Shown here piece by piece: positions 1 to 64,000 of a stretch of 64,000 nucleotides of DNA (position 1 is the first letter of the stretch; each line of letters starts with the position of its first letter). The notes beneath the pieces were generated by a model that was not told the origin of the DNA, did not search any database, and saw nothing but the letters and a program-made list of their open reading frames with translations. Origin of the DNA: Rhipicephalus microplus (Eukaryota > Arthropoda > Arachnida > Ixodida > Ixodidae); contig NC_134702.1 of NCBI RefSeq assembly GCF_043290135.1, positions 76,504,917-76,568,916 on the forward strand. The letters run 5' to 3'. A program made the position numbers and the translations under genes.

Positions 1-940
1 GCAATGAGGGCAATGAGGCTTATGCTGTCAATAAACGTACTGTAAAATAAGGGTGACGGACAAGTACTGGTTTGCAGCATTCGTAAAGTGATTGACGGGG
101 CCCTCGAGAGTTGCGGGTGCGGGAGCGGGAACCTACGCCTGGACAATTGGTAGTGCTTGCACATTTCGTTGAAAGTGAGGAGGGAATTAAGCTGCTGGAG
201 GCCTTCCCCCAAATTAGAGGCCGAATGCCCGTCATTGTGGGACAGTGCACGTGCGCGGGCATGGGCAGACTCATTTGCATTAGGCATAACAGGGTGGACA
301 TCTTTGCCCTTGTGGGCAGGAAACCAGGTGTTGTGACCATCTATTGCAATGCTATTTGAAATTTTGGTAAGAATAAGGGCCGCCTGCTCACAAACTGACC
401 CCGTCATGAATGCTCGTACAGCAGCAGCCCGAGAGTCAGTGAAATGCGCGTGTGTGTGGGAATAGCTACAGCCGCCTACCACTATTGAGCGGTAGATGGC
501 GTTGTGTTCACGAGAATCGATCACCACTATCATCATCATGGCTACGTGGGTAACACCGGCGGTGATTCCTGGCGCCAAGCCTAGGTGGCGGCATGAGAGA
601 ATGAAGCGAGTCTCTTCGGCTGGTGGTGTTTGGCGCGAAGGGTTATTTGTCTCTCGCAGGGGAACACCGGTTCACGGCACCATGGGCCGTCTGCCGAAGG
701 CCATTGTGGTTTTTCAGGCATCAGTGACACCGCCTTGTTTGTGATATTGTTGAGTGTTGTCACTTGTGTAATATTGTGTAAGGCTATTTAGCGTGTGGAT
801 CACAATGATATATTTCAATTCAGCTGTTGATATCATATATCAAAAGCAGTTAAATAAATGTGAGTTGTTTGGTTTGTTTTGATCGTGTCAACGGCGTCCG
901 TTTACTCCAAGAGCCTGGCGTGCTCCTCGATTCGAGACCT
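1..940. other. Intergenic, no supported gene
   Basis: I see no gene here. Open frames of 60-106 codons lie on both strands but have no recognisable domain, splice context or coding signature. A short (ATC)n run sits near 527-538. Confidence 0.5.
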
Positions 941-1410
941 CACACAACACACGAAAAAGTTCAGTTTACAACAATGCGCATTAATTGCTCTGAAAGCAAG
1001 AATGTTCTTTACGAACTGTGCCACAAATTGTGCAAGGGCGCTTGGTTTGATAAAATTTCAAAGCCATCAACCTTATATCAAATAGATCCGTTTCTACGAT
1101 TTACACCAAATCAAAAGGTCAATACACTATTCAGTCCTGACTACTACACAGTCCACGATTAGGTGTTGCATGCACACTTCACTTCTTATGCCGAATTAAA
1201 CGAACGTCCGCACTATGATCGTGTCGATGCTTTAGTGGAGCGTACCATTATAGAATGTCCGCAATACGATGAACAACACGCTCGATTGAGTGATCGATTT
1301 AATGGCCTCGACAGACGGCTATTCACAATTGAGAAAGTACTCTGACCATGGTCACATTCCGATATTCAATGGCTTCCTGTGAGCGCACTTGGCGACTTTG
1401 AACGGAGACA
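940..1410 (+). pseudogene. Degraded LINE tail (jockey-superfamily RNase H region and C-terminus)
   Basis: This is a broken copy of the C-terminal part of a non-LTR retrotransposon ORF2. The second half (1163-1345) reads VERTIIECPQYDEQHARLSD, which parallels the tail of the better copy at 16.5-17.8 kb (HLICQCPRFASERQKLSD), and the first half contains LYQIDPFLRF, matching LYQINPRLEL there. Stops and frame changes separate the pieces. The 3' side runs into AT-rich sequence with an AATAAA-like stretch near 1700. It is a 5'-truncated fossil with no expected function. Confidence 0.5.
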
Positions 1411-4400
1411 GGTTTATTGAACTGTCTTTAGTCCTTAATACTCCCTGCCATTATTTGTACGCACTTTATCCGCGAAGTGATCACGCTGTATGGACTGTAC
1501 TATGCCCATAGACAGTGCTCATGCGTTATAAGCACTATTATTTACATACGTGTGAACATAGTGCCTCCTGTTGTTTATTTTCTTTTTTTCTTTACTTTTC
1601 GTACCTGTGTGCGTATCTTGTACATTACTGCCTTGATGTGGGGATAGCCGGCTCTAACTTTGCCCACCTCACCATATTTTTTTGCCAGATACAAAGAAAT
1701 AAATGAAAAGACCACAGATGGTGGTCACTTTGTTTGACTAATGCCAGCTTAACAGTTGGAAGTCTGCGTTCGTGTTGTTTTGTGTGTTTTCACACTCGTG
1801 TCCCAGTGATTTCACGCAGTTTAAGAACTTCTAACAGAAATGAACCAACTAGCCCGCCATAACGTCTCACTGGAGAATCAATACCAGCATTATGAGGTCG
1901 AGAGTAAGCCATAGCGGTGACGAACAACGTCCAGTGATTAATCAGCTGAACTGATCAAGACAGGTGGGGTCGAAGCAGCTTACGCGAAACCACAAATGTC
2001 GTAGTCAAGCGAGTAAAGGAGAGTCAATATGGCACAATAAATAGAGCCCCATGTCAAGATTTTGCAACTTATTAAAATGTATCTTCTAACTTCAGGCTTT
2101 AAGCGCGAGGTGCTATTTTTTCAAGTTCGAAAGAATATTTATGTATAGTACCTTTGGCAGAAAAACATAGCTGTCATGCAAAAGATAATTCGCAAGAAAT
2201 TGACATTTTTTCCGTAATTTACGCAATATGATATGAACATATATAATAAGCGTAAGTAGTATGACGTGTGGATTCTGAAAGATTAAAGATTGTGTTCACC
2301 CGTTTTCCCGTGCTTTTTTCAATCGGTTGACAAAATTTCCACGCGAGAAAGCAGTCTACTCCTCTTAAAGGCAGCACTATTTGCAAAGAGGCTTTTCATG
2401 TGGTAGTCAGCAGCCTATATTAGGCTCAGCTGAAAATAACATGTATGTATTGTGTGCGGCCGAACTAGCTGCAGAAAGGCACCTTTGCGCCATAAACGCT
2501 ACAGAAACATGCAGGTGTGCCATAGTCCAAAGTTCTTTATTCAAAACGATAAATTTCACAGGTCAAAGGCGTAATGTACCCGTCTGCAAAACATTTATTT
2601 CCATTGGCGTCAACTGTTTTACTTGAGTGTCAGTTTAAAGTGAGTCGCTTGTCTCTCTTACAGTGCAGGCGTAGCAGAGTGTACCGGGACCACTCTGTTT
2701 TATGTTTTAAACTCCCGCACTTTGGCCTTGCAACAAACGGCCTGCACACTACTCAGTCGTCAGTTGTAATGTTCATCGAATTCTTCCCAAGAGTGCAGTA
2801 GCCCTTCTTGCAAACGCCAGTTCTGTACACTCCCGTTCTTTTTCCTAACTTCTCTATGTTCGATGTACGACTGTACTCCAGCTGAAAGACGAGCAAGAAG
2901 GAAGATGTAATTCATTCATTGCATTCACGTTCTCGCACGCGTAAGTCTTGGCTGAAAAGGTGATGCAGCGCAAATGAGTTATCGAATGTTTCTTTATATT
3001 ACAGAAGAAGATATGTTTCGGGAAAACGCGTCTGTATTCGTTGTTGTCATTGTCGTTAGTTTAATTGTTGTCCTTGTCGTTTTGTCTCTTTATTTTTCTA
3101 AAATGAGTGTATTTTAGTGCAGGGAGAAAAACTCAACCACAAAAAAATTGGAAGCGTATCGACGTGCTTCGTTGCAAATGTCATAGAAAGACGACATTCT
3201 TCTGCCGGCCATGATTTTGTGCCTACCGTCGCATTCTTAGTACACGTAAGAAACACTAGGGTGTTTAGAAACACGTGTGAACGTATTTTCTAGTACAGAA
3301 ACACACCACAGAATACTTACGTATTGATGTTGCGCTTCAGCTATGCTTAATGTTTGCTTTGTGCTTGACAATGTCCGCAAGTACGAACAAAGCCACCAGT
3401 TCAAGATGGCTGGGTCTTCAGCAAGTGCCTGAACTTAGGTCGGGTGGCTTTATCGCGTAACATACAGACAGGCAGACAGACAGAAAAGAAGACATACAGA
3501 CTAAATGTTCTGTCTGGAAGTATCCAAAGAAAGAGGCTATTGTCCTTACAGTCATCCATAAAATGTAGTGTACATGGCGAGTGGCATTTATGAGATGTCT
3601 CCTTCCGGTGTTTTTTTGTTTTCCCGACTGTAAATATCAGCCGCGGTATAGCGCTGCCTAAGTATGTGCTCAAGAATGCACCAACTACCCCAAAGAAGAC
3701 CTCTAATCCGACAAGTATAGCTGATATGGGTAGGCGAGCAGCTGTAAGCGTACGCTATTGTGTTCCAAGTGTTTGGGTATGATTCTTATCATTAGCACAG
3801 CGATGTTAGTCATCTGGAGTCGAGCTTTATTGACAAGAAAACTGGTATTCTCTAGGACAGTACTCCTTTATATCATGTGTCTTTTATTCCTCTCGGTTTA
3901 CTGCACTGTTCCGCATCATGCAGTAACTATTATTGCACCACCACTGTGGCTCGCACGATGACCGACACAGCCTTTTCAACAATCTTCAGAAACCGACACA
4001 GACTGTTCAGCAATGTCAATACACTAATAGCAATACACTCGCATTTACACTTATAAGTCGGCCGAACAATTCTAGTAAGTAATCCTTTATTTCTTCTGTA
4101 ACATTACAGAAAGGTGGCAAGAGCAAAAGGCACCATGACCTCACAGAGGCTCTTGCTCCGTTAACAGATTTGGCTGTAGCGAATTAAATATTTGCACGAT
4201 AAAGGCATGCCATACGTTATCATCTTACAATATAATACAATAAAGCAGCATATGACGTGAGCCGATAACATATATACAAAAGTTGAAAACATTGTGCGAT
4301 TCAAGTTGTTCGTCACTAACATCAGTAGCACTCCATTAGCAGCCCACTTGAGACGACTAGGAGGATTGAAAGGAAGCCAGCTGTATTCAATCTTTTTAAT

Positions 4401-5552
4401 TAACATTGATTTCAACAAATTCTTAGTGCGTTCGGTCAATTCTGGATGATTTAGCAATGCCGGGATCTGACAACTAATGGGCTGTCTGCCATAATGACTC
4501 CTTGTCCGCGTGGTTCGAATTAGTGTCTTACACAGCAGATATTGAGCGTGCTCTTATGGCTCATATGCGATGGGCAGTTTATTAGTTTTTTGTGTCGTAA
4601 TAATTTATAATAGTACAACAACAGTATACTCCGTATGATGGAAAGCCTTTTTTTTTCAAGGGTCGTTTCTTTTTCTTTCTTAGAAAGCTAGAAATTTTTC
4701 TACGGATCATGAGAGTACTATAGCCTTTTGTAACGCTAAGAGTTTCCTTTTTCGTGAATGTTTTCTTGTTCTTTGCTCATAATAGTATTTCCTTGTTTTG
4801 GCATCGACGGAAGACTGTTGTATGCGTGCGCTGCCCGTGTATTCAACTAACACCCATCGGACGATTCAAAGCTTGAGTGCTATCACGGTGACGACAAATA
4901 TGCCCGCTTATGCCCTCTCATCCAAAGGTATATAGCTTGAAACTTAGATGTCCGAGTCCTAATTGGCCCAAGCGGGGAATGTTCCATTAACGCCAGGCTT
5001 GCACGAACGAAAAGTAACGGTAGTTCCTTATAAAACAGGAATAATTATTATAAAATGCTCAACCAAAATATTCTAGTTTATTCTATAGTATTCAACAAGA
5101 TTTTGCTACGCCTCGTGTTATTGGTGAATTACCTGAATTAGACCGGAACATTTACTAACTGAAAATGCACGCTTCCGATCAGCAGTCGCATGAAGCTTGT
5201 TCTGTACAGCATGTGAAAATTGAACAGCTCACCAAGCATTTGACACCATCCGCACGATGTTCGAACACGGTGTAGCCGCATTCAACCTGGCAGGAAGCCG
5301 CCACGATCAGCTGTAATAACAAAGCAAGCTCTCACATGTGTAAGTGCAATGTATGTACTTTTGTGGCTGAAGAAACTTTCGCTCACGCGGCACGCTCCTC
5401 AAGTAACCGTTTTTGCTAGCAAATCCGATGTCAAAGTTAGTAATTTGCACTGAAGTTTCGCCTGCCCAATTTTTTTTAATCAGGCATCACGTAATTTTCA
5501 GCCAACAATTCGTTTTTCTCGTTTTGGTAACGTATAACATGAAAATTACTGT
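1411..5552. other. Intergenic, AT-rich, no supported gene
   Basis: About 4 kb without a feature I can defend. There is a short degenerate GACA repeat around 3462-3510. A minus-strand open frame at 4161-4457 (98 codons) has no domain or convincing splice sites. I see no SINE core here. Confidence 0.5.
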
Positions 5553-5678
5553 ATGCGACTATCTTCACTATTGTTCCTTGATGTGCGAGGCGTATATGAT
5601 AACGTCTTACATGAGGCGACTCTCGATTTATTTGTGGCAGTTGGCCCCGGTGGCCGAGTTTGTGTGTGGGGGGGGGGG

Positions 5679-5723
<45 letters not shown>

Positions 5724-5950
5724 GGTGGGTGCGCGTGTGTGTGTGGGGGGGTGCGTGTGTGTGTGTGTGTGGGTGCGCGTGTGTGTGTGTGTGTCTGTGT
5801 GTGGATTGCAATTTATCTGGCTGCAAGGTCCCTCTGTGTTAACAGATGGTGGCCCACCTGCACGACAATATACCTCCATGGACATCCCTCAAGTCAGAAT
5901 GCACAGCCCCACGCTATTCAACCAGACACTTGTTGGTCTAGCTACGTGCT
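5553..5950 (+). pseudogene. 5' part of a degraded jockey-superfamily LINE reverse transcriptase
   Basis: Reverse transcriptase finger/palm remnant. Frame 1 reads LLFLDVRGVYDNVLHEATLD (5562-5621), the usual 'FLDI.GAYD.V' motif carrying the first catalytic aspartate. After a GT microsatellite another frame reads SPTLFNQTLVGLATCLPT (5908-5961), the 'GVPQGGVLSPTLFN' box with the glycines lost. The sequence continues at 9388, where IYADDICVWTSA supplies the YADD catalytic box, so this is the left half of one element split by the RTE insertion. It is 5' truncated near 5553. Confidence 0.7.
5664..5803 (+). repeat. Imperfect (GT)n microsatellite
   Basis: About 140 bp of GT repeats with a starting G run and embedded GGGTGGGTGGG blocks. 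It lies inside the fossil reverse transcriptase frame, so it grew within, or was inserted into, the dead LINE. The long C/V/G 'protein' read through it is an artefact. Confidence 0.9.
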
Positions 5951-5992
5951 TGCCAACTATCATCATCATCATCATCATCATCATCAGCCTGA

Positions 5993-7200
5993 CTACGTCC
6001 ACTGCAGGACAAAGGCCTCTCCCATGTTCCGCCAGTTAACCCGGTTCTGTGCTTGCTGCTGCCAATTTATACCCGCAAACTTCTTAATCTCATCTGCCCA
6101 CCTAACCTTCTGTCTCCCCCTAACCCGCTTCCCTTCTCTGGGAATCCAGTCAGTTACCCTTAATGACCAGCGGTTATCCTGTCTACGCGCTACATGCCCT
6201 GCCCATGTCCATTTCTTCTTCTTGATTTCAGCTATGATATCCTTAACCCCCGTTTGTTCCCTAATCCACTCTGCTCTCTTCTTGTCTCTTAAGGTTACAC
6301 CTACCATTTTTCTTTCCATTGCTCGCTGCATCGTCCTCAATTTAAGCTGAACCCTCTTTTTAAGTCTCCAGGTTTCTGCTCCGTAGCTAAGTACCAGCAA
6401 GATACAGCTGTTATATACCTTCCTCTTGAGGGATAGTGGCAAACTACCTGTCATAATTTGAGAGTGCTTGCCAAATGTGCTCCACCCCATTCTTATTCTT
6501 CTAGTTACTTCAGTCTCGTGGTTCGGCTCTGCGGTTATTACCTGCCCTAAGTAGATGTAGTTTTTTACAACTTCAAGTGCACTATTACCTATCTCGAAGC
6601 GCTGCTCCTTGCCGAGGTTGTTGTACATTACTTTCGTTTTCTGCAGATTAATTTTAAGACCCACCTTTCTGCTCTCCTTGTCTAGCTCCGTAATCATGAG
6701 TTGCAATTCGTCCCCCGAGTTACTCAGCAATGCAATGTCATCGGCGAAGCGCAGGTTACTAAGGTATTCTCCATTGACTCTTATCCCTAACTGTTCCCAT
6801 TCTAGGCTTCTGAAAACCTCCTGTAAGCACGCGGTAAATAGCATTGGGGAAATTGTGTCCCCCTGCCTTACACCCTTCTTGATTGGTATTCTGTTGCTTT
6901 CTTTATTAAGCACTATGGTAGCAGTTGATCCCCTGTAGATTTCTTTCAGAATGTTTATATATACTTCATCTACACCCTGATTCCGCAGTGTTTGCATGAC
7001 GGCTGATATTTCTACTGAATCAAACGCTTTCTCGTAATCTATGAAGGCTATGTATAGGGGTTGGTTATACTCTGAGCATTTCTCTATTACCTGATTGATA
7101 GTATGAATGTGGTCAATTGTTGAGTAGCCTGTTCGAAATCCTGCTTGTTCCTTTGGTTGATTGAATTCTAATGTTTTCTTTACTCTGTTAGCAATTACCT
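5993..7200 (-). CDS. RTE ORF continued: reverse transcriptase core and C-terminus
   Basis: Continuation of the RTE polymerase after the frameshift near 7200. It opens with YKLFTKVIANRVKKTLEF, then AGFRTGYSTIDHI and AFIDYEKAFDSVE (first catalytic Asp), GVRQGDTISPMLFTACLQ (fingers/palm box) and LRFADDIALLS (FADD catalytic pair), followed by thumb and C-terminal sequence with WAGHVARRQDNRW. It ends at the element's conserved 3' end, just before the trinucleotide tail. Only the one frameshift separates it from the endonuclease part, so the element was recently intact. It would act with the upstream part in target-primed reverse transcription. Confidence 0.85.
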
Positions 7201-9018
7201 TTGTAAATAGCTTGTATACAGCAAGCTGATCGGCCTGTAATTCTTCAAGTCCTTGTCATCTCCTTTCTTATGTATTAAGATGACGTTAGCGTTCTTCCAA
7301 GACTCTGGTACTCTTCCCGTCAGGAGACACCTCGTAAACAGGGTGGCTAGTTTTTCTAACACAATCTGCCCTCCATCTTTCAGCAGATCTGATGTTACCT
7401 GATCCTCACCAGCAGCTTTGCCCTTTTGCATGCTCTCCAAAGCTTTCCTGACTTCTTCTATCATTACTGGTGGGGTGTAATCTGGGTTACTGCTAGTTCT
7501 TATAGTATTAAGGCCGTGGTTGTCACGGCTACTGTACAGATCTCTGTAAAACTCCTCTGCTATATTAACTATCCTATCCATATTGGTAGTTATTTTGCCT
7601 TCTTTGTCCCTTAGTGCATACATCCGACTTTTGCCTATCCCAAGTTTCCTCTTCAATGCTTTGACACTTCCTCCGTTTTTCAGAGCGTGTTCAATTCTCT
7701 CCATGTTATACCTTCTTACATCGCATACCTTACGTCTATTAATCAACTTCGAAAGCTCTGCCAGTTCTATTTTGTCTGTTGTACTTGACACTTTCATGAT
7801 TTGACGCTTCTTAATTAGGTTCTTCGTTTCCTGGGAAAGCTTGCCAGTGTCTTGTCTAACTACCCTGCCTCCAACTTCCACTGCACACTCCGTAATGATA
7901 CTCGTTAGATTATCATTCATTGTATCTACGCTAAGGTTCGTTTCCTCACTAAGAGCCGAGTACCTGTTCTGCAGCGACACTCTGAATTCCTGTACTTTCC
8001 CTCTCAGTGCTAGCTGATTGATTGGCTTCTTGCGTATCAGTTTCTGTCGTTCCTTCTTCAAGTCTAGGTGAATTCGAGACCGTACCATTCTATGGTCACT
8101 GCATCGTACCTTGCCAATCACTTCCACATCCTGCACTATTCCAGGTTGTGCACTCATTATAAAGTCTATTTCGTTCCTATTTCCGCCATTAGGGCTCCTC
8201 CATGTCCACTTGCGGTTTTCTCGTTTTCGGTAGAAGGTATTCAAAATCCGTAAATTATTGCGTTCTGCGAATTCTACTAGTAGCTCTCCTCTGGCGTTTT
8301 TAGTACCGATGCCATAATCTCCTACTGCCTGGTCTCCAGCCTGCTGCTTCCCTACCTTTGCATTAAAGTCGCCCATCACTATAGTATACTGTGTTTTTAC
8401 CTTACTCATTGCCGATTCCACGTCTTCATAGAAGCTTTCAACTGAAGCGTCATCATGGCTGGATGTAGGCGCGTAAGCCTGTACCACCTTCATCTTGTAT
8501 CTTTTATTCAGTTTAATTACAATACCTACCACCCTTTCATTAATGCTATAGTATTCCTCTATGTTGCCAGCTATGTTTCTGTGAATTAGGAACCCCACTC
8601 CCAGTTCTCTTCTGTCTGCCAAGCCCCTGTAGCAAAGGACGTGCCCATTCTGTAGCACCGTATAGGCCTCATCTGTCCTCCTAACCTCACTGAGCCCTAT
8701 TATATCCCATTTAACACCCTCTAGCTCCTCGAATAGTACAGCTAGATTTCCCTCACTAGATAAGGTTCTAGCATTAAACGTTGCCAAGTTCAGGTTCCAA
8801 TGGCGGCCTGTCCGGATCCAGAGATTCTTAGCACCCTCTGCTGCGTTGCAGATCTGACCGCCGCCATGGTCAGTTGCTTCGCAGCTGCTGGGGACTGAGG
8901 GCCGTGAGTTATTTGACGTAAGCATGTGGGAGGTAGTGGCCAGATACTGCACCAGGGTGGCCAGTCCTTCTCTGGTGAGGGAGTGCGTTCTCGGCGGTGT
9001 TTGCCGGTGAGGCCGCAC
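7195..9018 (-). CDS. RTE ORF: AP endonuclease and N-terminal reverse transcriptase
   Basis: 607 codons encoding the first two thirds of the RTE polyprotein. The endonuclease domain (about residues 75-320) shows NLATFNARTLSS, GLSEVRR, VMGDFNAKVG and SDHRMVRSRI, the metal-binding and catalytic boxes of the exonuclease-endonuclease-phosphatase fold that nicks target DNA. A linker leads into reverse transcriptase motif 1 (KNYRPISLLY). The frame ends early at 7195 because a small deletion after 'RPISLL' shifts the frame; the next frame resumes at once with YKLFTKV. The start is uncertain: MRPHRQTPPR at 9018 lies within the repeated 5' region. Relatives appear in databases as craniofacial development protein 2-like proteins. 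Confidence 0.85.
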   Translation of the reverse strand: MRPHRQTPPRTHSLTREGLATLVQYLATTSHMLTSNNSRPSVPSSCEATDHGGGQICNAAEGAKNLWIRTGRHWNLNLATFNARTLSSEGNLAVLFEELEGVKWDIIGLSEVRRTDEAYTVLQNGHVLCYRGLADRRELGVGFLIHRNIAGNIEEYYSINERVVGIVIKLNKRYKMKVVQAYAPTSSHDDASVESFYEDVESAMSKVKTQYTIVMGDFNAKVGKQQAGDQAVGDYGIGTKNARGELLVEFAERNNLRILNTFYRKRENRKWTWRSPNGGNRNEIDFIMSAQPGIVQDVEVIGKVRCSDHRMVRSRIHLDLKKERQKLIRKKPINQLALRGKVQEFRVSLQNRYSALSEETNLSVDTMNDNLTSIITECAVEVGGRVVRQDTGKLSQETKNLIKKRQIMKVSSTTDKIELAELSKLINRRKVCDVRRYNMERIEHALKNGGSVKALKRKLGIGKSRMYALRDKEGKITTNMDRIVNIAEEFYRDLYSSRDNHGLNTIRTSSNPDYTPPVMIEEVRKALESMQKGKAAGEDQVTSDLLKDGGQIVLEKLATLFTRCLLTGRVPESWKNANVILIHKKGDDKDLKNYRPISLLYTSYLQR

Positions 9019-9387
9019 CCCAGGCCTCTTAATGCAGTTCCATCAACACGCGGATTTTTTTTTAATCCGGTTGGGAACTGCGCGGTACCGGGATTTGAAC
9101 CACGGACCTCTTGCATGCGAGGCGGATGCTCTAACCACTACGCCATCACCGCAACTCATGACAGCCTGTAGTCCAGAGATTCTTAGCACCCTCTGCTGCG
9201 TTGCAGATCTGATCGCCGCCATGGTCAGTTGCTTCGCAGCTGCTGGGAACTGAGGGCCGTGAGTTATTTGACGTATGCATGTAGGAGGTAGTGGCCAGAT
9301 ACTGCACCAGGGTGGCCAATCCTTCTCTGGTGAGGGAGTGCGTTCCCGGCGGTGGTTACCGGTGAGGCCGCACCCCAGGCCTCTTAA
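8818..9387 (-). repeat. Tandem 5'-end repeat of the RTE, about 355-bp period
   Basis: A block of about 215 bp at 8818-9034 recurs with few changes at 9173-9387. The second copy ends exactly at the target duplication. Between them lies a tRNA-like segment (about 9035-9165). In element sense the order is block, tRNA-like segment, block, ORF. This resembles the tandem promoter monomers at the 5' ends of some mammalian LINEs, but I have no evidence of promoter activity. Confidence 0.8.
9060..9158 (-). repeat. tRNA-Ala-like segment inside the RTE 5' region
   Basis: In element sense it reads gatggcgtagtggttagagc (box A-like), then a degenerate anticodon arm aligned with tRNA-Ala (loop ctcgcat, putative anticodon CGC), then ggttcaaatccc (a good box B). 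The anticodon stem has mismatches, so it is not a working tRNA gene. An oligo-A run and a hairpin-forming end follow. It may be a captured SINE head or an internal RNA polymerase III promoter. Confidence 0.65.
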
Positions 9388-11260
9388 TGCCAACTATCAA
9401 TGAGATTTAAATATACGCAGATGACATCTGCGTCTGGACTTCGGCAATCACATGTACTCAGATACGAGCGTGGCTTCAAAGAGCTGCAACTTTGACAGGG
9501 AGCTATTTGTGCAAACAAGGCCTGAGCATATAACCAGGAAAATGCGCACTAGTGGCCTTCACTCGGAGACCAATGACGTCTTATGTCATCTCAATTAACG
9601 GGTGGTTCATTTGTTGCGCCAGAACTCACAGGTTTCTTGGCGTAATCATTAACAACGACCTCTGCTGCAGCCCTGACTTGGCCTACACGAAGCAGCGTTT
9701 GACGGCAATTTCTCAGCTGTTCATGTTCTTGGCAGGAAAGATGTGAGGTATGTCAGTAGATACGACGCTGAAACTCTACAGAGCGCCGTTCCTCGGTTTT
9801 CTGAGATATAGCCCGCCTGTACTGAGCACTACTTGCAAAAGAAATATGAGCGTTCTGCATGTGGTTCAGGCACAAACACTCTGAATGAACCTTCAGTTGC
9901 ACAGATGGATACGTCAACAGAGAGAACTATTGCTAATGCTCATGACCGTTCAGTGCAAGCTCACTATATGGTAAAAATTCTGAGAACGCACGTCAGAGCT
10001 TTTGTACGTGCTTCCTGTCATCACTTAGCCACACTGCCTTCAACAGACGCCTAGCGTCGTCACTGCTGCTCTGTAGCAGCGCGCTCGCTTCCTTTGAAGG
10101 AGCGAGCACGTGCCTCTAGACTGGCCATGGCAACGTTCCTCAAAACTAATGCCAGTGCAACAACTAATTTCCCTCGGACTTCACCATGACATCTAAGCAA
10201 TCGATGCCTTAATGTTGCCTTGTTCGATCCACAGTATACATCTCAGTGTACCAGAAATCTGGGAAAGATCTGAGCTGTCTTCGCCTGTGCCGAAGCAACT
10301 GCTTCGAATTCTTTTGCGCGAGAGGTATGCGGACAGTATACATATCTATACTGATGGTTCCCCAAACTTTCACTTTTCGCCCAATGCAGTGGTTGTCCCA
10401 GCAAGATCTAGTACCATCAGCTTTAGGTCTTACCAACCCATGGTGTCAACAGCTGCGGAACTCGCTGCTCTGCACGCTGCACTTCGTTTGGCCAATAGGG
10501 AACCGCCTCAACAGTGGTCGATGTTTACCGACTCCAAGGCAGCCCTTCAAACGATACTATCGGCACTGCGTAGCGTGCCATGCAAATAACTCGCATTTTA
10601 TATTCCGCAACTTCATTATATATAGCATGAGAAAGCCACGTGACGTTTCAGTGGCTTCCAAGTAACTGCGGCGTCACAGGAAACGAAAACGCTGATAATT
10701 CCGCTCCGGCTGCTCTTCACGGCTTAGATAAGGACACCATACCTCTTTCAAGATCTCACGAGACCAGCAGTCTTCGATGGCTTGCACAGGCGGTCACGCG
10801 ATCTCTATGGTGCCCACCAAGCTGACAGACCAACCGGACCAACCATTAGCACCACTGGCACTTTTTGATGTATTTATATGCCAAGTAGACTCTACCGAAG
10901 ACACGCCACGTTGCCACGTTTAAGGTCATGTGTGGCATTTACGAAATCGTTTTTCTCCCGCATTGAAGTGACCAACAATGCTCTCTGCGATGCCTGTAGT
11001 CACGACGAGATGCTACATCATATCATGTGTGACTACCCGGTTTATAATCTTCCGAAGAATTCATTGGCGTCCAGTATAGACCGTCCTGACACTAGACAAG
11101 TGTCTGTCGAATCAGTTCTTTCATGTCGTTCGTTAACGACATTGCAGTGGAAGACGACCAAGGAACTTCTGAAGTTTTTTGCGAAACACGAACCTGGAAA
11201 AGCGACTGTGATAGTGATGTCACGTTCAACGCCAGATTGATGAACTCTTGCTGACAAAGT
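9388..11260 (+). pseudogene. 3' part of the degraded LINE: YADD box, RNase H, C-terminal Cys region
   Basis: Second half of the LINE that begins at 5553. Reading order: IYADDICVWTSA (reverse transcriptase catalytic box, about 9410), HRFLGVII and AYTKQRLTAISQLF (9610-9720), IYTDGSPN (RNase H first Asp, about 10340), STAAELAALHAALRLAN (RNase H Glu), FTDSKAALQTI (third acidic residue), FQWLPSNCGVTGNENAD (RNase H last box, about 10645), then SCVAFTKSFFSRIEV and the C-terminal CDACSHDEMLHHIMCDYP region. Several frameshifts and stops make it dead. A 3' region with the family's 'gtgtagggtagaaaaccggtt' type signature (one base past a 20-base core) follows near 11353. Confidence 0.8.
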
Positions 11261-12332
11261 GCTTGTGCACGTACTGTGTGATGTGCTATTTTTCTGTCCA
11301 TTTCCTCTCTCTTCTATCCCCCTTACAATCTATCAAGTTCCATTCCCCTGTGTAGGGTAGAAAACCGGTTATCCTGGACTGGTTGACCTCTCTACCTTTG
11401 CTTTTCAATCATTTCTTCTATTCTAATAATAGATAAAAAGCGCCATTCAATAACAATAGAAAACTACAGCATAGTATTTTATTAGTTTATCGACGCTCCA
11501 GTAAGCAAACTGGTGCGTATTAAAGCGCATAACTTGGTTTGAGCACGTAAAGTTTCCACGATAGTATCGAGTTGATACTGTACAATATACACTATATGTC
11601 AATATTGCGGAGTTTCACCACCCATTAACAATCTAAGTGCGTTATTATGTTCGAATAGTTAAGTTAGAAAAAGTAAACATCCTATTGATGGTATTTTTTC
11701 TACACCATACACGGAGGCTTCGTTATTCAGAACACCTTAATCTATCCGAAGCGGTTCATTTTGTGCCAAACGTGAAGCTTCTGTTAGTGCTTGAGAACAA
11801 ACGTTAAAATTAAAGAGCTCATGTTTGTTTCCCGCTCGCGAACGAACAGTGTAATTACAGCATGATGTTGCTGAACGCATGATGTTGCTGAACGCAATCG
11901 CGTTCGTATTCAGATAGCTACATTCGCATATTTGTAACTCTGTGAGTTTGTGCCATGCAACCTGCCCCGCGTATTGATATTGTTATTGGCATGCAACAAA
12001 TGCTACGCCCTTAAGTGTTAAGGTATAATGAAAGGCAGCAACCAGTGCGCATCCTATCACCTTGAAAAAATCAATTTTGAGAATGTCAATGTGGACAGAG
12101 GGTACCGCGAAACAAATGTTGACGGATCCATGCGTAACAGCGCAAGTGAACAAACTGCTTTGTTTTCACACTTACACGAGCAGGTATGACGCTCACGTAG
12201 TCAATAGTCTTGCAGCTGAAATATTCTGAACTATTTAGTTGGTGCGGTGGTGGAGAGTCTGGTGCTGCAAGAGGAAAACAAAAGCGATATTAAGATCTAA
12301 GCACCAGAATTTTAAATATTTAAAGTGATATA

Positions 12333-12334
<2 letters not shown>
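11261..12334. other. LINE 3' end followed by intergenic DNA
   Basis: The first 130 bp are the 3' untranslated end of the preceding LINE. The rest shows only a short exact tandem duplication of gcatgatgttgctgaac near 11860-11895. No gene seen. Confidence 0.5.
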
Positions 12335-12363
<29 letters not shown>

Positions 12364-12613
12364 AGCAGTTTTCTTATAATACTAATACATAGGATTTAAT
12401 GTCCCCAAACCACAATATTATTATGAGAGACCCCGTAGGAGAGGGCTCCCGAAATTCCGACTATCTCGTGTTTTTTAACGTGCACTGACAACCCACAGTA
12501 GACGGGCCTTCACCATTTCCCCTGCTTCGAACTGCGACACCCGCTGCTAAAATCGAATCCTCAACCTTTGGTTCAGCAGCCGAGCACCATAACAGCTACA
12601 CCGCCACGGTGGA
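12335..12613 (-). mobile_element. Ruka-like tRNA-derived SINE
   Basis: Reverse-strand copy. The tRNA-related head ('ccaccgtggcggtgtagctg' in sense) starts near 12613, and the body ends in the family's conserved 3' motif 'gtggtttggggacattaaat'. It terminates in a (TAA)n run at about 12336-12363 on the plus strand. The body shows the usual 'acgtta-aaga-c' and 'ccctcctacgg' family blocks in diverged form. I call it Ruka from memory of that tick SINE. Confidence 0.75.
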
Positions 12614-14204
12614 TATTTCAATGTTTTCACCCGGTTGCAGGAGGTTCCACCTGTGAATTTTAGGGGACACTGGACATTGTTATGGCGTTCTTCACACGTG
12701 CTCTAAAATATTTTTAGCGTATTGTACATTTACATTGAAAAACCACGCGATGCCTCACCATATTACATAATCGCGAGAAGTCGAGTGTGATGATGCCGAA
12801 GGACTTTGCGCCTCGAGCTTTGTCAACATTTGTTAGCGCCAGATTTTGTTAACTGTCGCGGAACCTTCAAAGATCATTCCATTTTTTTTTCTGAACCATG
12901 TTCCTTTCATATGCTATTCAAGTGGTGTGTAAACGAACAAGTATATAGGATCAGTTAAATATCACTCACGACAAGAGCGCAAGGGGCAAAAGTAAACAGA
13001 ATAGAATAGGGTGCATGCTGTTCGGGTCTAAGTAGCGCCAAAATTTCTCAATGTTTCTCTCGCTGTAGTAATCCTATATACTGCTTCGTTTTTCTGCAAA
13101 TTTGTCATATTCCTCAGGTATAAAGTGGCGCGTTTCTTAAAACAATCTGTAACTTTCGTTACTTTTTTTTTTCATCACAAGCCGTGTGAAAAACTTTTTG
13201 TGAAAGCGTTTCAGTAAGTTTTTAGGCCGCCTCTTTCCGCCTCTGAATTAACTGTATTTAGGTCGGTAAGTAATGAATGAATAAATACATGAATAAATAA
13301 GCATTGATTACTATAAAATTTTAGTACGCATAACCTGGTCACTGGTGTGCTTACAGCTATGCAAAATGTGTATAACACTGCAGGGTATTCTTTCCTTTTG
13401 TGGTGATGGTGGTGGCGGTGATATTTCCACAGACGTGGTTATCTTGGCAGACCATGTGGGCCATCGCTCCGCCTAAAGAACTCTTTTCATGTATGCTTTG
13501 GATCACCATACATCACTTAATGATGTCTCTCGTAGAAAACGTACGAGAATGTAGGTCACTTGATTTCGCATCAACCGCACACCTATCAGAAACCCAATGT
13601 CTAAGCAGCATCAGTGGGGGAACCCGGTTTTCTCTATCCATACTTCTTTTATTCACACGCACTTCATGTTTTTTGAGCACCACAAAATGCGTTCGCTGCT
13701 CCCCAACAGCTAATGCAAAAATAGTTCCTCGGTATTCGAAACGAACACGCCATGTATCGCCGAACTTAAATATGTGTATCACCCACTTTACCCCATTATA
13801 TACGAAATAAAGATCATTAAAACGAAGTGGCATCTGAAATATGGGAGTTAGGCTAGACAGCTGATAGCTTGAGCTGGACGTCTATATGACGCAAGTATTA
13901 CGAAAAAGCGCCCTTGCTGTGTGCCATCATGCATTATTCAGGTTCACCTATAGAAAAGTGGCACAATTCACCATGGGGGATCGGCCACGAAATGTACGGT
14001 AGTAGAATTGGTGCAAAAAAGGTGATGGAGGGGAGGGGGGGTTCCACGTGCTCGGCTAGGAAAAAGACCTATCGGCGTTATTGTTCCAATGTCTTCCGCT
14101 CAAAAATTTATGAAAATCACCGAAATGGTTATTAGTACAGAAAATAACTCCTTGAACCATTTGTATTGCCGGTAAATGTGTTGCCCTATTTACAAGTTAC
14201 CTTC
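12614..14204. other. Intergenic, one unexplained open frame
   Basis: No gene assigned. A minus-strand open frame at 13513-13833 (106 codons, NGVKWVIHIFKFGDTWRVRF near its start) is longer than most here and aromatic/basic, but I recognise no domain and no splice sites frame it. Confidence 0.4.
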
Positions 14205-14335
14205 CTTTGTACCCCCCCACGTTAAAGAACCCCAGGTGTTCAAAATTTTCGGAGCCCTCCACTACGGCGTCTCTCATAATCATATCGTGGTTTTGGGACG
14301 TTAAACCCCACAAATCAATCAATCATCAATTCCTT
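14205..14335 (+). mobile_element. Ruka-like SINE, 3' half
   Basis: The 3' half only: 'acgttaaagaaccccaggtg', 'ccctccactacggcgtctct', 'catatcgtggttttgggacg', then a (caat)n tail near 14316-14330. The tRNA-like head is missing. Truncation of the 5' side fits LINE-driven integration. Confidence 0.8.
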
Positions 14336-16329
14336 TGTACCCATGGCTCGCTAACATTTTGAGCCCCGCTGTTCCTGTCGCTACCAAAGCAAAAGCCTTC
14401 GGTATCTCAGAAAACATGGCAATTGACCGTCGGCGTCCCGCGTCGGTGGCGTCAGCACGAGTCATGCAAAAAAAACATCTTTTGATGTCGTCACTTAATT
14501 CCAAAATCTGCTACGTCATCACAACGGCATCATGAAGTCCCAGTTAAATCACGTGACGTAGTGCCACATGTTGACGTCATCACACAACGTCATGGCTTCG
14601 TCATAGGTGGACAGATCATGGGGGTGGCCTGAAACTATTGAAGGTTTTGCACACCCAGGTGCACCACGAAAACCGCGTTAGGTGCAGAAGTAGCAACAAA
14701 CTCTTTTATATAGCAAGCCGCCGCTCGTTTCATCTCTGATCTCTTAAGGTGGATTGCGCCTGGTTCAAAGGCCCAGTCAATCGAACAATATTTCGGAGGG
14801 TGGTGGGGCAGAACAAAGCGGAGGTATCTTTCGCCTCCCAATCGCCTTTGGTAAATGAACATGACCCTTAATGCTCGCGCCTTGCTCAGCGGCGACGGCA
14901 GTCTACCGGCTTGTAGGCCAGTGTTTCCAGTGTACGTACACTTCTCCGGTCGGCGCTCGCGGTGTTGATTCCAACATTTCTCACTAGATGGCGCGTCCCC
15001 ACCCAAGGAGTCATTTTTCTATTGATTCCAAGAATGTTCGCTAGATGGCACGCCGCCGCTTGTGGTGGCGCACACCACTCTCGGCACGCATTGAACTCGC
15101 ATCGTTACCACTCGGCCACATGAACCACCCAGAAGCCAAGGAAACAGCGCGGCCTTGGCTTCCGTGGATCCTGTTACGCAAGTCGCCACACGTAATCACG
15201 TTCAGTCTTCCCGAAGGAATCGTAGAGCCTCTGAGTGATTTGTATGACACGGTCCTTTCGTATTCGTCGCAGATATGAACGTCAACATCATTCAAAGAGA
15301 CTGGCTAGTCCGACACATGATGTCATGTTACGCTCTCCGATGCGTAACGTACGACTGCAACGTCCCACCACCATCAGGGGCACCTGTATCGATGTTACCT
15401 TGTCAAACGTTTCATTGCGTCCCATTATCGATTCACCCTTGGCAATGTAAACTAGGGATCATGAAGTAATAATCTTTAAAGGCAAACGAGTCCCGGAGGT
15501 CATGGGGGAACGCCCTTCTTGTACTTTATGATGAATAGTCGGGTTTTATGGCGCAAGGGACATAGAAAAGCCACCTATGCTCTCTGGTGTATGTGTAATG
15601 TATATAGTGCGTCCATCATAAAGCAATCATGTTTAAAGAAAGAGTTGCAGAGCTCATTGAGGGACACCCTTTTTTTAATTTGCAAAAGCAGATCTCTTGT
15701 ATATACTTCATCAAAATGTATATAGTGCGTCCAAATGTAAATTAATAAACATTGTGTATGTAATGAATATATTACAACGTTGTCACGTTTATATATGATG
15801 GTAGGAGAAGTGTAGGGATGATTCGCGCGTTGTCTGATCATATCTGAGCAACTTCCTCTAGCACCATTCGCTTTGTGGGTATGGCAGTGACTTTTTTTTT
15901 TTGCTTTCGCAATGATGATTCTGTGCATTTTTTGAAAGAAGCGTGGCGTAAAATAAGTTCGGTATTGTTCGGGTTAACGGAAGGAAGGTAATTAATTACG
16001 TCACTCGTTACGCTAACGTAAAAAGAACTCGTTACCTTCAAAGAAAGGTAATCTGTTACCATTACTGAAAAAAATACACATTCTGACATAATGCTATGGT
16101 CAGAAATTCAAATAACAACCTTCGCTCCAAGAACCCCTTGCAAGTTAACAATGTAACAAATCGCACAGTTAATTTTAACGTAAAATGTCTAGGCCTAACA
16201 AGGTTTTTATTAGAAATGCTTTACCAGAAATACAAGAATACTTTGCACAAATGTGCTGAACCACAGCGCTGTTCTAATTGATGGGGTTCAACGTAGTAGA
16301 ACCACGATATGACTTTGAGAACGCCGTAC
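14336..16329. other. Intergenic with dispersed-repeat character
   Basis: No gene supported. A motif of the form 'attcca-a-tt-t--ctagatggc-cg' occurs twice (about 14970-15000 and 15026-15052) and looks like part of a tick repeat. The open frames at 14635-15006 (minus) and 15045-15278 (plus) have no recognisable domain. The stretch 15838-15900 shares its 'tttgtgg(g/a)tatggcagtg' end with 62690-62710, pointing to a further dispersed element. Confidence 0.45.
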
Positions 16330-17826
16330 GAGAAGAGGGGGGGGGGGAGATAAACAACGAGACGAAAGGCAGAGAGGTTAACCAGGCACAACATGCCCGG
16401 TTTGCTACCCTACGCTGGGGGAATAGGAGAGGGCATAAAGAGAAGAGAGAGAGGTGAAAGAGAAGAGAGAGAGAGAGAAAAGTAGGATTGTCAGTCAATC
16501 GGCTGGCGCGTATGCAGCGGTGGCACTACACAAAAGTTAAAGATGGTCACATAGGCCTGTAGTCCTCAAAAAGCACAAGACAGCTTTGACTGCTTTTTGA
16601 GCCGACGAAAGGCGATGACGGTGTTCCAGTAGCATCTGCACAGAGAGTGGCCGATCGTCCAATTGTCGCAATGTGTCCGAAAGCTTCTGTCTTTCAGAGG
16701 CAAATCGAGGGCATTGGCATATCAGATGGTCGATGTCTTCTTTGGTGCAGCAGACATCGCATTCCGCATTGTCGGTCAATCTGATGAGGGCTCTATGTGC
16801 TTTTTTGAAGGCAACCCCCAACCAAAGGCGACAAAGAAGTGAAGCTTCACCTCGACGAAGTCCGGATGGAGGTTGAAGTTCCAGTCGAGGGTTTATTTGG
16901 TATAGTCTCGTACGTCTTGTGCTTGGGGTGTTCCACTCCTGCAGACTCAGACTACGCGCCAGGTGACGAAGTTGCTTTGCAGCGTCAGTCCCTGACAAAG
17001 GAATTGGAAGGGTGTGTTCTTCTTGGTGCGATGTGCGAGCCGCGTTGTCTGCGGAATCATTGCCACTGATCCCACAATGGCAAGGAAGCCACTGAAACTT
17101 GACCTCGTGGCCTGTTTCTGTGACGTGGTGAACAAGCTTGACAACTTTGTAAGTTAATTGTTCATGGCAACCTCGTCGAAGGACTGACTGCATGCTCTGT
17201 AGGGCTGGTTTTGAGTCGGAAAACACAGCCAATTTACTCAGTCTTTGGGATTTGATGTACTCTAGGGCGCCACGCAAAGCCGCAACTTCTGCCGCTGTGG
17301 ACGTAGTGACATGTGACAGTTTGATTCGCAGAGTGATTCCTCTAGCTGGAATCACCACCGCACCACCAGAACCAGACACTGTGGTTGAACCATCGGTGTA
17401 TATGTGCACGTGGTTGTTGTACATTTCGTGCAGATGGCTCAAGCTCAATTGTTTTAGGGTTGATGAAGGCAAATTTGATGTTTTCTGTATTCCTGGAATT
17501 GAAACACGTACTTGTGGAAGTGTCAGGCACCACGGAGGATACACCAGTTTCTCAGCAGGCGTAAAACCTGACGTAAACGACGCACGATGAGCACAGACAA
17601 TTGCACTAAATTTCGTGCGGGGCCTCTCAGTAGCGAGGGTTGCCAAGTGGTGGGAAGGATTCCTAGCATGTTGCCTGAGGTACGTACGCATCGTTTCAAT
17701 GGTGATGTGCGTCATGATCGAGTAGTCCTGTGCAAAGGCAATTGTTTCAGCTATCGATGCGCAGCGGGGTAAACCAAGGCATATCCTAAGCGCTTGGGCT
17801 TGAATATTTTGGATTGTACTAGGTAA
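16330..17826 (-). mobile_element. 5'-truncated jockey-superfamily LINE with RNase H
   Basis: A 1.5-kb 3' fragment of a non-LTR element. It contains the end of ORF2 (17823-16537) and a purine-rich 3' untranslated region (GA-rich, 16330-16480) carrying the same 'accctacgctggggg-ata-g' type block seen at 11353 and 29680 in diverged form. The 5' break is at about 17826, directly beside a 30-bp tandem duplication of flanking DNA. Truncation at the 5' end is the normal outcome of target-primed reverse transcription. Confidence 0.85.
16537..17823 (-). CDS. LINE ORF2 C-terminal fragment: RNase H and Cys-rich tail
   Basis: The frame is open from the truncation point (TIQNIQAQALRICLGLPR) to the stop at 16537, about 428 codons, although the first ATG is at 17715. 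The RNase H domain shows HIYTDGSTTVSG (first Asp), STAAEVAALRGAL (Glu), VFSDSKPALQSM (Asp) and FQWLPCHCGISGNDSADNAA (last His/Asp box), so all four catalytic positions are present. It is followed by a zinc-finger-like C-terminus (CDVCCTKEDIDHLICQCPRF). RNase H removes the RNA template strand during retrotransposition. The open frame suggests a young copy, but without its endonuclease and polymerase it cannot move by itself. Confidence 0.85.
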   Translation of the reverse strand, partial: PSTIQNIQAQALRICLGLPRCASIAETIAFAQDYSIMTHITIETMRTYLRQHARNPSHHLATLATERPRTKFSAIVCAHRASFTSGFTPAEKLVYPPWCLTLPQVRVSIPGIQKTSNLPSSTLKQLSLSHLHEMYNNHVHIYTDGSTTVSGSGGAVVIPARGITLRIKLSHVTTSTAAEVAALRGALEYIKSQRLSKLAVFSDSKPALQSMQSVLRRGCHEQLTYKVVKLVHHVTETGHEVKFQWLPCHCGISGNDSADNAARTSHQEEHTLPIPLSGTDAAKQLRHLARSLSLQEWNTPSTRRTRLYQINPRLELQPPSGLRRGEASLLCRLWLGVAFKKAHRALIRLTDNAECDVCCTKEDIDHLICQCPRFASERQKLSDTLRQLDDRPLSVQMLLEHRHRLSSAQKAVKAVLCFLRTTGLCDHL

Positions 17827-17868
17827 TATTTACTGGATTTGGATTGTACAAGGTATTATTTACTGGAT
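17806..17868. repeat. 30-bp tandem duplication at the LINE 5' break
   Basis: Two adjacent copies of a block beginning ttggattgtac and ending atttactgga (about 17808-17837 and 17839-17867) differ at two positions. The first copy directly abuts the LINE's truncated end, so the duplication may have arisen in the 5' joining step of integration. Confidence 0.7.
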
Positions 17869-18930
17869 GCCTGCGGTATAGCCTACCTGTTACATCTAAC
17901 ACGTGCCAAACGAACCTGCCGTACGAGAAGGCTCTGCAAATTACAACCAGCTGAGGTTATTTGCCTTGTACGTGAATTTGAGCACACGGCCCTCAAACAT
18001 TTACGCCTCTATCAAAAATCTTATGACCTGCGAGTGAGTAGTCAAGCATTAGCTGTAATTACATGTGACGTGTCTGCAGTTGATTACATATAACGGCTTA
18101 TGACTACGATGAAGCCGTTGGTCGAGCTGTGACAATAATTATGAAATATTATTTAAACATAAAATACCTAAAAAACTTCAGCAAACTCTTAAAAAAGTTT
18201 ACAATATATACAATCATGTTCTACTAATAAGATGGATGCTTAGATATTTCACTCCTAAAAAAATGCTTAAATGGCTCGGTTCAGAGCAAAAATAATTACC
18301 CAGGTACACAATTTTCAACCTTTCTCGTGCATAACTGCTTAGAATATTGTAATGCTTAAGGCGAGCTTCGTTCGCTCAAAAATTGAGGAAATATGAAAAT
18401 GCACACCCACATTTGCCGATAGAAGAATCTTATCCTAAAAAAACAAAGTTGATAATGGGCTCTACTGAACTGTATGAAGTTTTTTATAACTACAACTTGT
18501 CGAGCTTATAGGCAACAACTCCATTTCTAATAGGTGCTCGAAAGGCTGACAGCTGGACGCCGCTGTGGCAAAAGAACGTCGGAACAAGCTCTATGAAATC
18601 GGTGAACATGAGCAGAAGAATCTTTGTGTAAACTTCCCGGGATAAGTGGAATAAAAATCACATTAGGTGCATGAAGTTGTCGTTGTTGAAATGAAGCGTA
18701 GGGGTTCATCTATAAACTGAGAAAGGAAAAAACCGCAGGGTTTCGTGCATTCACTTAAGACGATTCAAAGGTGAAAACTATGTATGCATTGTAGCTGCCC
18801 CACCACTTTTCGAAAGCTTTCTGCATTTTACGTGGCGTTCCATTGGAGGCACATCACATGTCTTTGCATTGCCTCCGCGATCGGGCCACTTTTCAGCAAG
18901 CTGCGATGATATGTGATGACATCATCATAA
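17869..18930. other. Intergenic, AT-rich
   Basis: No supported gene. An open frame at 17839-18093 (84 codons) shows no domain. Confidence 0.5.
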
Positions 18931-19136
18931 ACATTACGTTTGTCCCTCGTAGTCATATTAGTGTGTAACAAGTATAACATTTTGACCTCAAAGGTAGTGC
19001 GGGTGAGAGATTTCTTCTGTGCGTTGTTGAACAATAAAAAATAGTGCTCAATGTACATGTCAATAACTGCTAATGGGGAATGAGAGACAAGAGCATTTGG
19101 CTTTTAGTTAACGCGCACGCTGCGATCCCTATTAGC

Positions 19137-19167
19137 GTCACCCCCGGAAAATCTTTTCAGGCCTGCG
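19137..19167 (+). repeat. Left terminal inverted repeat of the THAP element
   Basis: Begins cgtcacccccgg and ends tttcaggcctgc. It pairs with 21591-21619, with two extra bases here (aaaat versus agc around the centre). It directly follows the ctattag duplication. Confidence 0.85.
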
Positions 19168-19352
19168 CCCAGCAATTTGACGTAATTTCCGGCCGGCCGA
19201 CTCTCGGGGAAGCCGCAGCGGCAGCGAGCGCAGCGCGGGCGGCGGTGGTGACGGTTCGGCGGCGTGGTGTTGACGGTGTTTCACGTTTGTTGCTTTCCGT
19301 TGTTGTTTTGCGGCAATTTCGTTTGCGTGCGTGATGCTGGAGTGATGCGACA

Positions 19353-20524
19353 ATGCCGAATAAGTGTTGTGTACCCGGATGCACCGGCAACTACAAAACA
19401 GGAAAGAAGATACAAGTGTTTTCCTTCCCTAAAGACGCCGACGCTCTCAAACAATGGCTACGCGCCATTCCTAGGAAGGACTTCGTGCCGACTTCGTGCA
19501 CTAAGGTAAGAATTTGAGATGCTCCTGTTCTTAGCTTGTCGTTGCTTGTTCGGGTAGAAATCACCTATGATGGGAAATACTTGAGCGTGTGGCCGCCGGG
19601 CCTCGCGAAGCGCTGACGCCAGCAGCGTTCGCAGCAAGGATGGTCAGCTGCGCTTTGTTCACTAACAGTGCCGTGGTGTCGTCCATTCTTGCAAGCTCTC
19701 GGTGGAAGCGCTTCGTGGAGTGCGGTGACATCACGCTCCCGTGTTTCCTTTCATGTTGCTTGTACCGCTTAGCGCAGCGCTTTTATTTAGATGCTTGCGA
19801 AACGTAGGTAGACTTTGTTTTAGCTACACGGACTGTAAACGCGGTCATGCAAACGGGAGCGCATTTTTTTCTTTTGAGAAGTGGCGTCTCAGACGTTCTT
19901 GAAACGTTTTTGCAGGTGTGCGCGAATCATTTCGACGCTTCATGCATTGAGAAGACGACATCGTAGACGGATCCAAGGACAGGGAGAGTTATTGAAGTTG
20001 CACTCCCAGTACCACGGTTGCGTCCTGGATCTGTCCCAACGGTATTTTCCGGCTGTCCGTCCTACCTATCAGTACGAGACCAGAGCACGAGAGAAACCCC
20101 TGACGCCAAGAGGAGCCGACAAGAAGCCTCCCAACTCGCCCGTGCTGTAGAAAAGTCGCTGGCGTCATATGAAGCGGAGCAAAAACGAGACCGGTTTTCG
20201 TCCCTCGAAGAACTAAGGGCTCGCCTGCAAGGGGTGTCAGTGTCTCCAAAGTGGACTGTGATTCATAAAGAAGAGTGCTCCATGTTTTTGAACATTATCG
20301 ACTATCGTGAACCTTGTTTGAATGCGTCATTGACCGTGTTTGCAAACCTTGAAGTCTTTGCCTGCTATCAAGGTTAACCAATCAAGAACCTTGGTAGCGC
20401 TGTTGTACCAGACTCAGTTCAAAAAGTAAGTTCCTTGTTGGAAATTTTGAACAATCTGTCGATGCTGTCTGAGGAGCGCTGCACTTATTGCCACCTGGCT
20501 CAAGCAATACATTCCCTTGTTTGA
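19353..20524 (+). pseudogene. THAP-domain protein gene, two exons, two in-frame stops
   Basis: Exon 1 (19353-19505, 51 codons) starts MPNKCCVPGCTGNYKTGKK and gives the first zinc ligands (Cys6, Cys10), the FSFP proline and the KQW tryptophan. It ends at a good donor (aag/gtaag). Exon 2 starts after tttttgcag at 19916 with VCANHFDAS, giving the last ligands Cys53 and His56 and the following Phe. C-x3-C ... C-x2-H fits the THAP DNA-binding zinc finger. The frame then meets TAG at 19964, but THAP-family-like sequence continues in the same frame (DPRTGRVIEVALPVPRL, PSYLS, then an Ala/Glu-rich helix) to a second in-frame TAA at 20375 and on to 20522-20524. Both stops look like point changes. It may be a dead copy, or the truncated 67-residue THAP finger could still be made. 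Confidence 0.8.
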
Positions 20525-21144
20525 GCCTTGTTTCCAGTTTTGTATCTTTTTACAAGTTGTTAGCTTTTAAAGGTGCTGTACTTTTTCTTTTTTTTTTAAC
20601 TCGAACTGCCTCGGTGCCCACTGTAGCAGTTGTACAGTCCGTTTTGGTACGTAAGCTGTGTACACTTTCCTTGTGCACTCTGTGTACAGACATGTTGTGC
20701 ACTGTGATTTGTTTTTTTCTTAGATTTTTGTTTGATTTTTTCCCTAGGACATGCACCTACCTGTGGCAGTACAATTACTTTTCTTTCTGTCATTTATCAT
20801 GCTGTGGACCACAATTTAGTCACCAGTGTTCTTTTGTATTGTATTTTTTGGCAAGTGTTTGAACCTGATACCTTGTGTTGCTACTGCTACTATGATAAAC
20901 GAATGGTATGTTTTCCTCTAACCTACAATTTAAATGAAAGTGTGCTTTTTCTGTTCCAAAGCTCGGGGATGTTTTTGCTGTTACAATCTGTTTTGTTTTC
21001 TGAGTTTTATGTGGCAAGATATTGTGTTTTGTACTTTTGGCATATTTTCAGCATTAAGGGCAACATCTTGTGTTGCCTGTCGTCTGCCTGGACCGAGAAC
21101 AATGTGCACTGTGATATTTGTACAGACGGCGTTTGGCTGTGATA

Positions 21145-21150
21145 AATAAA
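21145..21150 (+). promoter_or_regulatory. Polyadenylation signal of the THAP gene
   Basis: AATAAA within gataaataaa, about 620 bp after the last frame of the THAP gene and upstream of the SINE. The intervening T-rich 3' region has no competing gene. Confidence 0.6.
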
Positions 21151-21199
21151 TACGCATTATTCCATTCACGATATTCATTATTTCTTGATACCTTGATAA

Positions 21200-21439
21200 G
21201 TTCCCCCGCAACGGTGGCTCAGTGGCTAAGGCGTAGCGCTGCTGAGCACTAGGGCGCAGTTTCGATACCCGGCTGCGGCGGCCGCATTTCTGATGGAGGC
21301 GAAAAGCAAAAACGCCCGTGTGTACGAGATTTCGGCACACAATAAAGATTCCCAGGTAGTAAAACTTGATCCTGAGCTCTCCTCTACGGCGCGCTTCATC
21401 GCCTGCGTTGCGTCGGCGCGTTAAACCATACAATCAATG
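21200..21439 (+). mobile_element. Ruka-like SINE, full length, inside the THAP element
   Basis: The tRNA-like head (cgcaacggtggctcagtggc, box A; gtttcgatacccggc, box B-like) is followed by gcggcggccgcatttctgat, the body, and a short caatcaa tail. A perfect 13-bp target duplication gataccttgataa flanks it (21187-21199 and 21440-21452). It inserted after the THAP element was in place, downstream of the gene's polyadenylation signal. Confidence 0.9.
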
Positions 21440-21590
21440 GATACCTTGATAAATCGTGCGGACATGGTGTCAAGGAACCTCGCCCGAGTCGGTAGGCGTG
21501 AAGGGCGCTCGCGGCTGGCGCAGCCACCCAGCGAAGGGCGGCCGGCCGGCCGGCGCGATGTGACGTCGTCGACATCACGTCACGTGACGC

Positions 21591-21619
21591 GCAGGCCTGA
21601 AAAGCTTCCGGGGGTGACG
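21591..21619 (-). repeat. Right terminal inverted repeat of the THAP element
   Basis: Reads gcaggcctgaaa ... ccgggggtgacg on the plus strand, the reverse complement of the left end. It is followed at once by ctattag. Confidence 0.85.
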
Positions 21620-21934
21620 CTATTAGCAGCCATTGGCATGTACATTGAGCACTATCTGACAGGAAAAGGTCGCTACGTTATACTCGCAGGGCGTAACCTC
21701 CTTGGTTTTAGAAAGGCTTAGCGAGCGTTGAGCAGCAGTGCCATGAATACAATGAACTAGTATATACTATGAACTCGAGGTGGTTAAAGGTGTGAAGTAG
21801 ACACGAAGCACAAACCGTAAAAAAGTGTGCGTGTTCCACCTCTCGCTTAGTCCTTGGAATGTCCGCTGGATGGCGGTGCTTCTATATGGCGAATATATGA
21901 TGAAAAGATGCGAGATGTTGGTACTTGGAGTGTT

Positions 21935-22105
21935 GAATAGATGGACGAACGGACACACAGACAGATGCGTGGATGGACGCATGAACAGACGCAGGGGCGG
22001 ATGCATGGACGAACGCAGGGACGGACGCACGAAGAGACGCACGCACGGACGGTTGGATGGACGCATGGACGGTCACACAGACGGACGCATGGACGGAAGG
22101 AAGCA
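21935..22105 (+). repeat. GACGGACG-type minisatellite
   Basis: Imperfect units of 8-16 bp built from gacgga, cgcatg and gatgga. The same internal minisatellite occurs in the other copies of this MITE (40490-40715 and 61975-62110), so it belongs to the element. Confidence 0.85.
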
Positions 22106-22234
22106 AGAACGAATGGACGGACGAATGCTTCGCCCCACTCTCCATCATTTTCTCCGTGGATATGCTGCCAATTTTTTTTTCTCTCCCTCTCTCAGGGAAA
22201 CACCCGTTTGCTGAAGGAAGCTTTGTGGTCAGAG

Positions 22235-22515
22235 AAGTGAGTAGAGATCCGATTTGTATTGCTGCACCAATGCATGGTCTTCAATGACGAGGTATACGCA
22301 AGTGTTTCGCTAGGTCGTTACATAAGTGGGATTAGTTGCGATGGAAAGGGACGGTATGTTCTTGCGGATAAGCAGCAGAAAGTTCTTGCTTGTTTTCATC
22401 TATACATTGAAGTCACCAACAACTAATATTGGTGTGGGTTGGTGTGTTGTTAATATAAGGTGCATGAAACACACGACGTCTTTTGCAAGTGCCGTGGGCG
22501 AGAGGTACACACCCA
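22235..22515 (-). pseudogene. LINE endonuclease fragment
   Basis: In reverse reads LVVGVYLSPTALAKDVV, then ILVVGDFNV followed by an in-frame stop, then NIPSLSIATNPTYVTT and another stop. GDFN and the surrounding order are typical of AP-type endonucleases of jockey/CR1-like LINEs. It is a dead fragment of about 280 bp. Confidence 0.7.
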
Positions 22516-22918
22516 CTACCAGCAAGCTATGCAAATGAGTTCTGCGGGGATCCGTAAGGTGGGGGAAAGATTAAGAAATTAGCTGTCAATTTCACTTACT
22601 TGCCACCAAGCTGCTGTCCAGCATTACTCGCCGAATTCACGTGGCTGATCCTTTTTTTTTTTCGTTTGACACTCACCCCTGCTTTACAGGAAGGAGGATT
22701 TGCCCAATTTCTGTGGAACACACTCGCCCACGTTGTTACGCTACAGCGCTGACGGTGCAACCACTTGACGCAGAAACGGGCGCCTAACAGTAGCAGTCTA
22801 AAACTGTATCATACGTTTAATATATAGTGCTGCATCTCTTCTAATCCAGCACTGATTTTGCAATTAATGTGGGACTAATATTGTTCCTGCGTACGTCTTG
22901 GCGCAGTTCTTAGTACTG
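22516..22918. other. Intergenic
   Basis: No gene seen. The last five bases (22919-22923, tgccc) form the target duplication of the next element. Confidence 0.6.
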
Positions 22919-22923
22919 TGCCC

Positions 22924-23064
22924 TGTAAGCAGGCCTGCAGTCGGGTGATGAACAACGTTTATTGTGGTTGAAACGAAGTATATATAGGCAAGAATGGTGA
23001 CGTAACAGGTCACGTGATTTTAACGAAATGGCCGGTAACATCGGAGTGACTCAGCCATGCTACA
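22924..23064 (-). repeat. 3' LTR of the compact element
   Basis: 141 bp, TG...CA type ends (tgtaagc/gctaca). Preceded in element sense by the polypurine tract. Confidence 0.92.
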
Positions 23065-23091
23065 TCTCCCTTTTCTTAGGGAAGCAAATAA

Positions 23092-23868
23092 TTACACTGG
23101 TCTTCCTGGTTGTGGGTAGCTGCAGGGCTTCCGGCGTGGCCTTGTGCTTCTCCGTAGCTCTTGAGCGGGCTGGGCGTCCTCTAGTAGTTCGGACCCGTCA
23201 TGAGGTCTCTCTTCGGGATGTGTAGGTGCGTCTTGCAGATGCTCGTGTGTGCGTCTAATTTCCTGGCCCTCTTCCGTCTTCACCACCGCGGAGCGCAGCG
23301 TCTCAGCTGGCCTTAGAACGACCGCAGGTGTCCAGGTCTTTTCATGGGTATCGTATGTAGGCACCCTCTGGCCAGGTGATAGAGGTGGCAGGTGCCTGGA
23401 GCGGCGATTGTAGTAGATCCTCTGGCGTTGACGGATTTCCTGGAGACGGTTATGGACAGCTTGGTTGGGCACAGTTTTCCGGCACCAGGTGGCTTGAGGG
23501 TACGCGCAGCAGGGTCCTCGTCTGCCTTCCCATTGGTTTCTGGATCCAAATAGAAATTCATGATAGGTCAAGTTCGTTTCTGGCTTGTAGAAATCTTCAA
23601 ACTTGGCAATTAAGATGTCTACCTTATTTTTGTCCTCTTCAGCCTCAAACGTGAAGGTGCTGTATACCTTCCTTGCCTTTTCACCAATAATCACTAGCAA
23701 CGTGGCTGCTTGCACTTCTTTCGCTTGTTTTGTCAACTGGGTAGCAGTGGGAAATAGCGTGAACTCACTCTTCCAAGTTTTCCATGTAAGCCAGGCGTTG
23801 CCCGATGTGTCCAGCGGTTTTGGCGGCGGCAAGATTGTTGACGGCAAAATCGCTGGCGGCGTGGCCAT
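23092..23868 (-). CDS. Gag N-terminus fused in frame to an integrase C-terminal tail
   Basis: A 258-codon frame whose first ATG (MATPPAILPSTILPPP, at 23868) lies just after the primer-binding site. Residues 1 to about 115 match a Ty3/gypsy (Mag-like) gag: AWLTWKTWKSEF, KVDILIAKFEDFYKPETNLT, HEFLFGSRNQ. The sequence then switches abruptly to a polymerase C-terminus: RQRIYYNRRSRHLPPLSPGQ, TYDTHEKTWTPAVVLRP and the basic end RRSTRPRRKP, as in the tail after the integrase core. The internal deletion thus removed everything from late gag to late integrase yet kept the frame. Whether a protein is made and used is unknown. Confidence 0.8.
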   Translation of the reverse strand: MATPPAILPSTILPPPKPLDTSGNAWLTWKTWKSEFTLFPTATQLTKQAKEVQAATLLVIIGEKARKVYSTFTFEAEEDKNKVDILIAKFEDFYKPETNLTYHEFLFGSRNQWEGRRGPCCAYPQATWCRKTVPNQAVHNRLQEIRQRQRIYYNRRSRHLPPLSPGQRVPTYDTHEKTWTPAVVLRPAETLRSAVVKTEEGQEIRRTHEHLQDAPTHPEERPHDGSELLEDAQPAQELRRSTRPRRKPCSYPQPGRPV

Positions 23869-23892
23869 TTCAGCTAGGCACCGCTGCCACCA

Positions 23893-24033
23893 TGTAAGCG
23901 GGCCTGCAGTCGGGTGATGAACAACGTTTATTGTGGTTGAAACGAAGTAGATATAGGCAAGAATGGTGACGTAACAGGTCACGTGATTTTAACGAAATGG
24001 CCGGTGACATCGGAGTGACTCAGCCATGCTACA
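23893..24033 (-). repeat. 5' LTR of the compact element
   Basis: 141 bp, near-identical to the other LTR. It contains the TATA-like box and AATAAA in element sense, and the candidate primer-binding site directly follows. Confidence 0.92.
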
Positions 24034-24038
24034 TGCCC

Positions 24039-24895
24039 AATTCAGCTCCACTATACCGCGAAACCTGCACTAGGGTGCAGCAACAGCCAGTAATTTTTTT
24101 TTTTATAATCGTGCGCTTACCGCCGTGGTGGCGCCCGTTCTCAAGTGGCGCGGGCCTTGGCCTAATGTTTCAAAATGGTTTTCGTCATTTTAGGTAAGAT
24201 AGTGCAATTTATTCTTGAGTTTTTTGTATAGTTTTCTTTGTTCCAGATCTGTTTAGTTTATTTTACTCTGGTTTTCGGCATTGTTAATCATGTTTCAAGG
24301 GTGTATTGACCACTGCGTGACCAAGCGACATGAGGCGGTGGGTGGGCGACAAGCTGGTCGGTTAAGTGCTACGCATTTAAAAGTAACGACAAACGTTAAA
24401 GTTACCGAATAAAGTGACGCGTTGCTGGTAAAACCACTACAGGTAATACGTTACCACCAATACTGGATAAATCACCCTAATTTAAGCTTTCTGCACTTAC
24501 GAGCGTGATCGCCAGCCTAAAGTACACCTATGTGCATGACCGTTCGCCGCGTTATTCATTTACTGAGATATTTCAAGTGTGGTTACAAGTTTATTCTCAT
24601 AAAATACAATGTTCAAACTATCACAAACTTTCTAATCCGCGAAAGATATTTACGCCGGCTCCGTGTCAGTAAGCTGATGCGCTGAAACTACGGCACAGAT
24701 TAGAAATAAACTTTATGCTAAATAATATTGTAGACGCCGTCTATTTTTCTACCTGTGCTAAGAGATGGAAATGATTCAGACTCTAATATCACGCTATACT
24801 TGCTCACATTGCATGGAAAAAGAGCAGGGGCGATATCCAAGCGTGCTGCACCCTCTAAAAGCACGCGCGCCTCTGTAGTCTTTATAATAGTAATT
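24039..24895. other. Intergenic
   Basis: No gene or clear repeat core recognised. A motif at 24110-24175 has GT/AG-like edges but no coding signal. Confidence 0.5.
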
Positions 24896-25116
24896 TTTCG
24901 GATGGTTGTCTCAAAACCAGGATATGATTAAGACGGGCGCCGTCGCAGACGGCTCACAAATTTCAATCATCCGGGGTTTATTAACGTGCAGCTGAATCTC
25001 AGCATTCGGGCATGCAGCGTTACATCATAATTGTAACGTAGTGGCCCCAGTGGGATTCGATCTTGTGTCTTTAGGGTCGACGGTCAAGTACTAGAGCCAC
25101 TAAACTACCGCAATGG
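24896..25116 (-). mobile_element. Ruka-like SINE
   Basis: Reverse copy with the tRNA head at the high-coordinate end ('ccattgcggtagtttagtgg' in sense, and box B-like tcgaatcccac) and body blocks 'acgttaataaacccc' and 'ggttttgagacaaccatccg'. Diverged but nearly full length. Confidence 0.7.
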
Positions 25117-25557
25117 TTCGCATCGTGTTTATGGTGGCATATTTAACGAACGTTGCGTAGAATACGCACTGAATAACCTTATAGTAGTGTATTTGAAAAC
25201 AAATAGGCTCATTACTCCGGTACATTAAAGCCTAATTCATAAAGATTTCCCTGAGCAAAGTAAGAGGTTTTTGCCCTTGGATGAATGGAGCTCTTCGCTA
25301 ATGACAAATCCTGCGTCAATATTATCTTACATATTTTTCATTCGGCCAGTTACATGTAGCAGAACATATTACTCTCAATGCTGGCCTATAGGATAATATT
25401 CTTAGCGGCTGCCATGAGATAATAATCATCCATAATTTCTTCATTAATTTACTACGTTATAATTTCTAGACATGAATGAATGTGCTCGCAAAGGGGCCAG
25501 CAATATTAAGTTGGACGCCACGTGGTAATACATTTCACTAATCTACTAATCGCTCAC

Positions 25558-25633
25558 CTTTATCGACGCATGTTTCATCAAGGCATTGGCCGACTTGGGT
25601 GACTCTTGGCCACCATCTGCCGGTCGTCTGTAG
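25558..25633 (-). CDS. Evasin-like gene, exon with the GxCxxxxC motif (copy E)
   Basis: A 76-bp exon between a strong acceptor (long T-rich tract, cttctgtttcag) and donor aaag/gtgagc. Read in phase 0 it gives 25 codons plus one base and contains VTQVGQCLDETCVDK, with Cys at exon residue 17 and a second Cys five residues on. Length, frame and Cys positions equal those of the 45830-45905 exon and agree with the exons at 32.4 and 58.8 kb. I infer the part of a class A evasin-like secreted peptide that carries the C-x4-C pair. Partner exons of this copy were not identified. An alternative frame is also open but has no cysteine. Confidence 0.55.
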
Positions 25634-26371
25634 CTGAAACAGAAGCGAAAATAAAAAAATGTTGCTAAAAGCAATGATGGCTCAAAAATACTAATACTAC
25701 GCACTAAAAAGGAGTGACAGTAAAACCAAGTCAACTTGCACCATTCTAAAGCCGAGACTGTTCGAGCTGCATCGTTTTCCAGAGAGGCAGCATGGCGCTA
25801 GATCGTTACTATGTTAGCAAATCGGAAAGGAAATTTTTTTGCTACAAGTGTTTCGTTCACACGAGAGTTCCGCAACAACACTTCATTTTTTACACTCTTT
25901 TTTCGGTGAAACATTACGCATAGTTATGACCACGTTACCACAGGTGAGGGGAGGGGGGTTATTCATTAGAACGCTATGTGTATATAGAATGAGGCGCTGC
26001 GACGTTAACATACATGCATATGCAACGTAAACCAACAGTACTGTACTTTCGGTTTGTTGCTATATACATGTGCCCCAAACACTACATTATTCTTATATTA
26101 CCATGTACTTCTTCTTCGTCTTTCTATCTAATATAAGCATCGCAGTATGTTCGAAACCTAATTAGGTTTGGCGAGCAATGCGTGACATTCTCATTTCTCT
26201 TACAAGTACTTCCAGTAACGCACTTCCAGTTTCCGAATATTCAAAAAAAAAACTTGTAGAAAATTCAACTGGTACAAAATTGATGGTTGTTGCTGTGGTT
26301 AATGCTTGTGCGGATACATATCATGATATCATGTCGGATAATTGGTTTACTTAAGACAGCAACCAACTTAC
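25634..26371. other. Intergenic or intron
   Basis: No feature seen. Should contain further exons of the 25.6-kb gene copy if that copy is complete, but I could not find a C-x3-C exon here. Confidence 0.4.
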
Positions 26372-26471
26372 CGTCCCAATAGCTGTTTAAATTGAATTGC
26401 ATGAGTTCATTGAGAGATTGGACGGTTTCCTTGTAATCGTTGAAGCACCTGGCGGAGCAGATATTAACCAT
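26372..26471 (-). CDS. Possible exon, unassigned
   Basis: Open frame MVNICSARCFNDYKETVQ ending at a consensus donor (gacg/gtaagt). The possible acceptor (ccgccag) is weak, and the phases (2 in, 1 out) do not fit the neighbouring exon at 25558. It lies against a repeat shared with 49.2 kb, so it may be repeat-derived. Not recognised. Confidence 0.25.
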
Positions 26472-26506
26472 ACGCTTATTTTTACGTTGCCTCTTAGATC
26501 CGCTTC

Positions 26507-26815
26507 AGCTTCGCCTTCAAGAGGGGAATGCGATAGCACAATCAGGCTTCGTGCACATCGACGTTTTAATTGCTAACCTAGCTTCGGTTCTCGATGCACA
26601 CTTCAACCATGCCGTAAGAAAACGAAAGACTGTGCGCTAAACATCGGGTGATTTGAGATATCTTATAATGCCCACTGCTTGCGCAGTTGTCAAATGCCCC
26701 TGCGCCATAATTGTTTTTTTTTTTTTGCGAATCAGCGGTGGGCCCACTACGGGTCCGTAAGGCAACACGTGCAATTACGCTGCTGTTCACACATTGTTGA
26801 AGCTTTGGCTGGTGA
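26507..26815. repeat. Dispersed repeat shared with 49208-49440
   Basis: Blocks 'cagcttcgc-t-caaga', 'cgcaata/gcgatagc-c-at-', 'tctcg(a/g)tgca-ac-tcaacca', 'ttttgcgaatcag' and 'cccactac-g-atc/gtccgtaaggcaacacg' occur in the same order in both places. No coding frame is shared. It may be a MITE or part of a duplicated gene flank. Confidence 0.6.
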
Positions 26816-27034
26816 TAAATAATATTATTAAATATGCCAGTTCAAGTATTGTCCTGTTGTCATTTATGCCGAAGACATTATTGGGTCTGACCAACAACTC
26901 GTGGCGCTGAAAGCAGCGCAGTAGCTGGGCTGAAGGACCGTACGGGAGTGTCCGCTCTTTATGTAGGTATGTTTCTCTATGAACGCATGCTTATCTTCCA
27001 AGCGTACTTCGCCCCAGGGATGGGGGGAGGGGGG

Positions 27035-27285
27035 TTAGCTGCATGTGAGTTCATCCTTATCCTTCAGTGGGGAGAATTGTGTGCCTTGGTCTTTAAACAG
27101 AACGATTGTGTTAGCTGTCAGGGCCACAAAGGTCACTTTGCTTGCTGGGCAGGCCTCGTTTGCGAAAAGAGCGCACTTTTCAAACACAGTGATGTAACAA
27201 GTGGGACACTCATTGTTCGCACTCATATCTGTACCTGTTATTACGTTTTCTGCCTCGTTTATGTTTAAACAGTGCGTTAAGCATC
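27035..27285 (-). CDS. Possible terminal exon of a Cys-rich gene
   Basis: The frame ends MSANNECPTCYITVFEKC ... KDKDELTCS and a stop at 27035. With an acceptor at aacagcgtttacag (near 27286) it would start in phase 1, the phase in which the evasin-like C-x4-C exons end. Similar spacing (C-x2-C, then an N-containing hydrophobic stretch and Gly-Ser/Thr-Gln) occurs in an open frame at 44.6-44.9 kb, next to another repeat shared by both places. Weak, and no direct evidence joins it to any upstream exon. Confidence 0.3.
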
Positions 27286-27309
27286 GAGCTGTAAACGCTG
27301 TTAGTTAGC

Positions 27310-27450
27310 TCTCGTCCTGTGTGCGTTGTTTTCGTGCGTCATTGGTGCGTGAGGAGCGCGCTGCACGTTTCGATCTGCTAGCCGTTCTTGGTGTTAGATT
27401 TCAAGTTGTTGCTATCGCTTTCATTGCTTCGCCCTTGCGGCGAAACAGTG
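27310..27450. repeat. Repeat shared with 44960-45095
   Basis: Both places read '(t)ttcgtgcgt-att-gtgcgtga', 'cacgtttcga(t/c)ctgct', 'ttg-tgt-gt-tt-a-tgcttcgcc(c/t)ttg-ggc'. Each lies beside a possible Cys-rich terminal exon on the minus strand, which hints at a segmental duplication and not just a transposon. Confidence 0.5.
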
Positions 27451-28566
27451 AGTTTTTGCTTTCTTGAATGTTTGTTTGTTGTTTTTTTTATTTTTTTCTG
27501 AACAAACAAGTCCCTCCCTTACATATAAGAAACTCTCTTTATGGCTTCAAAACAATTGGCATCACCTATTATGAAAATATTTTTCCTTCCTTCTTTTCAG
27601 GCATGAATCAATGAGTGCGCATATGCGGAGAGGGTCCACATCAGAGCAGAGTGAAAGCACACTAGGCTCACATGGGAGATGAGCGCGCACCTTGGCTTTG
27701 ATGTGCTCCCTTCACCAACCTGGCATCAAACTGCAAGGTTCACGATGGCTAGTATTAAGGGCTTAAATGTGACGCCTCCTGAGTGACGAGAACTTCAGAC
27801 AGCGTTGTCGCATATGCGACGGAACTGCTCATCTGCGCTATCCGGCCACAGTGAATATTTGTTACGCCCGAAGTCACTGTTCATGGGACTTCAGTGCCTT
27901 CACGACCAGAGCACCACGCGTGCAGCCATTAAAAATTCATTTATCGGCTCTTTCAAAACTTTTCACTTTGTTCCGATTATCAATATGCAATTTAATACTC
28001 ACTCATGACAGTGGTGTAGTGAATGTTTGCGGTTTTTGGACGTCGCGTGCTACAGCTATCACGGTTGGCGAAGTCCGAAGATAGGTATTCTGAGAGTATC
28101 AGCAAAGTACTAAAGGCGGAAAAGATATGTTTTCGGACATTATTTATTCATTTATGATCCATCTAATCAAACGGAGTGCAAATGTCTTGGGTTAGATACG
28201 AATTTCCCTTATGCGAGTAACTATTTAACAAATTCGTCAGAAAGGCGTGTTAGAAGGTTCATGAGCTGCGCTTTGGTCTTCATACTTAACCAGCCTAGCT
28301 GATTTCAGTCAGTCAGAAGGAAGTCCATGAACTTCTTTTTTTTTTTTCGTCGTATGTTTCCTTTTCCTATATTTTTCCTTCCTGCTGAGAAGGAGAAGAG
28401 TATTTCCCCAGGGTGACCCAGGTTTTCGCTAAGTAAAAGTTTTGACACGGCTGTTAGTGGATTGGCATAAAATTGATGAGATAAGCAAGGGAGAATATGA
28501 GAAAACATAATGTAAATGCTAATACTCTATTTTTTTGTTGACTGAACACTACAGGGGAACACGAAC

Positions 28567-28879
28567 TTAGTCCAGGAACTTTTGACTGCGTTCACAAAAC
28601 TGCGTGTAGTCACAAATGGCTCTCTTATCAAAAGGCTGGCAATATTCCACTCTATCGAAGAGTAAGTTCCGATGTAAGTAGAATCTTGTTACGACATTTT
28701 GTGTTGACTTTACAACTTTCGCACACGATGTGGTACCATGGCCGTGGATGCTCAGAAACTCACGGCACACTCGGTTCCGCGTTTCGCAGCTTTCCTCTTC
28801 TTCCCAGGGCATAGTAAGGAGCATGTTGTGTCGACCTTTTCCTGTGAATTGAACACCGCGAATCAACCACACGCTTTCA
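28567..28879 (-). CDS. Candidate terminal exon of an unidentified Cys-rich protein
   Basis: 103 codons and a stop after a strong acceptor (gatactgttttcag). Entered in phase 2, which matches the phase-2 end of the exon at 30340-30499. Contains VWLIRGVQFTGKGRHNM, MPWEEEESC, then Cys spaced through CREFL, TTSCAKV, EYCQPFDKRAICDYTQFCER and ends SQKFLD. Secreted Cys-rich character is plausible, but I do not recognise the family. Read in phase 0 the exon would begin with TGA, so it could instead be the 3' untranslated exon of the gene with exon 31248-31324. Confidence 0.45.
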
Positions 28880-29069
28880 CTGAAAACAGTATCAAGCGCT
28901 TAATTTAAAAGCGACCTGCTAGCGAGTATTCTAAGATTATCGCGCATCCCACACAATCGGCGACATGTTACAGGCTGTGCAACATTTATGTCGTTACAAG
29001 CATAGCACAACATGCAGATGCTAGATAACCGTTTTGCGCAAGATATCTTTTTGGTGTTACAAGAGGTCT

Positions 29070-29312
29070 GCCTCGGTGGAACAGCAGCTACAGTGCTCGG
29101 CCGCTGACCCAAAGGTCACGGATTCAGTCCCGGTCATGGCGGTCACATTTCATTACAGGTGAAACGATAATGGGTCGTGTACTGTGCGATGTTAGTGCAC
29201 GTTTAAAAAACACCGCATGGTCTAATTTTCCGAAACCCTCCACTACTGCTCTCTCATAGTCATATTGTAATTTGGGGACGTTAAACCTCAGATGTTATTA
29301 TTGATATTATGG
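29070..29312 (+). mobile_element. Ruka-like SINE
   Basis: Near full length, diverged: tRNA head with 'tgacccaaaggtcacggatt', 'cagtcccggtcatggcggtc', body 'ccctccactactgctctctc' and end 'ttgtaatttggggacgttaa', followed by an AT-rich tail. Confidence 0.75.
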
Positions 29313-29639
29313 GTGCTACAGATATGCTTTAGGTGTTATAGAAGCGCATACAGTGCACTCAGTGATAATCTCATTGGGAAAGAACGTTGTACTATCCATT
29401 AAGTTGACTCTGCATTAGAAACGAAGATTAATTATAGATTCACACGACGATTCGAATAGAATACGACCCAACAAAGAAACGGTGTATAGCAGTTCTGCTT
29501 TTGCAGGGACCTTCAAGCTCGATAACCAAGAAGTTCTAAAGAAATGTTATGCTTAATGGTTACCGAGATAGCAGTGTTGTTTTCTACCAGTAGGTGTTAT
29601 TTTATTTTCACTGCTAACTTTAAAGGACACCTTTGAAAT

Positions 29640-29762
29640 ATTCTCTCTGTCTCTGTTCTCTTTACAACCCCTATTTCCTTAACCCTGCACAGGGTAGAAA
29701 TCTGGTTGCTTCTACCAGGTTACCTTCGTTGTATTTTCTTGTTCATCTATTTCTATGTCTTT
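29640..29762 (+). mobile_element. LINE 3' untranslated fragment
   Basis: Matches the 3' ends of the LINEs at 11.3 and 16.4 kb: 'ctgcacagggtagaaatctg', 'ctaccaggttaccttcgttg'. No coding part remains. Confidence 0.55.
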
Positions 29763-30339
29763 TTTGACCATGCTTTAATACTGACCCTCACGTTGGTTGG
29801 TTCTTGTCGGCGACGCTAACTTCATCGTTGCTGTGGATTTTTTTAAGGCGAGAGCCATAGATGGCTTATGAAACTTGAAAATTGGTGGTCAGCGTTCACA
29901 TGACTGATATAAAAACTATTATCACGTAAATACTTTGCCAGATGACGCGATCATGACTTAACTAATTCCCAACATTTGTAACGTCACCAGGACGTCGTAT
30001 AACGTGACCACGCATAACTTCCTTTCGTGAAGTCGTCCATTACTCAGTTGAACGTAGGGCAATGAGGAGGCAGTGTAAAAGCAGATAAAATGCAGAAAGC
30101 TTACAATGTCTCCAATCCTGGAGGCAATGCATAATTACGTTACGTCCAGAAAGCTTTTGGAGGGTGGTGGGGGAGCATCAACACCTCGACTGAGCAAAAA
30201 ACAGCTTTCGGCTTTGAGTCGTGTTCCGTGAATGCAAAAAAAGCATCGCTAACTTGCGTCATTTTTGTTCTTGGAAACGCCAGCAACTTCGTTCATAATA
30301 ACGCCGCGCTTTTCCAGGAGCACACACTGCACAACGTAC

Positions 30340-30499
30340 CTGACGTTCGTTCCTTTCGTGCGTATACCTACATGACATATCTTGGTAACCCACCTGGGAA
30401 AAACAATCATTTCGTGGACGACCCTACTTTTCTGCAGATTTATCATTATCAGTGAATTTACTGCAACATCACTGTTGAACTGCCACCTGTACATAACAT
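30340..30499 (-). CDS. Candidate internal exon of an unidentified protein
   Basis: A 160-bp exon after a good acceptor (gtttactttcag) and before a consensus donor (gtcag/gtacgt). Phase 1 in, phase 2 out, open throughout: VMYRWQFNSDVAVNS, MINLQKSRVVHEMIVFPRW, VTKICHVGIRTKGTNV. The exit phase matches the candidate terminal exon at 28567-28879, and the entry phase matches the exit of the evasin-like exon at 32382-32469. It may therefore be an alternative downstream exon of that gene, or part of a separate gene. Family not recognised. Confidence 0.4.
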
Positions 30500-30869
30500 C
30501 TGAAAGTAAACATTTCTTGTCTCTCTCATCTACACTATGTCCACTATAGTCGCCGTCCGTCCAGAAAGATGACAGGCGTATTGACGTCCCATTAATCAAC
30601 GTATCGCCGTTTCGACGTGTGATGACAACACAGAAAAAGCTGGAACAGAAAATAGGTTAATATTTTGAAATTACGGAGACTATTTAGAGCCCCTCCAGCA
30701 CGAAAGCAACGAAGATGGTCACTGGTGCAGGCTAGCAAACCAGAAATTTTCTTTTGGTGAACTTCCCTGCTTCTCACTAAACCTTTCTCTATCCCTCTCT
30801 CACAGCGCTGGCCATGTTGGCCGTGTTTCTTACCCACTGTATAAAACATGGACTCAAATGTTTCGCTGC

Positions 30870-31040
30870 AAAGCTCGAGAACACAGGTTTGACTACCGGC
30901 CACAACACTCGCTTTTCTACGGGGGTGAAACCCAATGCCACTAGAACACGTAGACTTAAATACACTATACACACAACCCCGCCTGGTCAAAATCGATCCG
31001 TAGTCCCCACTACTGCGGATCTCACAGTGAAATGGCGGTT
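30870..31040 (+). mobile_element. Diverged Ruka-like SINE
   Basis: Recognisable by 'tttgactaccggccacaaca', 'gggggtgaaacccaatgcca', 'ccgcctggtcaaaatcgatc' and 'tccccactactgcggatctc', the order seen in the better copies. The 5' boundary is unclear. Confidence 0.5.
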
Positions 31041-31247
31041 CTGTCAAGTAATGCTTCCGCAGTTTATTTAGATGCTGCTTCAAGCTAGGACTGCTTGCCT
31101 CCACAATAGAATGTCACTTGACCAAGTAAACCTTTCTGTGTATTCACAGGCAACCTTTAGCTCTCTATTGCATACGGATGTGTACGTGCAATCTGAAAGC
31201 ACGTAAGATCGTAGAACACAGCCTAGGTTACCAACACGCATACTTAC

Positions 31248-31324
31248 CGTATAACTGACGGAAGAGACGAATTTATCACACCCTTCTTCGGGAATGTGGA
31301 CCATCACCGCAGGAATAGCGGGCG
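31248..31324 (-). CDS. Evasin-like gene D, candidate exon 5
   Basis: 77 bp between acceptor gtttaacag and a perfect donor (tacg/gtaagta). It enters in phase 1, matching the exit of the exon at 32382-32469, and leaves in phase 0. The frame is open and reads PAIPAVMVHIPEEGCDKF, supplying one more cysteine. The next exon is unknown; the strongest downstream acceptor (28879) would give an immediate TGA in this phase. Confidence 0.45.
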
Positions 31325-31794
31325 CTGTTAAACGAACACCATGAAATCGCGTTAGCCTTGTTACATGGCACGTCTTTTTCGTCAACGCGCGAAACACTCT
31401 CCCTGTTTCACAAGAGCATCATATTTCACTATATATTAGACATTCAGAAATTATAAATTTTCATGCCTTTGTTAGCGCTAGCGAAAAGCCCGAAGAACAA
31501 AACACTGGTTATTTTCTTGTTTTGACGTATTACATACAAAATCAGTAAGCTCCATTTATAAAAGAAATATATGATGAGAAATAAGAAAATTGGCAAGCTT
31601 ATGAAAAACCGTTTTATTATCTGGCATTTTCCAGTAGTAACTTTATTTAAACGAGTTCTTTCTAACTCGGACAAATGTAGCGTGACTTAGACAAAGAGAG
31701 AAGGCAGATAGACACAGACAGGCGCTGTGTCTCTTCGGCACTCATATGTGTCTATCATCCATGACTTCTTTTAAGTCGTGCTGCATTCAGGAGA

Positions 31795-31970
31795 GCTGCT
31801 TGCTGGGCAAATGGGTTCATACTTAGTAAACTACAAAAGCCACAGTACGTTGAAATTGAGAACAGCAGAACAGTAGAAACAGAGACTCTGTCTCTGCTCT
31901 CTGTCTTTGTTTCTACTGCTCTGCTTTTTCAGATTTCGACGTATTGTGGATTTTCTCGTTTACTAACCGT
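31795..31970. repeat. Fold-back inverted repeat
   Basis: Arms of about 65 bp (31823-31888 and 31907-31972, imperfect) pair around a short centre: 'agcagaacagtagaaacaga' faces 'tctttgtttctactgctctg' and 'acttagtaaact' faces 'gtttactaac'. The 13-bp string cgtgctgcattca lies on both sides (31780-31793 region and 31968-31980), possibly a target duplication. No coding content. Confidence 0.65.
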
Positions 31971-32381
31971 GCTGCATTCATCTGACAGGTCACATCTGTT
32001 TTGCACATAAAGCTAGTTTATTCTAACAACATTTCAGCCAAAATATATCTAATGAGAGATAAATATAGGAGCAAATTGGGGGGAGGGGGATGGGAAGATA
32101 TACAATCCGGTAAAGCTTCCTACACTAATTGGAAAATGTGGATTTGAAAGTTATCAAAACAAGAGAAGCTGAAAAAAATATGTAGGTATGCCTTCTCATT
32201 TGTTTTTTTTACACTAATCTGTAGATCTCAAAATAACTGGACATGCTTCTACGTATCTGCATTATGATGCTGGGGGGGTTGATAGAGGAACATATGACGT
32301 ATTACAGCTATACAACGTTCATAAGCCATATATAGTGCCAATATTACGCTTAACATTACATCAGTATGCAGTTTCACTTAC

Positions 32382-32469
32382 GTGTTACAATGCAATGGCC
32401 GTTCTTGCAAATCCCCTCGACGATCAGGTCGGGGACAGTGGGAATGTGCACCGTCCTTTCATAATTGAG
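32382..32469 (-). CDS. Evasin-like gene D, exon 4 (C-x4-C exon)
   Basis: 88 bp from acceptor taatattaccag to donor acac/gtaagt; phase 0 in, phase 1 out; 29 codons. It reads LNYERTVHIPTVPDLIV then EGICKNGHCIVT. The GxCxNGxC pair is the hallmark near the C-terminus of class A evasins and of Salp15-like tick peptides. Following exon 3 directly in frame, it places 21 residues between the DGTPC cysteine and the next one. Class A evasins, as I recall, carry two further cysteines that pair with each other (fifth and eighth); both are absent, which would leave three disulfides. Confidence 0.6.
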
Positions 32470-33120
32470 CTGGTAATATTAGGATGAAAATTACGATGCG
32501 TCATGCATCTGTATGTTTCAAGTAATTCATTAAGCCACGTTTCAATTACTTAAGTGCAAGCTATACGCTGTTGAAAAATGTCTGTTGCATACGAGTAAAT
32601 ATTTTATCAACACAGGGACAACAGTTATCGCTTGCCAGAGACGATTGTATTCTAATTACTATATGCATACCATCATCTTTGGTGGTAGGCATACAGAAGG
32701 CTCGTCGGCTTATGCATTACGACGAGCATTGCTTATAGCCTCTTGTGTTTATCTAACATAGACAGACATTGGTATATATATATATGATTAGTGTCTCAAT
32801 TTATAGATCTGAATCGGTGAATAACTACCGTATGCGATGTTCAGTATGTTTAGCAATGGTGGTCTAAGATGAGGACGTATACGCTAAAAAATACGTTTTA
32901 TTTTTTTTCCTGCAGGCTTGTGGTGTTTCTCACTTTGCTTTTATTTCTCTATGGCGTTAGATAACTCGTAAGTGTCAGATTCTATAAATAATTGCCCCAA
33001 AGTGATGAAAAAGTGCATTTCCCAACCCGTAAATATCGTGTTTTTGTGTTGTTTTAGTGTGTGCGCGTGTGTGTTGACATTGTCCGACGAATTAACGTGG
33101 CGAACGCTGGGTGCACTTAC

Positions 33121-33195
33121 CAGGCATGGAGTTCCATCCGGTAGTTCTTGCGTAGTTTTATTTTTGCAAAAATCGGTACATCGTACAGCCAGGAC
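33121..33195 (-). CDS. Evasin-like gene D, exon 3 (C-x3-C and DGTPC)
   Basis: A 75-bp exon, phase 0 at both ends, after a strong acceptor (ccttctcccctggttaacag) and before a perfect donor (cctg/gtaagt). It encodes VLAVRCTDFCKNKTTQELPD followed by GTPCL: C-x3-C, then 13 residues to the next Cys, with an N-glycosylation site (NKT). This is the core cysteine pattern of class A evasins (C-x14-17-C-x3-C-x11-16-C from memory). Exon 2 at 36.2 kb adds the first Cys 15 residues earlier. Such proteins are secreted in saliva and bind host CC chemokines; binding here is inference only. Confidence 0.62.
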
Positions 33196-33199
33196 CTGT

Positions 33200-36100
33200 T
33201 AACCAGGGGAGAAGGACTAGAATAATATGAATACTAAGAGAGCATTTATTGAATATTCCAATTTCGACGGACTTTCAGAGTGCACACCACTTCAGGCCGA
33301 ACTTCGTAAATTCCGGATTTCTTTTGTGTGTGGATTTCGTGCAGTGTTCATATCGAAGCTATTACGCGAGAAGATCGGCAAAACCTTCAGTACGACTTAT
33401 TTCAGCCTACAACGAAGGCTACCCCACTACTCATGTATATGCATTGAGCCGGTATACAGTAGGGGCAGCGAGCAGGCAAAAGTTGTGTACTGTTGTCTTC
33501 ACGTTGAATGAAAGCTCATCATTTGTGCACTATCCAGACAACTCGTAACAAAATGTATCAAAATTTTACGTTCTTCTGATAAAATTAGGAAAAAATATGT
33601 AATTTCTAAAAGATATCCAGTTCACGATAATAATGTGACATTCACTACGAGCTCGGTGTGTTCAAAACAATTATGTGTATAGGAATTATTGCTGAACACT
33701 CGTTCTTAGTCGTGTTCACTGACATCTGGCGCAGAACAAGATTAGCTAGCCCTATCGGCTAATTATGATTGCCAACTCAAATGCACTTACACAGATGCAG
33801 CCTCTCTAAATCCGTTTTAGTAAACGTTTTATATTTTTGCCTAGAGGTTTTGAGCTACATACGTTGTTATGTGTAGTCCCGAAAAAGCACTGTGTAACTT
33901 AATCCCGATCCTTAGAATAAGCGGGCAGCATTTTGAGAGTCGTTTTTTGTGATTTCCTAATTTTTTGGCTTTATCAGAAACCTTGCAAGTAATTATTGAA
34001 CGCTAGCTGTTTTTCTTCCATTATGCAAGCATTATCTGGAGGTGTCAAGTACAATGAATTGTTATTGATAACTTACTTAATTTGGTACATCCGAGAGTCC
34101 AGTAATACGCGATCCGCAGTGAAGCCTGAGTGGGTGGTAGCTATTACCATTTCAAGCAGTTATACTCAAAAGCGATTTGAGGTGCGCTTTCACTTTCTTG
34201 AAAAGGTGGACTGCATCCCGCTTCACTCAGAACAACGCGAACTGAATTGGGAGCTTTACGCGTTGTACATATGCATTTATTTCCCATAGTATGACATTCT
34301 TTTCTAACAGGCACGTTGTAATGTTTGATTCCAATCATTTCTGGTTGATTACAATCGCCAAGATGATCGTATTGCTAATTGACAATGTTGGTGCATCAAA
34401 AACATCTGGACGTGGCATTACTAACGACGAGACAGCTCTTGATTTTGACAGACTACTGCGCGTTAAAATGGCACAATTTGCATTGCGCTTCAAGGTCATG
34501 TGAAAAATACATAGGTGTCGCTAAGGCTCTCACCACATTCTGATAATCTATTTCAGCATTCATTAGTGTAATTTCCTGTTTTTTTTAATTCTTGCTATGT
34601 CCACCAGAACTGTCTTTAACTCTCATTGGACGCCGCTAAATCGTGTTCCGTCATCCAAATTAACAGACAATGAATCCGGTATCGTATCAAGGTAATGAAT
34701 TATCACATTAAATCGGGGCAAGATGCCGAGCACTTTCACATTACAATTAAGCATGACGTTTGACTTCTCCTGCATATTGTGTGCCTGGCTTCATTGTCTA
34801 TCTCTTGGCGCATAGGATGGTGACTAACAAAAATCAGGCCACTTCTCTCATTATGTTCCGCACTACAATTATATGTCATAATTAATTAGAAGTTTCATAT
34901 GCCATTTTTACAGTTGTTACATCTGACAGGTCTATATGTTAAACGTTTTAAATGTTCATTGAGCTAAAGTGTATACTGATATGTATTGAGCAATCGCAGT
35001 TGTCTTATTTTTCATTTTATATCGAAACAGTGATAAGCCAGTGAACCTAATTATGTGCTCTCTGGTGGTATGAGTGGCCACGTTCATCACTGAATTTGGT
35101 GTTTGTGAATGTTTCACTTTCTGTGAGTAATTTCTGACTTTTGAACTGCTCTTACGCAAGGCGAATGGCATCCTATATAGGGAAAACGAAGGAAATCAGT
35201 TGTGCATAGCGTGTCCAATTTCGTTATTTCAACGTGTTAAAGTCAGCACTAGTGATGAATTTTTTACGCGCAATAAATACTCAATAGTTTCCGAACCACG
35301 CAGCTTCCGAACCGTGGCATGACAACCAAGCGGGACGAAATTGATCTCGTAGCAGGTTCTGTCATAATAATTGTACATTCAATATTTTTATTCATCAAGT
35401 GAGATGTGAAATAAAAAAAAGTGTCTAATAAGATTAAAACAAGTCCGATACCTTCTTCCCCACAGGTGTTCCACATTTGTTGGTTCTCGTTTGCGTAACA
35501 AACATGAAAAAGAATGGGACGAGCAAATACAAAACGAAGCACCGTTCTTCAATCATAACAAAGATGAAGTGCTGTTCCACAATCTGAACATGTCCAAGCA
35601 AAAAATTGCGGAGTTTAGCCAACCGACATGCGCACCTGAGAGCAAGGACCAAAAACCACGTGATGACGAGCGTATTCGCTGTTACGGCTGAAGTTAATGC
35701 GCAAAATAGGAAGTTTTTTCAAGATAGGACAAAAGCCACATAAGTATACATGAACCACATAACTACGTGCCCGTAATATAAGGTGGAAAGAGAAAGCCAA
35801 GAAAACAGACATACTGTTCGCTTAATAGAGCTTGTGGTTCCGTGAAATAAAAAATACAATAATATGTCATCTCATAATTTGTATCGCCTCCAAAAGGCGG
35901 TTGAACAGTTAGCATAATATACAAGATTTTGACGAATGGCATTCCCGTATTCTGCGACAGAGAACATTTTTGACAAAGAGTTTGAGAATTCAAATAATTG
36001 AGAAACTCTTGAACATGAGAGAAAGTAAGCATGAAATCAAATTTCAGAAACATTATTGAAGAACCCTACGGATCAAACAACATAAACGTCTCATAACAAA

Positions 36101-36215
36101 TTTCTCAGCTTGCTTTATCCTTAAACGCTAGCCAGTTAACAGCTTCAGAATTCAGTCTAGTAGCTTCAAGTGGCAGAGATGGAATCACTAATACATAAAA
36201 ATGTAGTAATAACAC
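33200..36215. other. Large intron or intergenic, two possible plus-strand exons
   Basis: On the plus strand, 34311-34503 follows a good acceptor (attcttttctaacag) and reads HVVMFDSNHFWLITIAKM onward for 63 codons. 35466-35691 follows an excellent acceptor (ccttcttccccacag) and reads SRLRNKHEKEWDEQIQNEAP to RIRCYG and a stop. Both enter in phase 2, neither has a recognised domain, and no donor links them clearly. They may belong to an unannotated plus-strand gene overlapping the minus-strand cluster. Confidence 0.3.
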
Positions 36216-36219
36216 TTAC

Positions 36220-36281
36220 CCTTCCGTTCCTCCTTGTAGTAGCGTCTACGCATCCGTTCGAATGAGTCCATGGCGTAAAGT
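36220..36281 (-). CDS. Evasin-like gene D, exon 2 (first cysteine)
   Basis: 62 bp between acceptor cgtactgtttcag and donor aagg/gtaagt. Phase 1 in, phase 0 out, open frame FTPWTHSNGCVDATTRRNGR. Its Cys is followed by exactly 10 residues before the exon end, the same as in the exon at 63387-63553 (SCQVSSIETEKN). Joined to exon 3 this gives C-x15-C-x3-C. A signal-peptide exon must lie upstream and was not found; the degraded gypsy at 37.4-43.5 kb lies on that side. Another frame of this exon is open but lacks cysteine. Confidence 0.5.
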
Positions 36282-36488
36282 CTGAAACAGTACGTGCGTA
36301 CGTTACCCTCTGCTCACCAGTTTTCTACACAACCGTAATGCATCATTAAAAATATGGTTACCAGATGGCTCTAGAGCTGCAATGATTATTGCGATAGGAA
36401 TCATATGGAAAATCTCGACGAGATTGTTTTTGCCGTCGCCGCCACCACCATCAATCCCGTTTATATATATTTTATATATATAAACGAT

Positions 36489-36706
<218 letters not shown>

Positions 36707-36769
36707 CTGCAGAATAATAACTTCGGTTGCCACAAGGTTATATGTATCGAAGTAGATAAGTAGATGTGC

Positions 36770-37448
36770 TTTCACATATTTGCTATTCAGCAGACGTCTC
36801 GACAGGAGCCCAATCCTCTTCACGGGCATAATATTATTTACACATTTTCCGCGTCTTCTTATAGCTTCTTGAGGCAGGAGGGAAGAATACAGAAGAAAAT
36901 ATGAAAAATAAACAGGGAAAGAAACGTTCAAAAATAAAAATAAAAAATTTAGAAGAAAAAGCTAGAAAAACACAACGAGATTAAGAAGGGACAGCATCTC
37001 AAGAGAGTAGGGCAAACGTAAAAGAGCCATGCCATCATTGTCAACAATACCTCCCACGCACCTACCCTTTCCCCAGGTGGACAGAGTGACGACCGTTCTA
37101 GTATTGCACCTTCCGGTGCAATCCACTGGCGGCTTGTCTACCTTTGAAGTTCAAGAAAAATCAGTGGGGGAAATTTCAGCGCTTCGAGAGCATGTTGGTG
37201 GCATCAGAAGATAAGAAAAAGTCGGTAATTGTGGTACCGCCATCAATATTGAATATATGCATTGGCTCCCGTCAGCGAAGGAAAAGAGAAGGTGCGTTAA
37301 AAAACTAAGAGAGAGAAAGAATTATAAAAGAAGAAAAAGAATGTGACATCCGGGACCACTTATCTGTGCGTTACGGCTGTGCTTGAAGCGGCAAACCAAT
37401 TCTATATTGTCAGATGCAAACGCTTACAGCTTTGTTAGGGGGTAATAT
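36770..37448. other. Intergenic or intron
   Basis: No feature I can support between the microsatellite and the gypsy LTR. Confidence 0.5.
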
Positions 37449-37611
37449 TGTCACGACGTCAAAACAGAGGTCTTGCCGCAGAGATTGCGACACCAGACGC
37501 AGGTCGGTCTTTTGAACAGAGCGCGCAAGCGAGTTTTTTTTTTCGTCTATTTCATAGTCCTTCATGGCACATGCAGAACTGTCATCGTCTTTCTTGAGCA
37601 AGCACGTAACA
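37449..37611 (-). repeat. 3' LTR of the degraded gypsy
   Basis: Pairs with 43364-43527; shared blocks include cagaggtcttgccgcagaga and tcgtctttcttgagcaagca. Confidence 0.85.
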
Positions 37612-37928
37612 TATGCCTCCCTGTGAAAGAGACATCGTCCCTATGCGCAACCTAGGCGATCTACCAGGCGTATGAAGTGGTAGCACCAACACGATAACTA
37701 GCAGCTAATTAAATCGATAAATACGGTTTCATACTCACGACGTGCACGACTTTGGGTAAATACTTTTGGCACTTAGAACTACAATCAGTGTCGGGAACAA
37801 TTTCGTCATTCACGTCGTTCAAGCGTCGCGTGACGCTTTATGGACCAAAGTACCGTCTTAGCCGTTTTTCAGACAGTGCACGCCGACGTATCGCAGTCCA
37901 GACCCGGACCTTCTCGCCTGGTGTGTAG

Positions 37929-39583
37929 CTAATGAACTTGTGTCGGGGGTCGTACCGTTGTGCATCTTGTGTGACAGATGCGCACGCACGTGAGCTGTCT
38001 GGCTTCCTCGGCGCACTGAGTGAATTCTTCGGCGTCTACAATGATGTCGTCACACTCATGCGGCAACATGGTGACCAGCTCTGTCGTGACTTCGCGACCA
38101 TAGATCAGACTGAACGGTCTCATTCCAGAGGTTTTTCGTCAAGCAGTATTGTAGGCAAAGGTCACAGACAGCAATATCTGACCTAAGTTTTTATGTTCGG
38201 TGTCAACGTGCATGCTTATCATGTCTGTAAGGGTCCTATTGAGGTACTCCAGCAGTCCGTTTGTCTGCGGATGGTATGCAGTTGTTCTCCGGTGAGCTGT
38301 GCCAGTGAGTCTGAGAACCGACTCTAAAAGCTATACGTCGAAAGCAGGTCCTCTGTCTGTAATCACTGTCGGAGTGCCATGCTGAAGGACGTTGTTTTTT
38401 ATGAAGAACTGAGCGGCTTCTGCTGCAGCGCCGCGCTGCATAGCTTTAATCTCCGCATAACGGGAGAGGTAATCGGTGGCCACAATGAACCATCTGTCCC
38501 CTGTTGTGGAAGTTGGAAGGAGACCCAGGAAGTCCATTCTAATCTGGGTGAACGGCTTTGCTGGTGCTTCGACTGGATGTAAAACACCGTCTGGCTTGCT
38601 GGGAGGCACTTTGCGTCTTTGGTAGTTGGAGCAAGTTCGCACGTGATGGTTACCAGCAGCACGTAACTTTGGCCAGTAGTACTTGCATCGTAGTCGGCAC
38701 AATGTTCGGGTGTAGCCTAGATGACCAGAAGTTGCTTCATCATGGCACGCTTCCATAATTTCTTTTCGAAGACAGGCCGGCACGACGAGCAAGTGCGGGT
38801 TACCGGTTGGTGAAAAGTTTTTCTTATAGAGAACATCGTTTTGCAAGCAAAAGAATGGCAGTCCTCTAGCAAATAACCGCGGCACGTCTTTACGTCGTCC
38901 TTCTAAATATTCGATGAGTGGTAACAGCTCAGAGTCACTGCGCTGCTCTCGTGCGATAGTAGCCGTGTTGACAACTCCCAAGAATGCCACGTCGATGTTT
39001 TCGTCATCAGGAGCGACAGGCTCCAGTGCCGACCGTGAGAGACAGTTGTCGTCGGTCTGCCTCTTCCCAGATTTATAAATGATGGTCATGTCGAACTCTT
39101 GAAGCCTTAGGCTCCAGCTGGACAAACGGCCAGATGGATCTTCAAGATAGGTGAGCCAGCACAAAAGTGTTGTTCGCTATCAAACTTGAAGGAGCGGCCG
39201 CACAAATATGTACGAAATTTGATGACCGCCCACACTACGGCGAGACACTCCTTCTCGGTAGTCGAATAGTTCTCCGTGTGAGAGAGAGTCCTGCTGGCGT
39301 GAGCTATTACTATTTCACAGCCATCTTTCCACTGCACCAGAACAGCACCCAGACCTACAATGCTGATGTCAGTGTGAAGTGCTGTAGGGGCTTCCCGGTC
39401 GAAGTGCGAAAGGACTGGAGGTGTTTGCAGGCGCTCTCGTAGTTCATTGAATGCCATTTGCTCCTGTTCACCCCGAAGAAAGGGGACGTTCTCACGTGTG
39501 AGTGGTGTCAATGGCGCCGCAATAGACGAAAAGTGATCGATAAATCGCGGGTGATAGGCGCACCACCTTAAGAAGCATCTCAC
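37929..39583 (-). pseudogene. Gypsy RNase H and integrase remnant
   Basis: RNase H: SHFDREAPTALHTDIS (usual Asp box degraded) and TLSHTENYSTTEKECLAVVW. Integrase: the H-x-C zinc region GHLGYTRTLCRLRCKYYWPK with CSNYQRRK, then the catalytic core RMDFLGLLPTSTTGDRWFIV (first Asp), VITDRGPAFDV (second Asp) and further downstream PFSLIYGREVTTELV. A frame change lies near 39107-39164 and another near 38331. Confidence 0.8.
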
Positions 39584-39652
39584 GGCCTTTTTGTCGCATG
39601 ATGCAGGAAATTACGCTACGGTGTCTATTTCGGCAGGGTGAGGTCGAACGCC

Positions 39653-39950
39653 CTAGTCAATGACAACGTGGCCTAGAAAGCTGAGTTTGTTGAATTCAAA
39701 ATGACATTTTTCTGGTTTTAAAGTACGGCCGGCCGAACGTATGGCTTCGAGGGCGGTCAATAAACGGCTAAGATGTTCTTCGAATGTGCTGAGCATACAA
39801 TAACATCGTCCAGATACACCAAGCATGTTTGCCACTTCAGGCCTGGTAGTACGGTGTCTATGAGACGCTGAGAAGTAACTGCCACCAAGCGCAACACAAG
39901 AAGAAGCACCTTAAGTTCATAAAGGCCATCGGGCGTCACAAAGGCCGTTT
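39653..39950 (-). pseudogene. Gypsy reverse transcriptase, C-terminal half
   Basis: Starts at the MITE junction with [14 protein letters not shown] and continues to LKWQTCLVYLDDVIVCSAHS, which holds the YLDD catalytic box, then SFLGHVV (thumb/connection). The normally following '[12 protein letters not shown]' is corrupted (LLLVLRLVAVTSQR). Confidence 0.8.
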
Positions 39951-40770
39951 TAGGGGCGAAGCTCCTTAAAGTGGCACCCGTTCATCTCTCGTCGTAGTCG
40001 TAGTGCGTAACCAGTCTTACGATTTGACTGCAAGGTGGTGCCGGTGGTAGATTTCTCCTGTGCGTTGTTGAACAATAAAAAATTTGCAGCATGCGCGTTA
40101 CCTAAAAACCGAATTCTCCTGTCCCTGATTCCCAATTAGCAGCCAATGGCATGTCCATTGAGCACTATCTGACAAGAAAGGGTTGCTAGGTTATATTCGC
40201 TGGGCGTAACCTCCATGGTTTTACATCGTGCTTCATAGGATCCTTCCATCCATGGTTTTAGAAAGGTTTAGCGAGCGTTGGGCCGCAGTGCCATGAATAC
40301 AGTGAACTAATATGTACCATGAACTCGAGGTGGTTAAAGAGGAGAAGTAGACACGAAGCGCAAGCCGTAAGAAGTGTGCGTGTGTCAACTCTCGTTTAGT
40401 CCTTGGAATGCCCGCTGAATGGCGGTGCTTTTATATGCGGAATATATGATGAAAAGATGCGAGATGGTGGTACTTGGAGTGTTGACTAGATGGACGAACG
40501 GATACACAGACAGATGCATGGACGGACGCACGGATGGCTGCACGGACGAATGGATGCATGGACGGACGCAGGGGCGGATGCATGGACGAACACAAGGATT
40601 GACACACGGATGGACATGCGGACGCACGAACAGACGAACACACGGCGGGTGGATGCACGCATAGGCGGTGACACAGACTGACGCATGGACCGACGGAAGC
40701 AAGAACGAATGGACGGACAAATGCTTAGCCCCACTCTCCATCATTCACCCCGTGGATATGCTACCTTTCT
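39951..40770 (+). mobile_element. GACGGACG-type MITE (copy a), inside the gypsy
   Basis: About 820 bp. Starts aggggcgaagctcctt, ends near ttagccccactctccatcat and ccgtggatatgct, so the ends are weak inverted repeats (ggggcgaagct/agcttcgcccc type). It contains 'gttgttgaacaataaaaaat', 'gggcgtaacctcc' and the GACGGACG minisatellite (40490-40715). T runs flank both joints. No coding capacity. This copy supplies the empty-site reference for the THAP element in copy b. Confidence 0.8.
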
Positions 40771-41239
40771 TTTCCACCATCTCGGTCGTCAACTTCTATC
40801 TGCCAGTAGCCGCGTCGGAGGTTCATTGAAGAGGAATAGTGGGAATAGTGCGCATGACGCAGTCGATCGAGTGAACTGTCTATGCGAGCTAGTGGATAGA
40901 CGTTTTCTTCGTCTTCTAGGCCAAAACCATGAGTGACGCCCAAGGACTTTTCGAAAGTTGTATGACGACATCCACGAGCATCAATCTGTATTTGCTTCTG
41001 ATCTTCTCGCATTCTTTCAGAGCCACAGAGGGGTTCTGCCGAATCGGTCGCGTGTTGCCTTCAGTAATGATGCGGTGCTCGGTCAATGGTGTTTGCTGGA
41101 TTTTGGACGTATGCGAAAAGCAGTCTTCAAATTGGTGTATAAGTTCAAGCAGGCGCTTTCTATCAGAGAGCGGCAGTGTGAAGCAGGTGTCTATTGACAA
41201 AGTTGTCGAGGCAGGGACAGTCGTGTCGTCCGGTGACAA
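40771..41239 (-). pseudogene. Gypsy reverse transcriptase, N-terminal half
   Basis: ETIHRF-like approach replaced by LLELIHQFEDCFSHTS, then HRIITEGNTRPIRQNP and, after frame changes, NEPPTRLLADRS/LRRGYWQIEVDDRD before the MITE. It continues in sense across the MITE into TAFVTPDG, fixing the insertion point within a known motif. Confidence 0.75.
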
Positions 41240-42116
41240 GGCAAAGCAATCTCTGGCTTGGTCTGCATCATATTAGTAAGCAATTGCTGTACCCTTCTGG
41301 ATTTGACGGCGCTCGTTGCTGAAGCTTGTGAAGAGCACTTCTGCCTGTCCATCAGTAAGCGCCAGGACGCCTCTCGCGATGGAAATGCCTGCGTAAGCAA
41401 AAGAGCAACTGTGTGCTCCGCTGTCACATCCTTATAGCAAGGCCACCTACTGGACACCGACACAAGGCAGCAGCGTCTCGGTGGGAGTATCACATCGTCG
41501 GCTATTCGCAAACGACCGCGTGGTTCGTCGCTGCTGTTGTCGGCATACGAATGTGCACAAGAGATCAGTATACGTTGAGGGATGTTGATAACAGCGCCAT
41601 GATCTTGAAGAACATTCATGCCCAAATTAGCGCTTTACAGCAGTCTGGCAACAGGACAATAGTGGCCACAAAGCTAGAATCCCCGACGCGAAGTCGAGTG
41701 GTTCGTTTAACCGTGGGAGTCATCAGCTGATCCCCAGCACTCCTTATGTGCGGCCCTGTTCACGGTGTCTTACCTCTCTAAAGTGTTCGGCGTGCTCTTG
41801 TAGCATGATCGAGAAGTCCGCGCGTGTGTCGACCAGTGCTGGAACTTTATATCCGTCAATGAAAACGCCAAGATCGGCACGTACAACTTTATCGGCTTTA
41901 GTATTCGTCGTCGCTATCGTCATACATTCTTGTGATGATAGGGGGAACTTTTCGGTGTCCCGCCGACGATTGGCAACCTTGCCACTGGAGGTCGCAGCAG
42001 TTTGTTTCCCGGGCGCGGGCTACGCGAACAGCCTCTGGTGACGTCCTCGTAGCTCCGAGGGTTCGGGAATTCACGGTTACGCGCAGGTGACGGAGATTGC
42101 CAGTGACGCGGTTGAG

Positions 42117-43334
42117 TTAATTTGCCAGTTGACAGTTGATCGGCATCGTGGCCGCGACAGTCTTCAAAGCGGAAAGAAGTGGGACGAGAAAATTTCTTGA
42201 ACCCGGAATCACCAAGCAATAGCGGGCAATGTGACCTGGTTCTCCGCAGTGGAAGCAAATGGGTCGATGGTCAGCCATGCGCCTTAAGTAAGTTCGGCGA
42301 ACTGGTAGTCGTCTCATAAAATCCCGGTGCCACCAAAGTACGACAAGGGGTCGTGGCTGGAAGGGCTTAACCACAAATGACGGTGAAAGATGACGGACCG
42401 CATCAGCGTAGCTCGCTGGATGTGGCTGAGGACTTAGCATGGGTGGTGTAACGGCTTGCCTCAACTCCTGGCGGACGATTTCAGCAACAGATGCAACAGG
42501 TGGTTGGGTAGGAGGAACGCATAGGGCCCGAAGTTCCTCATGCAGTATTTTCCTGATCATTTGTCGCAGGGAACTTTCGCAGACGGCAGAGTTCTGAGCT
42601 GCAGCGCTTACTGCCGTGTGGTTTCGCAGGTGGTCAGAGTGTCGGCATCATTGTTGCAGTGCGCGCTCGATGATAGTCACCTCTCTTATGAATTCATCTA
42701 CTGTTTTAGGAGGATTTCGTACTAGGCTCGCAAACACCGGTTCTTTAACACCCTGCATTAGTTAATGCACATTATTCGCCTCGGGCATGTCGGGGTCAGC
42801 TCGTCAAAACAGATGGATCATACCCGCTGTGTACATGGCAGTTGTTTTGTTGAGTTTTTGCACGTGGATCTCAATTAGTTGTTGTGTGCGATCCCGTCAG
42901 TCCAAGTTCAAAAATGTGGCGAGGAGCTTTCGACGGAAATCTTCCCAAGATTAGAAAGTCGCTTCGCGGTTCTCATACCACGTGCGAGCGCTATTTTCCA
43001 CTGCAAAATATGCACAGCTAAGATTGTGCTGGTCACTCCAGTGGTTGGATACAGCGACCCGTTCAAACTGTTTGAGCCAGTCCTCGACATCCTCGTACTG
43101 TTCTCCACAGAAAACTTCAGGAACGCGAGGATTTTCAAGAGTCGCCTGCGAGGGAAGAGTGGTCTGCGATTGAAGGGTAACCGTGGATGCGGTAGGAGCT
43201 GCCATGCTGGCAAGAGGCAGAACAGGTGCGGACTCCGGACTTAGTAGGCGCCGACTAAATCGGTTCACCGGAGTCGTGACGAGGGGCTGAGTCTCTGTAC
43301 TAGTTGAACGGGTCCGAGCAAGACTGTCCTGCAT
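42117..43334 (-). pseudogene. Gypsy gag remnant with zinc knuckle
   Basis: The capsid region VFCGEQYEDVEDWLKQFERV lies at the 43.1-kb end; the nucleocapsid CFHCGEPGHIARYC (CCHC knuckle, intact) lies at about 42.24 kb. Frameshifts separate them. Downstream, a protease remnant reads VDTRADFSIMLQ near 41.83 kb, where the catalytic DTGA/DTGS glycine is replaced by Arg. Confidence 0.8.
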
Positions 43335-43363
43335 CAGGTTGTAGGCTCCAGCACCTCCACCAG

Positions 43364-43527
43364 CGTCACGACGTCAAAGCAGAGGTCTTGCCGCAGAGAT
43401 TGGAATACTAGGACCAGGTCGGTCTCTTTAATAGAACGCGCAAGCGAATTCTTCTTTTTCGTTCATTTCATAGTTCCTTGTGGCACATGCACAAGTGCCA
43501 TCGTCTTTCTTGAGCAAGCACGTGACA
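43364..43527 (-). repeat. 5' LTR of the degraded gypsy
   Basis: Matches the 3' LTR with roughly a tenth or more of positions changed by eye, which supports an old insertion. Confidence 0.85.
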
Positions 43528-43734
43528 ACCTTATTGTCACAATGGGAGGCTAGGGGCAGAGGACTGTTTAGAGAGAAACGTTTGCGTCTTTTAGTGATCG
43601 TAACGCTGACAGAGTGCCTGGGTGTACACTTATTTCGTTTTTTATCGTATTGAATTTGTAGATAAAGTAAGATTCCCCTTGTTACCTTTCTTTGATTGTT
43701 CTAAAATTATTTTCTAATAGTGTACCCTGATGTC

Positions 43735-44290
43735 ATGAAAACTGTAGTCTTTTAAATTGCCATGTTTTGAAAGTGGGATGCCTGGCAGGGAACGCACATG
43801 TGCCCGATGGTTGCTGAATCTAATGCTAAACGAAGTGTCTGTTAGGCCCACGTATTGCATGTTACATACCACACATTACAGAAGGTATATGACTTTGAGT
43901 CACAGTCTAGTGCACCACTTATCCTGTGCTTAAAATTCGAGTGGGTTCTTTCCACCACTGTCGTTTTCTGCATGTGTTGGCATACTTCGCATCTGCTTTT
44001 TCCGCAGGGGTGACACTCAATTTGAGGTTTCATTCCTATCTCTGAATTTATTAAATAATTCTTTACACTTTTCGGCCGCCCGTATACCACACAAGGAGGA
44101 GAAATGAAAATTTTCGATAGTCGCACGCTCTGTTCCAACATGCTAAAGTGTTTTTAAAGACCTTATTTATGTTCGGTGGGTTGTTCGTGAAAGTTAACAG
44201 GAAATGTTTGTTGTGGTGCTGGTCAGCATCTTTCTGGTGGCTTGGAAGAGTGTGGTGGTCCAGACTTCCCACTTTTTTGATGGCGTCATC
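43735..44290 (-). pseudogene. Penelope-like element, GIY-YIG endonuclease fragment
   Basis: In sense: LLTFTNNPPNINKVFKNTL and LACWNRA (linker after the reverse transcriptase), ISPPCVVYGRPKSVKNYLIN, CHPCGKSRCEVCQHMQKTT (the CxC...C zinc-like region typical of Penelope), TFCNVWYVTCNTWA, then in another frame MQYVGLTDTSFSIRFSNHR, the GIY-YIG 'YVG..... R...H' core. Frame changes make it dead. It ends near 43.7 kb, just beyond the gypsy LTR. Confidence 0.8.
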
Positions 44291-44432
44291 GATGATAGCT
44301 TACGGGTATTTATGAGTAAATGTATGTGTAAATGTGTGGGTGTGGGTGTAAACGATATTATGCTTTGAAAAAGACGGGGCGTCCGTCAAAACGTCAGCTG
44401 AATAAACAGTTGTTATGTGAAACCATATCTAC

Positions 44433-44614
<182 letters not shown>

Positions 44615-45352
44615 GCGGCGCTCTCAACACGAACAAACGCTTCCAAGAGTGTCCCTGGAGCGCCTGTGTTCTCTTACACCAGCATTTTGTAGAGTTACGT
44701 GAGATCGGATCTGAATGAGTTGACTGCCAGCCTCCCTTTTTATAACATTGAAATTTGTCGCTATCCCATTCATTGCGTCACCTGTTCCGTGAAACTGTGC
44801 AATCATCCCTGCCACAGTCATGGACTGCACTTGACAAAATGCGCACGAGTATACATAGCCACCGAGAATGCTTCGTAAGACACAGCTAGATATCCGGCGG
44901 CTATGCACGTTTTGCAGGTTCTGTACCATTCGTCATAGGTTATTCACGCGGATCCGTACCTCTGATTTCGTTTCGTGCGTTATTTGTGCGTGAAAAACGT
45001 GGGGCACGTTTCGACCTGCTTGCATTTCTTAATATGACCTTCCAATTTCTTGCTGTCGTGTTTACTGCTTCGCCTTTGTGGCATAGTTGTGACTTTTTAT
45101 GCGGCATCGCATATGGCGAATACTAACGAAGGTTGGTCAAATTGTTTTCATCTTTATGTTCTTATATTTCTTTTTTATTTTAAATTACGTATGCATTTCT
45201 CTGCCTACTCCATGAGAAAAAGATCTCTTTCCCTTTTCGTAAGACTATCCTCAACATAAAAGGATAAATGGGAAAACCAAAATAGGTTTTTCTTTGGTGG
45301 AATGAAGATTGCTAAGTAAATGTCGTCTAGTCGCGGTTCCATTTTGTGTGAA

Positions 45353-45430
45353 TGCAGCTTGGTGGGCAGATTATTAACTATCTTGTGATAATGCAGCTTG
45401 CTGGGCTGATGATTAACTATGTAGTGATAA
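45353..45430 (+). repeat. 39-bp tandem duplication
   Basis: Two adjacent units starting atgcagcttg and ending gtgata (45353-45391 and 45392-45430) with a few differences. Confidence 0.75.
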
Positions 45431-45454
45431 CGTGGCTATAGCAATTAAGACTGG

Positions 45455-45528
45455 GTTAACTGGCAGAACTTGGGAGAGGCCTTTGCCCTTCGGTGGGTTT
45501 AGTCAGACCGATGATGATGAATTGACTT
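45455..45528 (+). mobile_element. RTE 3'-end fragment
   Basis: Only the conserved last 70 bp of an RTE: aactggcagaacttgggaga, ggcctttgcccttcggtggg, then gatgatgatga. It matches, in opposite orientation, the 3' end at 5963-6030. Extreme 5' truncation. Confidence 0.85.
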
Positions 45529-45829
45529 AAGTACTATAAAAAACACCTCATAAACGTCACTGCTATACAAGCTAGCAGTGACAAAGAATATTAGATGCTA
45601 TGCATGCTCACTTTTGTGAAGTTGTCAGAAAGCACGCTGAGCCTGCTCTATAGCGGCACATGCAATCTGTGGCGGTTTTTTTTTCCTTCATTTCTTCATA
45701 TGCGAATTTTTTTCTAATAACACACAGTGTTTGACATTATGAGGGCGCTCATCTATTGCAAATAGCGAAACTTAGTAAATATGGTCCCAGTAGCGATGAC
45801 ATGAGTGAGAAAGTGACACTTTAACGTAC

Positions 45830-45905
45830 CTGCTGTGACACAGGTCCCGTTACGACAGACTCCGGTTCTTTCGAGGTACTTGCTGTTGTTACTCTCAGTT
45901 GGTAG
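45830..45905 (-). CDS. Evasin-like gene C, exon 4 (C-x4-C exon)
   Basis: 76 bp, phase 0 in (acceptor gctgtggtcattag), phase 1 out (donor gcag/gtacgt); 25 codons: LPTESNNSKYLERTGV then CRNGTCVTA. It has the GVCRNGTC motif with N-glycosylation sites NNS and NGT. Together with exon 3 at 46962-47054 it gives 17 residues between the fourth-type Cys and this pair, inside the class A evasin range as I remember it. The downstream exon is not certain; an open frame at 44.6-44.9 kb has a similar C-x2-C start to the 27-kb candidate but does not match in phase. Confidence 0.62.
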
Positions 45906-46514
45906 CTAATGACCACAGCACAAAAAAAGAAGAGGAAAGAAAGGAGAATGACGAAAGATGCTGACATACAGTCCCTGTCAAGGGTATGTGAATATCAAAT
46001 ATTCGACTTCGAAGCGTTTAGGAAAAATGAAATCAAAGCGCGAACCAAATAAATATTCTTCGTGAATTTTCCAATGAGAGCGGCACATTTAGAAAGTTTA
46101 TCAAAAAAAAAGGTCACATCAAGCACACGGGAAAAGGCAACGTTGAAGTAACGCTAATAATATACCGGAAACGTATGCGCAGCACAAAACTATGACTCTC
46201 CACTACCACATAGGGAGCTATTTGATGTTCTTATGAAGGGTGGATAGCGCTTGGTGTGTTCCGAAAGCAGCTACAATGTTCGGTGTGTCGCCATTGCTCA
46301 AAAAAAAAAACGAGAACAGTCGTACATGCACACTACTGCCGATGTGTTCATCTTTTTCATCTTTGTTTAGCTTTTGAGATTGCTCTCTCAAATGCATGCA
46401 GCAATGTCAAGTCATTAGGGATAAAACTGAAAAATGCCGATTTTTCCTAATTTCAGACATTTTAAGATATTTTACAGCCTTTCTTTTCGATTTCAACAGT
46501 CGTTTTTAGTCTAA

Positions 46515-46623
46515 TTTCAGTACACTATCACAACAAAACTGTCAGCCTCATACACACTGCAGTGAGTGGATTTTCAGTACACTATTACAACAAAACTGTG
46601 GGCCTCATACACACTGTAGTGAT
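46515..46623 (+). repeat. 55-bp tandem duplication in the intron between exons 3 and 4
   Basis: Two units, each ttcagtacactat(c/t)acaac... through catacacactg(c/t)agtga, at about 46515-46568 and 46571-46623. It lies inside the presumed intron of gene C. Confidence 0.8.
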
Positions 46624-46961
46624 CTGGCAACTACACTTGAATGCTGACAAAACATCTGCGAAAGCGTATAGTGTATGCAGGGGGGGGGGGGGAAGCACTG
46701 TTGTTTATGAAGACTACTTCATATTTCTTTTTAATAAGCACCACTATGTAACTATTTGAGCTGATTTCTATACTCGGTATTAAGTTTTATGGCATTCGAA
46801 TAGTTGTGTAGGGAAAATACATTGAAAATGTTATATTCAAAGAAGCTTCTCACATTCGACTAGATCCCCCTTTAACCTGAATAAACTTACGGCTAGATTC
46901 GTGGTATTGCAAATGATACAACTTCACTATAGGGAAATTTGAAGACGTTCATTACACGTAC

Positions 46962-47054
46962 AGCACACAGGCGTCCGTCGTTGAGCATCGTTTTGTTCCA
47001 AGTGTGGTTCCTCGAATCATAGCAGCTCGCGATGCATCCAACAGCCACTTGAAG
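46962..47054 (-). CDS. Evasin-like gene C, exon 3 (C-x3-C exon)
   Basis: 93 bp, phase 0 at both ends, with branch-point-like ttctaac and acceptor ttatacgtgcag upstream and donor gct/gtacgt. Reads LQVAVGCIASCYDSRNHTWN then KTMLNDGRLCA: C-x3-C-x18-C, two N-glycosylation sites (NHT, NKT) and an 'NDGRLC' block in the position of 'PDGTPC' in gene D. Exon order, phases and Cys positions match gene D, and exon 4 follows 1.06 kb downstream. High glycosylation is usual for class A evasins. Confidence 0.65.
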
Positions 47055-47976
47055 CTGCACGTATAATCGTTAGAAGTACATGTAAAACGCCAATATTATG
47101 TGCTCAATCGATGCCGCATGCACAGGTATTGCGTATCTTGCGTTTCACGATCGATGGGCAAAAAGAGTGAAGGAAGCAGAATGCAATAAAATACTACTTG
47201 TTCTTGTTTTTTTAGTTCGCTACGCTAGCCCTTCAAAACATCCAGAAAGTATTATAACATTCAAGAGGGCGCCGGGAACACATGAGTTCATTTCTTTTAA
47301 AATAGAACTTCTTTCAAAGATATCGCAATAGTCTTCTTATGTATGTCACTGTTCTGGTGCTTCATGTACGACCAATAAGAACTAGTTGTTTTTTTTATTT
47401 TTATCTAATCTTACTACACTAAAAATAAGCGCTGTTGGAAAACCCTGTGAATAGGTGTAGTGGAGCATAAAAAAGAAGTGATTCCTATCCTTGGTGGAAG
47501 AAGTGGTAAAAAGACACGAGCAAGAGCCAAAGCTTATGCTGATATTCGGATAGGCTTCAGCGCAATTCAGACTACGACCAAGCAGATACTCAGAACACAG
47601 ACGAGTGATGATATATAACGTATGTTGAATATTGCAACTATAAAATGCGTCCTTGTTGCCAAACTAAAGCCCAGGTAAACCAAAGATATGCAACTGTATT
47701 TTCGTTTACTATCTGATAACGTAGGCAACTGATCGAGTTTACATATATACATCAATGGTGCCTATTGTCATCTAGGCAATTGTTTAAACACAGAGTTTTA
47801 GTCACCTTTGTGTTTATAGACGTTGTATTCACCTGACAGTGGTAGGTGTAGGGAGTGTGCACTGAAAAAGAAATGGGATAGAAAAGATGCAACCCCACCG
47901 TGCATGATTTTTTTCTTTCTAAAAATTTCTTGCAGAAATACCATGAATTCTGACCAGCATAATCCCCCAAGGTAAC

Positions 47977-48044
47977 TTGTGCAATGATTCCTACACATAC
48001 GAAGAGATGCTGGTACCAGGAGCGATAAATTTCTAAAACTAGCG
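47977..48044 (-). pseudogene. Damaged evasin-like C-x4-C exon
   Basis: After a good acceptor (ccctgtcttatttcatcag) the frame ASFRNLSLLVPASLRMCRNH places Cys at exon residue 17, exactly as in the intact 25-codon exons. However, one extra base follows the acceptor, so the phase is 2 and not 0; the Cys pair is C-x3-C and not C-x4-C; and the donor (gttacc) is poor. I read it as a decayed paralogue. Confidence 0.4.
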
Positions 48045-48712
48045 CTGATGAAATAAGACAGGGTAATGACAAAAAAAGGTCTAAAAAATTTACCACCCCT
48101 TTCTTCGGTCTTGCGAGTGCTTTATTTTGAACTAAAATAAAATTGACGCCGAGGACCACAGCCAAACACCAGTAATATAATGTCTTTTTGCCCTACTGCA
48201 AAATAAAGCTTGTCTTGAAGCCATTGTTGACGCCTAAACTTTTCCGTTGTAAAAAATAAGCGCAGTCATTGTTGCAGCATTGTTTGTGAAAATGAAAGCA
48301 AACCTTAAAAATGCATATCCAGTTCTACACGGAGCATCAGCACAAATAATTTGTCATTTTCAACCCGGCACCTTGTTCCTTTTTTATTCTTACGGTTAGT
48401 TCTTTATGAAACCTTATTGAGCTGCTGTAGCAAAAAATTCTCCTAGTTCTATATTCCTTTTGATCAATCAATCACTACTGAAGAGAACCCTACTTGGTCC
48501 TCTCCGGTAGTCAGCACCTGCGGTTGCCACTAAGTTAAAGCACTCCCGAGCTCTATTAAGTCATGCATTTTGCCACCCAGTGGTCTTAATACATCCAGAA
48601 CATATCCGCATAGCAACCGATTTCTATTTTCTTCTTGTTTATTAAAGCTATTCAACAACCGCAGTAGCAGTACTGCTTTCTGAGTAAATTTCATATTGCT
48701 ACGTAGCTGACG

Positions 48713-48738
48713 TATCAGCGGTGACGTCACCGCTGATA
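48713..48738. promoter_or_regulatory. Perfect 26-bp palindrome with a CRE core
   Basis: tatcagcggtgac is followed by its exact complement, giving a 26-bp palindrome centred on TGACGTCA, the consensus cAMP response element. A bZIP binding site is possible; no nearby start site confirms it. Confidence 0.45.
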
Positions 48739-48744
48739 TGACTT

Positions 48745-50440
48745 GCGTTTCTCACAGTGTTGCACATAGTGTAAAGGGCAGCCCATTGTTCTGTTGTCTA
48801 TAAGATAAGAAGCTTTTATGTCTAGACGGCTGCCTCAGCTGACAATCACAGCTAATGCGCGACATTAAAGACTTTTTCTAACAACCTCCTACGAATGCGT
48901 TTCGGCTTAAAATTCACATAGGAACAATAAAATTTGACAGCTAATAAATGAACTTTTTATTCTCACTCTAACGGGTGGGCTGAGCAAGATTCGTAAGGAA
49001 TAGGAAAAAAAGGACGATGAACTGATCAAAGAGGCTGGAGATAATAGAAGCTGAAAAAGGTCACTAGTTTGGGATTCAAGCGTGGTGTCATCTGTTGTGC
49101 TTGGCAGAAAATTTCATTACCTTGATCACGACCTTCCATAAGATTTTATGAACTTCTTGTAGTTAAGGTCTTTCAAGACAGAATACAACAAAAAGGTTAA
49201 GGGAACTTCAGCTTCGCGTCCAAGAGTAGAACGCAATAGCCCAATCGGGCATCGCATCGTTCTCGGTGCATACCTCAACCACACCGTAAAGACACGAATG
49301 CCTGTGCACGCAACACTGGCCGTTCCAAAGTATTCTAGAATGCCTACTACAAGTACGGTTGTTAAGTGCCCACAGCGACACAATTATTCCTTTTGCGAAT
49401 CAGTGAAGCGCCCACTACGTATCTGTAAGGCAACACGCCTTAAGGCTTTATTTATGGTACTTTTTCTTATGCTTTTGCTCATGGTCATGATTGAATATAT
49501 CTGAGTGCTTTATGATGGCTGCGCCTTTAAAACACCCATTTGTTGCACAATTCACACTGTTTGACTGCCGGTGCAATTATACGCTCCTGCCACGCTATAT
49601 CACATAAATTAAAGACACACCTGCCGCTATATGACATTTATGTGCAGTGATTTTTTTCTGAAGCAGTTCTGAGAAATTGGCCCACCGAAGTACTTTGCAC
49701 TTTATCAGCTGCTACAATTGGTTTGGGAGAAGTTTTGCCTTGCGTTTTACCCCTCTCTCACTGAAGGTGTTAATGTCATTACGTTGAAATGTCATTCTAT
49801 GTAACGAATTCCATTTGGTCCGTTGTGATGCTACACAGAAAACCGTAATGTCATTGGCTCATAATATCAATGTCCATGATTAGGAAAAAAATGAGGAGAG
49901 AAAGAGAGAAATGCGGATCAAATTGATTATTCTTACTATGTAAGAATTCCCTAGCGTAGAGGGTATACGTTCAGTTTGACCACGATGGCTAATGTGTTTA
50001 TCGACCCCAATTGGTTGTTGCAGACAATCGATTCTAAATGTAGCAGCCACATAATGTCATCGAGTGTGAATGTCATAGCACTCGAATAGCACTAAAACAT
50101 CCAGTGTGACACGGGTATTGAACTGGCGACTATACTTTAGGAGTACAGCAGTACAACAAGCCATTCCTCCATGATACAAAGCGCTGACCGCCGTAGTGTT
50201 TTAGGGTTAGAGGTAAAGGCGAACATTTTTAGGATCGTTGTTTATCACTGGCATTCGTGAACGGTTTCGACGCTATAAAGGCACTTCTCCGTACATCGGG
50301 TTTGGGCCACTGGTCATATGCTGGCTTCTGTGTGATTAAGCTGGCAACACTCAGCACTAACTTTATGCCAAAACAAAGCCACTGGCTGCTTTATAACTCA
50401 ATTGATAGCTTTAGTCACTTTGCACTCTATGGGTACATAA
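48745..50440. other. Intergenic or intron with a shared repeat
   Basis: 49208-49440 is the second copy of the repeat at 26507-26815. A short frame before it (KDLNYKKFIKSYG, minus) vaguely resembles the unassigned frame at 26.4 kb. Nothing else supported. Confidence 0.45.
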
Positions 50441-50444
50441 ATAT

Positions 50445-50677
50445 ATATGTGGGGTTTAACGTTCCAAAACCATCACATATGATTATGAGAGACGCCATAG
50501 TGGAGAGCTCCAGAAATTTTCACTACCTGAGGTTCTTTAACGTGCACTGAAATCTGAGCACATGGGCCTACAATATATTTGCTTGTATCAAGAATACAGC
50601 CACCGCAGCTGGGATTTAATCCCACGTCCTGCGGGTCAGCAGCCGAGTACCTTAGCCACTAGACCACTGCAGCGGGA
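50445..50677 (-). mobile_element. Ruka-like SINE
   Basis: Reverse, full length: tRNA head at the high-coordinate end ('ccgctgcagtggtctagtgg' in sense, 'tgacccgcaggacgtgggat' for the anticodon/box B side), body 'cacgttaaagaacctcaggt' and end 'atggttttggaacgttaaac'. Confidence 0.85.
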
Positions 50678-50710
50678 CAGCTTACTATAAGTCGTTGAGT
50701 GATTATAATA

Positions 50711-50818
<108 letters not shown>

Positions 50819-51021
50819 TCCGAGGGTGGATCAATGGGCTCAACTTCATAGTTGACAGGAGATGTTTGCCGCACCACACGGTAGGGGCCATGGTATTTCG
50901 ACGAAAGCTTCGGGGAAAGACCGGGAGGGGTAGACGGGACCCAGAGCCAAACCAGCATTCCTGGGTTATAGTGTACAGTAGACGCAGAGGAATCGTGGTC
51001 AGTTTTCTGGCGCCATTGGTC

Positions 51022-54000
51022 TTATGCGGTAAATGAGCGAGCGAGTTGACGACACTCTTCGGCATAAGCAGCTGCTTCGGAAACAGGCGTCGCTTCGGAA
51101 ACATCAGGCCTGTAAGGGAGAATGGTGTCCATGGAGCATGATGGCTCACGTCCGCACAGGAGGTAGAAAGGAGAAAAGCCAGTGTTTGTTTGTGGCGCAG
51201 AGTTGTACGCGTACGTGACAAAAGGGAGCACTTGGTCCCAATTAGTGTGGTCGTCAGAGGCGTACATGGCAAGCATATCTCCAAGGGTACGGTTAAAGAG
51301 TTCTGTCATGCCATTGGTTTGGGGATGGTATGCTGAGGATTTCCTATGGACAGTGCGACATGCCTTGAGTAGCTCGTCGACGGCGTTCGAGAGAAACACG
51401 CGTCCACGGTCACTGAGTAATTCACGAGGTGCACCGTGTCGCAAAATGAGATGGTGAAGAAGAAAGGACGCAACGTCTTTCGCAGTGGTAGCAGGCAGCG
51501 CAGATGTTTCAGCGTAGCGTGTTAAATGATCCACGGCGACGATAATCCACCGGTTGCCTCGAAGAGAGTTGGGTAGAGGACCATAAATATCAATTCCGAC
51601 GCGGTCGAATGGTCTCGCTGGGCAGGTTAAGGGTTGCAAAGGGCCAGCAGTGCTGTGAGAAGGCGTCTTGCGTCGTTGACACATGGTGCATGACCGAACG
51701 TACTGGCAAACGTGCCGATACATGCCGCGCCAGTAGTATCTTAGACGAAGGCGAGAGTAAGTCTTAAATACTCCGGCGTGGCCACACTGGGGGTCATCGT
51801 GAAAGGCAGCGCAGATGTCCGAACGCAAATGACGAGGGATGACAAGGAGCCACCTACGGCCATCCGTCACGTAATTGCGGCGATACAACAAGCCTTCACG
51901 GACAGCAAAGTATCTTGCTTGACGAGAGAGGGAGCGTGAAGTCGTTTCTGACGAACTGTGAGAGAGGACGTCGAGCAAAGAATTGATCCAGGGATCCTTG
52001 CGCTGTTCGGATGGCATGTACGTGATGCTCAACGATGACGAATCGCAAATGGCAGTTGATAAGCAGGCAAGGTCAGGAGGCAGTGGAGAACGGGATAGTG
52101 CATCGGCGTCTGAATGTCTGCGTCCTGAGCGATAAACAACACGGATGTCGTATTCCTGAAGGCGTAAAGCCCAACGAGCGAGGCGGCCAGTAGGATCTTT
52201 CATGGGCGCTAACCAGCATAAGTCATGGTGATCTGTGACAACATCAAACTGGCGTCCGTAAAGGTAGGTGCGAAATTTTCCTATAGCCCAAATGATAGCC
52301 AAGCACTCCTTTTCCGTGACGGAATAGTTGGACTCTGCCTTCGTTAGTGTACGGCTGGCATAGGCGACAACGTACTCGTCGCAGCCATCCTTGCGTTGAG
52401 CGAGAATGGCACCGAGGCCGACACCGCTTGCATCCGTGTGAATTTCAGTCGGTGCATTGGGATCGAAGTGGCGGAGAACTGGCGGAGAAATGAGTAGCCG
52501 GCGTAGCGCCGTGAATGCCTCATCGCAGTGGGAATTCAAGCCTGAGAGGTCCGCGCTACGGGAGAGAAGCTGAGTCAGAGGGGCAATTCTAGAGGCAAAG
52601 TTGCGAATGAAACGCCGAAAATAGGAACACAAGCCTATGAAACAACGAAGCTCCTTTAGGGTAGTAGGCTTGGGGTACTCGGCAACGGCACGCAGTTTGG
52701 CAGGATCTGGCGATATTCCTTCTTTTGAAACGACGTGGCCGAGAATTGTGAGTTTGCGGGCGCCAAAACGACATTTCTTGAAGTTAAGTTGCAACCCGGC
52801 TGCCGTAAGGCACTGGAGAACTTGTTCCAGACGGGAAAAATGAGTTTCGAAATCCGCCGAGAATACAACTATGTCGTCTAAATAGCAAAGACAGATGTGC
52901 CATTTAAGTCCCCTGAGGACACTGTCCATCATTCTTTCAAAAGTCGCAGGCGCATTGCAAAGACCGAAGGGCATTACATTAAATTCATATAAGCCGTCAG
53001 GGGTCACAAACGCCGTTTTTGGACGGTCTGGTTCAGCCATTGGTACTTGCCAATATCCAGAGCACAGATCCAGTGAAGAGAAAAACTCCGCACCTTGAAG
53101 GCAATCCCAGGCGTCATCAATGCGTGTCAGGGGATAAACATCCTTGCGTGTGATGTTGTTTAGTCGACGATAATCCACGCAAAACCTGATGGAGCCATCC
53201 TTTTTTCGCACGAGGACCACTGGCGAAGCCCAAGGACTGTGTGAGTGCTGAATAACACCACGTTGCAGCATCTCGTCGACGTGTTGAGTGATGACGTCAC
53301 GCTCGGCCTGCGAGACGCGGTAGGGGCGCTGACGAAGTGGAGTATGATGACCGGTGTCGATATGGTGAGCGACAACTGACGTGCGTCCCAAGGGAGGTTG
53401 TCCGTGGTTGAAGGAGGCGCGGAAACGGTCAAGTAGTTGAATGAGCTGATTGCGCTGGTCTTGCGTAAGGCCGGTGTCTACGCTGCGCAACAGAACGTCT
53501 TCGTCAGGTAGTGAGGGCGCGGTGCCAGCTGTGACAGCATCCACGGACATCGGTGTCGTATCAGAACGGGCATCGAAAGGAAAGATGTCATCATAAGTGT
53601 CAAGACTCCCAATGCATTCGCCATGCAATAAGGTAGCGGGACAAGGGAACGGATTGCACACGTACACGGCACTGGAGCCATCGGCAAGTGTTATGACGAC
53701 AAACGAGACGACAAGGTTCCGGCGACGAGCGCATTCTTGTGACGGCATAAATAGGGCAGTTGAATTAGAAACGGAGTTGCACAAAAGAGATACCGCGGTG
53801 ACCGAAAAAGCAGAAATGACGACGTCAGCGGCGACGATCATCTTTTTGGGTGAGCGAGGGAGATCTATGAATGTCGTGCTGAATGGAAACAAAACGAGTT
53901 GAGCACGAACGCAGTCGACAACCGCATGATTAGCGGAAAGAAAGTTCCATCCCAGGATGATTTCATGAGACGCATGCGGAAGGACGACAAATTCAACGAT

Positions 54001-54198
54001 GTAAAGCACTCCTTGAATCACAACACGAGCAGTGCATGTGGCAGAAGGTTGGACGTGTTGCGAACTCGCCGTACGTAAAGAAATTTCAACCAGTGGAGTC
54101 GTCACTTTGTTCAGTTTGCGGCATAACACTTCACTGATTATACAAATAGCGGCACCTGTGTCGACAAGAGCAGTTGTGGCGAAACCGTCCACAAACAC
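51022..54198 (-). CDS. Gypsy pol: protease, reverse transcriptase, RNase H, integrase
   Basis: A 1,058-codon frame. Protease [14 protein letters not shown] (residues 8-21) and ILGWNFLS. Reverse transcriptase: [50 protein letters not shown] and [10 protein letters not shown] (YLDD). RNase [15 protein letters not shown] and [20 protein letters not shown]. Integrase: H2C2 region ([26 protein letters not shown]) and core [41 protein letters not shown] (third acid is Glu). The catalytic residues appear complete. The frame extends upstream of 54198 to overlap the gag end in another frame, suggesting ribosomal frameshifting near ggaggaaaac. A TAA at 51022 cuts the tail; the same frame continues to about 50820 with [16 protein letters not shown] and [19 protein letters not shown]. 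Confidence 0.93.
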
Positions 54199-54278
54199 GG
54201 CAATCTCGTTAGGGGGCGATAGATGAGGCCTTGGAAATTTCGTCGGTGGCGCAGCTCTTGCCTCAGGAACTGCGACTG

Positions 54279-55502
54279 TTAGTTTTCCTCCTGGTCGTGG
54301 TTGGAACGGCGAAGCATGGGGGAAGGAGACCGAAGACGGGGTGAAGGAGATCGACGTCGGCTGAAGTCTGGTCGACGTGAGCGGGGGTCATGTGAATCAG
54401 GTGTCACATGCGATTCTGATGGCCGAGGTATGTTGCCGGAATGCTGCACATCATTAAAATAGAATCCACGGCGACGACAGTAGCGCGCGACATGTCCTGG
54501 AATACCACAGTTGTAGCAGACGGGCCGGTTATCCGGAGTACGCCAAGAGTTTACATGTGCTCGAGGTGGTGGAATGGGCCGATTTACCGGATAAACTGAA
54601 ACTGGTGACCTGTAGTAGTTGGTGGCTGGACTGTTTGAAGGGAGCGGCGGTTGGGCAGGAGGTCGGCGGACGGCTTCTGCATAAGTCAGCGGTGCAGCCA
54701 CTGATATTGGGGATGTGGGCGAAGGGAGAGCCTCGGCAACTTGCGTCTGAATAACACGGCGAAGTGAGTGGTCCAGTGTTGTGGGGGTCTCGTTGATGGT
54801 GGCGACAAGAGAGAGCTGTCGAGCAACTTCCTCCCGGATGTACTGTTGAATTTGAGGCATTAACACGCTGTAGTCAGAGCCACTGCTTTTGCACTCCAAG
54901 GCCGAAATATCAGCTGTCTGTGTATTAGCGCGACGTGTAGAAACTCGTTGCTTGCGCAGCTCATCGAAACTTTGACATAACTGAATCACGGCCGTGATGG
55001 TCTGTGGGTCTTTGGCCACAAGCATATGAAAAGCGTCGTCATCAATGCCTTTCATTATGTTCTTTATTCTGTCAGCCTCCGTCATCCTGGTATCAACTCG
55101 CCTACAGAGGCTGATCACATCCTCAATGTAGCTCGTGAAGCTCTCACCATTTCGCTGAAATCGTCCCCGCAGTCCCAGTTCAGCACGAAGCTTACGCATG
55201 GCTGGACGACCGAAAAACGAGGTGACGGCCTCTTTGAAAACCGACCAGGTGGGGATGTCGGCTTGGTGGTTGGTGAACCATAGGTTGGCCAAATCCGTCA
55301 AGTAGAAGATGACGTGAATCAGCTTCGCAGGGTCATCCCACTTGTTAATCGCGCTGGCATGCTCGTACTCTGCCAGCCAGTCCTCGACATCTTGATCTTC
55401 AGTGCCGTTGTATACTGGTGGGTCACGCAGACGAAGTACACCAGAACACATGACAGGTGGCAGCGTGGAAGAACCTTGTGGGGGATCGACGCGCTCGGTC
55501 AT
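54279..55502 (-). CDS. Gypsy gag with CCHC zinc knuckle
   Basis: Likely start [16 protein letters not shown] at 55502 (an upstream in-frame ATG at 55580 lies in the leader). Capsid: [60 protein letters not shown]. Nucleocapsid: [16 protein letters not shown], one CCHC knuckle, followed by an Arg/Ser-Pro-rich tail ending DQEEN. Packages the element RNA into particles. Uninterrupted 407 codons from that start, unlike the degraded gypsy at 42-43 kb, which has the same domain order. Confidence 0.9.
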
Positions 55503-55727
55503 CGCGGACTGAGATGGTAGCTTACGGCTGCGGAGCTCCAGGACGTTACCCAGCACTTTTCCACCAAATGCAACGAGCAAGGTTGCGTAAAAACACAGGT
55601 TATTATTCCAGAAACGTTAGCCGCAACAAGCTGGTACAGGCAGGAACCCGGCAAGCACGAGCCACACACGGACGTCAACGTCTTCTTTCACGCTGGCACA
55701 GAGCTGGCGCCACTATGCTTCGGTACA

Positions 55728-56941
<1,214 letters not shown>

Positions 56942-57580
56942 CTATGGAGCCGTGACAGCACAGCACTGTAGACGCAGTTCAAGATTGCGTATACCCGGCA
57001 CTGTAAACTGCCCTGGCAAAATTAAAAAATTGTTCAGCACATTTATAAGGTCTATATTGCCATCATTAAAAGTGAAGACAGCGTCAATAGCGCATATATA
57101 CAGCTTTTGGTGCCCCTGAAAAAAGTTTTTAAGAGAGCTCTCCCACACGACAATCCAACGACTCGTTATGGTTTTGAGTTTACCTAAGGAGACATTTAAC
57201 AAGTGGTTCCAAATCAGCTTGTCCCGAGTCTTTCTGCTTAACAATGTTAATAAGAAATGCTAGGTGTTCTTTATTAGCGAATGGTTCACTATTCAACATG
57301 GTTTTGTTGAATTTGCACCAAGTTGCAGCGCCATTCGAGCAAAGGCCGTGAGATTGATTGGTATCCTTGGATGCCATGTGAAAATAAGTGTACGGGCCAT
57401 TTTTTCGCATATCCTTCAAGCTAGCACTATTTCCTTTATTGGCCTAACGATAATAGTTTTGGTGCTTGCCGATGACGACACTATTAAGACGTCCCCGACC
57501 AGATACAGATTTCCCAACAGAAAACTTGATGCCTCTGCTTTGTTTCGTTTTCACAGTTCTGGACCCATTTTTTTCTGAAT
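56942..57580 (-). pseudogene. Mutator-like (PF20700-type) transposase remnant
   Basis: In sense, across three frames: SGRGRLNSVVIGKHQNYYR (usual 'GRGRLT..VID.LQNYYG'), YFHMASKDTNQSHGLCSNGA then ATWCKFNKTML (usual 'HM.STD..P.H..CP.G..SWCK'), CLLR-TQNHNESLDC (usual 'C.GKTQN.NES'), then AVFTFNDGNIDLINVLNNF. The order and motifs match the Mutator-like transposase domain common in arthropod genomes. Multiple stops and frame changes; dead. Confidence 0.75.
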
Positions 57581-58395
57581 GTGCCAAAAGCACATCAGCT
57601 TTCAAATTGTAACCTCTCCACATGATTATGGTGCTTAAACTGCGAGGATTCGCTTGCTACGTAAGAAGGGGGTGGGCAGAGCAAGCCGCTAAGTACTAAG
57701 ACAATGTACTGATGTACTAATACAATCTACTGATTCAGGTTCAGGAAATGGTGCAGATTTCAAATAACGCAAACAATGCTTTTTTTCAATATTTTTGCTT
57801 GTATTGTCCCTTTAAGTGCCAACCACTGAAGTTGGTCTACGTAGCACTATCCAAGACTACTATCCGTGCAAGAACAAGTGCTACATATCGGCTTAACATT
57901 TAATTGTGCTACAAGTTGGTAATACACATGTTGCTTTTGACATCATTGTGAAACTATAAACAAGTGATTATACAAAACATCTACGACTCTTCAAAATAAG
58001 TTTGTGCGTACAACATTCGTATGTGTCTTGAGCGTCATTTTGCAACGTTTCGCTTAATAATAAGTTAAACTACAGTCACGTTCACTCAACATTCTTTGCA
58101 TAAAAGCGACCCCCATGGTACGTGGGATTGGTCGAATTTTTAACTTATCGCATCCCGCGTGATGGGAGGCGAAGGGAAAGCCACTCAAGGATGTACTTCA
58201 TACCCGTACTTGCAAACAAATACAGCTGCTGAGGCAATATAAAATGCCTTACAATGTGACAAGCTTGTTTTAAAGAAAATATTGTCATGCCCCGCCATGG
58301 TAGTCTACTTGTGCTTTACTACCGATCCGATGGTTGTGGAATCGAAGCTTAAAGGAGGAGGCTGCATTTTCAATCAAGGCGGAACTTATATAGGT
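57581..58395. other. Intergenic
   Basis: No gene seen. Confidence 0.5.
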
Positions 58396-58525
58396 CCGTG
58401 CACCTAATTTTGTGTTCACGTTAAAGAACACAAGCTGGTGAGGTGTCCCGGTGCCCTCAACTATGGCGTCCCTGATAATCATGCCGCGGTTTCACGACGT
58501 TAAACCCAAACAAATAATATTTGAT
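58396..58525 (+). mobile_element. Ruka-like SINE, 3' half
   Basis: 'ttcacgttaaagaacacaag', 'ccctcaactatggcgtccct', 'catgccgcggtttcacgacg', 'ttaaacccaaacaaataata'. No tRNA head. Confidence 0.75.
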
Positions 58526-58747
58526 GAGAAGATTGTCATACGTTTTTGACAAAGCCACCTGATTAAACACACCAATAGTTGTAGCCCTACATATAGCGTC
58601 ACACATTAGTATGTTGCATCTAAGTTGCAATGCACATATACTACATGTATACGTCTTGTATGTTGCAATAGCGTGCATATTGCAAGTACAAAAGAAATGT
58701 ACTGCGGAACGAGGCCAGTAAAAATAAAGACTTCCCAGTTTACTCAC

Positions 58748-58856
58748 CAGGTCGGGGTAACTTGTAGATAGTGAGGTTACGTCTATCACATTCTCGATTA
58801 CGACAAGCGCCAACGGCGATGCTGCCTCCATCTTCTGTGTTGCTTCTAATATAGGA
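58748..58856 (-). CDS. Evasin-like gene B, C-x4-C exon
   Basis: 109 bp, phase 0 in (acceptor gtcctcacctaaaacag), phase 1 out (donor cctg/gtgagt), the same phases as the homologous exons. 36 codons containing EDGGSIAVGACRNREC, then DRRNLTIYKLPRP; NLT is a glycosylation site. A different frame of the same exon starts with an ATG (MEAASPLALVVI) but has no cysteine, and I consider it a shadow. The candidate partner exon is 60349-60593. Confidence 0.55.
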
Positions 58857-58899
58857 CTGTTTTAGGTGAGGACAGCATAAAATTCTGGTCACTACTGAT

Positions 58900-60300
58900 G
58901 TTATTCATGCTTTATTTAGGTTTTTGTGTGCCCACTAAACAGAAATATTTATTAGGACACAGCCACAAGATAAAATACCAGCAGTCACTTAATTCTATCG
59001 CGAAGCCCTACTTCACAAAATGTCAGTTCAAGCACGATATTACAATGCAGTGAAAAAGGTCAAGTTTTGTCTTGGCCACTTGAAAGCAGCCACAGCTGGA
59101 ACGATCTCTTCATCGAATAAAAACACCCGCAGACGGATAAATTTGAAAAACACATGACAGAAAACCTGGCAGAATATTCTGGCTACACCAAGGTTGCACA
59201 CATATACCCTGTCAGACTTACTCGCAAGCGATGTTGCTTTGTGTAGGTTTATTTTACTTTTAATAGTTGGGCCTGCTCGGGCACATATTAACCAAAAGTC
59301 TGCTTTAGCCGGGCTCATTCAGGCTCTGTCTCACCAAAGCCTCACTCAATCTGTCTCCATCAGTTTTAATCTCCAAAGAGTGTGCTCTAGCACCTGGACT
59401 TGTATTTACCAAAACTCTTTCTTGAAGTGTCCTTTCGGACTAGGACTTGTGCGTCAGCCTGAGTTAGTCTACCTGAACTGAACCATGAGCAAGTTTGTAG
59501 GAGTGTGGTGTCACATCTCATTTCCAAACTTTCCTAATTATTTACTTGCGCCAGAAAGGCAATGTCTGCCATAGCTGAGAAAATTGGACGCAAAAGCAAA
59601 ACATCGCATTGTGGATCACTCAGGACTGCCACTTCGGAAAAGAACATAAGCCTAGTGATACACAGTGTGCAGACCGACACAACAAATGTATCAGACATCA
59701 TACTCCTCCGATCACGCGAGATTAGCTCTACACTGAATACTAAAAATGCCATTGTCAATAACACCACAAGGCATCGCAAAATGTTTTCTTCGGGCTTTAT
59801 AAGAGCATGAAAGGAGACTCATTTGTGCCCCGATTGTTCACCGTTGCAGGTCTCTGGACATGTGCTCATCATCACATGTGCTCGGTTCATGAGCTTAGCA
59901 CAACAATAGAAAGCGTCGTCGCTTAGTTCCCAGCACTGCAGTTAGCGCAAGTAGCAAAACACCCTCTCATTGTGCAATGCGTCCCATCAGGCAGGACAAT
60001 AAAGCGTAATGCACGACTTAATCTAGAGGTACAGTAAAGTTCCGACTAACTTTCATGTCATTGTTCTCATAACACCATGCGGTACTACGTCGTTCCCATA
60101 CACGTGATCCTTTCTGAATTCCGTCTAACACACTGTGCATAAAATCGGCGAAAACCTTGCTTATTTGTTTCTTTCCAGGTTATTGCTTTGTCTAGCCTTA
60201 ACTAGACTTAACAAGCTTCCTTAGCATTCGAATTTTCAAGATATCGCATCCACTAAAGGTGCAAGAACAATGACACTGTAACGTTTGTGAGCTCAAATGA
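58900..60300. other. Presumed intron of gene B, no exon identified
   Basis: If gene B has a C-x3-C exon it should be here; I did not find one. Open frames at 59040-59318 and 59534-59810 show no domain. Confidence 0.4.
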
Positions 60301-60348
60301 TGAGCACCAAGTGAGATATTTTGAAAAGATAATCTGCCGCTTTCTAAC

Positions 60349-60593
60349 CAGGCATGGTGTTCCATCCGCGACGCTGCCGTTCTGCGCGAGAATTCCCCCT
60401 GGTGTGACAGTTGTCGTCGGGACAGGGGAATCTGTCGCCTGGACGAAGCTTTCGTTGTCACTGTTGGTAGACATATCAAATGCGTCCAATTCGGTTTCAC
60501 TCGTTGCCTCGGCACTCCTGGCCAATATCTCTAGTGCTTCTTCGCTCTCGTAGGAGTCGTCAGAGTAGTAATTAGCGCCTTGATTGCCGCTGA
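60349..60593 (-). CDS. Evasin-like gene B, acidic N-terminal exon
   Basis: 245 bp, phase 1 in (acceptor gtgctcctgctcag), 81 codons, ending ADGTPCL directly before gttaga in phase 0, the same boundary as PDGTPCL/gtaagt in gene D. It starts SGNQGANYYSDDSYESEEAL, an acidic Tyr-bearing stretch as in tyrosine-sulfated evasin N-termini, followed by a long Ser/Thr/Asp-rich region. The usual C-x3-C before DGTPC is replaced by TVTPGGILAQNGSV, so three cysteines are missing. Either this copy is decayed, a fused exon, or a distinct subtype. The frame also continues past the donor for 29 codons. Confidence 0.45.
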
Positions 60594-60649
60594 CTGAGCA
60601 GGAGCACGTCGTCGCCACGAGCACCTTCGTAGTCAAAGAGAAGTCATGT

Positions 60650-61420
60650 TATGGTTATAGTAACAGCAATACTTATACTACTTTTACTACTTTATCTACA
60701 GTTAGCACAATACAGAGCTCACTCAAGTCTAAGGGCGAACAGCCTGACAAAGGCCCCTCTCCCTCCGCAGTTCATCAAAAGGCCTCCCTCAAAATTGGTT
60801 CATATTTCATGACAACCTATTTAATGAGGTCGTAATTGTATTGTGATGCATAGCTACCACCTTTTCTCCAATCCTCTACTTATATTGTTGACCTGTGGCG
60901 ATTTCTGTATAACGTGCAGTATGGTACAAGCAAGCAAAAACGTTCTGTACAAGGTTTATTCCACGGGGTTTTATTCACTACAGTATCTGACTAAGCATTT
61001 ACAGCAATCAAATATTCCATCGTTACCTTGTCAATAATACATGGTTCCCAGTTAGTCCATCTGGTAGTGAAAGCCCAACCACAATCGCAGAGGTTCGAAG
61101 CTGAATTCCCTGTCCTGTAAAAAGATGCTTTCACCATCTATTGCCTGCTTTACTGACCTCGTTTTCCTTTCAAGTTCATGAACTCGTGCCAGTTTTGCGC
61201 GGATGCCCATTTCTTCGTTTGCTATCCGCGTAATCATTTAGAAAACAGTCATGCACATTATATTCATTAAAAGCCAACACGATTCGAGATATGGAGATGG
61301 CTTCTAACATGTCTTTTTAAAGAAAAGCTGTGCAGAGCCACACATTGATCCTAATAAGTATAATAATTAGGTTTTGAATGTAAAGCTTCTCTTACCGGAC
61401 CTATGTCCGGCGGCGTCGGT
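60650..61420. other. Intergenic
   Basis: No gene supported. A minus-strand frame at 61052-61237 is charged and helical in character (KLARVHELERKTRSVKQ) but unassigned. Confidence 0.4.
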
Positions 61421-61424
61421 GGCT

Positions 61425-61680
61425 TCCACACTCACACAACGCATGCGCAACTCGCCTCCTTACCTCTCTCCAACAGCTGCGCGTTACTCTCTCAAACTCT
61501 CTTCTACCACCTGCTGGCGCTTACTCCCCCTCTCTCTCCTTTAGGCATCCCTCCCGGTGGCGTTGACACCCCCATTGCGCATGCGCGTCTCTACCCTCTC
61601 TCTCACTTACCTTTCCAACGCTCTCCTTCTTTCTACCTTTCCAACGCTCTCCTTCTTTCGCCTCGCAACGCCGACGTATG
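61425..61680 (+). repeat. Pyrimidine-rich repeat with internal tandem copies
   Basis: C/T-rich block with two copies of 'ctttccaacgctctccttct' (about 61610-61660) and two of '(c/t)gcgcatgcgc'. It may be the end of a dispersed repeat. Directly upstream of the MITE copy c. Confidence 0.6.
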
Positions 61681-61827
61681 TTAAAGTTAGCTAGAGGGTA
61701 CTCTGGTGCTGCGATTTATCTGCGACCATGGTAGTTATGGTTATGACATGCATTTGCCTAGTCTTCGTGCTGGCGGGTTGCGAATCGCACTTGTGGCTTT
61801 GTTTATTGGTGTGTTTCGGTTTCTATT

Positions 61828-62440
61828 AAGGGGCGAAGCTCGTAGGGCGTGGGTCTCTACATCTTATGGGGTTCGTTGTTGGTGATTTACGTCGCCACTG
61901 GTGGCACATACCCACTCTAGTGTGTCACAGGGGATGCGAAATGGGAAATGGTGGTACTTGGATGTTCACCAGATTGACGCACGGACGGAAGGACAGACAG
62001 ACAGACTAGCAGACTGAGAGACGGATGGACGGACGCGCGGAGGTACGGACGGCTGGACGCACGAACGAACGGGCAGACTTATGGGCGGACGCATGGAGGG
62101 ACGCATGGGTGTATATATTATGACAATATGAAACCAACCACGATCTGAGGAACATGCATTGACCTAGTATTGACAAATTTTCCACTGAAACATTTACAGG
62201 AACCGCTCACCCTTCATTTTACGGATCATAAAGCCATCATAATTAAGGGACATCGCAAGGCATCCATCGTCTATGATAACAAATAAAAGTTGCTTTCTAA
62301 ACATACACATACAGTGTTTCTCATGATGTCTTTACACTATGATCGACTAGGCGAATTACACACGGAAGATTCCCGGTTTTACCGATGATCCTCTCCGGAG
62401 CTTTGCCCACTTTTCATCATTCACCCCGTAGATATGCTGT
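61828..62440 (+). mobile_element. GACGGACG-type MITE (copy c)
   Basis: Starts aaggggcgaagct, contains the gacgga/ggacgc minisatellite (61975-62110) and ends ccggagctttgcccac...ccccgtagatatgctg, so the ends are inverted repeats of each other (gggcgaagct/agctttgccc). Shares the ending and the minisatellite with copies a and b but not their middle part. Confidence 0.75.
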
Positions 62441-63386
62441 GATTTTTTAAAGGAAAAAACGAACCTATTGAACTTTGGGAGCTGCTTTTAAATGGTGATT
62501 TGAAAAGGTAAAGGTGTTGAAGCGCAACCTTTGCCGATTGCTGTTTCGTGACAAAGCAACTTGAAGCCACGCGAAGACAGAAGGAACGTTAAGCGAACCC
62601 GTCGCGTCTTTATATGATGGAAGACGAGTATGTACAGAGAATTCGCGATTGACCCGATCATCCCCAAACCATAGTCTTTTAACATCATTTACTTTGTGGA
62701 TATGGCAGTGGTTTTTTTTTTTTGCTTCTTATTCGTGTGTATCTTTTGACATCATTTTTATGGCGGAAATGCGTCCATGAAGTCTAGCTGGACAACTGCA
62801 TAAAATACTTTTGAAGTAAAATGAAGTAAAGACACCCCAAATGCTGACAAAGAACTTTGTGGTGTCTTCAACTCTTTCTTGAGTCCGTATTTGTATACTG
62901 TGTCTTTGAGAATACAAGTGTAATTTTTTAAACCCTTTTTGTCGAGGCAAAGCAACCAACCCGAACGTATTGTACATGCTCTTATGTAAGCGCTTGTTCC
63001 AGGCATTGTTTAGGTCACCTTAATAAGTTTGATATCCTTAAAGACTGATGCATTATTATGCTATCTTTTGCTGTCATTCCATGTACCCTGATTTTATTTC
63101 TGATAGCTAAATTTCATGTAGTAAATATCTCATACTTATTTGTTGGAGTGCTTCATTTTCACAGATAGATCTTTTGATACAGATAAGTTTAATGCCAGTC
63201 GTGCTCGCTCTGCCATTTGTGCTTGGCTTATACAAAACAGAGCAATGATATATCTAGGAAGCGCTCTTGGACCTTGCCCAACACTGCAAAGAATAATACT
63301 TGTTATGGAAGCACGTTATTAGTAGGGTATCAACCAGAGTGTATGCCGGTAAACTGTTCATGATAGCAAGATCCTTCAAATCTTAC
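62441..63386. other. Intergenic or intron
   Basis: No exon found. 62640-62720 contains a dispersed-repeat end (tttgtggatatggcagtg) also seen at 15870. Confidence 0.4.
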
Positions 63387-63553
63387 ATTTTTTTCAGTTT
63401 CAATAGATGATACTTGGCACGACCTTGCAGTGGCTTTGGGGCCTCCTGGCACAGGTTCTGCGTCACTTAACGTTGGTAGATGAAAATATTCTTCACTGTG
63501 ATCCTCTAGATGGTCACCGCTGACACATACGAGCAGTAAACTTAGGAAGAGTG
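63387..63553 (-). CDS. Evasin-like gene A, signal-peptide/acidic N-terminal exon
   Basis: 167 bp: phase 1 in, after branch-point-like ttctaac and acceptor actgctttcag; phase 0 out at donor aaaat/gtaaga. 55 codons: hydrophobic LFLSLLLVCVSG (end of a signal peptide, likely cleavage after the Gly), then acidic DHLEDHSEEYFHLPTLSDAE with one Tyr, then TARSCQVSSIETEKN with the first cysteine 10 residues before the exon end, exactly as in exon 36220-36281. This is the expected start of a class A evasin. Exon 1 with the initiator ATG should lie at higher coordinates, perhaps outside the window; later exons were not found. Confidence 0.58.
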
Positions 63554-63559
63554 CTGAAA

Positions 63560-64000
63560 GCAGTTTTGGTTAGAAAAAGAACAAGAAATTTGCAGCAGTT
63601 CTCACTTGTTTTTTACTCTTGGTTGTTTACACAGTTTACATTTATACAAAATGTATCACAATACTGAAGGGTTCTACAAAATAACGTGGTTCTTTGAAAA
63701 CCACATTAGAAAAACAGAAACATCGATCCAAACAACCCCATTCTTTCTCATAATTTGATATAGGTTCGGTTAAGATTTTTTTTTCGGTAGCACGTAGAAT
63801 ATTCTGTTCTCAAACCCATTGTTATCATTCAAGCGTATATGAATTGAAGTGACAATCGCTGACTGACAGAAGTTCACCGAGACGTATCCACCATATTAGA
63901 AGAGTGTTATATAATTGCCCTCTATTATAAAAAGACAACTGGAATCAAGCAAATGGAGGACATGAATATCGTAAATTGGCATATACTTTTCTAAGAAAAA
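63560..64000. other. Upstream region of gene A
   Basis: Should include the first exon or promoter of gene A. I see no convincing ATG exon. Confidence 0.35.

What the first reader, a model, noticed from the sequence alone, without database searches (positions are those of the whole stretch)
25558..63553. Unannotated cluster of class A evasin-like genes on the minus strand, scattered by transposons
Short exons with good splice sites share intron phases and cysteine spacing. C-x4-C exons (phase 0 in, 1 out): 25558-25633, 32382-32469, 45830-45905, 58748-58856, and a damaged one at 47977-48044. C-x3-C exons (phase 0/0): 33121-33195 and 46962-47054. Exons of the first-Cys/N-terminal type (phase 1/0): 36220-36281, 63387-63553 and, with altered cysteines, 60349-60593. 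Joined in order, gene D gives C-x15-C-x3-C-x13-C-x21-C-x4-C. Chance agreement of phase, length and Cys position at so many places is unlikely. That the family is evasin and not Salp15/ixostatin is inference from spacing.
Basis: partly seen in the sequence, partly recalled or inferred. Interest (0 to 1): 0.92.

Follow-up and report, generated by a model that had tools for sequence, protein, structure and literature searches.

The report
Six-cysteine evasin-like tick gene cluster
This stretch of what is likely a tick genome holds exons of at least five genes that occur again, in the same order, nearby on the chromosome; the exon pairs compared are conserved as protein code, and the genes are predicted to make small salivary proteins, related to evasins but missing at least one of their cysteines, that would likely blunt the host's immune signals.

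Summary
The exons are real. Seven of ten have a copy 162-179 kb away on the same chromosome and strand.

The class A evasin reading is partly right. Gene D's middle exon matches Pfam EVA_Class_A as well as equivalent exons of this genome's own eight-cysteine evasin genes, with the same intron phases. But the "C-x4-C" exon aligns as C6-x4-C7, not C5-x4-C6: the fifth cysteine is missing in 4 of 4, so the Cys8 motif is not met. Gene B leans, weakly, to the basic-tail family (TSGP1). An extra conserved splice donor follows C7.

Best reading: a six-cysteine group between class A evasins and basic-tail proteins, predicted to be secreted and to bind host proteins, CC chemokines most likely for gene D. 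No RNA or binding data were available.

The parts
63387..63553 (-). N-type exon (phase 1/0): hydrophobic stretch, acidic stretch, one Cys near the end; not placed in a gene
   Evidence: open with AG/GT; copy search did not complete
60349..60593 (-). gene C: long acidic N-type exon (phase 1/0) that ends in the C4 motif; lacks C1-C3
   Evidence: 50% identical copy over 80 residues at C3:76391034
58748..58856 (-). gene C: C6-x4-C7 exon (phase 0/1)
   Evidence: 53% copy at C3:76387696; register
47806..47861 (-). gene B: candidate first-Cys exon (phase 1/0)
   Evidence: splice and Cys scan only
46962..47054 (-). gene B: C-x3-C exon (phase 0/0), basic-tail-like spacing
   Evidence: copy in L049, dN/dS 0.11; TSGP1 14.1 bits, under cut-off
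45830..45905 (-). gene B: C6-x4-C7 exon (phase 0/1)
   Evidence: 59% copy at C3:76383109; donor kept 6/6; register
36220..36281 (-). gene D: first-Cys exon (phase 1/0)
   Evidence: no copy test
33121..33195 (-). gene D: C-x3-C exon (phase 0/0), evasin-A-like
   Evidence: EVA_Class_A 22.2 bits; 76% copy at C3:76375962; dN/dS 0.25
32382..32469 (-). gene D: C6-x4-C7 exon (phase 0/1)
   Evidence: 76% and 62% copies at C3:76371948 and 76310325; donor kept 6/6; dN/dS 0.30 for the nearer copy
31248..31324 (-). gene A: candidate first-Cys exon (phase 1/0)
   Evidence: splice and Cys scan only, one of several candidates
   Evidence: 85% copy at C3:76354520
25558..25633 (-). gene A: C6-x4-C7 exon (phase 0/1)
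   Evidence: 84% copy at C3:76351049; register
   Evidence: copies 85%, 72% and, weakly (E 3.4), 54% at C3:76340343, 76298392 and 76232898

Best explanation
The window holds exons of at least five block-duplicated gene units whose compared exon pairs are conserved as protein code, and which are predicted to encode small secreted six-cysteine proteins of the class A evasin / basic-tail superfamily that would likely act in tick saliva by binding host CC chemokines. The predicted chain runs: an N-terminal exon with C1, a middle exon with C2-x3-C3...C4, then an exon with C6-x4-C7, followed by a conserved splice donor and so, by inference, a further exon for the C-terminal tail, which I did not find. 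By the published evasin A pairing (C1-C3, C2-C6, C4-C7, C5-C8) the kept cysteines would still make three disulfides, and C5-C8 is the pair that class A2 evasins do without. Binding is inferred, most plausible for gene D and least for gene B, which leans to basic-tail proteins. Block duplication multiplied the set; likely LTR-type elements now lie between genes. My separate estimates: real protein-coding exons 0.95, this superfamily 0.85, CC-chemokine binding for gene D 0.35.
For: Copies of nine window exons in the same order and strand 162-179 kb away (order of seven computed). dN/dS 0.27 over four exon pairs, p 4.4e-7, against 0.95 and 1.17 in the wrong frames. EVA_Class_A match of gene D's middle exon and its copy, 22.2 and 24.0 bits, against 18.9 and 21.2 for two true A1 exons. 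Same phases as the A1 genes for the middle exon (2 of 6 A1 stretches scanned gave one) and the next acceptor. Register C6-C7 in 4 of 4. Donor after C7 identical 6/6 in 4 of 4 pairs while the next 80 bases fall to 31-49% (random 34%). Pairing and A2 features from PMC9779611, PMC7322545 and PMC11081419, passages.
Against: No exon of the window passes a curated family cut-off. The C6-C7 exons have no Pfam match; in PDB profile searches fibrillin-1 scored above Evasin P1243 (E 0.13 against 0.49), and with three more copies fibrillin and enteropeptidase did. No start-codon exon and no last exon was found for any gene. C8 is unresolved: read without splicing, gene B and its copy show a Cys 7 and 8 residues after C7, close to the evasin C7-x8-C8, so for B the donor may not be used. 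Unspliced, D and its nearest copy stop after two codons, which would also fit a last exon. Gene C lacks C1-C3 in the exon seen. No expression or binding data.
Confidence: 0.5

Rival explanations
1. The cluster is an offshoot of the basic-tail secretory family (BTSP), likely acting on the lectin complement pathway or coagulation through its core and a C-terminal tail, not on chemokines.
For: BTSP has six Cys paired C1-C3, C2-C5, C4-C6, the same frame as evasin A without C5-C8. Gene B and its copy match TSGP1 weakly (14.1 and 14.7 bits) and share spacing and a Trp with L051, a TSGP1-like gene of this genome with the same upstream phases. The donor after C7 leaves room for a tail exon.
Against: C4 to the next Cys is 17-21 residues, against 9 in BSAP1 (Cys positions) and 9 in L051. 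Gene D matches EVA_Class_A and not TSGP1. L051 has its tail in the same exon and no donor there. No tail was found.
Confidence: 0.3
2. They are ordinary class A1 evasins, with C5-x4-C6 in the exons listed and C7 and C8 in an exon still to be found.
For: C4-x17..18 in A, B and C fits the published C4-C5 gap of 17-20; Pfam match of gene D.
Against: All four exons score negative as C5-C6 and positive as C6-C7. C5 to C8 lie on one exon in 14 of the 16 over-cut-off A1 places read here. Gene D's gap of 21 and gene B's C3-x18-C4 are outside the motif.
Confidence: 0.08
3. The window's block is decaying: the genes are mostly dead copies cut up by mobile elements, while a copy elsewhere works.
For: Partner exons of C and E not found, one broken candidate (47977-48044), likely LTR-type elements between genes.
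Against: The exons listed as parts are open; dN/dS is 0.27 between window and copy, though constraint on one side or before silencing could give part of that.
Confidence: 0.08
4. The exons are chance patterns in an AT-rich, repeat-rich stretch.
For: The C-x4-C type alone is about as frequent on the plus strand under the loose rule.
Against: Ordered copies with protein-level constraint.
Confidence: 0.01

Closest known systems
Class A1 evasins (Pfam PF19429 EVA_Class_A; Evasin-1, PDB 3FPR)
   Same: C1-C2 and C2-C3 spacing (15-16, 3), C3-x13-C4 in A and D, DGTPC-like end of the middle exon in D, phase 0/0 middle exon, phase-0 acceptor of the next exon
   Different: C5 missing, C8 not seen, C3-x18-C4 in gene B, extra donor after C7
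Class A2 evasins of Ixodes
   Same: six Cys; C5 (and perhaps C8) absent
Basic-tail secretory proteins (BTSP; Pfam PF07771 TSGP1)
   Same: six-Cys frame, final C-x4-C, exon phases 1/0, 0/0 and phase-0 acceptor as read in L051; gene B spacing and Trp
   Different: C4 to the next Cys is 17-21, not 9; no tail seen; L051 has no donor after its C-x4-C

Membership tests
Class A1 evasin | Cys8 motif C-x(14,17)-C-x3-C-x(11,16)-C-x(17,20)-C-x4-C-x(4,5)-C-x8-C (PMC8569228) | tested here: not met
   C5 missing in 4 of 4 exons; no C8 found in a spliced exon; B has C3-x18-C4
Class A1 evasin | match to Pfam EVA_Class_A over its cut-off | tested here: inconclusive
   gene D middle exon 22.2 bits, cut-off 27; true A1 middle exons are under it too, 18.9 and 21.2; A, B, E middle exons no match
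Class A1 evasin | gene structure of the A1 genes in this genome | tested here: inconclusive
   middle exon 0/0 and phase-0 acceptor shared; terminal exon with C5-C8 and stop not shared
Class A evasin | binds CC chemokines | not testable with these tools
   needs protein
Class A evasin | signal peptide | tested here: inconclusive
   hydrophobic stretch at the start of exon 63387, but no start-codon exon identified
Class A2 evasin | lacks C5 and C8, a disulfide pair (PMC7322545) | tested here: inconclusive
   C5 lacking in 4 of 4; C8 undecided, last exon not found
Class A2 evasin | found in prostriate ticks only (PMC8569228) | tested here: inconclusive
   16 over-cut-off class A places in this genome, at least 14 of A1 type, point to a metastriate; species not identified
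BTSP | six Cys with C4-x9-C5-x4-C6 as in BSAP1; spacing may vary (PMC9779611) | tested here: inconclusive
   C-x4-C met, C4 gap 17-21
BTSP | match to Pfam TSGP1 over its cut-off | tested here: not met
   gene B 14.1 bits against 22.6; other window exons no match
BTSP | lysine-rich or acidic C-terminal tail (may be absent) | tested here: inconclusive
   last exon not found
Salp15 / ixostatin | Pfam match to a Salp15-type family | tested here: inconclusive
   none listed for 13 window exon pieces at E up to 10, but the pieces are short and HMMER's filters drop weak matches

The most novel reading that the evidence does not exclude
The cluster is a living link between two tick saliva families joined so far, in the papers I saw, by predicted folds: one block of tandem paralogues holds an evasin-A-like gene (D) and a basic-tail-like gene (B) with the same intron phases. 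It would be a six-cysteine stem group in a metastriate tick, from which classical evasins arose by gaining the C5-C8 disulfide and merging the last exons.
Probability: 0.3. Interest if true: 0.75.

Novelty: new variant of a known kind. Interest (0 to 1): 0.55.

Why it matters
[quoted passage not shown] Shared intron phases and a mixed paralogue block give an independent, gene-level test of that link. [quoted passage not shown]

Tried and rejected
Last exons: many candidates after each C6-C7 exon, none convincing. That the C6-C7 exons are terminal was considered: in D and its nearest copy the unspliced frame stops after two codons, in the third copy it does not, and the donor is kept 6/6 in all; I keep the donor, with doubt for gene B. 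37058-37141 was rejected because it lies inside a likely LTR-type element. 47977-48044 was rejected as unsupported. A loose scan for a C-x4-C partner of exon 5233 found none. The N-exon scan of the A1 genes gave nothing with strict splice rules and nothing usable with loose ones. Protein database search with exon 60349: 1 candidate, none significant. NCBIfam with five exons: nothing. PDB search with exon 33121 alone: nothing. Of six TSGP1 genome matches only L051 read like a gene of the family. Species identity was not established.
Full report
Setting. The window is C3:76504917-76568916 of a 3.26 Gb genome in 1202 contigs. That it is a tick is inferred from Pfam EVA_Class_A matches (37 at E up to 10, 16 of them over the cut-off; 0 of 14 control genomes) and from the published statement that evasins appear to be unique to ticks (PMC8569228). 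At least 14 of the 16 carry the last cysteines of the eight-Cys type on one open stretch (six, eight; L021 and L023 were not picked up by the pattern). The same paper reports class A1 from metastriate ticks only, so a metastriate is likely.

Observation. The ten exons were read from the sequence. All have AG/GT borders; nine are open in the phase stated, the damaged one is not. A mechanical scan found C-x3-C exons on the minus strand at 46962, 37058, 33121, 28764 and 5233; the plus strand gave none and 100 shuffles gave 0.05 on average, 1 at most. The C-x4-C type alone is not clearly above chance under the loose rule (6 places on minus, 5 on plus; shuffles mean 1.3, max 4), so for those exons the copies are what counts.

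Copies. Searching the genome with single exons gave, besides the exon itself: 33121 to C3:76375962 (76%); 45830 to 76383109 (59%); 32382 to 76371948 (76%) and 76310325 (62%); 60349 to 76391034 (50%); 5233 to 76340343 (85%), 76298392 (72%) and 76232898 (54%, E 3.4); 25558 to 76351049 (84%); 58748 to 76387696 (53%); 28764 to 76354520 (85%). The copy of 46962 lies beside that of 45830 in L049. All of these are on the minus strand. A script confirmed that seven of the nine keep their order; the other two, 46962 and 28764, were not in it, but their positions fit. The offsets are 162-179 kb. I read this as a duplicated block C-B-D-A-E with at least one further partial copy (D at 76310325, whose middle exon is also there; E at 76298392). 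Weaker matches elsewhere: 25558 on C10 (57%, E 0.20 and 0.26) and C7 (52%, E 4.2), 33121 on C7 (62%, E 1.1), 32382 on C7 (50%, E 1.5), 58748 at C3:127.1 Mb (48%, E 8).

Coding constraint. For four exon pairs (D and B, two exons each) the summed counts give dN/dS 0.27, Fisher p 4.4e-7; the same pairs read in the two wrong frames give 0.95 and 1.17, codons that are stops left out. Single pairs: B 0.11 and 0.60, D 0.25 and 0.30. The third D copy was left out of the sum because synonymous differences are near saturation. Exon identity is 65-82%; flanks are 26-59%, except 72% just upstream of D's middle exon.

Register. In six A1 last-exon pieces of this genome the order is C5-x4-C6-x4/5-C7, then C8. 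Scored by BLOSUM62 without the cysteines, the window's four C-x4-C exons give means of -11.8, -10.8, -4.7 and -12.7 as C5-C6 and 6.0, 13.6, 19.2 and 6.4 as C6-C7 (L002, with a five-residue gap, was left out of the second register). A PDB profile search also aligns them to C6-C7 of Evasin P1243, weakly (E 0.49; fibrillin-1 0.13 and an uncharacterized protein 0.45 scored better). With three more copies in the profile, evasin fell to E 4.6, behind fibrillin and enteropeptidase, so that search is no support on its own. The published evasin A pairing is C1-C3, C2-C6, C4-C7, C5-C8 (PMC9779611, passages), and some Ixodes class A members lack the fifth and eighth Cys, a pair (PMC7322545, passages). 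The window's set would keep three whole pairs, if C8 is absent too, which is open.

Gene structure. A1 genes of this genome have a C-x3-C exon in phase 0/0 that ends one or two residues after C4 (L015 and L019, 2 of 6 stretches scanned) and a last exon that starts in phase 0 and holds C5 to C8 and a stop soon after. The window genes share the middle exon's phases and the next acceptor's phase. They differ in a splice donor three residues after C7 (A, B, D) or thirteen (C), phase 1; it is identical 6/6 in the four pairs compared (D with two copies, the copies with each other, B with its copy), while the next 80 bases fall to 31-49%. A TSGP1-like gene, L051, has an N exon 1/0, a C-x3-C exon 0/0 (TSGP1 18.5 bits, cut-off 22.6) and a C-x4-C exon in phase 0 with its tail in the same frame; its other two exons gave no Pfam match. 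So the intron after C4 looks shared by A1, the window group and L051, and the one before C2 by all three in phase. The phase of the A1 first-Cys exon at its start was not determined.

Family. Gene D's middle exon matches EVA_Class_A (22.2 bits; its copy 24.0), as strongly as true A1 exons (18.9, 21.2). Gene B's matches TSGP1 only, weakly (14.1; its copy 14.7), and shares spacing and a Trp with L051, though identity is only 19%. The middle exons of A and E and of the third D copy match neither. The middle-exon profile's only PDB match up to E 10 is Evasin-1, E 0.79.

Function. Secretion is predicted: the 63387 exon begins with a hydrophobic stretch followed by an acidic one, and 60349 is acidic with tyrosines, as reported for evasin N termini; but no start-codon exon was identified, and 63387 has no confirmed copy. 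CC-chemokine binding is an inference from gene D's likeness to evasin A. The basic-tail alternative (complement, coagulation) is the main rival.

Setting of mobile DNA. Likely LTR-type elements lie between D and B (36439-44676; integrase and zinc-knuckle frames) and between B and C (50660-55899; gag and pol frames), with repeats at both ends; a LINE-type pair of frames (reverse transcriptase; endonuclease) lies at 5993-9018 beside exon 5233. The copy block was not read for such elements, so scattering by them is plausible, not shown; the two blocks span 55 and 51 kb from C to E.

Novelty. Eight searches of the paper library on evasin gene structure, clusters, tick genomes, six-Cys metastriate evasins and basic-tail/evasin ancestry listed no paper that I recognised as describing this gene arrangement; beyond the listings I read parts 1-3 of 5 of PMC8569228, section 25 and passages of PMC9779611, and passages of PMC10349104, PMC8548845, PMC7322545, PMC7396615, PMC8294578, PMC11081419, PMC5622192 and PMC13113040. 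I call it a new variant of a known kind.

Noticed in passing
36439-44676 and 50660-55899: Two likely LTR-type retrotransposons between the genes, with repeats at both ends and integrase, gag and pol frames.
   Followed up: partly
50601-50673, minus: tRNA match in Rfam (31.7 bits) at the edge of the second element.
   Followed up: no
5993-9018, minus: LINE-type frames, reverse transcriptase and endonuclease, beside exon 5233.
   Followed up: no
16537-17715, minus: Frame with an RNase H domain, likely from another retroelement.
   Followed up: no
G000:C3:103.7-111.9 Mb; C7:86.5 and 113.5-115.3 Mb; C2:76.9 Mb: Over-cut-off class A evasin exons group on C3 and C7, far from the window; weaker ones at C7:43.8-50.4 Mb.
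   Followed up: partly
L051:1362-2606: A TSGP1-like (basic-tail) gene with the window genes' upstream intron phases and a Thr/Ser-rich tail after its C-x4-C.
   Followed up: partly
G000:C10:65810745 and 66536496: Weak matches (57%, E 0.20 and 0.26) to exon 25558 on another contig, perhaps a distant branch of the family.
   Followed up: no
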